From: Macrocystis pyrifera
Lineage: Eukaryota > Sar > Phaeophyceae > Laminariales > Laminariaceae
Direction of reading: 5' to 3'
NCBI GenBank assembly: GCA_031763025.1
Contig: JASSKH010000037.1
Coordinates: forward strand, 1,488,001-1,552,000
DNA: 64,000 bases
Shown here: positions 1 through 64,000 of the stretch, piece after piece
Layout: every line of letters starts with the position of its first letter
Numbering within the stretch: the stretch's first letter is position 1
The notes under the pieces: generated by a model
Told to the model about the DNA's origin: nothing
The model's database searches: none
Seen by the model: the letters and a program-made list of their open reading frames with translations, nothing else
Program-made: the position numbers and the translations under genes

Positions 1-187
1 AACACATTAATCGCTTTCGCTCGTAATATCGCTGGCAATAGACCATTGTGTAGTACATACAGCAGTATACCGAGGGCATATACAGATGTCATATAACAAT
101 ACAAAATCACCCCCTGGACAACAGACAATGGCCATTGCAATAGCAATAAAATATGGCGCGATGGACGTGCCGTGCCCTTTGCCGTCG

Positions 188-650
188 GTAGTGTCTATCG
201 ATTTACTGTTAATAATACTTCCTCAGTCTATTGTCGCCGGTGGTGGCTATCGATTGGCCTACTTCCCAACACGTTGTCGTCGGTAGTAGCTACTGATTGA
301 CTATATCCCCACTGCTGTATTATGTCACCGGTAGTGGCTATCGACTGGGTGTTCCACAATCTGCTGTGGCTGGCGATGTCTATCGATGGATCACATCCCC
401 AATCTATTGTCACCGACAATGTCCATCGATGAATACTCCCCACAATCTATTGTGGCAGCAATGTCCATCGATGGATCACATCCCCATTCTACTGTCACCG
501 ACAACGTCCATCGGTGGATACTCTCCACAATCTACTGAGGCAGCGATGTCTATCGCTGAAGCACATCCCCAACCTATTGTCACCGACAACGTCCATCGGT
601 GGGCACGGCTCACCACCTACTACTATGTCGGCAATGTAAATCGATCGACA
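188..650. repeat. 42-bp degenerate tandem array, block 1
   Basis: About ten diverged units of roughly 42 bp, each built on a core like CTATTGTCRCCGRCAATGTC followed by ATCGATGGAT. The period is a multiple of three, so the reading frames stay open with a 14-residue periodicity. I regard this openness as a by-product of the period, not as a gene. Block 2 at 1030-1545 carries the same unit. Confidence 0.75.
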
Positions 651-1029
651 CACGCACAACGTACTCTGCTGAGCACAGCAAGGTATCTATTGCGTGACAA
701 CAGCAATATAATATATCGCGACGACGACATATATAGTAAAAATAACGAGTGCATGGTGTATAATATCTGAAAACAACTTGACACGATAATGAGTGTATAG
801 CACGGTATATCGTGACCACGTCTTCTCTGATAGGCTGATAGGCCAACCAATGAAACAGGAAGGATGGGCGTTTCGATAAATAGTTGATAAGATCTCAAGC
901 GTTTACATAAACGTGGTTTTCGATCCTGGACAACAGGCAATGGCCGCTGCAGCGCTGCAGCAATAATGGGGATATACTATTGCTGCAGCGCTGCAGCAAT
1001 AATGGGGATATACTGCTGTGGGGCATTGG

Positions 1030-1545
1030 ACGCGAACATTTTGCTGTCGGCAACGTCTTATCTATTGTTACCGTCCCCAATACGTTGTGACTGGCAATGG
1101 GCATCGATGAACAGACTTCTCAATCTATTGCGGGTGGCAACGGCCAGCGATGGACACGCTGCACAACCTATTGTCGTTAGCAATATACCAGGTACTTCGT
1201 ATATCGATAGATTCCCCCCCCGTCTGCTGTCACTGCCAATGTATATATATCAAGAGTTTTTCCCCTCGTCTATTGTCGCTGGCAACATATATCGACAGAT
1301 TTTCCCCCCGCCTATTGAGGCTGGCGATATCTGTCGTTACATTCTTCCTTGGCTCATTGCCGCTGGAAATTTATATCGATACATTTCTGCATCGTCTATT
1401 GCCGCTGGCGATATCTATCGATGGATTTTACTCTCGCCTTTGGGCGCTGACCATTTCTATCCCACTGATTCTCCTCTGGTCTATTGTCGCTGGTAATATC
1501 TGATCGATGGATTTTTCCCTCGTCTATTATCGCTGGCAATAGACC
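1030..1545. repeat. 42-bp degenerate tandem array, block 2
   Basis: Second block of the same unit, here reading like CGTCTATTGTCGCTGGCAAT followed by ATATATCGAYRGATT. One plus frame reads as repeats of the type LLPLAISIDGFYSR, 14 residues per unit. Sequence 1-110 and 1521-1720 are also duplicates of each other, the second copy carrying an inserted MITE. Confidence 0.75.
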
Positions 1546-1561
1546 ACTGCTGTGTACTATA

Positions 1562-1666
1562 TACGGGGGTCCATAGTTAACGGGACCAAATTTTGTTAGT
1601 AAAAATAGGTAAATATATAGGATTTTTATGTATACCATAGGTCCTATGAACTATGGACCCCCGTAA
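1562..1666. mobile_element. MITE family 1 copy (TTACGGGGG TIR)
   Basis: Palindromic element of about 105 bp. Consensus ends are TTACGGGGGACCATAGTAAA and its complement, flanked by TA on both sides in most copies. This copy sits in a duplicated flank: the related sequence near position 30-60 lacks it, which gives an empty site. No coding capacity; presumably mobilised by a TA-targeting transposase elsewhere. Confidence 0.85.
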
Positions 1667-1721
1667 ATATACATGAGTATACCGGGGGCATATACACATG
1701 ACATACAACAATATATCGCAC

Positions 1722-1894
1722 CTCTTCGCGCTGTCGAATTCTGTCATCGGCGGCCTGCTCTGTTTCGTCTCGCTGCAATGCCACCACGTGCCAATTTTGC
1801 TCGAAGTTCCGGTCGTGCTCCCTCTTGAAGCCCGTGTCATTCTCCACGTCCGGTTGCTCCGGCACACCCGCTAGCGGATCTGGGGGGGAGTTTT
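1722..1894 (-). CDS. Candidate exon of an unrecognised minus-strand gene
   Basis: A minus-strand block of 173 bp bounded by a good acceptor (pyrimidine tract ending TCGCTCGCAG) and a donor (GAAGAG|GTGCGA). It reads as an acidic hydrophilic segment starting ENSPPDPLAGVPEQPDVEN and ending DDRIRQREE, phase 2 out. The composition is coding-like and unlike the surrounding repeats. Upstream in the same frame is a hydrophobic stretch (PLVIVLVLVLFVFLL), but that would be intron if the acceptor is used; read through, it could be a signal anchor. No partner exon was found and I do not recognise a family. Confidence 0.35.
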
Positions 1895-2187
1895 CTGCGA
1901 GCGACAGAAGAAATACAAAAAGCACCAGTACCAGCACAATAACCAGCGGCAGCAGTGTCGACAGGCGAGGCAGAAACAGGGTGACTAAATTATACGCGTA
2001 TAAATAGTAAGAATACCTGCACACGTCTGTAATCCTTTACAGCCGCAACTTGTTTTTGGTCATGAACTCCTGTAAATGGGGATTATTCGTGAGGCATGAT
2101 TTATGCTCGTACAACATATAGGCATCGCGGAACGCCCGCCACTACGTGAGGGCCTCTGGCTGCCACTGTGATAAAGAAAAGTCGCTA

Positions 2188-2290
2188 TGACGGGGGTCCA
2201 TAGTTAACAGGACCTATGGCATACATAAAACCTACATATTTCCCTATGTTTACTAGGAATATTCGGTCCTATTTACTATGGTCCACCGCT
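2188..2290. mobile_element. MITE family 1 copy
   Basis: Ends TGACGGGGGTCCATAG and CTATGGTCCACCG, internal GGACC...GGTCC palindrome. Diverged at the outer bases. Confidence 0.75.
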
Positions 2291-2439
2291 CGGGGTAAGT
2301 AAGTATGTGTCTGAGCTTTGGCTTCCCGTTTTATTTATTTACTTGGGATTCTTCTCCTTTTTCTTTTTCTTTTTCGGTTTGGTTTCTTCGTTGCTTCTCT
2401 TTCTTCATGGTGTACTTTGGTTGCTGGCGTATGTATGTA

Positions 2440-2634
2440 TGTTGTGTCGGCCGCACCTAGTGCGAAGGCATGGTATTGCGTAGGCTATTAATGCACTACG
2501 GTGTGTTATCTCTGTGTCGTAGTCTGTGACCACAGAGCTCGTATCTTTCTAGGGTGAAGACTCAGCACCGACACTGGGCTTGCTGGATGTCGACGAGTAG
2601 AAGAACGGTTGAATGTGAAGAACACACACACACC
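2440..2634 (+). repeat. Interspersed repeat E, long copy
   Basis: Contains GGTATTGCGTAGGCTATTAA, then CACAGAGCTCGTATCTTTCT, and ends in a run of CA dinucleotides after TGTGAAGAA. The same sequence recurs at 24716-24915 (minus), 50760-50905 (plus, starts later) and 5383-5500 (minus, partial). Fixed 3' end with variable 5' end suggests a retroposon with a (CA)n tail. Confidence 0.6.
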
Positions 2635-2654
2635 GTAATGATCGCAATGCAATC

Positions 2655-2943
2655 CCGTCTAGAAACACACAAGATACCCCCCCCCTCCCATGACATATTT
2701 AGCAGGGAGAAAACGATCGCTATCCTAGGAGATAGATGGTGGCCACAGGAGGCCAAACAGGAAGGGGATAAGATTAGCAAAAAGTTTCTATGTAATTTAT
2801 GGAAACAACGTAATGAGCGCCCAATTGTTGGAGGTGTCTCTATTAGGAGTAGGAACGGTGCTCCGTCTCGAAAGGGATGCGTGGTCAATGGTCAAATGAC
2901 TAAGGCAAGCAACAAATGAGTACACCCCCCCCCCCCCCCCCCT
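2655..2943 (+). repeat. Interspersed repeat A with poly-C 3' end
   Basis: Contains AACGATCGCTATCCTAGGAG and GTCAATGGTCAAATGACTAA, then runs through AAATGAGTACAC into a C tract of more than 15 bases. Relatives lie at 10216-10470 (minus), 15325-15410, 20128-20350, 33903-34000 (minus) and 34430-34525 (minus). Confidence 0.65.
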
Positions 2944-3563
2944 CCCATGACATATTCAAGACGATTTACGTATCGCTTTCCGATGATTTTCCGAGTCGGA
3001 TTTCTCCGAAACAAGGAGGGCACATTGCACACGGCACATGACACATGACACATGACGAAAAGGGTGGTTCTGGAAACATCGCGACATATTTCCTTAGACA
3101 GGCAGACGCATCTGCATCGCTCGGCGTTCGATGCAATCAGTTCATGCAATCAGCCCTCACCCCTAACCCGTAACCCTTCTCCCCGATGTCGAAAAAAACG
3201 AAAACCATTTTGGAAATCCCTCCAAGGGGCAGACGGTAAAAAAGGACGAGCTGATCATTTTTCACACGTCGGCGCATCCATGATCGAGCCTGATCTACAG
3301 CAGTACATCGTACAGACCAGTGGGTTGGGACATACATACGAGATCATGCACATCCCGCAGGTCATCACGTGGAAACGTGCACAGATCACAAAAGAAAATA
3401 CACAGGATGAATATCCTCTGAATGAGGCCATGTCAAACCCATCGGTAATAGGTACACATAGTATACGTGCATCGAAGTTTCTGAATAACAGCTGTTGTAT
3501 CAAAAGTACGGCACACAGCTTGCAAAAATGAGTTTCGACCAAATCCTCGATCTCACACCAGCT

Positions 3564-3906
3564 GTTTATTTTTTTATTTTTATTTTTATTTTTCTTCATC
3601 ATCACTTCTACTTTCCAGCCCATTCGTAGGAGGTTTTACCCTCGACGATCTTCTGGACAAGCCGTGGTCACAGGTGTCGTCCCTTCTTCCCCCCGGTACG
3701 TGCCTTTAGTTTTTATCGCGCATAGGGTTCAGCATTCCCACTGCTCGTCGATTTTCATCGAATGTAGCTAACTCACGCTCTCGCGCTTTCCGCTTATCAT
3801 TTTTTTTATGCAAGAAAAAGTCCCTACGAGCATGCACTCGGCGAGATTTAAACCCAAGAAAGTGATCTTGATAGGCACGCGGACCACCTAACAAGCCACC
3901 GGGTAC
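3564..3906 (-). mobile_element. tRNA-derived SINE, copy 1
   Basis: Minus-strand copy of a SINE of about 330 bp: tRNA-like head (A-box TGGCTTGTTAGGTGG, B-box degenerate here), body ending CTGGAAAGTAGAAGTGATGA and an A-rich tail with T interruptions. Other copies: 6055-6396, 26600-26937, 56963-57289. Confidence 0.85.
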
Positions 3907-4011
3907 CGGTAAGATACGCTTGTACCTGCTAAATATAGTGCTCGATCAGAATATATACAAGGCATAGGCTATACTGAACGAGATGTGTACCTGTCGCATA
4001 CCAGGTATATA

Positions 4012-4124
4012 TTACGGGCGACCATAGTAAATAGGACCAAACGTTGTTGGTAAAAATAGCGAAACATATAGGTTTTATATGTGTACCTTAGGTCCTACCA
4101 GGTATTTATTATTGTCCCCGGTAA
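4012..4124. mobile_element. MITE family 1 copy carrying an internal TACCAGGTA
   Basis: Standard ends TTACGGGCGACCATAG and CCCCGGTAA. At 4096-4104 the family consensus GGTCCTATTTACTATGG is interrupted: it reads GGTCCTA-CCAGGTA-TTTATTATTG. The extra seven bases turn a single TA into TACCAGGTA. Another TACCAGGTA lies just outside at 3999-4007. Confidence 0.85.
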
Positions 4125-4145
4125 TATATAGCCGTGTGAATCGTC

Positions 4146-4652
4146 ATAAGGCCACTTCTTATGCAGTCGGATCTGGAGTCCGTTGAAAAAGTCCCTTTCA
4201 GCACGTTCGCATGAGCTTTTGCCCGGAAATGTTGGAAATTGGTCTTTCTCGCCTCAGAAGGTGTCCGACCTCTCTCCAAGATCTATCTGGGGGTGTTTCC
4301 CGCTTCTCCAGGCACCCAGATACAGGAAATTGCCGACCGCTCTTTTTAGATTCAACTCGGTCAAATACGATCCAAACGCCCAATCCGATCGAAAAAAGCG
4401 TATTTTTCGATCCGATCCGCGATCGCGATCATATTGACTTCATTTGGAAATAAAACGTGCGGACGGCGATTTCTTGCAACCGGGTCCCTCGAGAAGCGGG
4501 AAACACCCTCTGATAGATCTTGTAGAGAACTCCGACACATTCCGAGGCGAGAAAGACCCATTTTCAACATTTCCGGGCAAAAGCTCATGCGAAAGTGCTG
4601 AAAGGGACTTTTTCAACTTACTCCAAATCCGACTGCATAAGAAGTGGCCTAA
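4146..4652. mobile_element. Foldback element of about 500 bp
   Basis: Two inverted arms of about 240 bp meet near 4390. Both arms hold TTTGCCCGGAAATGTTG, AAGTCCCTTTCAGCAC and GGCCACTTCTTATGCAGTCG. They differ at perhaps 15-20% of positions, so the copy is old. The small reading frames here are shadows of the palindrome. Confidence 0.85.
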
Positions 4653-5275
4653 GGACATCATCACCACCTCCACGTGGCGGAATACATTAAAAAGAACGAT
4701 CTGGTTGTGTGTGGATTCTTACTTAAATAATCATCAAATCATTTCTGTATTATACTATTAATACTCAACGTCGACAATGGATGGTTGGGTTTCGGTCTAT
4801 AAAAGACAATACGAGTGGAAAACGCAGACGGGAAAACACGAAATTACAAAAACAACCAATGAGACCGACAATCAAGACGAATTCCGAGGGTTTTCGACGC
4901 CAAGAAAGAATTATGAAACACGCAAAATGTCCAAATACAAGATACAAGATATACAGCAGCAGTATACTCGTATGAATGTGGGACGGTACCTCCCGCGCAG
5001 CAAGCTTTGTCTCTGCGATGGATGTGCTGTGTGCTGCTGGGTGTGGAGACAGACACCAAGAGAGAGGCTTGTGTGGCGTTACCACACTATATATATGATA
5101 CATACAGCTGCAGCAATGAGAGGTAATCTCAGTGCAGAGTGTTTCCGAGGAGCCAGGATGGCCTCAGTATTACCTTGAAGGATTATAGTGGTAATAAGGC
5201 GGTACGATCTAGTGGATAGGACCTGGCATCCACATTACTACCAAAATCGTATTGTTAATAGTATTACTACCTCTA

Positions 5276-5381
5276 TTACGAGGGCCTATCGTAAATAGGA
5301 CCAAATATTGTTAGAAAAAAGAGGGAAACATACGGGTTTTTGTGTTTTACCGTAGGTTATAGTTACTCTGGTCCACCGTAA
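5276..5381. mobile_element. MITE family 1 copy
   Basis: TTACGAGGGCCTATCGTAAA at one end and GGTCCACCGTAA at the other, with the AGGACCAAATATTGTTAG interior. Degenerate right arm. Confidence 0.75.
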
Positions 5382-5382
5382 T

Positions 5383-5500
5383 AGTGTGTGCGTTGTTCAC
5401 ATTAAACCGTTCTTTCTACCCGTCGACATCCAGCACAACCAGTGTCCGTGTCGAATCTTCAATCCTAGAAGAGATACAAGTTCTGTGGTCACAGCAGTAG
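5383..5500 (-). repeat. Interspersed repeat E, partial minus copy
   Basis: Shares CCGTCGACATCCAGCACAAC, the AACCGTTCTT segment and TCTGTGGTCACAG with the other copies of repeat E. Confidence 0.5.
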
Positions 5501-5878
5501 CAGTATTCGGACGACGGCAAACGAGTACGAGTGTTCGAAATAGGCAAAGCAAAAGGTTCAATTTCCGAATGAAGACTCGACCACCACACCACGACAGCTT
5601 CTCGCACACAGCATGACAGGGCAGACGGCACAGCATGTACTGGCAGTAAAAATCTACTGGCCGTAGTAATCTACTGATTGACCTGGCCAGTATACTCGCC
5701 AGTAGTTTTTATCTTGCGTACACCAAAGGAACACGCCATATGATAGTACGAAAACCCACTAAACGCGTTTCGGGAGGAAAGAGGAAAGATGCAGTACACA
5801 GCCGCAATCCAACACACCGATTGATTTTCACGACAGCATAATCGCTACTGACTACTGACTTAGTCAGCCAGTGCCCAG

Positions 5879-5986
5879 CCTTAACCCTCGTATTATTACT
5901 AGTAAAACTGCAGTCAGTCCCGTTTTGGGGACAAAATACTTGGAATTTGACTGGTTTGTCCCCTAAACGGGACTGCGGTCCTAAAA
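5879..5986. mobile_element. MITE family 2 copy (TTAACCC ends)
   Basis: Palindrome with CAGTCCCGTTTTGGGGACAA on one side and TTTGTCCCCTAAACGGGACT on the other. The outer consensus is TTAACCCTTTTAGAACTGCA. The TTAA followed by CCC recalls piggyBac-type ends. The left arm is expanded by a TA-flanked insertion at 5891-5904 relative to the consensus. Confidence 0.7.
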
Positions 5987-6054
5987 TGGCTACGAGTACC
6001 TGGTAAGTATTCATAGTAAATCCTGAGTACGTCTGGCGTATACTGAAAACCGGC

Positions 6055-6396
6055 GTCCCCGGTGGCTTGGTAGGTGGTCCGCGAGCCTATCAAGATCAAT
6101 TTCGTGAGTTCGAGTCTCACCGAGTGCATGCTCGTAGGGACTTTTTCTTGCATAAAATTGATTAGCGGAAAGCGCGAGAGCGTGAGTTAGCTATACATTC
6201 GATGAAAATCGACGAGCAGTGGGAATGCTGAACCCTATGCGCGATAAAAACTAAAGGCACGTACCGGGGGGGAGAAGGGACGACACCTGTGACCACGGCT
6301 TGTCCAGAAGATCGTCGAGGGTAAAACTTCCTACGAGTGGGCTGGAAAGTAAAAGTGATGATGAAAAAAAATAAAAAATAAAAAATAAAAAATTAA
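6055..6396 (+). mobile_element. tRNA-derived SINE, copy 2
   Basis: Head reads CCCCGGTGGCTTGGTAGGTG, with A-box TGGCTTGGTAGG and B-box GAGTTCGAGTCTC. The body follows and the tail is repeated AAAAAT. A 17-bp direct repeat (AGTAAATCCTGAGTACG at 6015-6031 and 6412-6428) brackets it, set off by short extra sequence, and may be the target duplication. Confidence 0.85.
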
Positions 6397-6429
6397 TAGT
6401 CCTGCTATATGAGTAAATCCTGAGTACGG

Positions 6430-7860
6430 TATGTCGTATCATACTCCTGCTGTATGTACCAAAGATGTCAGGAGACAGCGTTTTCACGCCTTGACAGACA
6501 GACAGACAGCAAATTTGCCTTGACACGCCTTGACTGACACCAAACTACTAGGTTTTGGTCTGGAACGCTCGGCCCTACACCCTTGACAGCGCACGTTTTG
6601 CCTTGCTTGACATGTATCCTGACATCTCTGGTACGTACCCTTATCAGGTATAGACGACGTCTGACGCGCGTACATCCTCCTACATGGACACCATGACCCT
6701 ACTATCAATACAGAAGGAGGTAGAAGTTCGCACGAGTACGTACGTAATAACTCTCTGCCATGCCTTGAATCCTGAAAAGAAGTACGAACTGATCGTACCT
6801 CAAAGCAGGCTTTCAAAGTGCAAGGAAAAGCAGGCTTCTGTCCGGTTCAGAGTCGAGAGCCCTGCACACTCAACAAAGGCAGCCCAAGGACAATCACATT
6901 GAATATTTCTTCGTGTACGCGAACACATACTTGGTACATCGGTATTCCGGCATGACTCGAAGAGCACACCTAGCTTGCAAGCAATCCGTGGAACGCAGTT
7001 GACGGAACCTAACACTCAATACTCAACGCTGCATCCTGCTGCTCGCTCTCGCCACCAGGAGATGGGTCTCAGAACGACTGCTGCTTTTGCTGTATGTAGT
7101 GATGGACTGCCGTTGCTCTACACATAGTGCTGGCTGGACTGCTTGCGGGACAGGTGCAAGTGTTTCTGTATTACATTCTACTGCTGTACGTGCACATTCC
7201 ATAAATGAAAAGGGATGAAGCTCGCAGGCAGCTGTACGAGAATTGCTACTCGTACTCGCACTATCCAAGCAGCCGAGTACCATCGGTAGCCAGCAAGCCT
7301 TTTCTCAACAACTGCGCTTGCGTCGGGGCGTCCCGTTCCTCCAGCAGCGCTTCAACAGACCTGACAGCTATGAAGTGTTCTACCCAAACAAGCGACAAGT
7401 TGGTAGATATACCTGGTATTCTACACGCACGATGTACACACGGAACAGAGGCCGATTATTATATTAATATTAATAGTAACACGAGAAACCCCACACCCAG
7501 GTTCTTACTGCTGCTGCTGCTGCTGTCTGAAAATCTGAAAGTTTGAAGTTTGTCTGACCTTGCAACAGCGACAGATGACCTGTGATGCGCCTCGGGTCCA
7601 GTGGATATACCGATCGATCAACAGCAAAAAAGCTATGAAAACTGTGCGAGCGAGCACGAGGCACGGCGAGAGGCGGGGCGCGAAGTCACGGACGAAGACA
7701 GGGTAGGAGAAGGCAACAGACAGCGAGGAGAGCAGTGAGTGCAGCAGCAGTACGAGGAGATGAGGAGCCAGAGATGCAGCGAGGTAGACGGAGGCGAACA
7801 CGTTTCGAGTTGCGAGCACACCTGATGGTACTAACTGACTACTGCTGTAGTAGCAGTTAC
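6430..7860. other. No supportable gene
   Basis: Only short frames without coding-like composition or paired splice signals. One TACCTGGTA occurs near 7408 and one TACTGCTGTA near 7190. Confidence 0.5.
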
Positions 7861-7861
7861 G

Positions 7862-7943
7862 AACTACCCTTCTGTCCGGAAATATAAGAAATGTTTTGAT
7901 ATGTATACGGATACTCAAAAGATCCTTACATTTACGGTCATTT
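7862..7943. mobile_element. MITE family 3 copy
   Basis: One end carries TGTCCGGAAATATAAG and the other AAGATCCTTACATTTACGGT. Related to 8679-8746, 11793-11872 and 47731-47808, whose ends read like ACTCTGACCYGAAATATAAG. Confidence 0.5.
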
Positions 7944-8678
7944 TGGTATAGGAGTCATTAATACTGTTGTGTCCGGAAATATAAAGATGGTTTAAAATTT
8001 AAATATGAAATAAAATATATTATTAGATTTTCGAACATAGTGGAAAATAGGGTGCCATATGGTGGGAAGTTGCGGCGGTTGCATTCAACTTTTTCATTTT
8101 AGTATTCCGCTGCTGTCAAACAAAACGTCGAAACAACACGGCCGCTTTTCGCAAAAACAGGTGCCGTGCACAGCACAATAGTAGTAGTAGCAGCACCGCC
8201 ACGCGTCGTGGCCTGCCTCGGGCGGTGCAAACGCAGAAAACAACCTCTCAGCCACTCAGCACGCAAAGTTGAAAACACTGACTGTCCCCACAACAGCAAA
8301 GCGGACCAGACTCACTGCCACCGACGATCGCCCAAACAGTCGTCGACAGACCAGCGTATGTCTCCGCCATCGCCGACACTGCGTCGCCACCACCAGAGGG
8401 AAGTTCCAGCTGGAGAGGCGAGCTCCTCAGTAACACTACACTGGGACGGCAGCACTAGTAGCCGTGCCAGTTGTAGTGCTGGGTGCTGGGGTGTCGGAAA
8501 GTCAAACAGCACAGCAAACTGGATGCTGTGTGAGAGCTTTTTTTACGCGGTGTGTCTTTGGGTCTGTGGTGAGATTCCGAGCCTGCTGCGGGGTGGGAGG
8601 GGGGGGAAGGGGCAAAATAGTAAAATAGTGTTCTTGTTCTTTGTTTATTGGGTTGAATCTTGAATCAAACTACCAACG

Positions 8679-8746
8679 TTGGGCGTAAATGTAAGGACCG
8701 TTATATTTTTATTATGTTGTTACTACGGTCCTTACATTTACGTCTA
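8679..8746. mobile_element. MITE family 3 copy, short
   Basis: Near-perfect inverted ends GCGTAAATGTAAGGACCGT and ACGGTCCTTACATTTACGT around an AT-rich centre. Confidence 0.7.
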
Positions 8747-9121
8747 TATGGGGCATGACACGGTACGCAGTTGCTATACGGAACACGTATTATTACAGTC
8801 ACGTATTTCAATTTTATTTTTATTTTTTGATACGTAAAAAAAACGACAAAATACCTGTGGTTCGTAGTACTACTGTGCAGCAAGCAGTAGTGTCGATTTG
8901 ACAAATTCTGTGAAAGATTGTTCTACGAGTATGATCCATGATGATACCAGGTATCACCGTTTTCCATCTTTGCTGCACAGTAGTGCAATGCTCAATCAAG
9001 ATCTTCGTTGCGTGGTGTCAAGTCTACGACGACGTGGAGCCTATCTATGTCATATCTGCACCCCAACCGGGTTGTTGTTGTGTCGTATGTGGTGTCATGT
9101 ACGACGTGGAGCCTATACCCG

Positions 9122-9258
9122 CACAGCAGCAGCAGCAGCAGCAGCAGGGCAGACACAGCAGCAGCAGCAGCAAGCAGCAGGGCAGACACAGCGGCAGCAG
9201 CAGCAGCAGCAGCTGCAGCAGCAGCAGCAGTAGCAGCAGCAGCAGCACGGCAGCACAG
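9122..9258. repeat. Interrupted (CAG)n tract
   Basis: About 135 bp of CAG triplets broken by GGCAGACA units. All three frames stay open (poly-Gln, poly-Ser, poly-Ala). The flanks give no coding support, so I do not call a protein. Confidence 0.9.
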
Positions 9259-10177
9259 TAGAGTCTACATCAATAAATAGTACCACATCCGACACATACA
9301 TCTGAAATTACTGCACATATACTCGTACACCATATTGTCAGCGCACAAAACATTGATTTTCGAGGCTTCAAAGATTGGTTGTTTTCTTTGTGAACGGACG
9401 CAATAAAAAAAACACAAATTGTTACGAGTGGTAAAGTGTGGGAGTGCCGATCGTGTGATACTGGTGTTCTGTAGATCTAGTATCAAACATCACACACACA
9501 TGGCTTGCAAAGGTTAGTTTCGACGAAATGCTCCTTCTCACAGCTAGCTGCTGTTTTTCACTTTTATAAATACAATGCCACCGCATCATATACACAGCGG
9601 CAGCAGTATAAGCGTATATATACCAGGTACAAGTTTACCGCTGCGCGCACTTCTCCTCAGAATATATTTGATGGTTAGGACGTGTTCGCGACGCATGGTA
9701 TGATACCCTCCCATCCCCTCTGACCCCTGTGATCACATACATGGAGAAGAGTGGAATTTCTTGAAAATTCAAGCAGCAGGAGTACTCGGGGTCTTCCTAA
9801 GCCCTGCTGGGCCTTTGCAGGCCTTCCAGGGCAATGCCATGATAACACTAGCCCATCCTGATGGGCCGTTTAATAAAAAGCAGCGACAACTAACAAGGAA
9901 ACACCAGTTCCATGTTAAATAGAACATGAATCGGAGATGCGGCTCCTCAAAACCCACCCCGACACCCCCTCTACCCTGCGAGCCTACGAAGCCTCCTGAA
10001 GAAACGCTGGAGGGAAAAAATTACGGAGCCTACCCGTAAGGGACTCGGAAAACGTCAGACACTGAAACTCCTCCGCATCCCCACAGCGTGGGGGGGGGGG
10101 GGGGAAGGGGGAGCGAAAATGCACACTCTTGAAAATGAAAGAACACAAGCCACCCTCACATCCATCCCAAGCGACAG

Positions 10178-10180
<3 letters not shown>

Positions 10181-10215
<35 letters not shown>

Positions 10216-10470
10216 CGTGCTCATTCGTTGCTTGCCTTAGTCATTTGACCACTGACAACGCATCCCTTTCCAGACGTAGCACCGTTCCTACTCCAATAGA
10301 GACACCTCCAACACTGGGCGCTCATACATCCTTGAAAATGAAAGAACATGAGCCACCGCCACATTCCCAGCGACGGGAGGGGGGGAGAGGGGGGGGCGCA
10401 CTCATTTGTTGCTTGCGTTGTAGCCATCTGGCCATTGACCATGCATCCCTCTCGAGATGGAGCACCACAG
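10181..10470 (-). repeat. G35 tract and two tandem minus copies of repeat A
   Basis: A run of 35 G at 10181-10215 leads into CTCATTCGTTGCTTGCCTTA, the reverse complement of the 3' end of repeat A. A second, diverged unit follows from about 10346, again starting from a G-rich run. Confidence 0.7.
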
Positions 10471-11298
10471 GAGGGAGGGGGGGGGGGAGGCTCCTGGAGG
10501 AATGCCGAAAGGGGAAAAGGAAAGGAAGCCTACTCCAAAAGGGGCTATAAAACGACAGACACCGAAGCTTCCCCACATCCCCAGCGAGGGGGGAAAGGGG
10601 AGGGCGAAAACGATTGCTCGAAAACCTAAAAACAGAAGCCACCGCCATATCCATCCTCAGCGAGAGGGGGGGGGGGGGCATCGTTGACATTAAGACTGAT
10701 CGCAACAAGACAGTCCTGTGCCCGTGTAAGGGGCTACATTAATACCCCGAATCTCCTGCGATGATGGGCAGGGGGGAACAAGCAGGACAAAGTATGAAAG
10801 AACGTCTATTACTAGAATTGTACTGTACTGTGCTGTGCTGACTGTGTGTAATGTACTGTATTGTAACGGTGAAGGGTGGAAGAGCTGAGGTCGGACACGA
10901 GGCAGTCAAAAACCTGGTCCTGAAACCCGGAGCGATCGCAAAAACACCGGCACACGGCAAAAACACTTCAAAAATGCAAACTGACGCGAGAAATCGGAGT
11001 GGACATCGTTCCCCTTTAAACCCTGCTGAAACGACGTCGAAACCGAGTCGGAAAACGGAACACCGAAAGAAAAATCCAACCCAGAACCCAATAAAATTTG
11101 GAAAAAACAATCGAATGCACAGACGCTGGTGGCGTGAAAGTCTGCTATCCACGTCTGCTTATCGAAATTGGCCTACGTTACATTGACCCCCTCGTACAAG
11201 TGTGTGCGCTGCCATATGTGGATTTGCAGACATCAAGCAGCCCGAACAGCCCCCGCCGAAGTAAGTGTATCGTATTTATAGCACGTGTGAGAAGACAA

Positions 11299-11412
11299 CA
11301 CACCAGTATTACACTAGGGTGATAATATAGCACACCCGTATTACACTAGGGTGATACATAACACACCCGTATTACACTAGGGTGTTAAGATAGCGCACCC
11401 GTATTACACTAT
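11299..11412. repeat. 31-32-bp tandem repeat, about four units
   Basis: Units contain CACCCGTATTACACTAGGGTG, itself a small hairpin. The last unit is split by the MITE at 11412-11515 and resumes at 11516. Confidence 0.8.
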
Positions 11413-11515
11413 TACGGGGACCATAGTAAATAGGACCAAATTTTGGTAGAAAAAATAGGTGAGTATATAGTTTTTTGTGTGTACCATAGGTCCTATTAAC
11501 TATGGACCGCCGTAA
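11412..11515. mobile_element. MITE family 1 copy inside a tandem unit
   Basis: TTACGGGGACCATAGTAAA and TATGGACCGCCGTAA ends. The preceding tandem units read ACACTAGGGTG; here the unit is interrupted after ACACTA and resumes with GGGGTG, giving an internal empty-site control and placing the insertion at TA. Confidence 0.85.
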
Positions 11516-11526
11516 TGGGGTGATAA

Positions 11527-11705
11527 GGATAACACACCCCCTCGGATGAATTTTCAAGGTGATTTTCTCGACAATGGGATACGTGCAAACACCGAGCGAT
11601 GCGTCTATTGGGAAAAATCTCGTCGAGATATTTCTTTCCAAAGCCGCCACTATTGTCGTTCGGCGTGCCCGCTGCTTCGAAAAAAATCGGCTCCGATAAA
11701 TTACT
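11527..11705 (+). repeat. Interspersed repeat D
   Basis: Shares GATTTTCTCGACAATGGGA, CGAGCGATGCGTCTAT, CGTCGAGATATT and AAAGCCGCC with copies at 26066-26253 (diverged), 27168-27345 and 46143-46322. Function unknown, no coding frame kept between copies. Confidence 0.65.
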
Positions 11706-11792
11706 CCCCACCGTGAGGGTCGCGAGTTTTGGCTCAAAAAATTATGACCGGTTGAGCTCCTCAAGTGAACAACTTACTGTTAGTATCACTCT

Positions 11793-11872
11793 GACCTGAA
11801 ATATAAGGATCGTTAGAGTGTAATTATTCAATCCCAAAGGTCCTTATATTTTGGGTCAGAGTGGCATGCCGG
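11793..11872. mobile_element. MITE family 3 copy
   Basis: Ends CACTCTGACCTGAAATATAA and AGGTCCTTATATTTTGGGTC with AGAGTG outside; about 80 bp. Confidence 0.75.
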
Positions 11873-12779
11873 TTAGTATGATACTTCTCCTACAGTAGTA
11901 TGTAGTTTTCAGACCAACGCGTAGAAATGTTGGTCGGGTTACGCGAATAAATTTTCTTGGAAGTCACGATTCGGGTGAGATATTGAGCTTTTTTCTCATG
12001 TGAGGACCTCAGAAAATAAGCCACCACCCCTATCAGTAGAAGGCATTGCTCCCGCGGGGGGGGGGTGTTAATTTCGTGCTTCACGGTGACGAGCCGGAGG
12101 GAACATAAGCTTGATCAGTCCCGGGCCGTCCAGAACACGCACCAAGTATTCCCCGGCGGTGGTCGTACGCACGCTAATTTTCCCGAGGCACCACAGAGAC
12201 CGTCATCGTCTCTTTGTATCAACAATCTAGGTTCCGTTGGGGATCACCATAGGGATGAAGCGGTGAAGCCAGTAAGCGCGCTGCACGCAGCCGTAGCCGG
12301 GTGCCAGAAAACGCTTGCCGTTACCTTGAGAACGTCCCCATCGAGCATCGGCGATTCGCATCCGGTACTACGCAGGTGGCTGGTTGGTTTTGGCTGGCGG
12401 TGCTGGTCCGGAGCGCTGGCTCAAGAGAACAACATCGTCTGGCGAGAAAGCTGGAGGTCCATTAACCTGTACCAAGATGGGCGAGACCCCATCCAATGCG
12501 TCTCTCGTACATGACCGCGATGGCTCCACCTCGACAGCGGACCGACTGATGGCCGGTGATCTTCTCGGCATCGAGTTCTTGGAGTAGTGCCGATTCGCCG
12601 CCGTGAATGGCATGATGCACGGGGAGGATTTTAGGTCATGTTGTTGAGCAACGCATTGCGGCCGCCCCGCCGACATAGTTTCGGCATGTTTTCACCATCA
12701 TGGGGGTTGGCGCTAGGCCCACAGTTTCCTCTCGCTGGGTTTTCGTCCCTCTCACTCATTATAGTTTTGCTTCGAAATA

Positions 12780-12884
12780 TTACGGGGGACCATAGTAAAT
12801 AGGACCTACGGTACACACAAACACCCATATATTTCCATATTTTTACCAACAATATTTGGTCCTATTTACTATGGCCCCCCGTAA
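12780..12884. mobile_element. MITE family 1 copy
   Basis: Ends TTACGGGGGACCATAGTAAA and TATGGCCCCCCGTAA, flanked by TA on both sides. Confidence 0.9.
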
Positions 12885-13103
12885 TAGTACAGGAGTAGGT
12901 ATTTCTCGATTGCCTCCGGCGTCGCACCCGTTCTCAGGGCTCATTATTCAAGTCCAACTCACCGACCTTGCAACCGACGCAACGAGGGGCGTCGTCGATT
13001 GCGGTCTTGGTTTCCTCGTGAGTGTCCCCATTTGGATGTTCAGCAATGCCCTCGATGACACCTCTCACTCCTTGCAAGGTGCCGCCTCTGGCACCAGACG
13101 CGG

Positions 13104-13445
13104 ATGGATACTCTACTGGTATATTCCGATGGTTCCTACAAAGCATCCCCGCGCGCCGACGTTCTGTTATATACACGTACACCCCCTCCTGCCAACACTC
13201 TTATATTGATTCCCACCCCTTCACGACCGTCGTGTGGAGTAGCTGTGAGGTGCACTTTTTGGTGCCGCCGCAGAAAGGGCACGATGTGCCTCCGCCGTGC
13301 GTTGGTCTCACCCTGGCTGGGTGAGCGAACCGACAGCGGGCAGGGCCGGCATGCAGCCACAAACAATGCTGAGCGGAACATTACCGTGAAGACCGCCGGC
13401 TCTTCTTTATACTTTTCTGAGCGTTTTTTGTTGCTGTTGGTATAA
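13104..13445 (+). pseudogene. Possible RNase H-like retroelement fragment
   Basis: A plus frame opens MDTLLVYSDGSYKASPRADV, which resembles the first catalytic strand of RNase HI domains of retroelements (a YSDGS or YTDGS signature with a catalytic Asp). About 85 residues on comes ATNNAERN, where such domains have TNN-x-AEL. In between, the frame does not follow the family. If the call is right, this is a mutated remnant in the GC-rich, transposon-like block of 12-16 kb. The resemblance is short and could be chance. Confidence 0.25.
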
Positions 13446-14271
13446 TGAGGTACTTCTCATCAGTGCCACGAGTAAGCGCGCTTAATTTTCGCATCGAAAA
13501 TGCCGACAAGGGAAAACTTAACACCAGTCCTACTGTCGACGATATACCGTGCTCCTGGTTCGCTGACCGGACTCGCCTCCACTGCTCTCGCCCCACCATG
13601 GCCTGGTGGGTGAAATGACTGGTGCCTCCGAAAGCGAGCGTGTACTCTGTAGACAGTGCGCGTGTTGCTACCGTTGTGATCTTCCTGCGAAGCCGGCGGG
13701 TTTGTCGTGCACATGTTCCCTGTCGCCTCGACGCTACGTGCGCTCCCCGCACACGCACGCGGTGAACATGCGTGATTGGTGGATTGGTGTGGACCGCCTC
13801 GACTCGCGGGTGTAGCTCCGCCTCGAATTATTCGAAGTGCCCCAAAACGCGTGAACTTGCACCGTTGACAGTGCGTGGCCGGTTGTTTTGCCGCGTTTGT
13901 CCGACGGGCCCGGCATCGAACTGGGTTCCAACTTCCAAATAGTCCCGCCCCACGTCGGCCACTCCTCGAAGGAACGATTTACAGCACCTTCCCTGTTTTA
14001 AAGTCTTGGATTTTATTAATAGTTACTCTCTTCGTACTAATATGTGGATGGTGTGATTAGAATAAGTGCTGCACATCGTGAGATGGCAAACGGAATAATA
14101 ATGCTTACGTAATTCGGAGCAACATATATATATATATGTTTATTTATTTTTTTCTTATGAAGCGTTCTACTGTAGAGGCTTACCCTAATGTTTCTGAGCC
14201 TCTTCACTTGAGGAGATCCACACCGTACGTCACCCGAAAGCTGACTTTAGCACAAATCTAATTGCATCCCG

Positions 14272-14877
14272 ATGAATAATCCGATGGCCCAAGTATACGA
14301 TTACGTCATTTTTCGAAACCAGATTGGCATCATTCCGACGATTATGGACCAAGGAACCCCGTCATCCAGAAACTATTTTGGCGGAAATGTTCTATTAATA
14401 CCTCTCTATGGTAGAACGCGTCTTATCACTGATAGTGTCAGCTGCCGCGCGGACGTACTCGCAACTGCTGGTACCGTCACTGCACGGCCGACGCCATCAA
14501 CGCTCTCGTTGACCGACACATTAACGCTCCCCTGCGGGGATGCCCAAACGATACCTTGTATCCGTTACTTAATGGGCATCAGCCTTGATTTGTGCTCATC
14601 TACAGGGTTTTGCACCGCCCGCCGTGGACAATTTTCTTGGTGCTCACACGATCGATCAAACGTCCCGTACCACCCCTACGGCCGTGTCGGTGTGGAGCGT
14701 GATAGTCACGCCAGGGTGCAAACGCTGAAGATGGTAGGTAGCCACCGAACTGCAAGACGGCTAGGACGCCCAACTCTCTCATGTAGACTTCACCTAGATG
14801 TAGAAAACATTCGGTCAGTGCAGCCTGCAGGAGTGGCCCCTACGTTTGACTTTCTCGCTTCCCGGTTTCGAACGTAA
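14272..14877 (+). other. Open frame shared with a repeat copy at 34.0-34.3 kb
   Basis: A 201-codon plus frame. Its 3' half is related, in the same frame, to minus-strand sequence around 34050-34230: both read ERDxHxRVQTLKxVxSH. That argues for an old transposon-encoded segment. The N-terminal part, including QVYDYVIFR, matches nothing I trust. No catalytic motif is visible. Confidence 0.3.
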
Positions 14878-15324
14878 CACCGGCGTGTCACCGGGCACCA
14901 AGGTTTGACTCACGATTAGCTCGTGCTTTTCGAGCTCAAGGAGGGATCGTTAACGGTGCGCGACGAACGCTACATGCAGTAGAGATGCACCTAATGCCTT
15001 CTGAGGCTTTTCACTATAACAGGGAGGCTCTATGCCCTACCCAAAACCGGACCTCGAGAAAACCGTGTATGATACCATGGCCTATATATATATATATAAT
15101 AGCTAACTGTAAGTACTCACATCGAACGCTTCATTTATAGAAACGCTTGCGCGTGCGTCCCTAAAACATACATCTCCCTGGTTCCCCAGGAATTGAAAAA
15201 AAAACGAAACGGGTAGGCCAACGTACGGTTGTATCCTGTGGTCGGGAAGCGTATTTTCCCAAAGACACCGGTTCTCCCTACCCCCCCGACCCTCCTCCCT
15301 CTTTTCACCCCCCCCCTGTGCTCC

Positions 15325-15410
15325 GTCCCCCTGTGCTCCGTCTCGAAAGGGATGCGTGGTCAATGGTCAAATGACTAAAGCAAGCAACAAATGAGTACAC
15401 CCCCCCCCAA
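15325..15410 (+). repeat. Repeat A, 3' end only
   Basis: TCTCGAAAGGGATGCGTGGT, then the AAATGAGTACAC junction into a C run. Confidence 0.65.
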
Positions 15411-15999
15411 CCTACCTGCAATATCAACCACTCGATCTAGGGCTGGCTCCCTAGCGGTTGGTTTGAGGTGTGGGCAGGAGGGGGTGGGCACGCCGAGCCT
15501 TCGCACGCCGAGCCTTTCAACACTGCTCCCCTCGGCGTCCCCAGTCGATGCGCGACGCCGCGCCCTGCCTAACATTGCCGAAAATTCTGCGGATCTTGCC
15601 GATCTCGTAGGCAACACGACAACAGCGGTCAACAGGGGTACTCACTCCCTCTCCGGCCCTACTGCCCCTGTTCCAGGAGCATCGACCCCCCTGACGGTGT
15701 TTTGGTCGGGCGGGAAAAGCTTACGTGTCACCGAAAAGCTTGGCCTTCTCCGACATCATGTACTGTTCCGCGCAGTGTTGTAGTGCTCATTGTCGACGGT
15801 GAACGTCGAAGGGTACCACTGGGAGAACACCGAGGATTGATCCCAAAATAATAAAAGTTGGGAGGGGCTCAGGGTTGAGGCGAGTAGTGGGGGGCGATGG
15901 TGTGGAACGTTGTCGGGGGGTACCGACGTCCCAAAGACCCCGCGGTTCACAGGGGGGAGACTGGTGTAAGTCATAAGCATCGCCCTGGGCTGGGTAATG

Positions 16000-18900
16000 T
16001 TTGCTTTTTTATGTATCCTCCTGCAGATTGGTAAAAAATAAAGCTCAAGCTCACCACACTTTCGCGTTCATATTTCGTGTCGTGTGTCAAGTTAACCCTT
16101 AGTTCCCGTTGCAACATCAGAGCAGGCTGCTGTTACCACTGACGCTTGGGCACGCTGACCCGACCTGACCTGACCCCCGAGAGGGGCAGAGATGCGGTGG
16201 AGATAGCCACCCGGGAGAGTCATCTACTCCGGGTAGTGTGGGACTCGCGCGAGCTCACCCACTAACGAAAACCTACAGTAGACTATGAGACCTGCCCGCC
16301 GGACTTGGTCCAGATACGATCCACCCTACCCGTTGGGGCGTTGGTCTTCAGATCGATCGATCTTTTACACCCCTATGACACCTTCACATATACTTGTGCT
16401 ACATTCGGGGTTGATCCTCTATATTTTGTGAGGCTGCTCGCTTGAGAAGCTCTCTGTCTCGCCCGAAGACTTGGCACATGTCAGCATAAAACCAAGATGA
16501 AAATAAGTCGATGGTCTAGGTATTTCGACGAATAATGGTGGAAAATACATGAATGATGGCATTTCAACGATCTCTATGTATAGTAGGTTTTGGTTGTCGA
16601 CAACATCGCTTCACGCTTTTGCTCTTTTTTTGGTGGTGTGCGAGTTTCTGTTACATCATGTTTTTGGTCATGGACACTCAAGCTACACGTTGTCATAAAC
16701 CAGGCATGGCTTTCCAACGATGAGGCATCAAGCGTTATGTGCGGTAGTTCCTCCCAGTAAAGGAATCCCGTTAGTCATTCTTGTTTTGGCCAACGATAAG
16801 TGATGCATTGGGGATGACTAGTCATTCCCATTGGAGTGATGCCTCTGTCGTAGTACGGGTCTACAGTATACCTGGCTGGCATTCATCGAAAAATTGCGAA
16901 ATACGCAAAAGGCATTCCAGGGATAGTGGGTATAGCTCCTCCGTCGAGGAGCCCCGCGAGTCTGAAATATGTACTACTGTAAACCAAAACCTGAGATATA
17001 CTCCTGTCGCACCACGCGTCGCGCGTACGACATGACGACATAATGGTTCGGGAACAGCTCGCTATCACAACAGGTTCTCGTATATTTGAAGCGTCAGAAT
17101 TTCCGCCCCTTCCGGCGCTTTGCGTGCGAGTGTATGGTCGCCCTATTTTTCGGTCGGCGGCTAGCTGTGGGTCTAGTGCTGTACATCACAGTCTCGCTTT
17201 TCGCCCAGAATGAAGGCCGAGATAGACAACACAATGATAAATTTATTCAGAGCTCGGTGGCCCCTTGACTCGAAAGTGCCTTGAAAACGAGCGTGGTCGG
17301 CCCCTCATCACCGGACCAAAAATCCCGCATGTTAAGGATATACGAGATAGCTTCCATGCTGCCCAGCAGCAGCCAGTAGTCTATACCGAGTCACTGGTCT
17401 CGGTAACATAGTCGCCTGTAGCGAGTAGGCCACAGTCAGGAGAACAAAGTGCTACAGCAGTACAAGCAGTGCGGTTTTTCCTTCTCCTCATCCTGTCCTG
17501 TTGGACAAGACCGATAATCAACACTTGCCTGCTTGAGCGCCATTTTCTTTGACATGCTCTTCTGAGAGCTGTAGCTTTGAACAACAGTTATTTACTAGCC
17601 GGTTTGTGACACCGACCGGCTGAAGTGTTTACTTCTGCCTGATCTAACTTAAGAGCCGCGCGCACACGCCTACTTGCTGGGATTCCGCCAAAACCGGGAC
17701 GGTTGGCCTTTCGCCGCCAAAATATCTCTCAGATGGACCCCTCTCCTGTACATTCCCGGCGAGGACGCCCACCGCTCATCGTGATATATTTTTGGCACGT
17801 TGCAGAGCTACTTATCACGCAGCACCCGACGACAGAAGCCAAGGAGTTGACGCAGACTGTCTTCGGGTCTTCAGCGTCTCGATATGTAGGACACCACCAC
17901 AGCCGAACGTCGATGCTTGGTCGGGGTTGAGTTATCATCTGGGAACAGACGGATTGTTTCTGGCCCCGTCTTAGGAGCGCGAAGTACTGAAGATGTACAC
18001 GTGCGACGTCGATATTTTTTGGAGGGCACGCGCTCTCATCCACCTACTGGGCCCGCCGCCCGAATCACCATCACCAGATAGTACCATAGTACCCGTCTGC
18101 CGCCTGCGCTGCGGAAATGCTCTCGCGAAAGGAGTGTGCTTTCTCTTGGCAGGTTACGGCTGCGTTCTTTTTACCGTACCATTTACTCGTTGTTTGGGAG
18201 TGTCTCGATTTCTACGTGTACCAAAGTACCGAGCCTCATGGATTTTTGCTTCCACAACATCGAGAATAATAGGCCATTCAGTTAGCCTTGCCCCCCTGAT
18301 GTTCTCGGGATTTGGTGGTATTTTTTTTTCTCCGCTATATAGTCAGCAGCATATCCTCTGCGATTTCGTTTAACGCTCGACTGGTTTTATTGTGGTTCGG
18401 CGTCGGTAGACGTGTTTCTTCCCTTTCTCTGTGCTTTGCACCCCGCCCTTTTCCCCGAATCGGGATGTAAAGTCTACTATGCCCGGAGCCGCATCGGCGC
18501 ACCGTAGGACACGGGGGTTCCCTGTGACATCTGTTTCCCTCGTTGTAGGTTGCCTCGCCGAACAGTGCCCGCCGTATATAGCAAAAAAACGATATCTGAC
18601 GACGATGCTCCTACTGCTAGATGAGAGCTCAATGCGTTATTTACCGAATCTATCGCCCCCCCCAGTTGGCTTCAAAAAATGGATGTGGGACAAGTGCGTG
18701 TGGCTCCGGCTCCAACGGAAGGATGTTTCGCACGGTACCACTACTGAGAGAGACAAGTGCCTAAGGTTGATAGAAAGTCATGGTGCTATCAATATGAAAC
18801 AGTAATAGTGACCCCTTCACGGACTCAGTAAAACCCAATAAGCTGCTAGCGGCTACACACACCATCTATATGGGGAGGAGTGACTGTATTAAAAATTAAA

Positions 18901-19230
18901 GTCCTTCCCCATAGCATGGCATGCTCTTAAGACTGTGATATATACGGGTGTAGGGCTAAATAAAGACGTCCCGCCTCGGGTTTCTCCCCCAAGGTGGCAT
19001 TCGCGTTGAGTTCTATTGGTCATTTGTTTTCCCTTGGGTAGCGACCCTCCCCCCCCCTCCCCTCCCCCCGCCTCATCATTAATATATACGAAGTACGAAG
19101 TATACAGGTTGGGTTGGCGGCGGTTGGCGACGATGCTGCAAAACAAGCCGCTCACTGCGATAGCTGAACAACCAGGTTACTGTTTTTTTTTCACGACGGT
19201 TGGCGGTCGAGTTAAACTATGTGTGTGGGG
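16000..19230. other. No supportable gene
   Basis: Several frames of 60-125 codons occur, but none has coding-like composition, recognisable motifs or convincing splice boundaries. The stretch has few of the short TA-motif palindromes seen elsewhere. It may be old transposon sequence. Confidence 0.4.
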
Positions 19231-19235
19231 TGGAG

Positions 19236-19625
19236 AACTGCAACTCCGGACAAGGGGAGTCATCGTATCACGTAATGTGTGTATGGCAAGGCACACGCGA
19301 GGAAGCTGCATGGTGGACTACACCCATTACTGTCTCCGAAAGTGGCTACCTAGTACACCAGAAAATAAATAAATTCGCTCGAAGCTGTCATCCATTGCAA
19401 GTCCGCCTCACAAGCGGTTCTTAGTAGGACGCAGCTCACTCTTCATGCGGCCCGCCCAACACCTCACGGCGCTTCGCGCTTAGCAAGCGTTGTCTTCTTG
19501 GTCGGTGAAAATCCGACGTGTTCCGTCCCGGCATTGTAGGAATGCGAGGGTTTATGGTCATCATACAACTACAGCAGTACCGCCATACATGACATGAATA
19601 CACCCCCCCCCCCCTCCCCCTCACC
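19236..19625 (+). repeat. Interspersed repeat B with poly-C end, copy 1
   Basis: About 390 bp shared with 60905-61260: GTATCACGTAATGTGTGTAT, AACACCTCACGGCGCTTCGC and CCGTCCCGGCATTGTAGG, ending ATGACATGAATACACCCC. Here TA in the family sequence (GACTACGGCCAT) is expanded to TACAGCAGTA at 19569-19578. Confidence 0.75.
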
Positions 19626-20127
19626 AGGGTGTGAGATATGTTGCAGTCCTCTCGGGGGCACACGGGTTCTTAATTCCGCGTCGCTTTCAAAGCTGGCTGC
19701 CTCATCGCATAATGTTTTGTAGCAACAAGCAACACCTGGCGTCGATTTTCGCAACCCAATTTATCGAGTACCTCGCCCCCCAGCTGGCTTAAAAAGGGCT
19801 ATGCACTGCGCACATGGAAGGGTGCTACGCACGACACTGATTTTGATAAGAGACAAGCGCGAGCATATGGACGACAAGGGCTACAAACTCAGGTAGAGAA
19901 ACTAGAGTTTACAGCATCTTGACTTTATCAACAGAGGTTCATTCCTCTCCGATTTCAGCAAAATTCAACAGGCTAGCAGCGGCGATGGCAAGCTCGCGTG
20001 GCTGCGACATGCTGCTGTTTCGACTGCAGCACAAACGGCTTTGTCGTATCAGCGCTATTCGATCACATATTACCCCTTGCAACCCCCCCTCCGTGTCATG
20101 GAGAGGTTTGGTACGCTAGGCAGCAGC

Positions 20128-20350
20128 GAGAAAACGATCGCTATCCTAGGAGACATATGGTGGCCGTAGGCGGCAAATCAGAAAGGGGGTCGGACTAGCA
20201 AAAGCTTCGACAGTATGTAATTTATGCAAACTACATCGTAACGCCCACGTGTTGGAGGTGTCTTTTGGAGTAGGAACGGCGATCCATCGTGGTCGATGGT
20301 AAAATGACTAAGGCAAGCAACAAATGATGCCCCCGCCCCCCCCCCCCGTG
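20128..20350 (+). repeat. Repeat A, long copy
   Basis: Carries AACGATCGCTATCCTAGGAG, then AAATGACTAAGGCAAGCAAC and a C-rich end, parallel to 2655-2943. Confidence 0.65.
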
Positions 20351-20914
20351 CGCCCCTCCTTTATCAGCGGCGCAGACCATAAGCTATGCATAGTTTTCGT
20401 GCTAGTTAGTTTTCAGTCTTCGCGAGGGTAGACGGATTCCCGGTTGAGCGTGTTTCCCACCGTCGATTTCGTCATCCAACAGTACCAGCGATGTTTGTCT
20501 TCGTGTCAAAGCAATAAACACGATGATACTGTATAGAATGTCCACTCTCGTACCCCAGTTACTTGCCGAGTTTGTAGCCCCCCCCGAATGGCTTTAAGTG
20601 ATTACTACTACAAAGTACGTGGCGACTGCCCAAATGGAAAAAGGGGGCTTCGCACGGTACTACTATTGAGAGTTGAGATAGACAAGCGCGAATGGTTGAT
20701 TAGCATGGGCTACCACGTCACGCAGAGAAAACTAAACCATCTTGATGTTATCAAAGTTAACGCAGCCTATTTCTCCACGGTCTCAGAAAAACCCAACGGG
20801 AGCTGCTCGTGGCTACACGTGGAATGCTCGAATATATAAATGGCATTTGATTCTCAAGTGCCCTTCGCATATCAGCGCTGTTCGAACGTTAACCTCCGCT
20901 AGGTGGCGACCCCC

Positions 20915-21015
20915 CACTCCGTCAAGGCATTGCAGGGATGCGAGGGTCTATTGCCGTACGACTACGGCCACACATGACATGAGTATACCCCCCCCCCCCC
21001 CCCCCCTCCCCCCTG
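20915..21015 (+). repeat. Repeat B, 3' end only
   Basis: GGCATTGCAGGGATGCGAGG, CGACTACGGCCACACATGAC, then a run of C. Confidence 0.6.
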
Positions 21016-21019
21016 TGCC

Positions 21020-24000
21020 TCCCCAATACGAGCGGCATAGGCCGTAGCTTTGGTGTGAAATGTATTTCAGTTTCCGCCCTCTCGGGGGCACACGCCTTCT
21101 CGGGTACGTTTCTTTCCCACCGTTGGGTTTTATTCCTTTGAGGGCCGTTGTTATCGGAGTTTTTTCCCCCCAGAATTTTCAAATTTTGGAACTTTTGTAA
21201 ATTTGTATCAAGATACGGAGGCGTTCTCATAATTTGTGAAATATAATGGCGGGAAAAGTATCAGGAAAGTTAATTTTGACATTTGGGAGAAAAAATCGGG
21301 AAAATCTGGAAGATTGAAAGTTGCGCGACTAAAAGTTGGAAATTCTGGGGGAAGAGCTTTCCGATAATAACAGCCCGTAGTATGCATGGTACATAAACAT
21401 ATATCTGACTCTAATTCCAAGTAATATTTGTCCCAAAAATAGGAGTACGGTCCTAAAGAACTGGTTCGTTCCATAATTCAGTATATGGACGTGGGCTAGG
21501 GTTCAGGAAAGCTGCATCGTCGACCCTATGCTCTCATGTAAGCTTTAACATGGGGTACGTTTCGGGGCGAAATTTGCGTTTTCGTCCGGAAAATGGTATC
21601 TACTTCGAAGTGTATACCTACTGTACACAGATAAAACAAAAATAATCTGAACACACGATGACCGTTCCGTTCGTAGGTTGGTTTACAGTACATTAGTCCA
21701 GTGCCATTCTACGGCCTAGAAGCACGACGAGGGCCAAATATGGATTCTGTACATTTTGGAGGAGTGTATACAGTGTCCAGACCGTCACGCGGGCAAAAGT
21801 AGATGGTGGGCAAAAGTAACCTTTACGTACCAGGTACCGGTATGTGGTAAGCAAGCACCTTTTCTAGGAGCGTCCAAAATCACGCAACATGCGAATTTGC
21901 CCCGACCCGCGCGATTTTGACGCGCGAAAAAGGCCTGTCTCTCTGTTTTTTTTGTCGACGTCCTACTGTCTGTGGACTTTGAATGATGTTTGACATTCCG
22001 GGAACTGCTTCGAAGGTCTGTTTTCCCCAACCTTCCATACCTCGGAAACACTATGATCCATCCGTCTAGCTCCTGTAGATAATCTAGTATACCGTTGTGA
22101 GAGGTTGCGCAGGATCTGCCTTCGAGGGCAGATCTAACCCAGGAAACAGGGTCCACCTGGCAACTTTAAGCTAGACCATACAAGACCGAACAGATCTGCC
22201 TTGAAATACCTAGATCATGAAAGTGAGAATCGATGATGACCTCTCCGAGGTGTGCACCCTTCCAAGCGAAAGTCGGCAGGGGGGGGGGGTCCCGTCAACC
22301 CGTGAATGGGGCGCGGGCAGCTACCCACCCCCTGCAGTGTATGCAGTCCATCGGGAGCCCCAGATTGCATACAACAAGTACACAGATGACCGCCAGCTGT
22401 CATAAGTTTCTGACCGTCCGAAGAGGTAGCCTTAGAGAGACAAGGGACGCACGTCTACGAGGCAGAGGTGTAACGATGTGGTAGATCAACCCCTGAAAGC
22501 GACACATTTCGTGTGCACTACGCAAGTACATGTCACGTAGCTATTCGACAACGCAATCCAATTTTGCAGTGCAGAACCAGCAACTTTTACACTTCGTATA
22601 CCGCAAAGCACATCTGACCTCTACGTACACAACGCAAACATTCAGAACATGCATCCCATGTATATGTTGCTGTCACATTAACTCTATGTAGAAAATATTG
22701 AGTCCGCGGTCACGACAGGCTCCAAAAAACTAGAGCGAGAGAATGCTTCAGGAAAAACAAACACCAGGTAGTCTACCGTATACCAGGTATACGCTTGTGT
22801 CTTCACGTCATTTAGAACTCTCATACAGTAAGAGGTACGCGACATCAGTCAAGAATCCTCTATTTTGGCTCGGGCTCGCGGCTTATTGAGACGTAAACGC
22901 TACTATTAATACCAGGTACTACATATTCGGTAGGATATAGAGTGGCGTTCCAAGCTGAGTACAAGAATGCTTAGCGGTGAGTTCTTGGAATCCAAAAAAA
23001 TCCCAACCCGAAATTATTAACCACCACAAATCAGTTTGTTCAATCAAAATTGAACAACAGCAGTATCATTAACACATCTGTAGCTGTGGTAAAAACCATT
23101 TGAGGTATTGAGAGTGTGTAGTACCTGGTATAATTATTTATTTTCCGAATTCGGGGAGAACAAATGTTAGCACATGCCGCGTCCTATTAATAGCTGTTCG
23201 TAGATATTATTAATTGTATACGTTGTCTCGTATTCGGCATTGAGATACTTCCAACAGCATAGTAGCCTATTTATAACTGGCATAAAAAGCAGCTGGTGTT
23301 GGCGGCATCATCGCTGGTGTGGCGTCATACCAACCGGACTTTCTTCGGGTATTCCACGAGGATAATATTTTCAAGGACACGCAATGACCATGGTGGTGAC
23401 ACTACGTAGAGAGGCAATATGTACAACAGCACCGTCCGTACAGACAGTAATAGTACGAGCGGGAAAACGTAAAGCCCTATGCAGGCGTGCAATAAACACG
23501 ATGCATGACCCGCGAAAAATACGTTCAGCCGGGAAAGTAGTACCACCATATGGCAATGCCACGAGATGGAAGTGGTGATAACTACTCTTTTGTTCCTCGA
23601 CATCTATCTTTTGTTCTCGTGATCGGGGGGGGGGGGGGCGAGCGAGCCTGGGGGTCACAGTATGGACCGCGCTCCGAACCATACGTACTCTCTCGTGCCG
23701 ACGCTGGCATGATTGGAGGATTAATCCTTGTGGGACGGCATGCGTCCGCCTGAGGCAGTTCCCTACAGGGCAAATGCCAAAATCAGGTATACCTGATCCG
23801 TTTGAGCCAAAATCAGGTAATGCTAAAACCAAGCAAAAAAAAACGCGCGCCACGAGCGGTGTTATGTCCATGAAAATCCGGTACAAAAAGAACGCGCCTA
23901 GAGCATTAAGCGTGCCACATGGCCTCCAAAATCTGAATTGTTTCGTTTTCTTCAGGGTGTAGGTACCACGGGCTCCACTTGGACCTGCAGAGAGTCACTT

Positions 24001-24715
24001 GTTTCGCCATGGCGGGAGCGCCAAGAGTGTTTACTCTGGCGCCCCCCCCCCGTTGACTCCAGACCGTCCTCGCGGAACCGCCTGCTCGGCACGAAATTAT
24101 CTTTCTGTACCAAACCTGTGAGACCACCTCGACGCGGGGTGGTGCAGACGAAATGCCGTGTGACCGTGGTACTACTGTGAACATAGAAAACAACCAACAG
24201 AGTACACACAACAACTAACTGAAGCACATCGCACACCCCAAAGGAGAAAAAGTGAAACCAGCGTACGCATGTATGCATGTATATATACGTACTTTTACGT
24301 ACGTACGACGTACGAGTACAGAGTTTACACGTCAATACAGAAGAATTTCAACCGAGGGAGAGCAGACGCATACACATACGGAGAGGAAACATAGTGTACG
24401 TATGGCTTCTCTGATTGGTTCAAAGTTGGCGAAAATAACTTGAAAGCTAGACTGAGAGTAGAAAAAATCAGGTACCTTGGCTTTTTCGAGCCAAATCAGT
24501 TACGATGTCAGCCTGGCCAATAGCAGGGCTCCAGGGGTGTGTTTTGTACTTGTTTTTAGAATGTAATTGATTCTGGGCGAAAAGTGGCCAGGTACACCTG
24601 ATTTTGGCTAAAACCCTTTCGTTAACGGGGGTTAATCAAGCCGTTTAGACCTTAAGGACAGCGCTCTCCCGTCGTGGGGACAAAACACTTGAAATTAGAG
24701 TCAGATTTAGGTAAT
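21020..24715. other. No supportable gene; sparse TA-motif scars
   Basis: Frames up to 171 codons, none convincing. Several TACCAGGTA or TACCTGGTA motifs occur between 21828 and 23130, often next to TATTAATA (for example near 22905). Confidence 0.45.
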
Positions 24716-24915
24716 GTGTGTGTGTTCTTCACGTTAAACCGTTCTTCTACTCGTCGACATCCAGCATGCCCAGTGTCCGTGCTGATTCTTCACCCTAGAA
24801 AGATACGAGCTCTGTGGTCACAGACCACGACACAGAGATAACACACCCTAATGCATTAATAGCCTACGCAATACCATGTCTTCGTACTAGGTGCGGCCGA
24901 CACAACATACATACA
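24716..24915 (-). repeat. Interspersed repeat E, long minus copy
   Basis: Reverse complement of the 2440-2634 copy, including the part upstream of the 50760 truncation point. Confidence 0.6.
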
Positions 24916-25026
24916 TAATACATGTACATTGCAGTACCACTTTAGCCGGTACTATAAGCACCCTTTCGATTCTGACACGAATATGGATCATACACTCCCG
25001 GAGAGTGGCATGTACTATTATACTTA

Positions 25027-25131
25027 TTACGGGGGTACATAGTTAATAGGACCATTGATATACATAAAAACCTATATATTTACCTATTTTTACTAACAAA
25101 ATTTGGTCCCGTTAACTATGGACCCCCGTAA
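25027..25131. mobile_element. MITE family 1 copy
   Basis: TTACGGGGGTACATAGTTAA and TATGGACCCCCGTAA, TA on both sides. Confidence 0.9.
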
Positions 25132-26065
25132 TAGTACTATCTTGTAAAAGGCATGCGCAAGAGTTTATGGAGACGCGCCGAGGTGATGGTAGCGGCTCGC
25201 GAGAGTCAATTTTTGGGGGCATGCATCGAGGATTAACTCAAGGACTCGATTGGGCTTGGAAGGTAAGAGAGCCATGATGCGTGTCGTGTCGCGATGAGTA
25301 CATCATCATTGGTCGGTGGAGGCCTACAGCTACAGTAGTGGTGGCAGGCTCAAGGTCTGGCATCAACCGAGGATCAAACTCCATATCGAGCCCAGGAAGG
25401 AAGACAGCAAGCATTTATCATGTATGTGTGAAACATGTGAGAGGAAGAGGCACCACGACCGTGATGGGTAATATTATACCTGCGAATATATGGCACCCGG
25501 GTACCCACACGGACTGAAAATTATTAACCACGAGTACTGGACGAGTACGTACAGCAGCAGTAGTTAAGTTCACTTTTTTCTTAAAAATATTCGGAACTGC
25601 TGCTGTGCCCACGCTTTTAGGGACAAGCTATTCGGAATTTCGTGTAGGGAAATTTTTCGCAGTTCGAAAAGGGTTTACATGTTCAAAAGCGTGAACCCCC
25701 TTTGGCGGAGTTTCATCCTGTGGTCTAGTGCCAAGTGCGCAGTAGTATCAATATTGAAGTATTGAACTAAAAATACAGCTACGTAGCTGTGCCACCAGAG
25801 AGCCAAAAGAAGATTTTATATACAAACCTGGCAGAACCTAATCTTCTCGTCATGACGTCCAACTGGTATCTGCTATATATACCCTTGCCACTGCTTCCTC
25901 TTCTCCGAGGCGTTACCTGGCACCTGGCACTGATATTTACACATGTATCATGTACCACACAGGGATCATATTCCACAGGTAGATATCATACTCACTCATG
26001 CTTCATGTACCATCTGTATAATAACGAAAAAACGACATGAGTTTAATACTACTGCTGTACCTGGT

Positions 26066-26253
26066 ATATTTTAAACACCCCGTCGGAGGACTTTTCAAGC
26101 CGATTTTCTCCAAGACCAGGCGAGCATACACGAGACAAAAGATGGCCTTGGAAAGGTCTCATCGAGGTCTCTCCGTAAACGCATCCCCTGGCGTTATATC
26201 TCTCCCCGCTTTCGAGAAAGTCAGATTGAAAAGTCGTCCAACGGGGTGTATGA
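26066..26253 (+). repeat. Repeat D, diverged copy
   Basis: ACACCCCGTCGGAGGACTTTTCAA-like start and GATTTTCTCCAAGACC, with TCATCGAGGTCTCTCC. More diverged than the other copies. Confidence 0.4.
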
Positions 26254-26599
26254 TCTTACATTTGGCACATCAGGTCTCCAACCGTTGGCTACGAGAGAGC
26301 ACCGCATGGACACATGGAGCTCCACATGAAGGTACAGAGAACATACATGGCAAGAATTCCTGCCGAAACAATCCAGAGTCATACAGGATGTTTCGTACGT
26401 AACAAGCTCATAACGTACGGAAGTGAACATCAAACTATACTAACTATTGTACACCAGGTATATCCGGATATCATGGCTCCAAACACGGAGAGCACACCAA
26501 CCAATCGATCCTGAGATGGTCAGAACTCCTGCGAGGATGTCACAAGGAATTAGGATCGTGGGGGTCACAATGAGGTACGCAGTTAACGCTTCCTGGGAC

Positions 26600-26937
26600 T
26601 TTTTATTTTTGTTTTTTCTGTCTCAATGATCACTTTTACTTTCCAGCTTAATAACTCGTAGAAGGTTGAACCCTGTGAGCGATCTTCCAGACAAGCCGTG
26701 GTCACGGGTGACATCCCTTCTTCCCCCCGGTACGTGCCTTCATTTGATCGCGCATAGGGTTCAGCATTCCCACTGCCCGTCGATTTTCATCGAATAGTGG
26801 ATGCTAACTCACGCTGTCCGCTATTCAATTATTATGCAAGAAAAAGTCCCTACGACACGTGTGTACTCGGTGTGACTCGAACCCATGAAACTGATCTTAG
26901 TAGGCACGCGGACCACCTACGTACCAAGCCACCGGGA
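26600..26937 (-). mobile_element. tRNA-derived SINE, copy 3
   Basis: Minus copy with intact B-box (GGGTTCGAGTCACACC on its own strand). Near the A-box the other copies have CCTACCAAGCC or CCTAACAAGCC on the plus strand; this one has CCTACGTACCAAGCC, so TA has become TACGTA at 26918-26923. Confidence 0.85.
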
Positions 26938-27167
26938 ACTTGGAAGGGAAAAAGTGGGGAATAATGTGACGGTTTTACAGCATCAGCCACGCAAGACCAC
27001 ACGGGCTGGCTGCCAGAGGGCATATCGTAGTAGGTCAGGGTGCCGCAGTCGATGTCGGACTCTAATAATTCTTCAATGTAAGGAGTTGTACGTACGACAC
27101 GCTTGTACGTACAGGGAGGGTATCAGATCACATCATGGCACCCTCACCCGTCGTGCAGCACGTGATT

Positions 27168-27345
27168 GATAACACACCATAACACAACCCTCGGAAAAAT
27201 TTGGAAGCTGATTTTCTCGACAATGGGAAAGGTGCAAACCCCGAGCGAGTAGTCTACGGAGTGATCTCGTCCAGATAATTTCAAAGCCGCCGTTCCGTTG
27301 TCGTTGTGTGTACCCCCCTACCAGGTATAGCCTAAACTGCTTTGG
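27168..27345 (+). repeat. Repeat D
   Basis: GCTGATTTTCTCGACAATGG, CCCCGAGCGAGTAGTCTACG, then AAAGCCGCCG. Confidence 0.6.
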
Positions 27346-27421
27346 AATAGCTCGGCTCAGACATTCGTCCCAGAGGGGGTAGGTGTGTGCTACCTCGAGT
27401 GTTATTACAGCGAAGACGTAT

Positions 27422-27526
27422 TTACGGGGGACCATAGTAAATAGGACCTACCGTACACAAAAAAAACTATACTTTTCCTTTTTTTTATTCACAATATTTG
27501 GTCCTATTTACTATGGTCCTCCGTAA
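27422..27526. mobile_element. MITE family 1 copy
   Basis: TTACGGGGGACCATAGTAAA and TATGGTCCTCCGTAA ends; interior AT-rich and diverged. Confidence 0.85.
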
Positions 27527-27812
27527 ATAGTCCCAGGTAGCAGTACTGCTGTATAATAATGAGGCGCGCGAAGCATTACCACCAATTACTAGTACTAGCA
27601 ACTGCTGTAGTAGTAGAAGTGTAGGCTGCACGCTCATCTGCGATAAAACCGCACTTCCCATTTAGATTGTGCTTCATGGGTATCGCGATTGGCGACACAT
27701 ATGGTGTCCCAAAGCAGCCTGTCGCAATTCGAACCGTACATGTTATACATACGCACGAGTATAAGCGGGGGGGGGGGGGGGGGGGGTGCGCAAGTCCGGA
27801 GGTGAACCATAG

Positions 27813-27874
27813 AACACTGCTCGATAAGGGAGAGCTACTGCCGTTGACAACGCTTCTCAACCTCGAAAAAATGG
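27813..27874 (+). CDS. Candidate small exon, unrecognised
   Basis: A 62-bp plus segment bounded by AG (GAACCATAG) and a textbook donor (AAAATGG|GTGAGTATG). It reads TLLDKGELLPLTTLLNLEKM, an amphipathic leucine-rich helix. The donor is the main support. No neighbouring exon was found and the acceptor is weak, so this may be chance. Confidence 0.22.
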
Positions 27875-28057
27875 GTGAGTATGCAGCGGCAAACGGTCGA
27901 GCACTGCTGTGGCTCCTCGATCATATCATGGATGATAGATCATATAGACCTCGCGAGCCACCATAAGCTACAGTAGACAGACAAGGATGAGCTTGCTTGC
28001 TTGTGACAAAAAAAATCAAACATATTGGAAACAGAGAAAACGAGGGCGAACCATGCG

Positions 28058-28181
28058 TAATAACCCTTTTCGCACCGCACACCCATTCCGGGGACAAACC
28101 ACTCAAACTGACTATTAATACAGCACAGGTATAACAAGTTTGTCCCAAAAACGAGACTGCGGTATGATACTGCTGTGTAAG
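28058..28181. mobile_element. MITE family 2 copy with two TA-flanked expansions
   Basis: GGGACAAAC and TTTGTCCC cores with GAGACTGCGG. Between the cores an extra TATTAATACAGCACAGGTA is present compared with other copies, and another TA-flanked expansion follows near 28164-28178. Confidence 0.6.
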
Positions 28182-29419
28182 GGGTTGCCCATTAATAATG
28201 GAACCAAGATTTTGCCCAAGATACGAGTACATAATCAGGGTCACATGCATGCAAGTCACATGTGATGTGCCCCCGAAAAAAAAAAAAACGAACCACAAAA
28301 AAATATTGATTATTATTGTTCGTCTTGCCGCATCCCTCGCCTCTGATGCGGGGCAATGGTTGCCATTGACTGGCGTCCAAGCAGTCCTATCCTACAGAGA
28401 CGGCAACCCGCCGTGGCCCTCACAGACCGAGGGGACAGAGCAACGCAACGCAACGCAACCTAACTACTCGCTTATCGGCTGCAATGAATGGTGCATAATG
28501 ACCACAGAAAACGCACGCAACCTACGAATAAATCAGACATCTCCCGTCCCGTCTCGCCCCTGCCCGCGCTCTAAAAACGAACAGAATCAAAACGACCCAC
28601 GACGAACGAGCTCTCTCGTAGGTTCCGTTCCGTACTCGTACCACCACCTGGCGTAGGAGCACCAAGTTTTCATTTTTTTTTCTTTGTCTCTCCCTCTCAA
28701 CAACATGAAATCACCGGAAGTACTTTACCACGAGCATATGTATGCAATGATCAATGTTTAAAAAAAAGGGGCCCAAATAAATGTCCACCAGATAAATATC
28801 CACCAAAAAGGACGCGATTCATCGTGCGCCGCCGCCGGATCAGCAAGCAGAGGAGAGGACTCCAAAAAAAGGTCACACAACACACAGGAGCAGCGCAACA
28901 ACAGCAGCAGTACGATATACCAGGCATCTGCTTCGACGCACGGGGGGTGGGGGTGGGGTCGCGCGCTCCGCTATTTGGAGGGCACGGTCTATCCGTCACA
29001 CAGGCACCGCCACATCAGGCTCTTCTTTACAAGGGTTTATCACCTATTTACCGCACATGGTACAGCAGCAGTACTATTGATATTTTAGTACACGGTACAA
29101 CGGCAGTCATTCATACCATGCACCATGCGTAACATACTGCTTTTTAGTATCACATCATGTTCATGCGTACCAACGGCACACAGCTGTCTAAAAATCACTC
29201 GTAAAAAACGTAAAACTACTGCTACTACTGAAAATTAAAGCACAAGACCACACAGACCGCCGAGCTACCGGTATGGCTGAGATCACAGAACACAAAGGGC
29301 ATCTATCCACTTCTCCACCACCCCACCACCACCACCCCTATCTCTCCACGCACAAGTCAACAAAGCAAGCGAGCGACGCTGCATGCGCCAAGCATGCGGT
29401 CGCAACAACAACAAAACTA

Positions 29420-30217
29420 CTAAATCGGACTCTTCTTGCACCTATGCGTAGCAGAAGAAGCTGAGGCGCCGAAGCGCTGGCGCTTTGCTCCCCTCCCGCT
29501 CACAGGAACCTCCCCCCGCACCACCCCAGCCCTTCCCAAGTCTCCAGGAAGCCTATCCTCCCGACCCCCAAAGCTAAAGGCAGCGTTTTTCCCCAGCTCC
29601 AGATGCCCCGCTGCTGGAGTGCTGTACCCGTCGGTTGGAGAAGGCGTGACGCTGCTGTTGCACTGCTGCTCCGAGGTCGGCGAGAGGAGGGCGAAAAATG
29701 CCTCAACGGACTCGGCATCTCGAGTACGAGAAGGTGGAGTCACGACCGGCATATAGCCGGCCCTCACAGCGCATCTAGGCCCCAGCAGCAGGGACGCGTC
29801 TTTGTGGTCCATCCCTAGGCGCCGCCCGCTTGTGAGCGAGGCCACTTCCGCGTCCATAGACTCATCGCTGTCGCTGCCGCTGGGACTATCTGGTGCGTCG
29901 GGGAGAGCGAGGCTGCCGTTGTTGAAATTTGAATTGGTTGCCGTCTCGCACGCCCAGGAATCTACGGTTCCTGGCGACGAAGACTGGCGCAAGGCAACGT
30001 TACCACATGAGGGCATGCACGGTGGGCGTATGGCCCAGAAGGGGGACAGCCCCCCGGTGCGCCCCCCTGCTGGGGGGCCTCGCTGCCCTAGTCGGTTATG
30101 GTCTTGAGCCGCAGAATGGTTCTCGCCCGAGCCCGATGGTCGAGGACGGCACAAGGTCATGTCCAACGGTTCGCGCACGAAGGCGCTCTTGTCCCAGCTG
30201 GTCGGCCGTCTGTCCAT
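29420..30217 (-). CDS. Ser/Pro-rich disordered protein, unrecognised
   Basis: A single open frame of 265 codons from the first ATG (MDRRPTSWDKSAFVRE) to TAG. The frame is open upstream to about 30424 through a CAG tract (poly-Gln), so the protein may start earlier or the exon may begin at an acceptor in that region. Composition is coding-like: acidic Ser patch (PDSPSGSDSDESMDAEV near residue 127), TP/SP sites (TPSPTDGYSTP), and a basic C-terminus (GRGAKRQRFG, then THRCKKSPI) that could be a nuclear signal. No folded domain is recognised. A donor-like CATAG|GTGCAAG lies just before the stop, so splicing to further exons is possible. Nuclear regulatory protein is only a guess. Confidence 0.5.
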   Translation of the reverse strand: MDRRPTSWDKSAFVREPLDMTLCRPRPSGSGENHSAAQDHNRLGQRGPPAGGRTGGLSPFWAIRPPCMPSCGNVALRQSSSPGTVDSWACETATNSNFNNGSLALPDAPDSPSGSDSDESMDAEVASLTSGRRLGMDHKDASLLLGPRCAVRAGYMPVVTPPSRTRDAESVEAFFALLSPTSEQQCNSSVTPSPTDGYSTPAAGHLELGKNAAFSFGGREDRLPGDLGRAGVVRGEVPVSGRGAKRQRFGASASSATHRCKKSPI

Positions 30218-31329
30218 AGCGGTTCCGAAGCGCCACTGCTGTACTCCCTGCTGCTGCTGTTGCTGCTGCTGCTGTGATAGCACGGTGCGGTGAGGTGTGC
30301 GGGTGGCGCGTAGTAAGGCAAGAGCGCGAACCCTAACTGGCTGATGTGTTGTCGTGCTCGTGTGGGGGTAGAAGACAGAGAGAGAAATGAAAGCAGAATG
30401 CAGAATGATCTCAGGTGCACACAACGAAGAAACAGGAAACGATGGGCCCGGAGCAGATGTTCACTTTTTTTTTATTACATGCATGGTGTCGGAGATCGTA
30501 AAAATTCGGCTCACTTCATGCGAGAAAAAAAAAGGCGCGAACTTGCCAAGATTTGAATTTACCATATATCCATTAATAATATTATTTTTCAACTTGATAA
30601 ATTTAAAAAGGTTTGAAACTTGATTTCGTCGTCGGATTTTCCCGTGTTTTCGGCGTCGTGCTTGATAGGTCTCTTCGCCACCAATTTCTAGCGTCCTCTG
30701 GACGCTCATGCGCTGCTCAATATGTACGTGCTACATGCAAGTGCAAGTATTCAAATATTCAGCTGATACGAGATGGCATTATTGGCGGTGGACGGCGGGA
30801 AAGATAGATGCATGGGGGGGGGGCGTGCCTTGAGTTCGATGTTTGATCCTGACCGAGGCTGTGATGATTTGACGGTGACGAGGTGACGAGGGAAGAGTCC
30901 GGTGTCGAGGATCGATTGAACGAGGATCGAATGAAGATCGAAGGAAGATCAAAGGTTCGCGGGTCGTGTCGTCTACTTGGTACTCAGCAGTCAGCCCCCC
31001 TAACATTATTAGTTCAACCTTGGTTCAACCATTCATTCATATAGAGCCCTTTTTTTAGCCCGCAGGATCGCAGGATACCATACAACCACGCTTTACCCTC
31101 GTACTCGTACTACTCCCGCCCATGAATAGCTGGCTGGTAAGAGTACTCAGCAGCAGTACCTCAACACCAGGGCAGTGCTGCCGTACCGCACTATAATCAA
31201 GATAATACACCCCCACCCCCTGGGACGAATTTCAGACCCCGGCTAACTCCACAATTAACAATATTTTACTTTGTTGCATGGGAGGCACACACAACGAAAA
31301 GCATTCCGAAAGATTTCGTCAAGAAGGTT

Positions 31330-31443
31330 GTGCACATGCCTTTTAGAACCAATTGCAGTCACGTTGTGGGGACAAGCTACTTACACTGCTGCGCACTGCT
31401 GTACAATTTGACCAGGGTTTGTCCCGAAAACGGGACTGGCTGC
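31330..31443. mobile_element. MITE family 2 copy with a TA-flanked 22-bp segment
   Basis: CCTTTTAGAACCAATTGCAG left arm and GTTTGTCCCGAAAACGGGAC right arm. At 31382-31403 the segment TACACTGCTGCGCACTGCTGTA replaces what is about one TA in sister copies. Confidence 0.65.
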
Positions 31444-32699
31444 AGTGCTTTAAGGGATACTCGTAGACGCATCGCTCGGCGTACGCACTCTTCTCCCCGA
31501 TGTCGAGAAACCGACACCTTTCTTTGAAAATCATTCGAGTGGGTTGTTGTGTTATCTTGCGTGTTTTACGAGGAGTATCATCGTCATCAGTCACGTGCGA
31601 GCGACATGCCAACAGTTACCAGCATACCTGCAACGCGCCGACGTGCGTATCGTACGCACGTACTCGTAGTCAGATGGAAGTGCTTCGTACCTGGGTGATT
31701 CTCGTTTCTCGTGTTATGTTTTATAAATTACATGAAACAAAAAAAATGACAGCGGCAGCACTGACTGACTGGTACGCGGTACACAGCAGCAGGAACAAGC
31801 AGCTGCAGCAGTTACGAGTAGTTTTCGCCTGCTGACTCGTAGTGCTGCTCTGTTGATTATCCTGTTGATCCGACCCAATCAACAGACTTGGTACGCACGC
31901 GTAATTCAAATAAATACAGCAAGGCTCCTGTGCGTCTATTGTACGTACGTATCTGACTGGAAGAGTTCGAATCAGGCCAAAAAAGCCAAAGCAGACACAG
32001 ACGTCGTACGAGATACCTGGTATATATATGGTTATCCAGTATTCTTGCAGGTATTTTTAAATAATAGGAAACGTGTCTATGTCAACCAACCAAAATGATG
32101 TGTCTCCAGGTCGCAACAGACAGCAGTAGTAGTAGAGGCCACCCTTACCTGATTTTACGTGTCTGCGTTGATGTTGAACTTCAAAGTACACGTATCATAT
32201 CATTAAATACCTGTATGTACGTCTGTACGTACTGCCTGTGGTCTTAACCCTCGAGTGTGGCTCTATCCATGGCTGCCGCAGCAGGTATGCGTGGTATTAA
32301 TAGCTATAATAACTGCCTCAAAAACGTTTCGTCTCCAAACTATGTACCAGGTACATTTTTTTTTTCTGCTGAGAGTGCCTCGACTGCTATTTCCTTTTTT
32401 TGTACACCAAATACTACAGCAGCAGCAGTTCGTACACAGGTTCCGTGTACTTATCATTCGGAGTATGACGACATTCATCATCATTAGGGCTCACACACCG
32501 ATCATGGCGGTGTGGACGTGTTGACAGATCCCCTGGTCATTGAAGTAAAGGTCGCCAAATTCGTGTTCTTGGGCCGATAACCACAGCGAGAGTTGAAAAT
32601 AGACTACTACTATAAATACCTAAAATACCTAATTTCAGAAGAATAGCCACCCACGAAGACATGGAGAAATGAAAATGCCAGCAATATACCAAAAATAAT

Positions 32700-34530
32700 A
32701 CGAATGTTGAACTTTGGTTTCGGGGGTAATACGTACTATTGATAGCAGCGAAAAAGCCTCTCCGGCCTACTCGTGGCCCGTGCACAAAAGCAACAGATGC
32801 TGTCATCGGTGGGAGAGGGGGGGGGGGGGGGGCGGGGGGCGGGGGGAGGGAGGTGGGGGGGGGAGGGAAAAAGGGGGAAAGGGTGGGGGAGGGATGTAAT
32901 CAAGGGTTGGAAAGGGTGGGAGGAGGGGATGTTAATCTTGTCATACATGGCCGTATTAGTCGTGCATGATGACATGAGTACACCCCCCCCAGGAAGCAAC
33001 AGCAGTAACGCTCCTGCGAGCAATACGGTTAACACTACTGGTACTTGGTATACGGTATACTTATACTATGTCTACTGTAGCTCATTTGGCGTGGGGGGGG
33101 GTGGAGGTAACAGTAATCGCCTGTTCCGTACGTGTAAGACGATACCGGTCCCAGGTATCACACTGCGCCACCCAACATATTGATCGGGGAACATGGGGGT
33201 GGGGGGGGGTGGGGATGCCAAGAAACACATTGAAAAAGGGAAGGCGAACACCACCACCACCGAACCATAAGGAAAACAGAGAGGGAGTGCATCAAATCTA
33301 AGGGGCCATGCACCACGTCGACGCCGCGGGACACCTTCACGCTATGCTGGATACTTTCTTGGTAAGCCTATCAAGAAGCATCAGGAACTACGCAACGACA
33401 CCGATTCGAAGTGCGTCTCGTCGAAATAATCCCAGATTGATCCGTCCAGGGTCTACAAGGAAGAGCAACAGAAAGACCGTACGTCCAGCGGTGGTTTTCT
33501 CTCAACACAACAACTAGTTTCTTCTATTGGCCCTGCAGTGTTTTGCACCGACAGTGCGCTCCGAGAGTCAACGCCGCTGCGCAGAAGCGGCGAAACAGAT
33601 AAAGGCAGGGAATGCAACCATAGCCTGGCGACAGAAACCGCACCGATTTTGCAAAGAATGACTCGGTTATGCGTGCAGGAAAAAGGTTTGGCGATGATGT
33701 GGTTCGGGGGGGCGGGACCGGTGGGTGGACGAGGACGAACTTCCGGAAATGTTCAACGTCCAACTTCCATCCCACGCTGTCAAGACGGGCCAGAAAACAT
33801 ACTCCGACGGTGGCTCAACCTTTACCACGCATCGATTATCTACCGGCGGTGCTCTCCACCTCAACGCGGTAAGGAGGCATTAAACTAGCGCTTAGTCGGT
33901 TAATATAGCTTCATACAGGGGGGGGGGGGTACTCATTTGTTGCTTGCCTTAGTCATTTTGACCAATGACCACGCATTCCTCTCTCGAGACGGACAGGCGG
34001 GGGGATAAACTCATTTCTTGCATGGCCGTAGTCGTATGACTTACTTGTAGACTGAGATGTGAGGCATGGGAGCTGGACTTCGTATTCGTCCTGCAGTTCG
34101 GTGTGACTACTCACTATCTTCAGCGTTTGCACCCGGGTGTGATTGTCACGCTCATTAAACAACCATGGTGGTCCTTGGAGTAGTGTAGAAGCTCGGGTCG
34201 ATCTAGCGAGCACCAAGCGAATCGTGCCCGGCTGTGCGAGCCGTTTTTTTTTTTTACATTTGGGTGACGGCATCGAATATCGAGGGGGGTGGGGATGGAG
34301 GGGAGGTCGAGGTGAAGGGGGGGTGGGGGTGTCCTCGATATCATGCATGGCCGTAGTCGTAGGACCACATACCTTCGCATCCCTACAATGCCGGGACGGG
34401 GCACGTCGGGTTTTCATCGACGAGGCAGATATTGCTTGCGGGGAGATACACTCATTTGCCGCTTGCCTTAATTATTTGGCCATTGACTACGCATCCCTTT
34501 CTAGACGGTGTAAGGTGTAGGGGGGGTTAT
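32700..34530. other. G-rich, repeat-laden block without a supportable gene
   Basis: Purine/G-rich stretch 32810-32895, a repeat B end near 32935-32990, repeat A ends in minus orientation at 33903-34000 and 34430-34525, and the minus-strand relative of the 14.3-14.9 kb frame at about 34050-34230. Frames up to 154 codons are present but follow repeat sequence. Confidence 0.5.
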
Positions 34531-34915
34531 AGAGCCCAATTCAATTGAAGACAAACCAAATTGCTGGACGAGATACGACGTACCTGGAATCGGTTAACGA
34601 GCACGTTGATGATGCCGTCGGTCACGAATTTACGGTAGGTACTGTAGCAGTAGTATTGTAGCATACACGTCCGCGCGGCGGCTGACAGGACCAGTGAGAA
34701 GACGGGCAGAATATGTGCATACATGTTCTCTCGAGGCGTGGGTGACATCGGGCGGAACTAAATCACACCCCTTTCACACCATCCTGTATGTGCGGAGTAG
34801 TACAGCCAGGCATGGCCATCACGAAGAAATATCTCGCGCGCCCACCAATTCGCAGGGGGCGAGAGCACAGGAGGTACTATATCTGTAATATGTCGTACAA
34901 ACAACAGTGGTGTTA

Positions 34916-35022
34916 TTACGGGGGTCCATAGTAAAAATAGGACCTACGGTGAACACGAAAACCTATATATTTCCCTATTTTTACGAAGAGTATTGGGTCC
35001 TATTTACTATGGTCCCCCGTAA
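34916..35022. mobile_element. MITE family 1 copy
   Basis: TTACGGGGGTCCATAGTAAA and TATGGTCCCCCGTAA, TA on both sides. Confidence 0.9.
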
Positions 35023-35847
35023 TAAATGTTTTTTTTTTTCTCGTTTTTTCTTTCTCTTGTCGGCAAGTTATTGAACTACAGCTAGTAAAGCTGTACCTGA
35101 ATTTGTTGGTACCAATTCCTTCACGCAAGGTATGCTTCTGAATACGTCACCCACCATCGGCAACTCGCCGTGGGGTAAGAATTAAGAACCCTGGGGTCAC
35201 CGTTACTACCCGGTTCAGGTCTCTCCGCGGATACCCGTTTACTCATTGACCAACACATAGCATGATGCGAGTACGAGCTTTTGGGTCACGACCTTGCCAC
35301 CGTCTCGAAAACGCAACCGGGGGTTGATCACCAATCGAAACATATTTTCAATAATTTGGATTTCCAACAAACAAAAGCAGGGCCCTGTCCTCGGTGATAC
35401 GTACTTACGTGACGTACCAGGTACCTCACTGGCATGCATGTGTTTTTCATTTTTGCGTGGTCATTCTTCTATACCTTTTGTACCATTGCGCTTTACAAAA
35501 AAACATGGAGATTTGTCTTTTTTGTTTATGCAACAGGAAAATTGAGGAAACGGCGTGATACGGTGGGTGATTTCATTTTCCCGATTACGGTCAGACTTGG
35601 CCTTCAAGATTCCTCCCTTCCCCCTACCCCCAGTCCCAAGTTTCCCTTCCCTCTTACAGACAGTATCGCGAATTACGTACTTAATTAATTAATTTCCGGG
35701 GTGGCCCTATTCATGTTGGGCTCATCAACTAACAGCCTCTCTGTACGCTGCGTGGTGGTGGTGTGATCGCGTAACCATCCTATACTAACTCCAAAGCAGT
35801 TTGTCTCCGAAACGGTGGGTGGAGTTCCCATCCATGTGGTTATAACG

Positions 35848-35958
35848 TTACAACCCCTTTAAAACTATACAGTAGTACCGGTTGGGGGACAAACCATTCA
35901 ACTTCCAAGCAGTTTGTCCCCAAAACTGATCTAAAGAGACTGCGGTCTTGAAAGGGTG
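35848..35958. mobile_element. MITE family 2 copy, degenerate left arm
   Basis: TTACAACCCCTT start, GGGGGACAAACCATTC core, AGCAGTTTGTCCCCAAAAC right arm, then GAGACTGCGG. TA-rich extra sequence (ACTATACAGTAGTA) interrupts the left arm. Confidence 0.55.
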
Positions 35959-36717
35959 AAGGGTCTCACCGGCAAGGGAGAAGGAGCCAACCTACGGCAG
36001 GCAGTACTGTCTGTCCTTGTATGGGAGGCGCCTTTTTTCGTCGAAAGGGCTGAACTCTTCTCCCGGTAACAGTACATGCCAGAAACCGTGATGGAGAGTG
36101 GAGATAGGAACCCGCTACATTTGTGACCTTCATATCTGAGTTTCGACTGACTGTTAATGGTAATGGTAATAAGAGGGAGAGAGGAATTCAAGAATGAATG
36201 TGGCGAAGATGAAAAAAAGGAATGAAAAGACACAATTGAAAAAAAAAAACAGCGACAGGTAGGTGCCAGGTATGCTGCACTGCACTAGTTACTCGTAGTA
36301 GTAGTAGTAGTAGTAGTGAGTGTGTTGCTTGTATTCAACTTCGTTTACGTGGTAGATATTGTTGTGTATACCGATACCGTACGAGTACACATGTGCACCA
36401 ACTGCGAGGCTGGGGCGTACGAGAATCGGGGTCTCCAGCACCAGGCTACACACCCCCCCCCCGCGCCCCCCGCGCGCCTCCTCTCGCTGTCAAGGGGGTT
36501 GAATACGTACAAGTTATCAGTATAATAGCAGGGGAAATCAAGGGCTCTTGCCTTTTGGTCTTACAGGGAAAATCGAGGGGTCATTCATCTTGTTGTGGTT
36601 GTACGGTAGCGGCGGGAAATCGTTCAGGCCCAAAAACAACTCCTAAAAACTTGGGACTCCAGACTCCAGACCCGCCACTGGGGCTATTATTAGTAGGAAC
36701 AGTTTGCTGGTTCATAG

Positions 36718-36815
36718 TCTCTACAGGGCTTCTTCGGGTACTTAACTTACGCTCGACAGGGCTTTTTCGGGTACTTAGTGTACGGTCAACAGGGCTTCTC
36801 CGGGTAATTAATTAT
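36718..36815 (+). repeat. 33-bp tandem repeat, three units
   Basis: Units share ACAGGGCTTCTTCGGGTACT. The frame stays open (STGLLRVLNLR-type repeats), which I attribute to the period of 33. Confidence 0.75.
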
Positions 36816-36946
36816 ACGCACCAGCACCGCCTGTGCGGAACATCCACCGCCATTATTCTGCGCACAGCAATTATTTGGCCCTCTCTCCCGAGCTCAATTG
36901 TTAATTTTCAGTGTTTGACGTAGGTTTTCCCGACATAGGTGACCGC

Positions 36947-36947
<1 letters not shown>

Positions 36948-36987
<40 letters not shown>
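36948..36987. repeat. C40 homopolymer
   Basis: Uninterrupted run of 40 C on the plus strand, not preceded by repeat A or B sequence that I can see. Confidence 0.95.
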
Positions 36988-36989
<2 letters not shown>

Positions 36990-37731
36990 GCATAATGTAG
37001 GAGTAAAAATAAACTTGAAACTTGTGGAGAAGTTGGTTAACAGTAATGCGTAGCAAACCCCACAAGGTCTCGACAACCTCTCAATTCGGTATCTACCTGC
37101 TTAGCAATGGTGTGCTGCATACATACATTGTTCAACGTCTCCACCGCAGCTTTTTTCTACGCCCACACTAAGCAGGGGGGGGGGGGGGGGTCCCGGCCAC
37201 CTGTGAAGCGGTTTTATGAGACATTGTGTGATTTGGCTTCGCCGCGGAATAGGGGGCGTTCCTTACCGTCCTCTGGTGTTTTCATTACGGTGGCATAAAT
37301 CAACAGTAGTGTGACAAATCCCCCTCTTTCCTCCTCTCCAGAGGGGGTACTACAGTACAGTAACTTAGTTGAGGTTAATTGGAGTCATGTGCCGACAACA
37401 TTTCTTTCGTGCTCAGATGATCGTCACCGCGCAGAATTTTTTTACGGGCCCAGTGAAGAAGCCTTATCGTCTCATGCAGCGGAGCGGAGCCGACCATAAT
37501 CAATCGTACTTATACTGAACTCACACAGCAGTACGTACGTACAGCAGGTAGGTGTACGTTCTTTGTTGTGGGCAGAAGGCGGACAACCGACTACCAGGGT
37601 ATATTCTACCAGGTACCAGGTATGTACGTATGTATTCAGCGCACGTACGGAGTACGGGGCATGAAATATTAAAGTATGTATGGTAGGTTATCCCTTACAA
37701 CCAATACCTGGCACCTACCTGGTATTTTGAT

Positions 37732-37837
37732 ATTTTTGGGGTCCATAGTTAATAGGACCTATGGTACACATAAAAACCTATATATTTACCTATTTTTACT
37801 AACAATATTTGGTCCTATTTACTATGGTCCTCCGTAA
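37732..37837. mobile_element. MITE family 1 copy, damaged left end
   Basis: Left end reads TTTTTGGGGTCCATAG, right end TATGGTCCTCCGTAA with TAG outside. A TACCTGGTA lies directly before it (about 37716). Confidence 0.8.
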
Positions 37838-39338
37838 TAGTACTTTCCGACAGCACGAAACGTTGTGAGATTAGTATGTACTTGCAGACTTGCAGCCTGC
37901 TAGAAGTTTAGGGTGGACGTTTTCTTCCGGATGGAACTTTAAATGTTTCCGAAAAAAAAAAAATGACCTGAAACATTTCCGATAAAAACTATTTCGCCTG
38001 CTCCCTACACGCGATCATGACCTGTAGGCGATGCGGCTCGCATGATGATGAGCTTGAAATCCGATCGCTCACAATTTTATGCATATTCCCAGAATGAAGA
38101 AATAAACCAAGCAGCAAAAGCCGTAAATGAAACCCGTCATAATGTTTGCTATCTGGCATACTATGATTCCGCTCTCAATCGGACTCAACTATTAATATTA
38201 ATACCAACCGCTGGGGTGCTGCCATCATCGCGATTGATACTATATTAATATTAACATTACTGCTGTAGTTGCTGCTACTGCTACCACTACCCACACTGTA
38301 GTACTTATCAGGTACTACTTACCAGGTATCAAGTTACACCATTAAAACTGTTAATACCATACTCGGTGCTACTATTAGTACGATATACCTGGTGGAATTG
38401 TTGCGGTAATAATATAATTTTACGAGAGATACTACACAAAGTATCTCGAACAAGCACCACCTGCTCCTTCCTGCCTGCCGAAAAGAAAAAGACCACGTGT
38501 AACACATCATACGAACTGTTACCTGGTACCAAGCACCAAGCAGTAGTTATTAATAGTATGTGTTACACAATTACCGGTCACGAAAGACAGAGAAAAGCGT
38601 CAGATATCATTATTACCGAAAATAATGACAACGGCAGTCGTATACAGTAAGCAGCCCCCTAGATGGGACTACGCGACAGGGGGGAACGGTGCAAGGGACC
38701 TCAATTTCCTGCGCACCGTTTTCTAACATTTTAAGGGCCCTCGTCCCTCCCTTATGGCAGGCGTAACACTCCGACACGGGACTCGAGGTCCCTTCAAGTA
38801 ATAAGTGGGCCAACACACTGTCTCCCGCTTGCAAAACGCCAGAAAGAAGATGGACTGCTACTAATACTACTAGTTATGTAGCAATTGAACTCTCAAAGTG
38901 GAAGGCGTGCTTGGCCCATAACGGACCCCTACGCCCGCGGGACGCACTACTGTACTAGAGTAGGGTCCCTTTAAAGGGACTACCTGTACCTACCAATTCT
39001 ACTAATTCTACTGACATCCATTGGAGAACATCGACCGCAACCATATGAAGTAACAATCCCCGCCGTCGCTATTCGCGTGGATATTTCCGTTGTTCGTCTT
39101 TACGGGCAGGCACGCACAGCAGAGAGCAGAGAGAGAGAGGGCGCACCACAGACAGACTCTCGCGGTGTGTATAAGTAGCAAAATAGAAGAACAAAATTGA
39201 AGAGAAAATACGCAAATACCTATTATTCAATGGTAGTTTAGTGTGTAACACTGCTCTATCCTGATGTAAAAAACTCACGGACTAAAAAAAAAAGAACCGA
39301 AAAAAAAGGTACCATCAATGGTACTCAAAGTAACTATA

Positions 39339-39443
39339 TTACGGGGGGCCATAGCAAATAGGACCAAATATTATTGGTAAAAATATGAAGATATATGGAT
39401 GTTTGTCTGTACTGTAGGTCCTATTAACTATGGTCCTCCGCAA
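39339..39443. mobile_element. MITE family 1 copy nested in the long-TIR element
   Basis: TTACGGGGGGCCATAGCAAA and TATGGTCCTCCGCAA ends; inserted just inside the left arm. Confidence 0.85.
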
Positions 39444-39506
39444 TATTTTCCTATTAATAATACGATTCTAAATTAATAATATACGATTCAAATGAAATCC
39501 CCAAAC

Positions 39507-40150
39507 CCGTAAAGGCGAGAGCTGTGCGGGCCGGCGGCAGACTGCTTCTGCGCGTTGCCGCTGCCTGTGCCCAGCGTACTATGCGCTGTGGGAGAGCGAT
39601 GTACTTCAATGGCCAGCATGCAAGTGGTATCAAAGTTTTCGAATTCGGAGAGTCGCAAGGACTTGCTCGCCAAGCTTATCGCGAACGGGACGAGTGATGT
39701 GTGCCCGGTCAGGCTTCGCGTACACCGAGGTGTCACAGAGCTTCCGAGAGAACCGTGGCATCGGCCATCCTCGTAGGTCCGGGAAACCGCGTCGTGTGCT
39801 CCATCTGGTTGAGACCTCAGATGAGGACTCTGAATCGTCATCATCTCAGGGGGGCTAGGACAACAATCTCGACAAAGAGGACAACAGGGAGAACTGCGGC
39901 GACAGGGAGGGCGGACGTGGTGGAGGAGGGGGTGGCGACGACGAAGAAGAGCAAGACGGGGATGGAGGAGAGGGGGTGAGGGTGGTGGGGACAAAGAGGA
40001 GGAGGAAGGAAATGGTGGCAGTAGTGGTGAGGAGGAGGAGGGGGAAGTGGGGGGAGGGGGATAGGAGGAGGAGGAGGAGGAGGCGGGTGATGATGATGGC
40101 GAAGAGGAGTATGAGGAGGAGGCTATGGTTAATGGCGACGCAACGATGTA
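39507..40150 (+). pseudogene. Broken acidic reading frame inside the long-TIR element
   Basis: A plus frame from about 39507 reads through RAMYFNGQHASGIKVFEFGE and GLARQAYRERDE to a stop. A one-frame shift continues as SGFAYTEVSQSFRENRGIG and then HLVETSDEDSESSSSQ before another stop, followed by acid-rich fragments (DDEEEQDGDGG, EEEEEEAGDDDGEEEYEEE) in shifted frames. It looks like one protein with frameshifts: a basic middle and a long acidic tail. The minus strand of the same region has a 168-codon frame ending SSRLYGFGDFI, which I consider less likely. Family not recognised. It could be a host gene fragment captured by the element. Confidence 0.3.
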
Positions 40151-40185
40151 TGTGCAGACTACCAGGTATTAATTGTAGCGGGTTA

Positions 40186-40255
40186 CACCCTGTAGAATTG
40201 CACCCGCGTTCAGGGACAAACTATTAATAGTTGGAATTTGGCTGCAATCGCAGCT
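40186..40255. mobile_element. MITE family 2 fragment interrupted by TATTAATA
   Basis: GTTACACCCTGTAGAATTGC, then GGGACAAACTATTAATAGTT and GGAATTTGGCTGCAAT. Sister copies read ACAAACTACTTGAAATTTGA, so TA has become TATTAATA at 40222-40229. Confidence 0.6.
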
Positions 40256-41340
40256 CTGTATCATCATAGTAGTCAAGTACAGTAGTTACTTTGAGTACCA
40301 TTGACGGGACCCTTTTTTTGTCCTTGTCACTTTTTATACCTCGTTTAGCGGCAAATACTTGGGGATTTAACCAGAATCGTACTTCAGTAGTAGTGTCGTA
40401 TTAGGGAAATAGTTACTTAGAGTACCATTGATGTCACTTTTTCTGATCTTTTAGTCCATGACTTTTGTGTGTCAGGATAGAGCAGTGTTACTACACTCTA
40501 CTATTAATAAGTATGTGTACGTACGTATTTTCTCTTCAATTTTGTTCCTTCTATTTTTCTATTACTTACACTTCGTGAGAGTGTCTCGTGCGCTTTTTCT
40601 CTGTCCGTGCCTGCCTGTAAAGACGAACGACGAAAATACCCACTCGAATGGCGACGGCGGGGACCTGTTACTTCGTAGGGTTGCCGTCGATGCTCTCTCT
40701 TGGGTAGTAGTAGAATTAGTAGAATTGCTAGGTACAGGTAGCCCCTTTAATTAAAGGGACCCTAGTACAGAGTAGTGCGTCCGGGCGGCGTAGGGGTTCG
40801 TTATGGGCCAAGCACGCCTTCCCCTTTGGGAGCTCAATTACTACATAACTAGTAAGAGTAGCAGTCCATCTTCTGGCATTTTGCAAGCGGGAGGCAGTGC
40901 ATTGGCCCACGTATTACTTGAAGGGACCTCGAGTCCAGTGTCGGAGTGTTGCGTCTACTGCCGTAAGGGGCGAGAGGGGCCTTAAAGGATTCGTCCTCCT
41001 CCATTTTTTTTCACGTTTTTTCAGTATCAATGGTTACGCATCATGACGTACTATCGCCCAGCATTTCCCCCCCCCTCCCATCCTAGTCGTTATCTCCGCC
41101 CTCCTCTCTTCTCTCTTTTCTTAGCAGTGACTCAGTTCCGGGGTCACATGGAGGCTCTTGCCTCTTGTCCCCCCTCCACCTACGGTTCGTGGATTGCATT
41201 TTTATCGCGCGCGCGAGAGAGAAGACTGCATGCAGCTTTTTCTTCCCTCGTCAACTCGCGTCTTATTGTGCCTGCCCACGCTACGAAGGCGTTCTCAGCA
41301 TCTGGTTCCTTTCTATTTTCGCCAATAAAAAGGCAAAATC

Positions 41341-41422
41341 TCACCACGGCGGGATTCGAACTCAGGGTACCAATGCTAGTAGCAGTAGTAGCATTTGAAG
41401 CTAAACACTAGACGACCGGGGC
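41341..41422 (-). tRNA. tRNA-like gene or pseudogene (Glu-like arms)
   Basis: On the minus strand: GCCCCGGTCGTCTAGTGTTT opens with an A-box-like D-arm close to tRNA-Glu, and GAGTTCGAATCCCGCC supplies a good B-box. The acceptor stem is mostly paired (CCCCGG with CCGTGG, one mismatch). The anticodon arm is abnormal: ATGCT/AGCAT closes a 12-base loop rich in CTA and CTG, and the T-stem is poorly paired. A T-run follows. I take it as a decayed tRNA or SINE head, not a working tRNA; the anticodon cannot be read safely. Confidence 0.4.
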
Positions 41423-41979
41423 AACCGGCTTTTGTTCTAAATAATAATTATGCTGGTGACACGGTGTAGGGTTTGTATGTTACTGAACATCGTGTTACAT
41501 CATACCAATAGTACACACGCACGCGAGACCGGCGTATCCCCTAGTTTACGGCGAACTTGAAAACATCATACTTACCACGAGTACCCCTCAAAATAAGTGC
41601 AACCTCCGAAAAATTATTTTCATCGTCATTTTTATTTCCCAAAATATAGACACACGCCCACTCCTTGAGCTCTGCAGGTTCTCAAGCAGATTTTGTCTTC
41701 ATCATACTCGTATGATACACGGACTACTATATGCCCTGCATGAGGCCATATAAAACCCGTACTACGCGCGATCGAAGTATGACAAACACACTGTCAGCTT
41801 GCAAACATGATTTCTCGACGAAACCCTCGATCTCACAGCTAGCTCTTGTTTTTTTTTTCATTTTATAAATATTATTTTGACTTCGGCTTCACGGTAAGAC
41901 AGGAGCTGCCTGTTACCCATCCTGGACCCTATCATACTCTCATACCGTTCCCGAGAAAACACAACGAAATATCCCTCTA

Positions 41980-42060
41980 TTACGGGGGACCATAGCAAAT
42001 AGGACCAAATATTGTGAATAAAAATAGGTAAATATATAGGTTTACTATGGTCCCCTGTAA
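41980..42060. mobile_element. MITE family 1 copy with internal deletion
   Basis: TTACGGGGGACCATAGCAAA left arm intact, right arm shortened to GGTTTACTATGGTCCCCTGT AA; about 80 bp. Confidence 0.85.
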
Positions 42061-43212
42061 TAGGAACCAAAGAAGCCGAGATTCACCATCATACCATAGG
42101 GCTCACGGGTGGCTGATGGTGCTGCGTAGCGCCTTCTGCTTCTTCTGTTCTTCCAAGTTGTTTTCGCAACATGGTGATGGAAACACATCGTGATGATGCT
42201 GCTCACTCTACTCTTGCGCGGAATCATTTCAGCAAATTCGAAAAATCCTAAAATCCCGCAAGACGTATGATATGGTACAAAGTAATACACACCGTTACAC
42301 ACACCGCCACACGACACAGCCATAATCAATGCCCAAGGCCGTTTACAAGAAATATGAACACCTACCTGCCTACCAGGTACACTGCTGTACCTAAAAACCT
42401 AAAACCTCTATTTGGGCGTCCTCCCAATTTACACGCATGGTTCGATACACCTGCATCAGGCATGCAACTTCCAGCCGCCAATCTCACCACAGCGATCACG
42501 TTTCGTATGGAGGAAGTGTCGAAAAGTCAATTTCCTCCATTATCTCTGAAAAAAGACCACAGACCGAGCAGCTAAAATCTATCCGCAGTACAAATGTGCG
42601 GTTGTCCAACGAAAAAACCCTCGCCAGAGAAACAACCCCACGGAAGGCATCCATAAAAACGTATCAGACATTGAGAATTGGCGCCCCACACTTGAAAAGC
42701 AAAAGTGTTTCCCACAACATCGCATCTAAACTATAAGGCGCCCTTCTCTCGCAACGTTGAAAAAAGTAGAGAGTACGAGTAAGGCGTCCATCTCTCGCAT
42801 CAGGTATGTACCAGTACATTACAGCACAGCTGCAGTGGATCATGCAGCAATATTGGTCCCCCCAGTTGTTTCCAGAGCGCGCCTGACATCAGCCGGAAAA
42901 AATCAACAAGGCGTGGCATTGTCGGTGACGAGCGGGGTGGCGGGGCGGGCAGGGGTACGGGGAGAATCGGCTACATGATGTCTCTGTTCGTCTGCAAGCG
43001 GTTGGTGAAAATGAAATCAGACAAGGCGCACCATAAACGATCGGAGAAAGCCACGCGACGCAATTGCAGCCGGCGATATACACTAAAGTGTACCAGGCAT
43101 ACATAAAGTAGGAGGGATTCGCCGGTTAAGACGGCGTGATGGTGATGTGTGCGGCTCGCTATAATCGTCAGGCGGCGCAATGGTGAGTCGGCGCAATAGC
43201 GAGACGGCGTAA

Positions 43213-43333
43213 TCACGACGTGGCGTCCCCGACGTACCTGCGGAAGTCTCGCGAAGACATGCCTACCGCCTTGCCGTCCAGTGTCATCAGGAACTCCACC
43301 GCGCTCCTCAGAGCAACGAAACAGTAGCCCGGC
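43213..43333 (-). CDS. VPS9 gene exon 6 (C-terminal)
   Basis: Acceptor TGTGTGCTTCAG; the split codon AG|G gives Arg430, then PGYCFVALRSAVEFLMTLDG and RDFRRYVGDATS to TGA. The Tyr of PGY matches the conserved Tyr of the catalytic surface (Y354 in Rabex-5 as I recall), but the residue three further on, usually Thr, is Val. An alternative donor CCGCAG|GTACGT at 43238 could splice in phase to a short exon at 42971-43082 ending TNRLQTNRDIM; the simple stop is preferred because RRYV fits the usual domain end. Confidence 0.85.
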
Positions 43334-43342
43334 CTGAAGCAC

Positions 43343-43375
<33 letters not shown>

Positions 43376-44822
43376 TCAACAGGATGCAACAAGAAAAACA
43401 GGTAAATGCCACGTGCCCCTTTCTCGAGGTGACCAATGGGATCCTTGAGGCTCGTGAGGGATGCACATACTCTCGAATGCACAGGCCTCTTATCCTGTTT
43501 CAAAGCAAGCTTATGGAGATGGTACAGAAAGGATTGATACGGAGGTATGATATGGTATTGTCTGATACGATATGGTATGGTAACGAACGATGGGTGACAA
43601 CTGGTCTGTACACTCTTATCCGCTCATTCTTTCGAGTGGCAGTACGCATTCCGAGCGCTGTATACTGCCGGGTTGGCCGCGAGTCGAAGAAAGCTTCGCG
43701 CCCTAAGGGTGTGAACTCGGTTCCGGCAATCACCGTAGACCTCCTTGGGGCCATCCGTATGTGTATCCCGCGAGCAACATCTGATCAGCCGAACAAATTA
43801 ACAGCTAGCCATCTACAACCGCGAGACGACCGACCATCGCACCCCGCCAAAAAAAAGCTCCGGAGGGAACTTGGCACTCACGTCCACCCTAACATCTTCA
43901 TCCATTAAAAATATTAACAGGCGCTAGGATAAATAGAGCTATGTTTCTCCAGTTTTTTTCTGAGGCTCCTGACTTGATTATCGTGTAGCTCTCTACCTTC
44001 AGCAAGTCACCCAAAAACTGACAAAACTTAAGCAAAGGTGACCGATCCCATGATCTAACAGGTACGCATACGAACAACAACGTTGTAACAAAAAAACGGA
44101 TTCCCAGTGGCATTGGCATTGGGTAGTGTTGTCAGTGGCGTCAGTGGCCTTGAACAGCCCCGTCAGTCAGAGTTATTTTTGGCTGAAGAAATCTACCTCT
44201 TATCGTAGAGAGGATACGTACAACCATATTGCACCCACGTCCACTTTGACTTTTTGAGGAGTGCAGTCCCGTTTGGGGGACAAACTACTTGAAATTTGAC
44301 TGTTTGCATCAAAAAGGGGACTGCAGGTTTGCCCTCAAAAGGATTAAATTTTTCCCCACAAAATGATACTGGAGGGTACATGGCTTCCTACATCCACCAT
44401 ACCGGAGGGGTCAACGGTGGTACCCACCCACCAACCCACCCACCTCGACATGAGCGCGACCGGACTGTGAAACGCCTGCACGTACTCGCACATGGAGTGC
44501 AGTCTCGGCACGTTAGCCCTCAGCACCACGTAGATCAGAACCGGCAAGAAATCGTCGGCAGTGCCGGCGGGGTCGAGGTCCGCCCGCCAGGTGGGCACCG
44601 CCGTAGTAGCCCCCTCGTCTCTTTGCTTCAGATGGCGGCCGTGGTCAAGGAGGCCGAAAATGGTATCGCAGCAGCGCACCACTCGCGAGACAATGTCTCC
44701 CGGGCACCGTCCGCCGCCCATCTTGCGCAACTCTTCCTGCGAGGTACGTCCGAGGGGCGGGGTGGAGTCGGGCGGAGAGGGTGATGGAGGGGGGGGGGAG
44801 GAGGGGTCGGGGAGCAGGGATG

Positions 44823-44874
<52 letters not shown>

Positions 44875-47800
44875 GGTCGGATGGAATGGAAGTTGAGTCC
44901 GTACCTTGGGAGTTGGGGGGTTGGGGAGGGGTCGCGAAAGAGTATTTCGCTTTCAGGCGCATGGTGATTTCTGTTCCAGAGGAAAATGGGGGGTCAAGTC
45001 GAGTGCTGGGTTGATGTGGTCGCGTACAGAGCTACTGCGCATCATGGCACTGGTTCTGCTCCAGAAATAGTGGTAAGAAAGAGTGACGAAAGGAGGTGAC
45101 GTTAAAAAACATACCAGGTATACCCTTGCCCGAGGTTAACACATGAGCGCCCAGAACGTTCGTACACAAGTCGTATACAATCTTCCGTTCCAAGCTGTGC
45201 CGATTTGGTAGCGGCGCCCTCATTCTCCCTGATGGTAGGCATTTTATATCAGCGCTCTACGGCTAAACAAACATTTCAACGCTCCCTGCAAGATTGTGGA
45301 CACATCCTCCCCTGCACACGCACGCTTTTTTTCACTGCCTCTACTCGTAAGCATAGTTAGGGTTCACAAACATTTCGCTGCTGCTGCTGCTGCTGCTACT
45401 AAGCATGTCATACCTGCGCTAGGCCTAAGACGGTGTCGTCGCGAGCATGCACGGCAACGTTAAGGTCGTCAGCCGTGAGGAACTGGAGCGCGCGCAGACG
45501 GGCAGAGATTGAGCCGTCCGCAGCTCCGTCCAGCTTGCCACCGAACGCGAGCGGGTGAATCTTCGTCATCACAAATCTGGTACATAGTAGCAGTACCAGC
45601 AGCAGCGAGAGCAGTAGCAGGCAGAAAAGAGAGCGGTAGCAATCTATAAGGATAGCAGTAGCATACGGTAAAGAGAGCAATGGTAGACCGTGAAGAAAGA
45701 AGCAGACAGAAAAGAGAGCAGTAGCATACAGTAGAGGGAGCAGTAGCATACCTGGTACAGTAAAGAGAGCAGCAATAGGCAGTAAAGAGAGCAATACCAC
45801 TGTAGTCAGAAAAGAAAGCAGCAACAGACGGCAGAGAGAGCAACGCCAGACGTTAAAGCGCATCATTTAATACTAGACAGTGACAGAAACCAGCAGCACG
45901 CAGTAAACAGAGCAATAGCAGACAGCAAAGAAAGCATTATTAATAGTAAACAGTAAAGAGAACAGCATCAAGACAGCAAAGAGAGCAGTAGCAGAAAAAA
46001 AAAGAGAGCACTACCGTATATAGAACACGCTATTTCGGGGGACCATAGTAAATAGGACCAAATATTGTTAGTAAAAATGGTAAGTATATAGGTTTTCGCG
46101 TGTACCGTAGGTCCTGTTTACTATGGTCCCCCGTAATAGCGACAACACCCTCCCTACGACGAAGTCAAATGCCGTTTTCTCGGCAGCGAAAAGAGAGCAA
46201 ATGCCGAGCGACGCGTCTATAGAGAGACCTCGACGAGATATTCCAAAGCCGCCACTTTTGTTGCGTTGTGCCTTAGGCCCTTAAGGCATGCTTTGGAAAA
46301 AATCGGCTCTGAAATTTTGTTCCAGGGGTGTGTGTTGATGTGCTGGCTATGATGCACGGTAGCAGGTAGTAAAAAGGGAACCGGACGATTTGAGCCCCTC
46401 GCCCCGGGACTGTTTAGGGAGATGAAGAGATGATGAAAAAGCGAGATGCCGACATGACCGTTTCTTAACCCTTTTTTTCCGTCGCAAAAACTATACCAGG
46501 TACAACTCTAACTTCAAACGTGTTGTGCCCGAAACGAGGGTGTTCTCGTGAAGGTTTTGACCCGTCTGCTACTGCAAAGAATATCCCATACTGATTCCAA
46601 GCACTTTATCTCCAAAAGCGTGGGTGCGGTTCTAAAAGGGTTTCACAAGATTTCAGGCATCATGCTCCATTTGCGCGGCGGACATGCCGGGAGCCAGACA
46701 CGTTCCGCGAGAGTTTCCGGCTCCGATCCTGCCAACCGAAAGTTGGCAGACGGAACTAATTACTTCTTTCTGGGAGCCCGAGAGAGCGACCGAAACAATG
46801 GCTGGAATTTTTGGTGTCATCAACCATCTAGGAGCGGCGTGAGTGGCCAGTCGTATGGGCAGATCATGTTGCGCCCGTGACTCGGGTATGACTCCTTGCA
46901 TTGTAACTCGGGCATGACTCCTTGCATTGTTACTCGGGTATGACTCCTTGCATTGTATCTCAGGTATGACTCCTTTCAATGCTACTCGGGTATGACTCCT
47001 TGCATTGTAACTCGGGTATGACTCCTTGCATTGTAACTCGGGTACGACTCCTTGCATAGTAACTCGGGTATGACCCCTTGCATTGTAACTCGGGGTATGG
47101 GTCCTGCACCGTAACTCGGGTATGACTCCTTGCACCGTAACTCGGGTATGATTCCTTGCACCGTGACTCGGGTACGACTCCTTGCACTGTAACCCGGACA
47201 CCAATTTATACAATCCCCCAAGCACGGAGTGGACTTTGCTGTAACCGTCCCTTTTTTATGGACGAGTTGCCGCTCCCTCTCAAGATAAATAAACACACCT
47301 CACGTGAACGACGCAGCGAATGCAGATAAGATCGATTACGACCACACTACCTCACCTTTCCAGGTGCTCTCGGCACGCCACAATGCTGTCGTAGCCGAGC
47401 TCAGCCCACGACGGGTGGATTCCCATGGCGTTCTGCATCGCCAAAAAAAACTCGGCGCACCTATGATGCGATATAATTCGACGCGAACAAACGATGTGCG
47501 GAGGGCAGATTTGGCGCCTGGTTGGTGCTGGGATAGTCTCGTGTTCGGTTCGACGGCCACAGCTCTCGGCTCGTCGCGACGCCACGGCAAGAAAAGAAAA
47601 GAAAAAAACACCACGCGGATAATAATCTTTTTGGCTCCGATATCGTGCAGCGACCTAAAAAAACAAAGAGCGTGGTCTTCGTATGGACCGTCTATTGCGG
47701 CATATAGGCCACAATACATACCTGGTACCACTCTGTCCTATTCCATAAGAATCGGTTTTTTACTCTAATTTTTAAACCAAACGGTTCTTATATTTCGGGA

Positions 47801-48795
47801 CAAAGTAGTACATACCAGGTACCAGGTAGTAATCAGAACCCAGAAGGCACCCAAAAAACATGTATGCCCCTGTGTCTACAATCACATAGGTGATTATTAA
47901 TAATACGGCATGAATAAAGTGTGCTGCAGTGCAAGTAACATCATGCTGCACGCGCGTCGCACACCAACATACCCACGTTGCGCTCAGGGGGCATCCTCTA
48001 CGCCCTACCCCCTACCCCAGCAGGCCATCATAGGCTGCTTGCTTGCCTCGTGATGCTGACGCGGTAACGAACCGCCCCAACGACTTGAGCTCCTGCTGGT
48101 ACATACTGCAAAGCATATTGCAAAGCAAGTTCGGTACGACACACCAGGTATCTATCGACAGTTCAATACATCGAAAAATTCGAGACGATATGCAACACTA
48201 CAGTACTTCGGAACCTCCTTTCCCCTCCCCCACCTCAGCAGCCCTTTAGCCTGGTGTAATCGCTTGCTTCGTGCGACCGCATGCTGTATCCAACCGCTCG
48301 TTACCATGATTTTTCGTCTCAAGTTCTAAAGGGCTTTGATGCAACACTGCAACGAGCCGCGCGCGCACAGAATTGCTCGCCGAACAGGGTCTACATCCCA
48401 AGCGTGTCGCGCACAAAATGTATCGCACTCTGCACACCCTGTCGCACTCTGTTGTGGAGGCGGGTAATTTCCTTTCTTTCCACCACGACTGCAGGCTGTT
48501 TGTTGCGTTTAGTTTTTTCGACGCGCATGAACCCAGAAGGCACGGCTTTGTAGATGAAGTCGTCCAAGGGTATGTATCATACATCATATTATACTGTACG
48601 TCATATTAAATGTGTAAACGTTGCGGTATTTCATGTGCAAAGCAAACCTGACCTCCCCGCTTGCTCGAACAAACACAAAATTCCGTGTCAAGATGAAAGC
48701 GATTGAAAGCGATAAGAGAGAGAGAGATGCTGACGGTAGAGAGCGACAGGAAGAGAGGTAGCGAGAGGGAGAGGTAGCGAGAGATAGAGAGAGGT

Positions 48796-48844
<49 letters not shown>

Positions 48845-49710
48845 ACGCTGAGCAAAAAACGTCTCACCTTTCGACGAGAAACGTCGACCCGCACACATCA
48901 ACGTCTTCAATCTCTAGCCGCATCCTTCTCGCCGCGGCACCCCCCCGGGGGCGAGCGGAGGCGGCGCAACCATCGCCACCGTTGCCGAGAATGCTGAACA
49001 GGAACAACCGGATGGCCCTCACGAACCCCTTGCTCTCGGAGCGCATCAGTCGATCCAAAAACACGCGGTACGTTACCCCACTGGTTCCGGTTCCGCTCCC
49101 TTCTCCTCCAAGGCCGGACACGCCCTGTCGCCCGGAGTCTGACTCCGCTCGCGAGGAAGGTGAGGTCGGTCGAAGTTGAGGCGGCGCCCCCAGGGAGGGG
49201 AGCTCGGTGGGAGTGGAGAGGAGCAAGCGCAGGGCCTTGGTGTGAGCGTCCAGCGGAGACGCCGTGAGGGACGGTGCGATGGCCTGGGCCAAGATGGCCT
49301 CCGCCTGAAGCAGCAGGAAAGGACGTACGTAATGCTACTATCAGGCGTATCTATACATGCGTCATCGTGTGCTTCTTAGTTTCTCGGGTGTCGCGTACAC
49401 ACACGTGAAGCCACTTTCTACTTTTTAGTCTACATGCATTTCTTTCTACTACTCGTACGTAATATATTTTTATCTAAAAAAAGTAGTGCTTAAACTGTGA
49501 GTTTGAGATGTGTTCCTATACTACTAATACTGCTGTACCAGGTGCGTATTTATATATGCCAGGTATATACTCTGTACTCGTATTTATTGTTACCAGAGTA
49601 AAAATGTGTACCAGGGGGAAAAAAAAGGACTGACCAAACAAAAGGTACACTTGGTCACTTGGAAGCCAAGCACGAGTACATTTCTGGATTCAAGTAAAAC
49701 ACACACCGGC

Positions 49711-49779
<69 letters not shown>

Positions 49780-52700
49780 CGGCGGAGAAACTGAAGCAGA
49801 AACAACGTATGCAACTTGTTTGACAAGTTCCGGCCCCAACCACCGCACGCTAAGCTAACTGCATGCAGGTGCAGGTGACGGTGCGGGTTAGGGCTAAGGT
49901 TGATAAGCGGCGTCCATTCAGGTTGGGGGCGGGTCGGTAAAAGTGCCACTCAGAACAAAAAAAAAAACAAAAAAAGAAAGAAACAAAAACTGACTGTTGT
50001 GATACGTACCTGGTGTCGAGACTATTAATAGTGCGATAACACGAAGCGCCGACATACCTCAAAGGTATTCAGCAATTATATAATATCGATTATCATGGGA
50101 CGATGGGCTGCATATGGGGCATCGAACGACAATAGTACATTATCCACAAGCCTGCTTGCTCGTTTGTTTGCTTGCTCCGCTTGCTTGCTATGTGACATAC
50201 CACCAACCACCGCATGTTTTCGATAAAGAATAACACACGGAAGCCGGGATTGTGCAGCTTTCAGTGGTTTGGAGGAACGAGGAGGTGCAGAAATAGGGCA
50301 GGCCGAAAAAAACAGAGAGGTACTCGTAGGGCGATCCAATCGTAGGCGAAGACCGATAGATGACTACCCTGTAGATGATGCAAGGACAGCGGTGGCAAGT
50401 AGAGAGAAGGAAACGTCAAGGCATGATGTGCGTTTCGCGTGTCTCATGGCATGGCATGTCGAAATAATTTATAATTTTACCCCGTCGGCAATTAACAGCT
50501 GAGGATGTCCTCAGAGGCGAGACTGAATTGCCGAGGGTGTGCTCCCAAGCAGGCGAGATATCTGTAAGATTGCTCATGTTCATGTTTTAGTATACGAATA
50601 TATACATGAAAAAAAAAAAATGTATACACGGTATGTACTTCGTTCACCCCGAGGGGAAATGAGAGCTGAGGAGGTTCCCAGAGGCGAGGGAACTGCCGAG
50701 GGCGTGCTACCAAGTAGGCGGGATGTTTGTAAGATTGCTCATGTTCATGTTTTAGTATATATTAATGCATTACGGTGTGTTATCTCTGTCGTAGTCTGTG
50801 ACCACAGAGCTCGTATCTTTCTAGGGTGAAATACCAGCACGGACACTGGGCTTGCTGGATGTCGACGAGTAGAAGAACGGTTTGATGTGAAGAACACACA
50901 CACATACGAATATATACGTGAAAAAAAATAATATGTATACGGTATATACTTCACCTCGAGGGGGAATGAGAGCTGAGGAGGTTCTCGAGGCGAGAGAATT
51001 ACAGAGGGTATGCTACCAAGTAGGCGAGATATCTGTATGATTGTTCATGTCATGTTTTAGTACACGTATATATACCAATCGCAGTACACATTCGACATCA
51101 TTGCATGCACATAACGGTATTTGTTTCACCAGTTAATTTGTGGTTTTTTTCGCCCCTCCCCTGAGGCGGACATTTGCCCGAGTATAACCCGTTCCCGGGA
51201 CTTCTGAGAGTTCTGTACAACATCCATATACCCGTACCCGGAACTTCCATGCGCTCTGTACGACATTCATACCCATACCCGAAATCTCCGTAAGTTCCGT
51301 ACGCCCGTGTCACATTACCTGCGGAACGAGTACAACATTCGTATACCACACCCGGAACTTCGGTGAGTTCTGTAAGATTTACATACCTGTACCCGGCAGT
51401 TATGTGAGTTTTACGACGTTCATACAACTTTTGTCAAGTCTGTACGCCCGTGGCACAAAAAAACGGGGTATGGGTATGCGCTTGTAAAGTATCCGGGTTC
51501 GGGTTCGGGTACGGGTACGGGTACAACATTCGTGTACAGTACTGGTACCTACCTGGAACTTCTGTGAGTTTTTTCCGTAAGGGTCGTTATTTACTGGATT
51601 TTTTTGTTTCTCGTTTCGCGGAAAATTCACGGAAGCGCGAAAAAAAAAGCGGTGGGTCCTACAGTATTATCGCCTGGCATCATGTTTCATGAGGTTGCAA
51701 CGCTCGTCCATGTGATCGAATCGTCAAAAACAGCGGCGCGCGCGCAGGCCGTCCGCTTGATCGTGCCACTAGAGGTGCCGCGACTCCTGTTAATACTACT
51801 ATTAATACTACTATTAATACAGAGGCGACCCTACCTCGCCGTACCTCGCGAGCGTAGCTTACATCAACTTTGGGCGCGGCAAAGCCCTCCGCGACATGAA
51901 AAAAGCTGGCGATTTCGTGCTGACCTCGGCTATGTGGGTGAGACTACGCCTCTGTCGACTGGATGGATAGAACTCTTGTTGTGCACGGCGCTTTCTGCGT
52001 CCAGCCACGGCCTGGGAATGACCCTGGGGATGACCCTGATCCATCCTGTACAGTGCCGAGTGGCGACAAGGCGCACACGGCTCACGCCGTTCGCCTGCCT
52101 AATGTTCTGCGACGATGCGGGACTTTTCCGCGATACGGGAAATCCATTTTTTCGCTATTTTGCCGGGGCTGAAAAACATCCGTGAAACTCGAAAAAAAAA
52201 ATGTGAACCAGGATTTTTCCTCGAAACGCGAAAAAAAAACGTCCGGTTAAGACCTATATGCCAATGGAAACGCAAAGGTTCTATTAAAAAAATGAATTCC
52301 GAAGACACTCGCCGGAATTTTTCAGGTACAGCTTGCTACGAATGAGCGCGATTTTAAAACCGAAAGTTCGAAACTTTTGGAAAAACCCGAAAAAAGCAAT
52401 TCTGGGGCCGATGTTGGGCCAAGATCGGCTTCAGAAAAACTCAGGCGGATCTTTAGTTCGAAGCCGCGAGATTCCGAGTCCAGACATCGATCGACAAAAA
52501 CCAAAGACTGCGTCATGAATTCTGAACGAAGTGCGCTCGCTAGGGGCTCCGGCCCACCCTAGGGTCCCCCTGTTCACACAATGGCCGGTAACATGTGGCG
52601 GGCGCTGGCCAGGCGTATAATGAAGAAACAGATTGGCCGCAGGTGAGCGCAAAATAGATGACAAAATTTCTCGATCTGTGCCTCGAATGACAAAAAACAG

Positions 52701-53816
52701 TTTTTTTTTTTTTTTTCCGGTTTGGGAGAAGACCGTAGGACGCCGCCAGCAAGCTCTCGCCCCCTAGACCATGGATCCGCATGATATCTTCGAGGCCGTC
52801 ATCTGCACTCGTTGGCCTTGCCCGACACCAAACGGGTTAGCCGTGGGCTGAGTCTATGTCGAGATCGAGCGTCTATCGTCGCACGAGCTGATTTTTATCA
52901 GCGTATTGACAATTTACAGCGAGAAACAAAAAACTGCGCCGCCTGCAGCCATTAGAACCAAAGGAAGAAAAAATGTGGAAGACTGACTGAGGAAATCTGG
53001 GGTTTGTGGAGAGGTATTGGATCGTTGGCATGTTGGAACAGAGGGGATGGGCAAAAGGGTCATAGAGTTGACGAGTGCAGTTGCTTGAGGTGGCAAGACA
53101 GAGGCTGGGAGGGGGGTTGAGATAGTAAGGCAGAATACCATTACAAGCCACAAGCCAGTACTTCAGTGCTTCACTCGCGCGTGGGTGTGGACGAGCAGGG
53201 GTCTGGCATGGGTAGGAGGTCGGCGAGTTAAAAAATTAAAGTACGGTAGGTTTTACAGTAGAATTTGGCAGTCTATATCGGGTGTGTGTTACATATGCTA
53301 GGTTAAGCGTGGCAAAGGTCCAGCACTTAATGATAATAATTCCAGATTCATGAGCAAAACAAGCAAACATTTTTTCCCTTTTTTCTTTTTTCTCACAGCG
53401 GCTGTTTTTTCAAGGTAAATTTTTCAGATTTTTTTGGCAAAGAAAGCTTCTTGATTTTAGAGTTCGCGTCCCATTGTCATGATGTAGGTCTAATCGGGTC
53501 GTTTCCTATGCGGTTCGATTTTCGAGCTTCAGATTTTGACCCGATCGCATTTTCAGATGTGAACTTGGCAAATCAAAACAGTGCTCCTATGCGGAAAAAT
53601 CAGATTTATTACGCGTGCTGAGATTCGAGCAAACGCCAAGACCAACTGCTTTTGTTGTGGTCTGGCGCCGCGAAGAGACGCGCTGGGTGCGCTGCCCTGC
53701 GCGTAGGACCCAAGCGTCCGAGCCAAGGCTGACTGCCTATGGTCCGGCGGCGAAGAGACGTGGCGCGTGCGCTAGAGTCAAGCTGTCTTGGTATTTTGTG
53801 TTTCAAAACGTGTCTG

Positions 53817-53848
<32 letters not shown>

Positions 53849-56304
53849 ACAGCAGTGTAGTCTACGAGTACGTATACATGGAGACATGCGCGCCGAGTGC
53901 GCTTGTCTTGGTCTCTAGGCCCGAGCCCGCGCCAACCGACTATAGTCTGGCCACGGAGGGACGCGCCGCCTGCCGACCGCGCATCGGGCGCGAAGCAACG
54001 TCGCTATACAGCTGTGTCATCATCGAACTCATCGATCGTTCTGCTGCTGTTTGCTGTCGTGGATAACATCTTGAATTTAGACAGCATGCCATTTTCGATT
54101 TTCGTCGGATCATCGGATTCTCAAATCGAAAAATTTCCGGTCGGATTTTGCATAATTGGACTGCATAGGCAGGGTCAGATCGAAAAATATAAATCGAACC
54201 GCATAGGAAACAGCCTGAAGATGATTTCATTCCAGCCAGCACAAATATAAATGTATATACAATGATTCCCGACGCCTGAGAGCGCAGCATTCGCTTCCGA
54301 TTTCGTCTTGAATTTAGGCTCGGATTCCACACGCCTTCGCTTTCCTGGCTTCGTGCTTGCTTTTTCGACCGCTTTCCTCGACGGTCGCGCGAGCCGGCCT
54401 CCGACCGGTGTTCTCCCGTGCGCGCGTCTCGGAGTCTCGCGCCGCCGACGAGCCCGGCGACCCCGAACTCGAGGGATATTTGCTGCGGAGAGGAGACACG
54501 GACGTTCTATTTTCTTCCCTCCTGGAATTTGAGTTCCCTATCGTTCTAAAAGGTCCAAGGGTGGCACGCATGAACGCGTGAACAGCAGTCGTGTACTCAG
54601 GATCTGAACGATTTTTGTTGGTTCAAACTGACAGTCCCGTTTTCGACCACGAACTCGAAGAATATGGAGAGGAGACACGGACGTTCTATTATTCGCGGTC
54701 CTGGAGATTTATTTCGCTGTTGTTGTTGCTCCGCAAAGAGAGACAGAATTGATCTTATGTGATCTTATTGTATTTTATAAATTTTGAAATACGTCAGCTG
54801 TGAGTTCGACTGATTAAATAGTTGATACTCAACTTTGCAAGCTGCGTAATACGCCTCGTCTATATTCCACTTTTACCTAATTTTAGAAGTATTGTGATAA
54901 ACCGAGCGCGCGCATTCTATATGTGATTCCTTGTCAAAGATATAGGCCAGCGGCTCCCCTGGATGCTGCCCGGGTCAACTTATTGTATTGTAGTTCTTTC
55001 CTATCCGAGGTTCGATTCTCGGCCTCGCTGATGCTACCGCTTTATACTCCCGACTCCTTTATTCTCCTGACTCCTTTGGTTTGCGGGCCGCCATCGACCT
55101 GTTCGACCCCCTCGGTCTTGCCTTACTCGGTGGTTGTCTTCCCTTGCCCCTCTCTCTTCGAGAGTCGACTACACGCGCCTTCCCTGGGTATCGCGCCGCT
55201 CTTGCTACCAGATCGTTGGATAAAAATCGGCACTTCATTTGTTTTCCCCGGAGGAATGGGATGGAGTTTGTAGGAGAGTATGAATTCGACCGAGTGTGGT
55301 CGATAAGAAAAACCGACCAATCACATTGGAGGATATCATACAGATGGTCGTACATGCCCGGACTGTCTACTGCTGCTGCAAGGAAGGTCTGATCTCTGGA
55401 GGCGCATTGAAATACGAGTACTACTACTACGGCAGCAACAGCAGTACTACAGCAGCAGTAGTGGTTCAGAGGTATTCTACTTGGAAGATGTACAAAGCAA
55501 AACCAAATATCCGTAACAAGCGCGCCGGATGAGCGTGTCTGACGTATCACGCAATAACGCAGCTTCCAAACTTGAGTTTCAACCACTTAATCGGCGTATT
55601 CACAGCAGACGGTTTTCACTTTTTTCAATCATATCCAGCTGCCAGGTATCTACTACAGTTGTTATATAATAAAGAAAGAAATTTAGGATACTACTTCATA
55701 CAGTCCCACTTTAAGATACGATCCTTCGTTACCAGAGGTACCGGTATACTACTACTGCAAGATAAGATGTTCGCCTTACCATTTTCTGGTGAAAACACGT
55801 CAAGTTATTTCGGCGAGCACTACTACTGGAGGTAATCGAGGGTTCGAGACTGTTTGCTTCCACTGCGAGTACGTATATCGGGGTTGTGTGGTGCTGTGGA
55901 TATTGTGCTGCGTATGCTTCACGCGTATCCGACCTGAATTCGGGGTTCACACTGAGAATTCAGCCCATGTTAGCAGTGTATTTTGCGGTCGTCAGGTTGT
56001 TCTGTATTGCCGATCGATATCACGTACTAAGTATCAGGTATCAGGTGTTTGATACTGCTCCTACTAGCAGCATCTCGGAATATATGCTGCGATTACTGCC
56101 TGTAGTCATGGAGTATTTCATACCATCAGTGTAGATAATGCGCGTATACTGGTTGGTAAAATACGCGTAACGCGTCCTGTACTCGCAGTCATTTGGGCGG
56201 ATGCTGCAAGCTGACATGTTGTCTGCTGCTGCTGCTGCTTCGGTAGTGCTGCTGCTGATGTTGCGGCTGCGTCTGCACACAGCAGCAGCAGCAATGGTGC
56301 TGTT

Positions 56305-56336
<32 letters not shown>

Positions 56337-57962
56337 ATCGCTTTCATGTGCAAATGAGAGGCCATCTCTCCTGCACAAGCACCGTTGGCAGTAGGTGCAA
56401 CTCGCTGTAGATAGGTTGGTATGATACCTCGGCGTGGGTACGGGGTACTACTTGGCAACTGGGCAGATAAAGGGGAGCAGTACTATGGTCCTCAAAATGC
56501 AAGTAATCTCAGTTCTGAGAAATGTGATAAACCTGTCAGATCTGAGCTGACTTCTGCCCCCTCCAGGACAAAGATCAATAGTATCGATGGTTTCCTGCCC
56601 CATAATAGTACGGTAGACGGTTCTGATTTTTCGGCTTCAGAGATCGCTGAAAAAAAAACGAAAAAAAGTCGCAAAAAAAAAATCCTGAAAGTCGAGTAAA
56701 AGTTGGTCAATAGTAATGCGAGTGAGACAAAGCTGAGAACTGAAAACTCGGCATATTGCCTTTTTCCTGCATCACCTGGCATTGATCTGATCAGATCATG
56801 TTCGTACTATTTTATAAATTTTGAAATACGTCAGCTGTGAGTTCGACTGATTAAATAGTTGATACTCAACTTTTCAAGCTGCGTAATACGCCTCGTGTAT
56901 ATTCCATTTTTACCTAATTTTACAATTATTGTGATAAACCGAGCGCGCGTATTCACTAAATGTCCCCGGTGGCTTGGTAGGTGGTCCGCGAGCCTATCAA
57001 GATCATTTTCGTGAGTTCGAGTCTCACCAAGTGCATGCTCGTAGGGACTTTTTCTTGCATAAAATTGATTAGCGGAAAGCGCGAGAGCGTGAGTTAGCTG
57101 TACGTTCGATGAAAATCGACGAGCAGTGGGAATGCTGAACCCTATGCGCGATAAAAACTAAAGGCACGTGCCGGGGGGGAGAAGGGACGACACCTGTGAC
57201 CACGGCTTGTCCAGAAGATCGTCGAGGGTAAAACCTCCTACGAGTGGGCTGGAAAGTAAAAGTGATGATTAAAAAAATAAAAATAAAAATAAATGTGATT
57301 CCTTGTCAAAGATATAGGCCAGCGGCTCCCCTGGATGCTGCCCGGGTCTTGGAAATTAAAAAAAAGGCTCGCACGCTTTTTGCGCGCTTCGCGCGCCTCA
57401 TTATTAATATAACATACAGCAAGTGGCTGGTGGTTTATGAGTGATTCACGCTATGCTCAGCAGACTGCCCGTACCATGAGACCGTACGACCGTGCACACG
57501 CTCACAATTGTTCATACACTTGGTAAATACCACTACACTCTTCTACTACTACTGCTGTAGAATGGTACCAGGTACGTCCCTATGTCCCTATGAAGTCGCT
57601 CCTCCTTCAACCAGAGGGTGGAGGAAGTGGAGGTCACTTGTGAGGTTATGAACGCTGAGCACATCACCTACCTGTTGCTGGGATCGGCATATTCCAGCAA
57701 GGCACGCCTTCAATGCCTCTAGACTCCCCGCTTTGTTCGCCCTCTGCACGTGCAGCTCGCCTTTGGCTCGGTCGCATCCATCGTCTGATTCAATTCCATC
57801 GTCCCTTCCGGTACCACGAGTACCGTGACTATCTAAACATGTTACATCTTTCGGTCGTGTCTCGAGCAAGATACCAACACGCTGTAGAAGCACGCTCATC
57901 TCTATATCACGGTCATCCAATCGCCGCAAAAGATTTTTCGGGCTGTGTTCAACCTCTCTCAT
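43213..57962 (-). CDS. VPS9-domain Rab guanine-nucleotide exchange factor (six exons)
   Basis: Six minus-strand exons (57672-57962, 48868-49304, 47356-47460, 45414-45576, 44444-44736, 43213-43333) join in phase to 1410 bp, about 469 aa. VPS9-domain proteins (yeast Vps9, Rabex-5, plant VPS9a) activate Rab5-class GTPases on early endosomes by nucleotide exchange. What shows it: a helical-bundle segment TYRVFLDRLM...FVRAIRLFLFSI, then FFLAMQNAMGIHPSWAEL, RFVMTKIHPLAFG, LQFLTADDLNV, the core ADDFLPVLIYVVLRANVPRL, and PGYCFVALRSAVEFL. This is the family order. All five introns have GT-AG ends and compatible phases. Introns are long and full of repeats; intron 1 is about 8.4 kb. The N-terminal exon is the least certain, since an acceptor-like CTTTCAG lies right before its ATG. 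No zinc finger, CUE or UBA domain is visible. Confidence 0.88.
43344..43373. repeat. (CAG)10 next to a splice acceptor
   Basis: Ten CAG on plus, so (CTG)10 on the gene strand, ending about 10 bases before the exon 6 acceptor where the pyrimidine tract would be. Confidence 0.95.
44258..44332. mobile_element. MITE family 2 copy in VPS9 intron 5
   Basis: TGCAGTCCCGTTTGGGGGAC, ACTACTTGAAATTTGACTG, then AAAGGGGACTGCAG. It serves as an uninterrupted reference for the copy at 40186-40255. Confidence 0.7.
44444..44736 (-). CDS. VPS9 gene exon 5 (catalytic core)
   Basis: Acceptor CCTCGCAG, donor TCGAG|GTGGGT. Encodes EELRKMGGGRCPGDIVSRVV, then ADDFLPVLIYVVLRANVPRL with conserved Asp393 and Pro397 (the D-x3-P pair of the family), and CEYVQAFHSPVALMS. 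Phase 0 in, phase 2 out. A proline/aspartate loop (WRADLDPAGT) precedes the core. Confidence 0.92.
44826..44873. repeat. G48 homopolymer in VPS9 intron 4
   Basis: 48 uninterrupted G on plus (C on the gene strand), ending 90 bases upstream of the exon 5 acceptor; G-rich sequence continues on its left. Confidence 0.95.
45414..45576 (-). CDS. VPS9 gene exon 4
   Basis: Acceptor TATGTACCAG, donor GCGCAG|GTATGA. Encodes FVMTKIHPLAFGGKLDGAAD, then SARLRALQFLTADDLNV and VLGLAQ, the standard entry segment of the VPS9 domain. Phase 2 in, phase 0 out. Confidence 0.92.
45590..46015. repeat. AGAGAGCAGTAGCA-type minisatellite in VPS9 intron 3
   Basis: Degenerate units such as ACAGTAAAGAGAGCAGTAGC. Two neighbouring units differ by a seven-base insertion: GTAGCATACAGTAGAGGGAG at 45721-45740 against GTAGCATACCTGGTACAGTA at 45743-45762. 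Confidence 0.8.
46033..46136. mobile_element. MITE family 1 copy in VPS9 intron 3
   Basis: TTTCGGGGGACCATAGTAAA and TATGGTCCCCCGTAA ends, next to repeat D. Confidence 0.9.
46143..46322 (+). repeat. Repeat D in VPS9 intron 3
   Basis: GCCGTTTTCTCGGCAGCGAA, GCCGAGCGACGCGTCTATAG, CGACGAGATATTCCAAAGCC. Confidence 0.6.
46874..47195. repeat. 26-bp minisatellite, about 12 units
   Basis: Units of the form ACTCGGGTATGACTCCTTGC plus ATTGTA. Three units equal 26 codons, so the minus strand shows an open repetitive frame (PELQCKESYPSYNARSHTRV). It lies in VPS9 intron 3, 160 bp downstream of exon 3, and I regard it as noncoding. Confidence 0.92.
47356..47460 (-). CDS. VPS9 gene exon 3
   Basis: Acceptor CGCATCATAG, donor GGAAAG|GTGAGG. 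Encodes CAEFFLAMQNAMGIHPSWAE, then DSIVACREHLE, which continues into RFVMTK of exon 4. It matches the family segment that precedes the VPS9 core. Phase 2 in and out, 105 bp. Confidence 0.9.
47731..47808. mobile_element. MITE family 3 copy in VPS9 intron 2
   Basis: ACTCTGTCCTATTCCATAAG and ACGGTTCTTATATTTCGGGA with CAAAGTAGTA outside. Confidence 0.7.
48371..48569 (+). CDS. Candidate plus-strand exon inside VPS9 intron 2
   Basis: Acceptor-like GCGCGCACAG and donor CCAAGG|GTATGT bound a frame reading LLAEQGLHPKRVAHKMYRTL, then SVVEAGNFLSFHHDCRLFVA and HGFVDEVVQ. Coding-like, but the minus strand is also open here and no partner exon was found. Could be a transposon piece. Confidence 0.25.
48799..48840. 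repeat. (GA)n microsatellite
   Basis: About 21 GA units, 27 bases downstream of the exon 2 donor on the gene strand; interrupted GA units extend to about 48710. Confidence 0.95.
48868..49304 (-). CDS. VPS9 gene exon 2
   Basis: Acceptor GCTGCTTCAG, donor GAAAG|GTGAGA. Encodes AEAILAQAIAPSLTASPLDA, a low-complexity Ser/Gly/Pro linker, TYRVFLDRLMRSESKGFVRA with IRLFLFSILG (the helix that precedes VPS9 domains), an Ala/Arg-rich stretch, and VDVCGSTFLVE. Phase 0 in, phase 2 out, 437 bp. Confidence 0.88.
49712..49777. repeat. (CAG)22 in VPS9 intron 1
   Basis: 22 perfect CAG on plus. Open in all frames but flanked by noncoding sequence. Confidence 0.97.
50498..51075 (+). repeat. Three tandem units of about 165 bp, the second split by repeat E
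   Basis: Units share GCTGAGGAGGTTCCCAGAGG, CAAGTAGGCGGGATGTTTGT, TTGCTCATGTTCATGTTTTA and an AATATATACRTGAAAAAA stretch. Unit 1 reads TTTTAGTATACGAATATATA without interruption; unit 2 has repeat E between TTTTAGTATA and TACGAATATA. Confidence 0.85.
50760..50905 (+). mobile_element. Repeat E, 5'-truncated insertion with known empty site
   Basis: Starts TTAATGCATTACGGTGTGTT and ends GTGAAGAACACACACACA. Exact borders follow from comparison with the uninterrupted tandem unit. It begins inside the longer copies at 2440 and 24716, so it is 5'-truncated. Confidence 0.75.
51175..51450. repeat. Degenerate 43-45-bp minisatellite
   Basis: Units contain CCCGTACCCGGAACTTC, GAGTTCTGTACAACATTCAT. Open in one minus frame, judged noncoding. 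Confidence 0.7.
51823..51937 (+). CDS. Candidate exon A of a gene nested in VPS9 intron 1
   Basis: Acceptor TATTAATACAG, donor ATGTGG|GTGAGA. Reads GDPTSPYLASVAYINFGRGK, then RDMKKAGDFVLTSAMW, phase 2 in, phase 0 out. Strongly coding-like composition and good splice ends. It joins in phase to candidate exon B. No family recognised. Confidence 0.38.
52563..52642 (+). CDS. Candidate exon B of the nested gene
   Basis: Acceptor CCACCCTAG, donor CCGCAG|GTGAGC. Reads GPPVHTMAGNMWRALARRIM then KKQIGR, phase 0 in, phase 2 out, so it fits exon A. Two ATG codons in frame could also make it a first exon. A possible next acceptor is GACCGTAG near 52741. Family not recognised. Confidence 0.36.
53818..53847. 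repeat. (CTG)10
   Basis: Ten perfect CTG in VPS9 intron 1. Confidence 0.97.
54769..54947 (+). repeat. Interspersed repeat R, intact copy
   Basis: GAAATACGTCAGCTGTGAGT, GATTAAATAGTTGATACTCA and GTGATAAACCGAGCGCGCG also occur at 56809-56960, then AGGCCAGCGGCTCCCCTGGA again at 57315. This copy is uninterrupted and gives the empty site for the SINE at 56963. Confidence 0.85.
54948..55030 (+). tRNA. tRNA-like segment (pol III type), probably a SINE head
   Basis: CAGCG at the start pairs with CGCTG at the end; a perfect T-arm (CCGAG-GTTCGATT-CTCGG) contains a canonical B-box. Total 83 nt. The D-arm and anticodon arm cannot be folded convincingly. The first part recurs at 57315-57355, so it is repeat-linked and probably not a working tRNA. 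Confidence 0.35.
56221..56335. repeat. Compound CTG/CAG tract
   Basis: CTG runs at each side of a short CAG run, able to form a hairpin; open in several frames, no coding support. Confidence 0.85.
56809..57355 (+). repeat. Interspersed repeat R, copy split by a SINE
   Basis: Same sequence as 54769-54981 with the SINE at 56963-57289 inserted; resumes at TGTGATTCCTTGTCAAAGAT. Confidence 0.85.
56963..57289 (+). mobile_element. tRNA-derived SINE, copy 4, with target duplication
   Basis: Head CCCCGGTGGCTTGGTAGGTG, B-box GAGTTCGAGTCTC, body and AAAAAT-type tail. Target duplication TAAATG at 56957-56962 and 57290-57295. The empty site is visible in the sister repeat near 54914-54931. Confidence 0.92.
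57672..57962 (-). CDS. VPS9 gene exon 1 (N-terminal)
   Basis: From ATG (MREVEHSPKNLLRRLDDRDI) through LLQRVGILLETRPKD, an acidic linker (GIESDDGCDRAKGE) and SLEALKACLAGICRSQQQ to the donor CAACAG|GTAGGT; exactly 97 codons, phase 0. It reads smoothly into exon 2 (CRSQQQ-AEAILAQAIAP, one helix). The 8.4-kb intron between them could hide further exons. The ATG follows an acceptor-like CGCTTTCAG, so an upstream exon is possible. Confidence 0.7.
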
Positions 57963-58167
57963 GCTGAAAGCGAGGCAACGCAACACGGCACTGCTGCTGC
58001 ACTGCCAATTTTTTGTTTTTTTTGGGGGGAATTCCATCCCACATAAGACATCCTCCCACAGAAAAGTGGAACTCCTGGAATGTGTGTTCGACCTATCGTG
58101 ATCGTCTGCCGAGCATATCAGCGCTCTCGGTGTTGCCTGATGATGCGCGGCGAGGAAGAATCCTGCC
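57963..58167. promoter_or_regulatory. Candidate bidirectional promoter between VPS9 and TBC genes
   Basis: About 205 bp between two predicted divergent start codons. It contains a CTGCTGCTGCAC stretch and a TTTTTTTTGGGGGG tract. No TATA box or other element is identified. The role is inferred from position only. Confidence 0.35.
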
Positions 58168-58278
58168 ATGAGGCCTCCAGTACCGAACTTCAGCTTGAAT
58201 CCCCGTTTCTATGCCGTGGGAGCTCGAAATGGACGCAGTTGCAAGGCCCTACTGACGTCGCTGAGACTGCTCTTCGAG
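58168..58278 (+). CDS. TBC gene exon 1
   Basis: ATG, then RPPVPNFSLNPRFYAVGA and KALLTSLRLLFE to the donor TTCGAG|GTGAAT; 37 codons, phase 0. The start was chosen as the first in-frame ATG. Two other frames are open here, so this exon is the weakest of the three. Confidence 0.5.
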
Positions 58279-59024
58279 GTGAATACGTGAATACGTACAA
58301 TATCAAACGTAAAACAGTACGTAAACGATCGAGGCATGCAAAACTTTCGGCCCAAAAGGTGCGTCTCAAGCACGGTATCACACAGCCCAACATGCCAGAG
58401 TGGAGCATGGAGCTTCGCTGTATGTGACACACGCCCACGCATTGTGTTTCAGCTATCTGTGCTTTGCATCTATTGACGCATGTGTATCTACATCGTCTTA
58501 CATACCGGTATTGGACTACTATTAATATTAATAGTAAGTCAAATGATGATGTGCTCACACTATTAATATTAGTATCATACGTCCCACTTCCCTGAAATCC
58601 TGCCTGTGGTCACCCAAACAACAGGCTGATAGCTCTCAGTATGCATCGCGCGGTGCGAGAGGTTTGCACTTGAAAGCTCCGTACCGGTTCTGTACTGGTA
58701 CGTACTGAACTGAACTACCAGAGGTGGTACATAGACCTGAGGGCATTGTATTACGGCCGTATGTTGGACCACTTCCAACGCTTCTAAAGCGTGCACCTTC
58801 GTCGCCTACCGTGACCCACCCGCAACCAGGCCAGTGGGGAGACGACAACACCCGCGCTCTGCTGTGGAGACTGCTGCTGGGCGTGATACCCAGGACCGCA
58901 CCCCCTTCCGAATGGGGGCGAGAAATGTCAAGGAAGCGGGACGAGTACCGGAGTCTCAAGGCCGAGCACAGGGTGGACATATCGAAGGTGCGGGCAGTGG
59001 AGGGGAACGCTGAATTGCGCGCGG
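58168..59024 (+). CDS. TBC-domain Rab GTPase-activating protein (TBC1D13-like), 5' part
   Basis: Three plus exons (58168-58278, 58722-58758, 58830-59024) join in phase to about 114 aa. TBC proteins speed GTP hydrolysis by Rab GTPases through an Arg and a Gln finger. Seen here: KALLTSLRLLFE, then IDLRALYYG, then TRALLWRLLLGVIPRTAPPS with EWGREMSRKRDEYRSLKAEH. This follows TBC1D13 (short N-terminus, then a 'LR-LCF-G...LRALCWKILLNYLP...W...KKRELY' stretch). The IxxDxxR and YxQ catalytic motifs would lie in later exons, which I cannot find before the window ends; a foldback element and a Helitron lie downstream. Either the introns are long or the gene is truncated. Confidence 0.7.
58722..58758 (+). 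CDS. TBC gene exon 2 (37-bp micro-exon)
   Basis: Acceptor GAACTACCAG, donor GGCC|GTATGT. Reads RWYIDLRALYYG, the segment just before the TBC domain. Very short, but both phases fit and the downstream intron is only 71 bp with a good acceptor. Confidence 0.55.
58830..59024 (+). CDS. TBC gene exon 3 (start of TBC domain)
   Basis: Acceptor CCGCAACCAG; encodes QWGDDNTRALLWRLLLGVIP then EWGREMSRKRDEYRSLKAEH and VDISKVRAVEGNAELRA, donor GCGG|GTATGC (phase 1). An alternative donor ATCGAAG|GTGCGG lies earlier. RALLWRLLLG is the first TBC motif. Confidence 0.78.
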
Positions 59025-59098
59025 GTATGCAAATAAAAAGTTGCCTGCAGTACCCTACGTATTTCGTGTGGAGCAATACCGGGCCGCTCATAAGGCTG

Positions 59099-59757
59099 AC
59101 TCTTATGGGACCAGAAAACTGAAAACAGAACAGGATTTCCCCTTTGTGGTGTTGAAACCCACGCAGCCGATGGGAGATATTGTTTGGTATGCCGCAGCAG
59201 GAAAAAGCCGCGCTTTCAATACACAACACCTATTAATACCACCGCCGATGATCCCTCGCCTCACAGGTCACGAGATGACGCCAAACCTTCGAGGCTATAC
59301 TGATCTGAGAGTGCTCGGTACCACGTTTGAGGGTCGTTGATGCTGTGTGGCCGGAGTTCTCGCTCGAGACGTAAGAGCCTGGCCCATTTCTGGCCCGTTT
59401 TTTTATGGACAAAACTGGGTGCCATTTCTGTCTGGAAAAAAAACGGCCAGAAATGGGTCAGGCTCCGATGTCTTGAGCGAGAACTCCTGCCACACAGCTT
59501 TAACGACCCTCAAACTTAGTAGCGAGCACTCTCAGAGCAGTGGGGCATACCGCCTCGAAGGTCTGACGTCATCTCGTGCCCTGTGAGGCCAGGAATCGGC
59601 GGCGGCGGCGGCGGCGGGCGCTGTGTGTTGAAAACACAGGTTTTCATGTTTGGGCAGTGATCGCAAATGGCTCATGTCTACCGACGGCACTACCCTGGGG
59701 TTTCTACGCGATGGAGGGAGAATCCTGTTTTGTTTTTTAGTTTCTGGTCCCAAAAGT
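59099..59757. mobile_element. Foldback element of about 660 bp downstream of TBC exon 3
   Basis: Inverted arms of about 300 bp: left CTTATGGGACCAGAAA, GAACAGGATTTCCCC, CCTCACAGGTCACGAGATGA, GCCTGGCCCATTTCTGGCC; the right arm has the complements in reverse order. The left arm carries TATTAATA at 59231-59238 where the right arm has a GCC run. Short frames here are palindrome shadows. Confidence 0.85.
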
Positions 59758-60137
59758 TTGCCCTAGAAGGGTTAAGGTTGTTCACTAGTAGCAATCTTCC
59801 CGTGCTGGACAAAACGAACGCTGAAAAACGATCGACCTCATCCGTGTAGTGTCGACTCAACACCTTAAGGTCATCTCCATCTGACATCGACATCAGAGTC
59901 CGAACAGAGATTAATTACATTACCGGTCAGAGCGGCACATATAGTACTGTTACCTGGTAGATCATAATCAGTACCTGGTACGATACATCGTGTATCTGTG
60001 GTACATTTGTGGATATTGTTTTAATTTTTTTGATCAAATCTTTCCGAAAACACCTTATTCGGTTCTTGTTCGGTATCGGCAAACTCCCTTCCCGTTCGGG
60101 AAAATATCGCGCGCTGAGAAACGATAGCATCCCTCTT

Positions 60138-60235
60138 TAACCCTTTTATGAATAGTACCGCAGTCCCGTTTTGGGGACAAAGCACTTGGAATTAGAATGG
60201 TTTGTCCCGAAATCGGGACTGCAGTTCTAAAAGGG
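60138..60235. mobile_element. MITE family 2 copy, best-preserved
   Basis: TTAACCCTTTTA left end, GCAGTCCCGTTTTGGGGACA, GGTTTGTCCCGAAATCGGGA and CTGCAGTTCTAAAAGGG right end. The left arm carries an extra TA-flanked piece (TATGAATAGTA at 60147-60157) that the right arm lacks. Confidence 0.8.
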
Positions 60236-60280
60236 TGGAGGTAATAGTCTGAGGGCAATAATTTTGCTGTTTTTTTTTTG

Positions 60281-60427
60281 TCACCTCAAGTCTTCGACCG
60301 TGTCAACACTAAAAATGTTGTCGTGATGTTCTGGTCCGGACTCGATCCAGGTGGTGGACACGACAGACCCGATGTCAGCGAATCCGCTGTTTTCGGGGTC
60401 AGGGTCTGGCGACGACCCATGGAGCCA
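60281..60427 (-). CDS. Candidate terminal exon of an unrecognised minus-strand gene
   Basis: From acceptor-like CTCGTAAAAG to TGA, 49 codons: WLHGSSPDPDPENSGFADIG, then STTWIESGPEHHDNIFSVDT and VEDLR. Acidic, coding-like and unlike the repeats around it; an in-frame TAA just upstream means it must be an exon start. The rest of the gene would lie to the right. Family not recognised. Confidence 0.35.
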   Translation of the reverse strand, partial: WLHGSSPDPDPENSGFADIGSVVSTTWIESGPEHHDNIFSVDTVEDLR

Positions 60428-60518
60428 CTTTTACGAGGTGTGTGCTGCGGTATCGCTCCGAGAGTATTCACCATCGCAATAATTAGTATTGATAAGAGTA
60501 TTCACCAGGTCGTATCTG

Positions 60519-60534
60519 TTATGGTCCCCCGTAA
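60519..60534. mobile_element. Solo end of MITE family 1
   Basis: GTTATGGTCCCCCGTAA followed by TA, without a left arm. Confidence 0.6.
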
Positions 60535-60904
60535 TAGCATAGAGTATTACAGGGTATTATATGACAGTGCTTACCCTGGTGTGCAGAACAGCAGTAGTGC
60601 GTGCCAGGTACCTGATACTACGAGTTCGTGGCATGCGTAATCATTACTATGTATACCTCGTACGTAGCTCATTCTAAGTTTTGTGTACCTAGCATGGTCT
60701 TCTCCCGTCAGCTATCAGCAGCACATGGACATCACCAAGGCGCAGTTTTAGCAACACACTACTCTCTTGTCACCAAGTCGCCTCCACGGCTGGTGCAGCG
60801 ACAGGGGGCACGTGCGCGCCGGCATACCCTCCGCTCCAACGTGTCCACCCAAACGTGTATATTCGCCTCCCCCATGTATGTATGCTTTGTGCAGAGAAAA
60901 CCTT

Positions 60905-61360
60905 TACTCCGCACGAGGGGGATGATCGTATCACGTAGTGTGTATATGGCGAGGTACCCACGAGGCAGTTACATAGTAAACCCATTGCTGTCTCTGGAAG
61001 TGGCCATACAAGAAGTTAAGTCAATTAACTGATGCTGTCATACGTATGCAAGAAAATCCGCCTCTAAAGCGGTTCTTAGTAGGATGCAGCTCACCCCTCA
61101 TGCGACTCGCCCAACACCTCACGGCGCTTCGCGCTTGGTGCAAGCAATGTCTGCCTGGTCGGTGAAAACCCGACGCGCTCCATCCCGGCATTGTAGGGAT
61201 GCGAGGGTCTATGGTCATAAGACTACGGCCATGCATGATAATGAGTACACCCCCCACCCCTGGTCGGTGAAAGCCCGACGTGCTCCGTCCCGGCATTGAA
61301 GGGATGCGAGAGTCTATGGCCATATGACTACGGCCATGTACGATAATGAGTACCCCCCCC
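60905..61360 (+). repeat. Repeat B copy 2 with a tandem second 3' unit
   Basis: Same order as 19236-19625 up to GATAATGAGTACACCCCCC, then a second unit from GGTCGGTGAAAGCCCGACGT to another AATGAGTACCCCC end. TACGGCCATGCATGAT here is the uninterrupted form of the scar-bearing 19569 site. Confidence 0.75.
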
Positions 61361-61547
61361 CCCCAATCTATGCCTACCCACATGCTATGAGTACGTAGAA
61401 CTGTCCTGGGGTAATAGCTCAGTACATAGCCCAGTGGACACGAAATACTGCGTAGTAGCGACCTCACCTATCTCACGTGTCGTCGCCGGTCGGACCCGAA
61501 TCTGCACGTGGAAGTCACAACGGGTTTCCAATCTATTCCTTTAACTA

Positions 61548-61653
61548 TCACGGGGGACCATAGTAAATAGGACCAAATATTGATACTTAATAATCGGTAA
61601 ATATATAGACGTTTGTGTGTCCCATAGGTCCTATTTACTATAGTCCCCCGTAA
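61548..61653. mobile_element. MITE family 1 copy
   Basis: TCACGGGGGACCATAGTAAA and TATAGTCCCCCGTAA; right flank TA. Confidence 0.85.
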
Positions 61654-62231
61654 TACTCGAAAACGACAGCCACAGCAACGCACTTCTTTTTCTCATAACG
61701 TAGCAGAAGACCAGGTATCAATCGAATCTTGATCGAAATCACGGCTGGCGTATGTATTCATATACAGTACCAAGTATTGTTTTTTTCAAGTGTATATGAT
61801 ACCAGGTATCAGGTATATACTACAGCAGTAGTTTGCCTGGCACGAAATATGGTATTATAGAAAGAACTATAAACTCGTGTGGAGTGGATGGTCGCTAGCG
61901 CTGGAGTTCCCGCTAGCCATAATCCATGATTCGCGAGCACCGAAAATTTTCGCGCAATATTTTTTCACTTTTCGGAACTTTTCGGGTATAGGTTGCACCT
62001 TTCGGGAAGAGTGGCTTTCAAGACTGTCAGTGTGATTGACCAGGTTGCCAATAGAACGTTGATCTTACTTACCTTTGGCATTGCAGACCGGCTATAACTC
62101 TAGATAGCATACGGCGTGCGTCATCAGAGTTTTTAGACGGCAGGTTCACCCTCATCGGCAGACGCCCAAACACCACGAAACAAAAACCCTATCTCTCTGC
62201 ACGACACCCAATAACCACCAAGTCTACTGCC

Positions 62232-62633
62232 ATGAACTCCGACATGAACGCAAACACCAACACCAACTCGAAGGGAAACAAGGCAAACAACACTGGCAAG
62301 GGCAAGGACCTTTCTAGGCGGTCCACTGCTGCGTCAAACGCTGCTGCTCGGGAGGCCGCCATCGGTGGCGCTGCTCCTGCCTCTCCTGCGGCTGCTGAAC
62401 TTGCTGCTGCTGCTCCTGCTGGTGCCGGCGCCGGTCCAGCTGCTCTTGCTGGCGCCAGTGCATTCACTACCCCGACTAAGGCTTCCGGAGGCACCTCTGC
62501 TTCACGCTTCTCGGGGGGACCTTGGCAGTCAGTCGCCAAGCGCAGCACGCCTACCACCACTGCACTTACGCCGATTGTAAAGTGCAACCGTTGCTTCGGA
62601 GCGAAGCTCCAAAGGCAGCATTTACGGCGTTAA
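62232..62633 (+). CDS. Ala-rich protein with CxxC, possibly a Helitron N-terminal frame
   Basis: ATG, then NSDMNANTNTNSKGNKANNT, an Ala/Pro/Gly stretch, SRFSGGPWQSVAKRSTPTTT and KCNRCFGAKLQRQHLRR to the stop; 133 codons. The end is duplicated downstream: 62640-62745 repeats about 115 bp, where the frame would run KCNRCFGAKLQRQYFGGK, so this stop may be a mutation. Inverted sequence of 62455-62560 follows at 62760-62870. Its position just upstream of Helitron-like coding sequence suggests it belongs to the same element, which is inference. Confidence 0.4.
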   Translation: MNSDMNANTNTNSKGNKANNTGKGKDLSRRSTAASNAAAREAAIGGAAPASPAAAELAAAAPAGAGAGPAALAGASAFTTPTKASGGTSASRFSGGPWQSVAKRSTPTTTALTPIVKCNRCFGAKLQRQHLRR

Positions 62634-62933
62634 GGTGGACTTTTAGTCAGTCGCCAAGCGCAGCACGCCGTCCACCACTGCACTCACGCCGATCGTAAAG
62701 TGCAACCGTTGCTTCGGAGCGAAGCTCCAAAGGCAGTATTTTGGCGGTAAGGTGGACTTCAGGCGTGTTGCGCTTGGCGAGTGACTGCCAAGATTCCCCC
62801 GAGAAGGGTGAAGCAGATGTGCCCCCGGAAGCCTTCGTCGGGGTAGCGAAGGCACTGGCCTTGCATCACTATCTGTAAGAAACTAGCAGGAAAGTATGCT
62901 CCAAGCATTGTCCCCAACCTTTCCATGGACGCA

Positions 62934-63798
62934 CTGGATCCAACCTTGGCACTGGCCGCGCTGAAAACAGACGCCTCGACAACAACGACAAAACAACCAT
63001 TAGTAAAAAAAACGATGAACGTCAAACCGTTGAAACCGATATAGACAACCGTTGGGTCGTGCCCTACAAGCCCTACCTACGTACGAAGTGTGACTGCCAC
63101 ATTTGTTGCGATTGGGTCACTGCAAAAGCTGTTGTTGCTTACCTTTACGATTACTTTTTCAAAGGTCGCGATTTGGCGAAAGCCAAATCCTTTTCTAAAG
63201 AAATGAAATTGAAGCCTACAAAACTATCAGATTCATTTCTAGCTTTGAAGCTATGTGGAGGATTTTCGGATACGAGATGCAGCACCGCACGCCAAACGTG
63301 ATCTTACCATTTGTCCACCTTCAGAACGAACAAACCGTCGTCCACGAGGAAGCCGACAACGACATCCGAAGATGTGCAAAAGCCAACAAGTCCGTTTCTG
63401 ACCTCATAAAATGCTTCGCCCGCCCATCAGGCCCTCTCTTTGGCGACTCAAGCTTCCTCGATTACTTCGAAAACTAACCCGAACGACGCAACTCAAAACG
63501 GAACAATAACAAGGACGACTCGAAGACAGTGAGTCCGCCCGCTCGACCAGCGACTGCGAAGACTACAACGTTGACCAAGGCAACAACGCCATACCCACAG
63601 ACCTTTACAACAACTATCTCTACCGCAAAACGTGTCCATGTGTTCGCAGAATGAACTTGTTCAAAGCAGATGCCGGAGACGCTTGGTGTCTTCGCTGCTT
63701 CATCGCATCCCATCTTCCGGTCGGGAGGATATTAGGACAGTCCACGGCATTATTTACGACACGCACAACGAAGCCGCCCGCCAACTTGGCCTAGTCCA
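62934..63798 (+). pseudogene. Helitron replication/helicase protein remnant (frameshifted)
   Basis: Helitron Rep/helicase proteins are recognised by a segment like VVPYNPYLSLKYNCHIN...KYLYKYVYKG. Here RWVVPYKPYLRTKCDCHICC and VVAYLYDYFFKGRD appear in one frame; then, after a shift, FISSFEAMWRIFGYEMQHRT with PNVILPFVHLQNEQTVV (family: ISASEACWRIFGF...P.V..L.VHLPNEQ). Another shift later comes LLHRIPSSGREDIRTVHGII with EAARQLGLV (family: ATSFEDLRTVNGV...EAC.ALGLL). The order is right but frames change at least twice with stops between, so it is inactive as it stands. The Rep HUH motif and helicase Walker motifs are not in view; the helicase would lie past the window end. Confidence 0.8.
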
Positions 63799-64000
63799 AA
63801 ATTGAACAAGAGTACCAACTTGGCCCCGTTACCCTCTTGGGGACGCCAACCGACGTTGTTGATGCCTCCTTTATTTCTTACCCGTGGAAACATTTTCAAC
63901 GCTTCCGCCTCATTCAATCAGTCCATGCGAGACCGCCTCGACAAACCTCACTCTGTCACCGTTGGTGCTATTGGCGAGGGGGAGATCGCTCCCATTGCTC

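Follow-up and report, generated by a model that had tools for sequence, protein, structure and literature searches.

Short palindromes between TA dinucleotides in the Macrocystis pyrifera genome as probable excision scars of TA-targeting MITEs

The window, by which we mean the whole stretch of 64,000 nucleotides of Macrocystis pyrifera DNA analysed here (contig JASSKH010000037.1, positions 1,488,001 to 1,552,000), contains two families of MITEs and a dense set of short palindromes that begin and end with TA (Table 1). Family-1 elements sit as TA-TTACGGGGG...CCCCCGTAA-TA, the arrangement described in the original prediction and seen again in window copies. They are about 105 bp long with TIRs of up to 27 bp. 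Profile matching of the window and of a 260.8-kb comparison sample from other parts of the genome recovered 33 full-length copies, of which the window holds 12. Exact matches to the end word TATTACGGGGG number 33,213 + 33,392 genome-wide (control, 107 + 105), and TA target-site duplication is evident from 16 inserts flanked by TA on both sides, at a place where uninterrupted copies have one TA. A TA-flanked element beginning CCA, which the original prediction called for, does exist: the family-2 MITE, TA-CCACTCTGTCC...GGACAGAGTGG-TA, is ~80 bp long with TIRs of up to 20 bp. The profile found nine full-length copies in the window and sample, including a weak match at L010:6605 (E 0.005); TA is retained at 16 of 26 ends, and the end word TACCACTCTGTCC has 823 + 865 exact genome-wide matches versus 6 + 5 for the control.

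Both families show the TA target-site duplication, TIRs and short length of Tc1/mariner-type MITEs, and the short stretches of terminal bases enclosed by a pair of TAs, read here as their footprints, are also of that type. PIF/Harbinger (Tourist) MITEs have a three-base target-site duplication, TTA or TWA, that is direct on both sides; this assignment was rejected for family 1, in which TTA on the left and TAA on the right are inverted and TA lies outside. A piggyBac origin (TTAA target, seamless excision) was also rejected, since TTAA is the gain, and the empty sites that can be read show TA or an altered form of it.

Table 1. MITEs and palindromes in the window. Palindromes labelled as scars are putative excision scars.
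Positions	Feature	Remarks
1186..1194	TACCAGGTA scar	
1562..1666	Family-1 MITE (TTACGGGGG TIR)	Decayed ends; profile match
3999..4007	TACCAGGTA scar	Adjoins family-1 MITE
4010..4126	Family-1 MITE	Internal TACCAGGTA scar (4096-4104); paralog L008:608 single TA
4096..4104	TACCAGGTA scar	Within family-1 MITE 4010..4126; single TA in paralog
4756..4763	TATTAATA scar	
5274..5383	Family-1 MITE	
5997..6005	TACCTGGTA scar	TA in common with TACGAGTA 5991-5998
7410..7418	TACCTGGTA scar	
7462..7475	Two TATTAATA scars	One TA in common
7868..7945	Family-2 MITE	Diverged; nhmmer E 9e-11
8945..8953	TACCAGGTA scar	
9621..9629	TACCAGGTA scar	
11410..11516	Family-1 MITE	Local paralog 11297-11368 is empty site, single TA
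11786..11864	Family-2 MITE (CCACTCTGTCC-type TIR)	Left end TCA; one flank without TA
12778..12886	Family-1 MITE	TA-TTACGGGGG...CCCCCGTAA-TA
14014..14021	TATTAATA scar	
14393..14400	TATTAATA scar	Single TA in paralogs L004, L014 (2 more bases differ)
19570..19579	TACAGCAGTA	Unexplained class; gain at TA versus paralog 61108-61260, noise nearby
21828..21836	TACCAGGTA scar	
22781..22789	TACCAGGTA scar	
22904..22918	TATTAATA + TACCAGGTA	One TA in common
23122..23130	TACCTGGTA scar	
23185..23192	TATTAATA scar	
25025..25133	Family-1 MITE	
26050..26066	TACTGCTGTA + TACCTGGTA	One TA in common
27319..27327	TACCAGGTA scar	
27422..27526	Family-1 MITE	Profile list
28113..28120	TATTAATA scar	
32014..32022	TACCTGGTA scar	
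32295..32302	TATTAATA scar	
32345..32353	TACCAGGTA scar	
34914..35024	Family-1 MITE	
35415..35423	TACCAGGTA scar	
37607..37622	Two TACCAGGTA scars	One TA in common
37716..37724	TACCTGGTA scar	
38190..38203	Two TATTAATA scars	One TA in common
38243..38250	TATTAATA scar	
38320..38328	TACCAGGTA scar	
38520..38528	TACCTGGTA scar	
38548..38555	TATTAATA scar	
39337..39445	Family-1 MITE	Absent from inverted paralog 40547-40359; junction with 3 noise bases
39452..39459	TATTAATA scar	Single TA in inverted paralog near 40360-40547 (one noise base); alignment
40160..40168	TACCAGGTA scar	
40222..40229	TATTAATA scar	
40502..40509	TATTAATA scar	
41978..42062	Family-1 MITE	Internal deletion
42371..42379	TACCAGGTA scar	
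45112..45120	TACCAGGTA scar	
45749..45757	TACCTGGTA scar	Single TA in paralog 45613-45742
45938..45945	TATTAATA scar	
46031..46138	Family-1 MITE	
46494..46502	TACCAGGTA scar	
47719..47727	TACCTGGTA scar	Right TA occupied by family-2 MITE
47728..47808	Family-2 MITE	TA-CCACTCTGTCC..., at terminal TA of TACCTGGTA scar
47813..47828	Two TACCAGGTA scars	One TA in common
47895..47902	TATTAATA scar	
50023..50030	TATTAATA scar	
51800..51807	TATTAATA scar	
51812..51819	TATTAATA scar	
57402..57409	TATTAATA scar	
57566..57574	TACCAGGTA scar	
58520..58533	Two TATTAATA scars	One TA in common
58561..58568	TATTAATA scar	
59231..59238	TATTAATA scar	
59951..59959	TACCTGGTA scar	
59972..59980	TACCTGGTA scar	
61546..61655	Family-1 MITE	
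61800..61808	TACCAGGTA scar	

The claimed excess of recurrent palindromes was confirmed in the window, in the sample and genome-wide. Against first-order Markov expectations, the window holds 26 copies of TATTAATA (0.93 expected), 22 of TACCAGGTA (0.24), 11 of TACCTGGTA (0.22), 5 of TACAGCAGTA (0.06) and 7 of TACTGCTGTA (0.05); second-order expectations are 0.56 for TATTAATA, 0.79 for TACCWGGTA in both W forms and 0.26 for the TACAGCAGTA/TACTGCTGTA class. All 33 copies of TACCNGGTA in the window have A or T at the centre, as do 82 of 92 once the sample is added. Observed and expected numbers in the 260.8-kb sample are 48 and 1.84, 49 and 2.0, and 23 and 0.66 for the same three classes, and the motifs are two to three times as dense in the window as in the sample. 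Across 537 Mb there are 94,130 sites of TATTAATA versus 7,522 of its reversed-word control, and 121,279 of TACCWGGTA versus 2,421. Neighbouring motifs have a terminal TA in common more often than expected (CCWGG-CCWGG, 5 versus 0.38; TTAA-TTAA, 4 versus 0.31), as repeated use of one TA would give. Site counts are not event counts, because repeats that carry scars multiply the scars too; on contig C1, TACCWGGTA sites occur in regularly spaced pairs.

Comparisons among paralogs point to the palindromes as gains at TA. A paralog with TA, or a changed form of it, was found where the motif stands at window positions 4096, 14393, 45749 and 39452 and at L007:7257 and L015:2643. In a search for empty sites of family-1 insertions, 42 queries yielded six spanning alignments: two are clear single-TA sites (L009:6742 and window 11410), in two more the element is absent and the TA is altered or noisy (L017:7239, which reads CA, and window 39337), and in two the state is not clear. 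Set against this, a list of 263 paralog indels of 3-14 bp, compiled with strict filters, contained only 29 of TA type, of which two were CCWGG and none TTAA.

Family-1 copies themselves provide defined TAs at which such gains can be read. The site GGTCC-TA-TTTACTATGG within these MITEs gave 143 + 139 = 282 matches to the pattern TA-N{2,8}-TA, with none for the control. Among the 100 matches listed, no short insertion is more frequent than TACCWGGTA with its trimmed forms: 45 are CCWGG (CCAGG 31, CCTGG 14) and 11 are other pure CCA/TGG remnants (CCGG 4, CTGG 4, CCAG 1, CCATGG 1, CC 1), which is what excision of an element with CCA...TGG ends would leave. In three of the four scar contexts that were read (L029, L030 and L031) a family-1 copy encloses the scar, the copy in L029 holding two TACCAGGTA; in the fourth, L028, the left end of the family-1 copy is not recognisable. 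The family-2 CCA end occurs at the scarred site in nine matches versus one for the control, which does not go demonstrably beyond chance, as a rough estimate has a few arising from the number of such ends alone. TTAA was found in none of the 100 matches listed at this site (CCTA/TTT), though family 1 directly follows GGTCC in 4 of 27 matches shown. At a second site, TTTAC-TA-TGGTCC, 16 copies hold a TTAC...GTAA insert that is about as long as family 1 and has TA left and right (none in the control), and 5 among the 100 matches listed of 791 are TTAA scars, so that filled and TTAA-scarred states both occur at one TA. At both test sites many matches are duplications of local sequence (TT 10 and TTTAC 5 among listed insertions at the first, TG 28 at the second).

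Target preference offers a link between scars and elements. T-A-C before TA is found both at family-1 ends (39 half-sites) and at TATTAATA (147), and was not seen in TACCWGGTA flanks (164). A matrix of family-1 flanks scores z 8.7 on TATTAATA and -2.6 on TACCWGGTA, TATTAATA being the best fit among six scar classes tested, and a family-2 matrix built from 16 ends only gives z 3.3 on TACCWGGTA and 0.0 on TATTAATA. The match is not exclusive: the family-1 matrix is also above random on TACWGTA (z 4.4) and TACAGCAGTA (z 3.7), the family-2 matrix on TACGAGTA (z 3.7) and TACGTA (z 6.5), and the AT-rich control palindrome TAATATTA has T-A at -3 and -2 as well, without the C at -1. On flank preference, the TTAA footprint probably belongs to family 1.

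Taken together, the existence of the CCA element, the CCWGG gains at a defined TA and the family-1-like flanks of TATTAATA support the excision-scar reading, and we consider it very probable that TATTAATA and TACCWGGTA were left by excision of non-autonomous, TA-targeting Tc1/mariner-like MITEs through the mechanism proposed. A transposase would cut three bases inside each element end, so that the flanking TA ends carry 3-base 3′ overhangs; these would then be joined by the host at the best-pairing register, with mismatches resolved to either strand. For family 1, with TTA ends, an overlap of two paired bases would yield TA-TTAA-TA. For family 2, with CCA ends, a one-base A-A mismatch overlap, or loss of an overhang base, may yield TA-CC(A/T)GG-TA; the A-A overlap is hardly annealing, and losing one overhang base yields an identical product. 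Motifs, elements, gains at TA, trimmed variants and flank preference are direct observations; we infer the transposase, its cut position and the annealing register. Extended after the fact to a third family with CGA ends, the rule may give TA-CGAG/CTCG-TA by a tandem G-A overlap; the CGAG/CTCG motif is enriched, and a candidate parent, TA-CGAGCTGG, is present.

Several other origins were weighed. The palindromes could be functional motifs such as protein-binding sites, selected and spread, that resemble element ends by chance. They are indeed palindromic and common, but we regard this as highly improbable given gains at a TA inside MITE copies, alongside trimmed CCGG, CTGG, CCAG and CCATGG, and two motifs with two different flank preferences, one near that of family 1. 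It is just as improbable that they are pre-existing targets preferred by inserting elements, as the family-2 MITE at 47728, on the TA of a TACCTGGTA, might suggest: the palindrome is present in 0 of 4 usable family-1 empty sites, motif-free paralogs have a single TA, and the window and sample together hold 82 copies of TACCWGGTA against 9 of family 2. That same ratio, roughly 9 to 1, is compatible with scars of other, extinct TA elements that had TT... and CC... tips in common with families 1 and 2, as is a non-exclusive family-2 flank match derived from 16 ends. We consider this origin unlikely, as TATTAATA comes closest of the six classes to the family-1 preference and the trimmed variants agree with CCA/TGG.

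Replication slippage or the expansion of microsatellites around TA would account for the insertions at the test sites that are local duplications (TT, TTTAC, TG), and (CAG)n is abundant. As a source of the motifs in general it is very unlikely, since CCWGG copies no flanking sequence where it is gained and six control trinucleotide pairs are rarely flanked by TA..TA (0-3 of 212-276 copies each). The TACAGCAGTA class, with 11 further window copies besides the one at 19570, had been held to fall outside the scar rule, and it stays unexplained by overhang joining. Isolated CAGCAG (n = 448) has TA..TA flanks in 35 cases versus 14.9 expected from its own flanks; because (CAG)n is abundant, TACAGCAGTA may stem partly from slippage or microsatellite growth.

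Excision scars are themselves a known phenomenon, and the notable part here is the scale. Tc1/mariner footprints usually come to light in small numbers, through assays or at single genes, whereas TATTAATA is ~12x and TACCWGGTA ~50x commoner than reversed controls across 537 Mb. This excess opens excision to survey from sequence alone, allows scar classes to be tied to elements through target preference, and makes the end-joining habits of a brown-algal lineage accessible to study; it is also a warning against taking every frequent palindromic word of a genome for a regulatory motif. If the palindromes are healed cuts at TA sites, the genome holds a readable record of very many departures. A single end-joining rule for any TA transposon (TTA to TTAA, CCA to CCWGG, CGA to CGAG/CTCG, CAG to CWG), with scars outnumbering living elements as a genome-wide archive, is a broader proposal for which we see the case as evenly balanced; if true, the ends of transposons both living and extinct, their target preferences and the numbers of their excisions could be read without a second genome.

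The footprint of Sleeping Beauty, of the Tc1 group, is TAC(A/T)GTA. Sleeping Beauty and mariner transposases are described, in the consulted part of the source, as cutting three bases inside and leaving 3-base 3′ overhangs, and the likeness extends to a TA-flanked footprint of terminal element bases in which a single mismatch ends up as A or T (PMC7827188). In contrast to the three-base register of Sleeping Beauty, one or two bases would overlap here, hence TACCWGGTA and TATTAATA. In Ectocarpus, another brown alga, sections of the published account give almost 12,000 Mariner-Tc1 copies, mostly non-autonomous, of the kind proposed for families 1 and 2; the words footprint and excision, as whole words in the singular, are absent from its main text (PMC12477816). 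Stowaway MITEs of the Triticeae, as portrayed in parts of the relevant report, are likewise TA-flanked, have empty sites that retain short TIR pieces between TAs, and include an insertion adjoining an older footprint; five footprint types were described there from one gene intron, as against ~10^5 sites for each motif across a single genome here (PMC1925063).

Two recurrent TA-bounded palindromes of this Macrocystis pyrifera DNA, TATTAATA and TACCWGGTA, had been read in the original prediction as excision scars of TA-targeting transposons, and that reading is supported by trimmed inserts at TAs within family-1 MITEs, by gains relative to paralogs, and by flanking bases. Under a second-order model the window holds 26 copies of TATTAATA (0.56 expected), 33 of TACCWGGTA (0.79) and 12 of TACAGCAGTA (0.26), and a 260.8-kb sample from elsewhere in the same genome holds 48, 49 and 23, respectively (1.84, 2.0 and 0.66 expected). 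Across 537,376,219 bases, TACCWGGTA occurs at 121,279 sites and TATTAATA at 94,130, against 2,421 and 7,522 for their reversed-word controls; of 92 copies of TACCNGGTA, 82 have W at the centre. Only three of 120 listed matches of a reverse transcriptase from the sample carry names, all of them Ectocarpus, which makes a brown alga the probable source; genome size and composition would suit a kelp. Scanning every word of 1-9 bases flanked by TA on either side returned microsatellite words and words internal to family 1, and also raised TACGAGTA/TACTCGTA (63 vs 11.3 in window and sample; 22 vs 3.2 in the window, for example at 5991-5998, 8924-8931 and 31102-31109). Milder, about twofold excesses are seen for TACWGTA (113 vs 47.8) and TACGTA (172 vs 88.7). 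Numbers of sites are not numbers of events, because scars within repeats are copied along with the repeats. Along one genome contig, C1, the TACCWGGTA sites among the matches listed come repeatedly as pairs spaced by about 400 bases, so the two scars seem to belong to a repeated unit that copies them.

Two families of TA-flanked MITEs supply candidate parents. Family 1 spans about 105 bp between its TAs and has TTACGGGGG ends (terminal TTA); a profile recovered 33 full copies in window and sample, and its end word has 66,605 exact matches genome-wide. When the flanks of 42 MITE copies were joined and searched as empty sites, six alignments spanned the junction: two had a clear single TA (for the copies at L009:6742, L-numbers denoting stretches from elsewhere in the genome, and at window 11410), one had CA in place of TA (L017:7239), one lacked the element with three noisy bases at the junction (window 39337), and two were ambiguous. 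The TA-flanked element beginning with CCA, unseen when it was predicted, does exist. It surfaced in a scan for TA-initial words with diverse left flanks that was run in search of it, and this family 2, about 80 bp long with the structure TA-CCACTCTGTCCCGAAATATAAGGA...TCCTTATATTTCGGGACAGAGTGG-TA and CCACTCTGTCC ends, has 823 + 865 exact ends genome-wide (control 6 + 5); a profile finds nine full-length members in window and sample, one of them weak. At window 47728 a family-2 MITE occupies the TA of a scar. Membership in PIF/Harbinger and in piggyBac was rejected. Seven ORFs of the window gave no Pfam matches. The segment 22910-23130, with CCAGGTACTACA at either end, was rejected as a TIR element; the sample holds no further copy of it, and it is best read as two facing scars.

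Family-1 MITEs offer a natural experiment with very many target sites that resemble one another. At GGTCC-TA-TTTACTATGG, where several copies are uninterrupted at the TA, 2-8 bases followed by a further TA were found in 143 + 139 matches and in none of the control. Among 100 matches listed, the insert was CCAGG in 31 and CCTGG in 14, with 11 other pure trimmings of CCA|TGG (CCGG 4, CTGG 4, CCAG, CCATGG and CC 1 each) and 18 copies of local sequence; TTAA was absent from these 100. The remaining 26 include CGAG (2), CWG (3) and departures from CCWGG by one or two bases (CCAGGG 2, CCGGG 2, CCCTGG, TCTGG, CCCG, CCGCG and CCAGAGG). End joining of CCA overhangs leaves such a spread of trimmed forms about a predominant one; copying of a fixed motif does not. 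Four copies were examined with their surroundings: the scar is enclosed by a family-1 copy in L029, L030 and L031, with two scars in the L029 copy, and the L028 copy has no recognisable left end. A candidate form of the site filled by family 2, GGTCCTACCACTCTG, has nine matches (control 1), of which a few are expected, on a rough estimate, from the number of ends alone; the gap pattern N{68,98} mostly matched family-1 sequence itself, and none of 27 matches with partial letters began its insert with a family-2 end.

A second site, TTTAC-TA-TGGTCC, bears on family 1 itself. Short inserts occur there in 396 + 395 matches (control 0), and among 100 matches listed they comprise TG (28), CAG (9), CTG (8), CCWGG (8), CG (6), TTAA (5), TTAC (5), TTTAC (4), CCAG, TT, CA and TTAG (2 each), CGAG (1) and 18 further words seen once each. 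The TG inserts are probably slippage. In 16 copies the site is filled by a TTAC...GTAA insert of family-1 size, identified by its ends and length (whole match 121-123 bases; control 0). A single TA, bare where the copy is uninterrupted, is thus seen both filled and TTAA-scarred. The 17 inserts of TACWGTA form among the 100 listed at this TAC|TA site would be the product expected, by analogy, of a Sleeping-Beauty-like element with CAG ends. No parent of TACWGTA or TACGTA was found; the stretch L017:3148-4484, with CTGT ends, is a candidate.

Bases outside the TA played no part in defining the motifs. T-A-C precedes family-1 ends at 51, 49 and 59 percent (39 half-sites) and TATTAATA at 56, 58 and 49 percent (147 half-sites), and a purine directly precedes the TA in 80 percent of 164 TACCWGGTA half-sites and in 13 of 16 family-2 ends. 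Scored against random TAs with nested and repetitive sites excluded, TATTAATA flanks lie 8.7 standard deviations above random under the family-1 matrix and TACCWGGTA flanks 2.6 below; under the matrix of family 2 (16 ends), TACCWGGTA lies at +3.3 and TATTAATA at zero. Neither matrix is exclusive: TACWGTA (4.4) and TACAGCAGTA (3.7) also score above random with the first, and TACGAGTA (3.7), TACGTA (6.5) and TACAGCAGTA (2.0) with the second. In TAATATTA, a control palindrome rich in AT, positions -3 and -2 likewise read T-A, but -1 is T instead of C. Flanking sequence thus ties TATTAATA fairly well to family 1, and TACCWGGTA only loosely to family 2.

Comparison of paralogs places TACCWGGTA opposite a single TA at window 4096 (within a family-1 copy), window 45749 and L007:7257, and TATTAATA opposite a single TA at window 14393 (two further bases differing) and 39452 (one noisy base); at L015:2643 the paralog of TATTAATA has TG. 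Of the 58 alignments that spanned a site, 14 showed the motif in both copies; plain divergence accounts for many of the remaining 44. Among 263 paralog indels, 29 were of TA type, including CCWGG (2), CG (4) and no TTAA, a list too small to rank insert types. Neighbouring motifs have terminal TAs in common beyond expectation, which fits repeated targeting of a scar's TA.

The cuts made by Sleeping Beauty and mariner transposases fall three bases inside the element and leave three-base 3′ overhangs, which host end joining turns into footprints (PMC7827188). We propose that such overhangs would join at their best-pairing register. TTA overhangs would overlap as TA/TA to give TTAA; CAG overhangs would overlap fully, with a central A-A, to give CWG; and for CCA overhangs the best contact would be A opposite A, giving CCWGG. 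Trimming of one overhang base would account for CCWGG equally well. Blunt joining of two bases fits less well, since it predicts TACCGGTA, which is rarer than the observed scar (19 vs 82). Slippage as the origin of CCWGG was rejected, as was the idea that the palindromes are pre-existing insertion targets. Under best-register joining, CGA overhangs would pair over two bases through tandem G-A, which is stable when flanked as C-GA-G, and yield CGAG or CTCG; this rule is a fit, not a prediction, having been derived once the enrichment of the motif and two pairs of CGAG ends had been seen.

A third TA family, with CGAGCTGG ends, may have left TACGAGTA/TACTCGTA as its scar. TACGAGC(T/C)GG occurs at seven ends across L005, L008, L013, L017 and L022, and TACGAGCTGGNCC has 478 + 471 exact matches genome-wide (949; control 17 + 9); the 100 places listed include six plus/minus pairs at spacings of 671-699 bases. 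Reading by eye, no transposase was recognised in the ORFs of the longer element tabulated below. Among other repeats, TTTGCGACACC has many dispersed copies in L001, L015 and L023, some as TA-flanked inverted pairs.

CGAG-ended elements from elsewhere in the genome, and repeats and long G or C runs of the window
Feature	Location	Size	Remarks
CGAG-ended element, TA-flanked, TIR CGAGCTGG	L008:2260-4200	1.9 kb	matched end pair
CGAG-ended element, TA-flanked, TIR CGAGCTGG	L013:3902-4612	0.7 kb	matched end pair
Hairpin-like repeat CAGTCCCGTTTTGGGGACAAA...GTCCC..ACGGGACTG	5915-5989, 60161-60235, 44264-44338	~65 bp	without clear TA flanks; separate small repeat family
Tandem array	46854-47217		26-bp period
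Duplicate	6055-6354 / 56962-57261	300 bp	98 percent identity, 51 kb between
G or C runs	about 10182-10215, 36948-36987, 44828-44873	>30 bases	

That TACAGCAGTA falls outside the rule, as first stated, still holds. In flank preference it is close to TACWGTA (r 0.86, 66 half-sites), and no parent element was found. Self-pairing of an overhang of five or six bases, CAGCA(G), at the cost of two A-A mismatches would produce CAGCAG or CTGCTG; such an origin is doubtful because mixed forms would then be expected (CAGCTG 0 and CTGCAG 3, vs 35).

Among the open-licence papers listed, no title or abstract opening points to a genome-wide census of such scars. Footprints of Stowaway and Tc1/mariner elements are already described (PMC1925063, PMC7913693); what seems new here is the scale, together with a joining rule shared among the scars.
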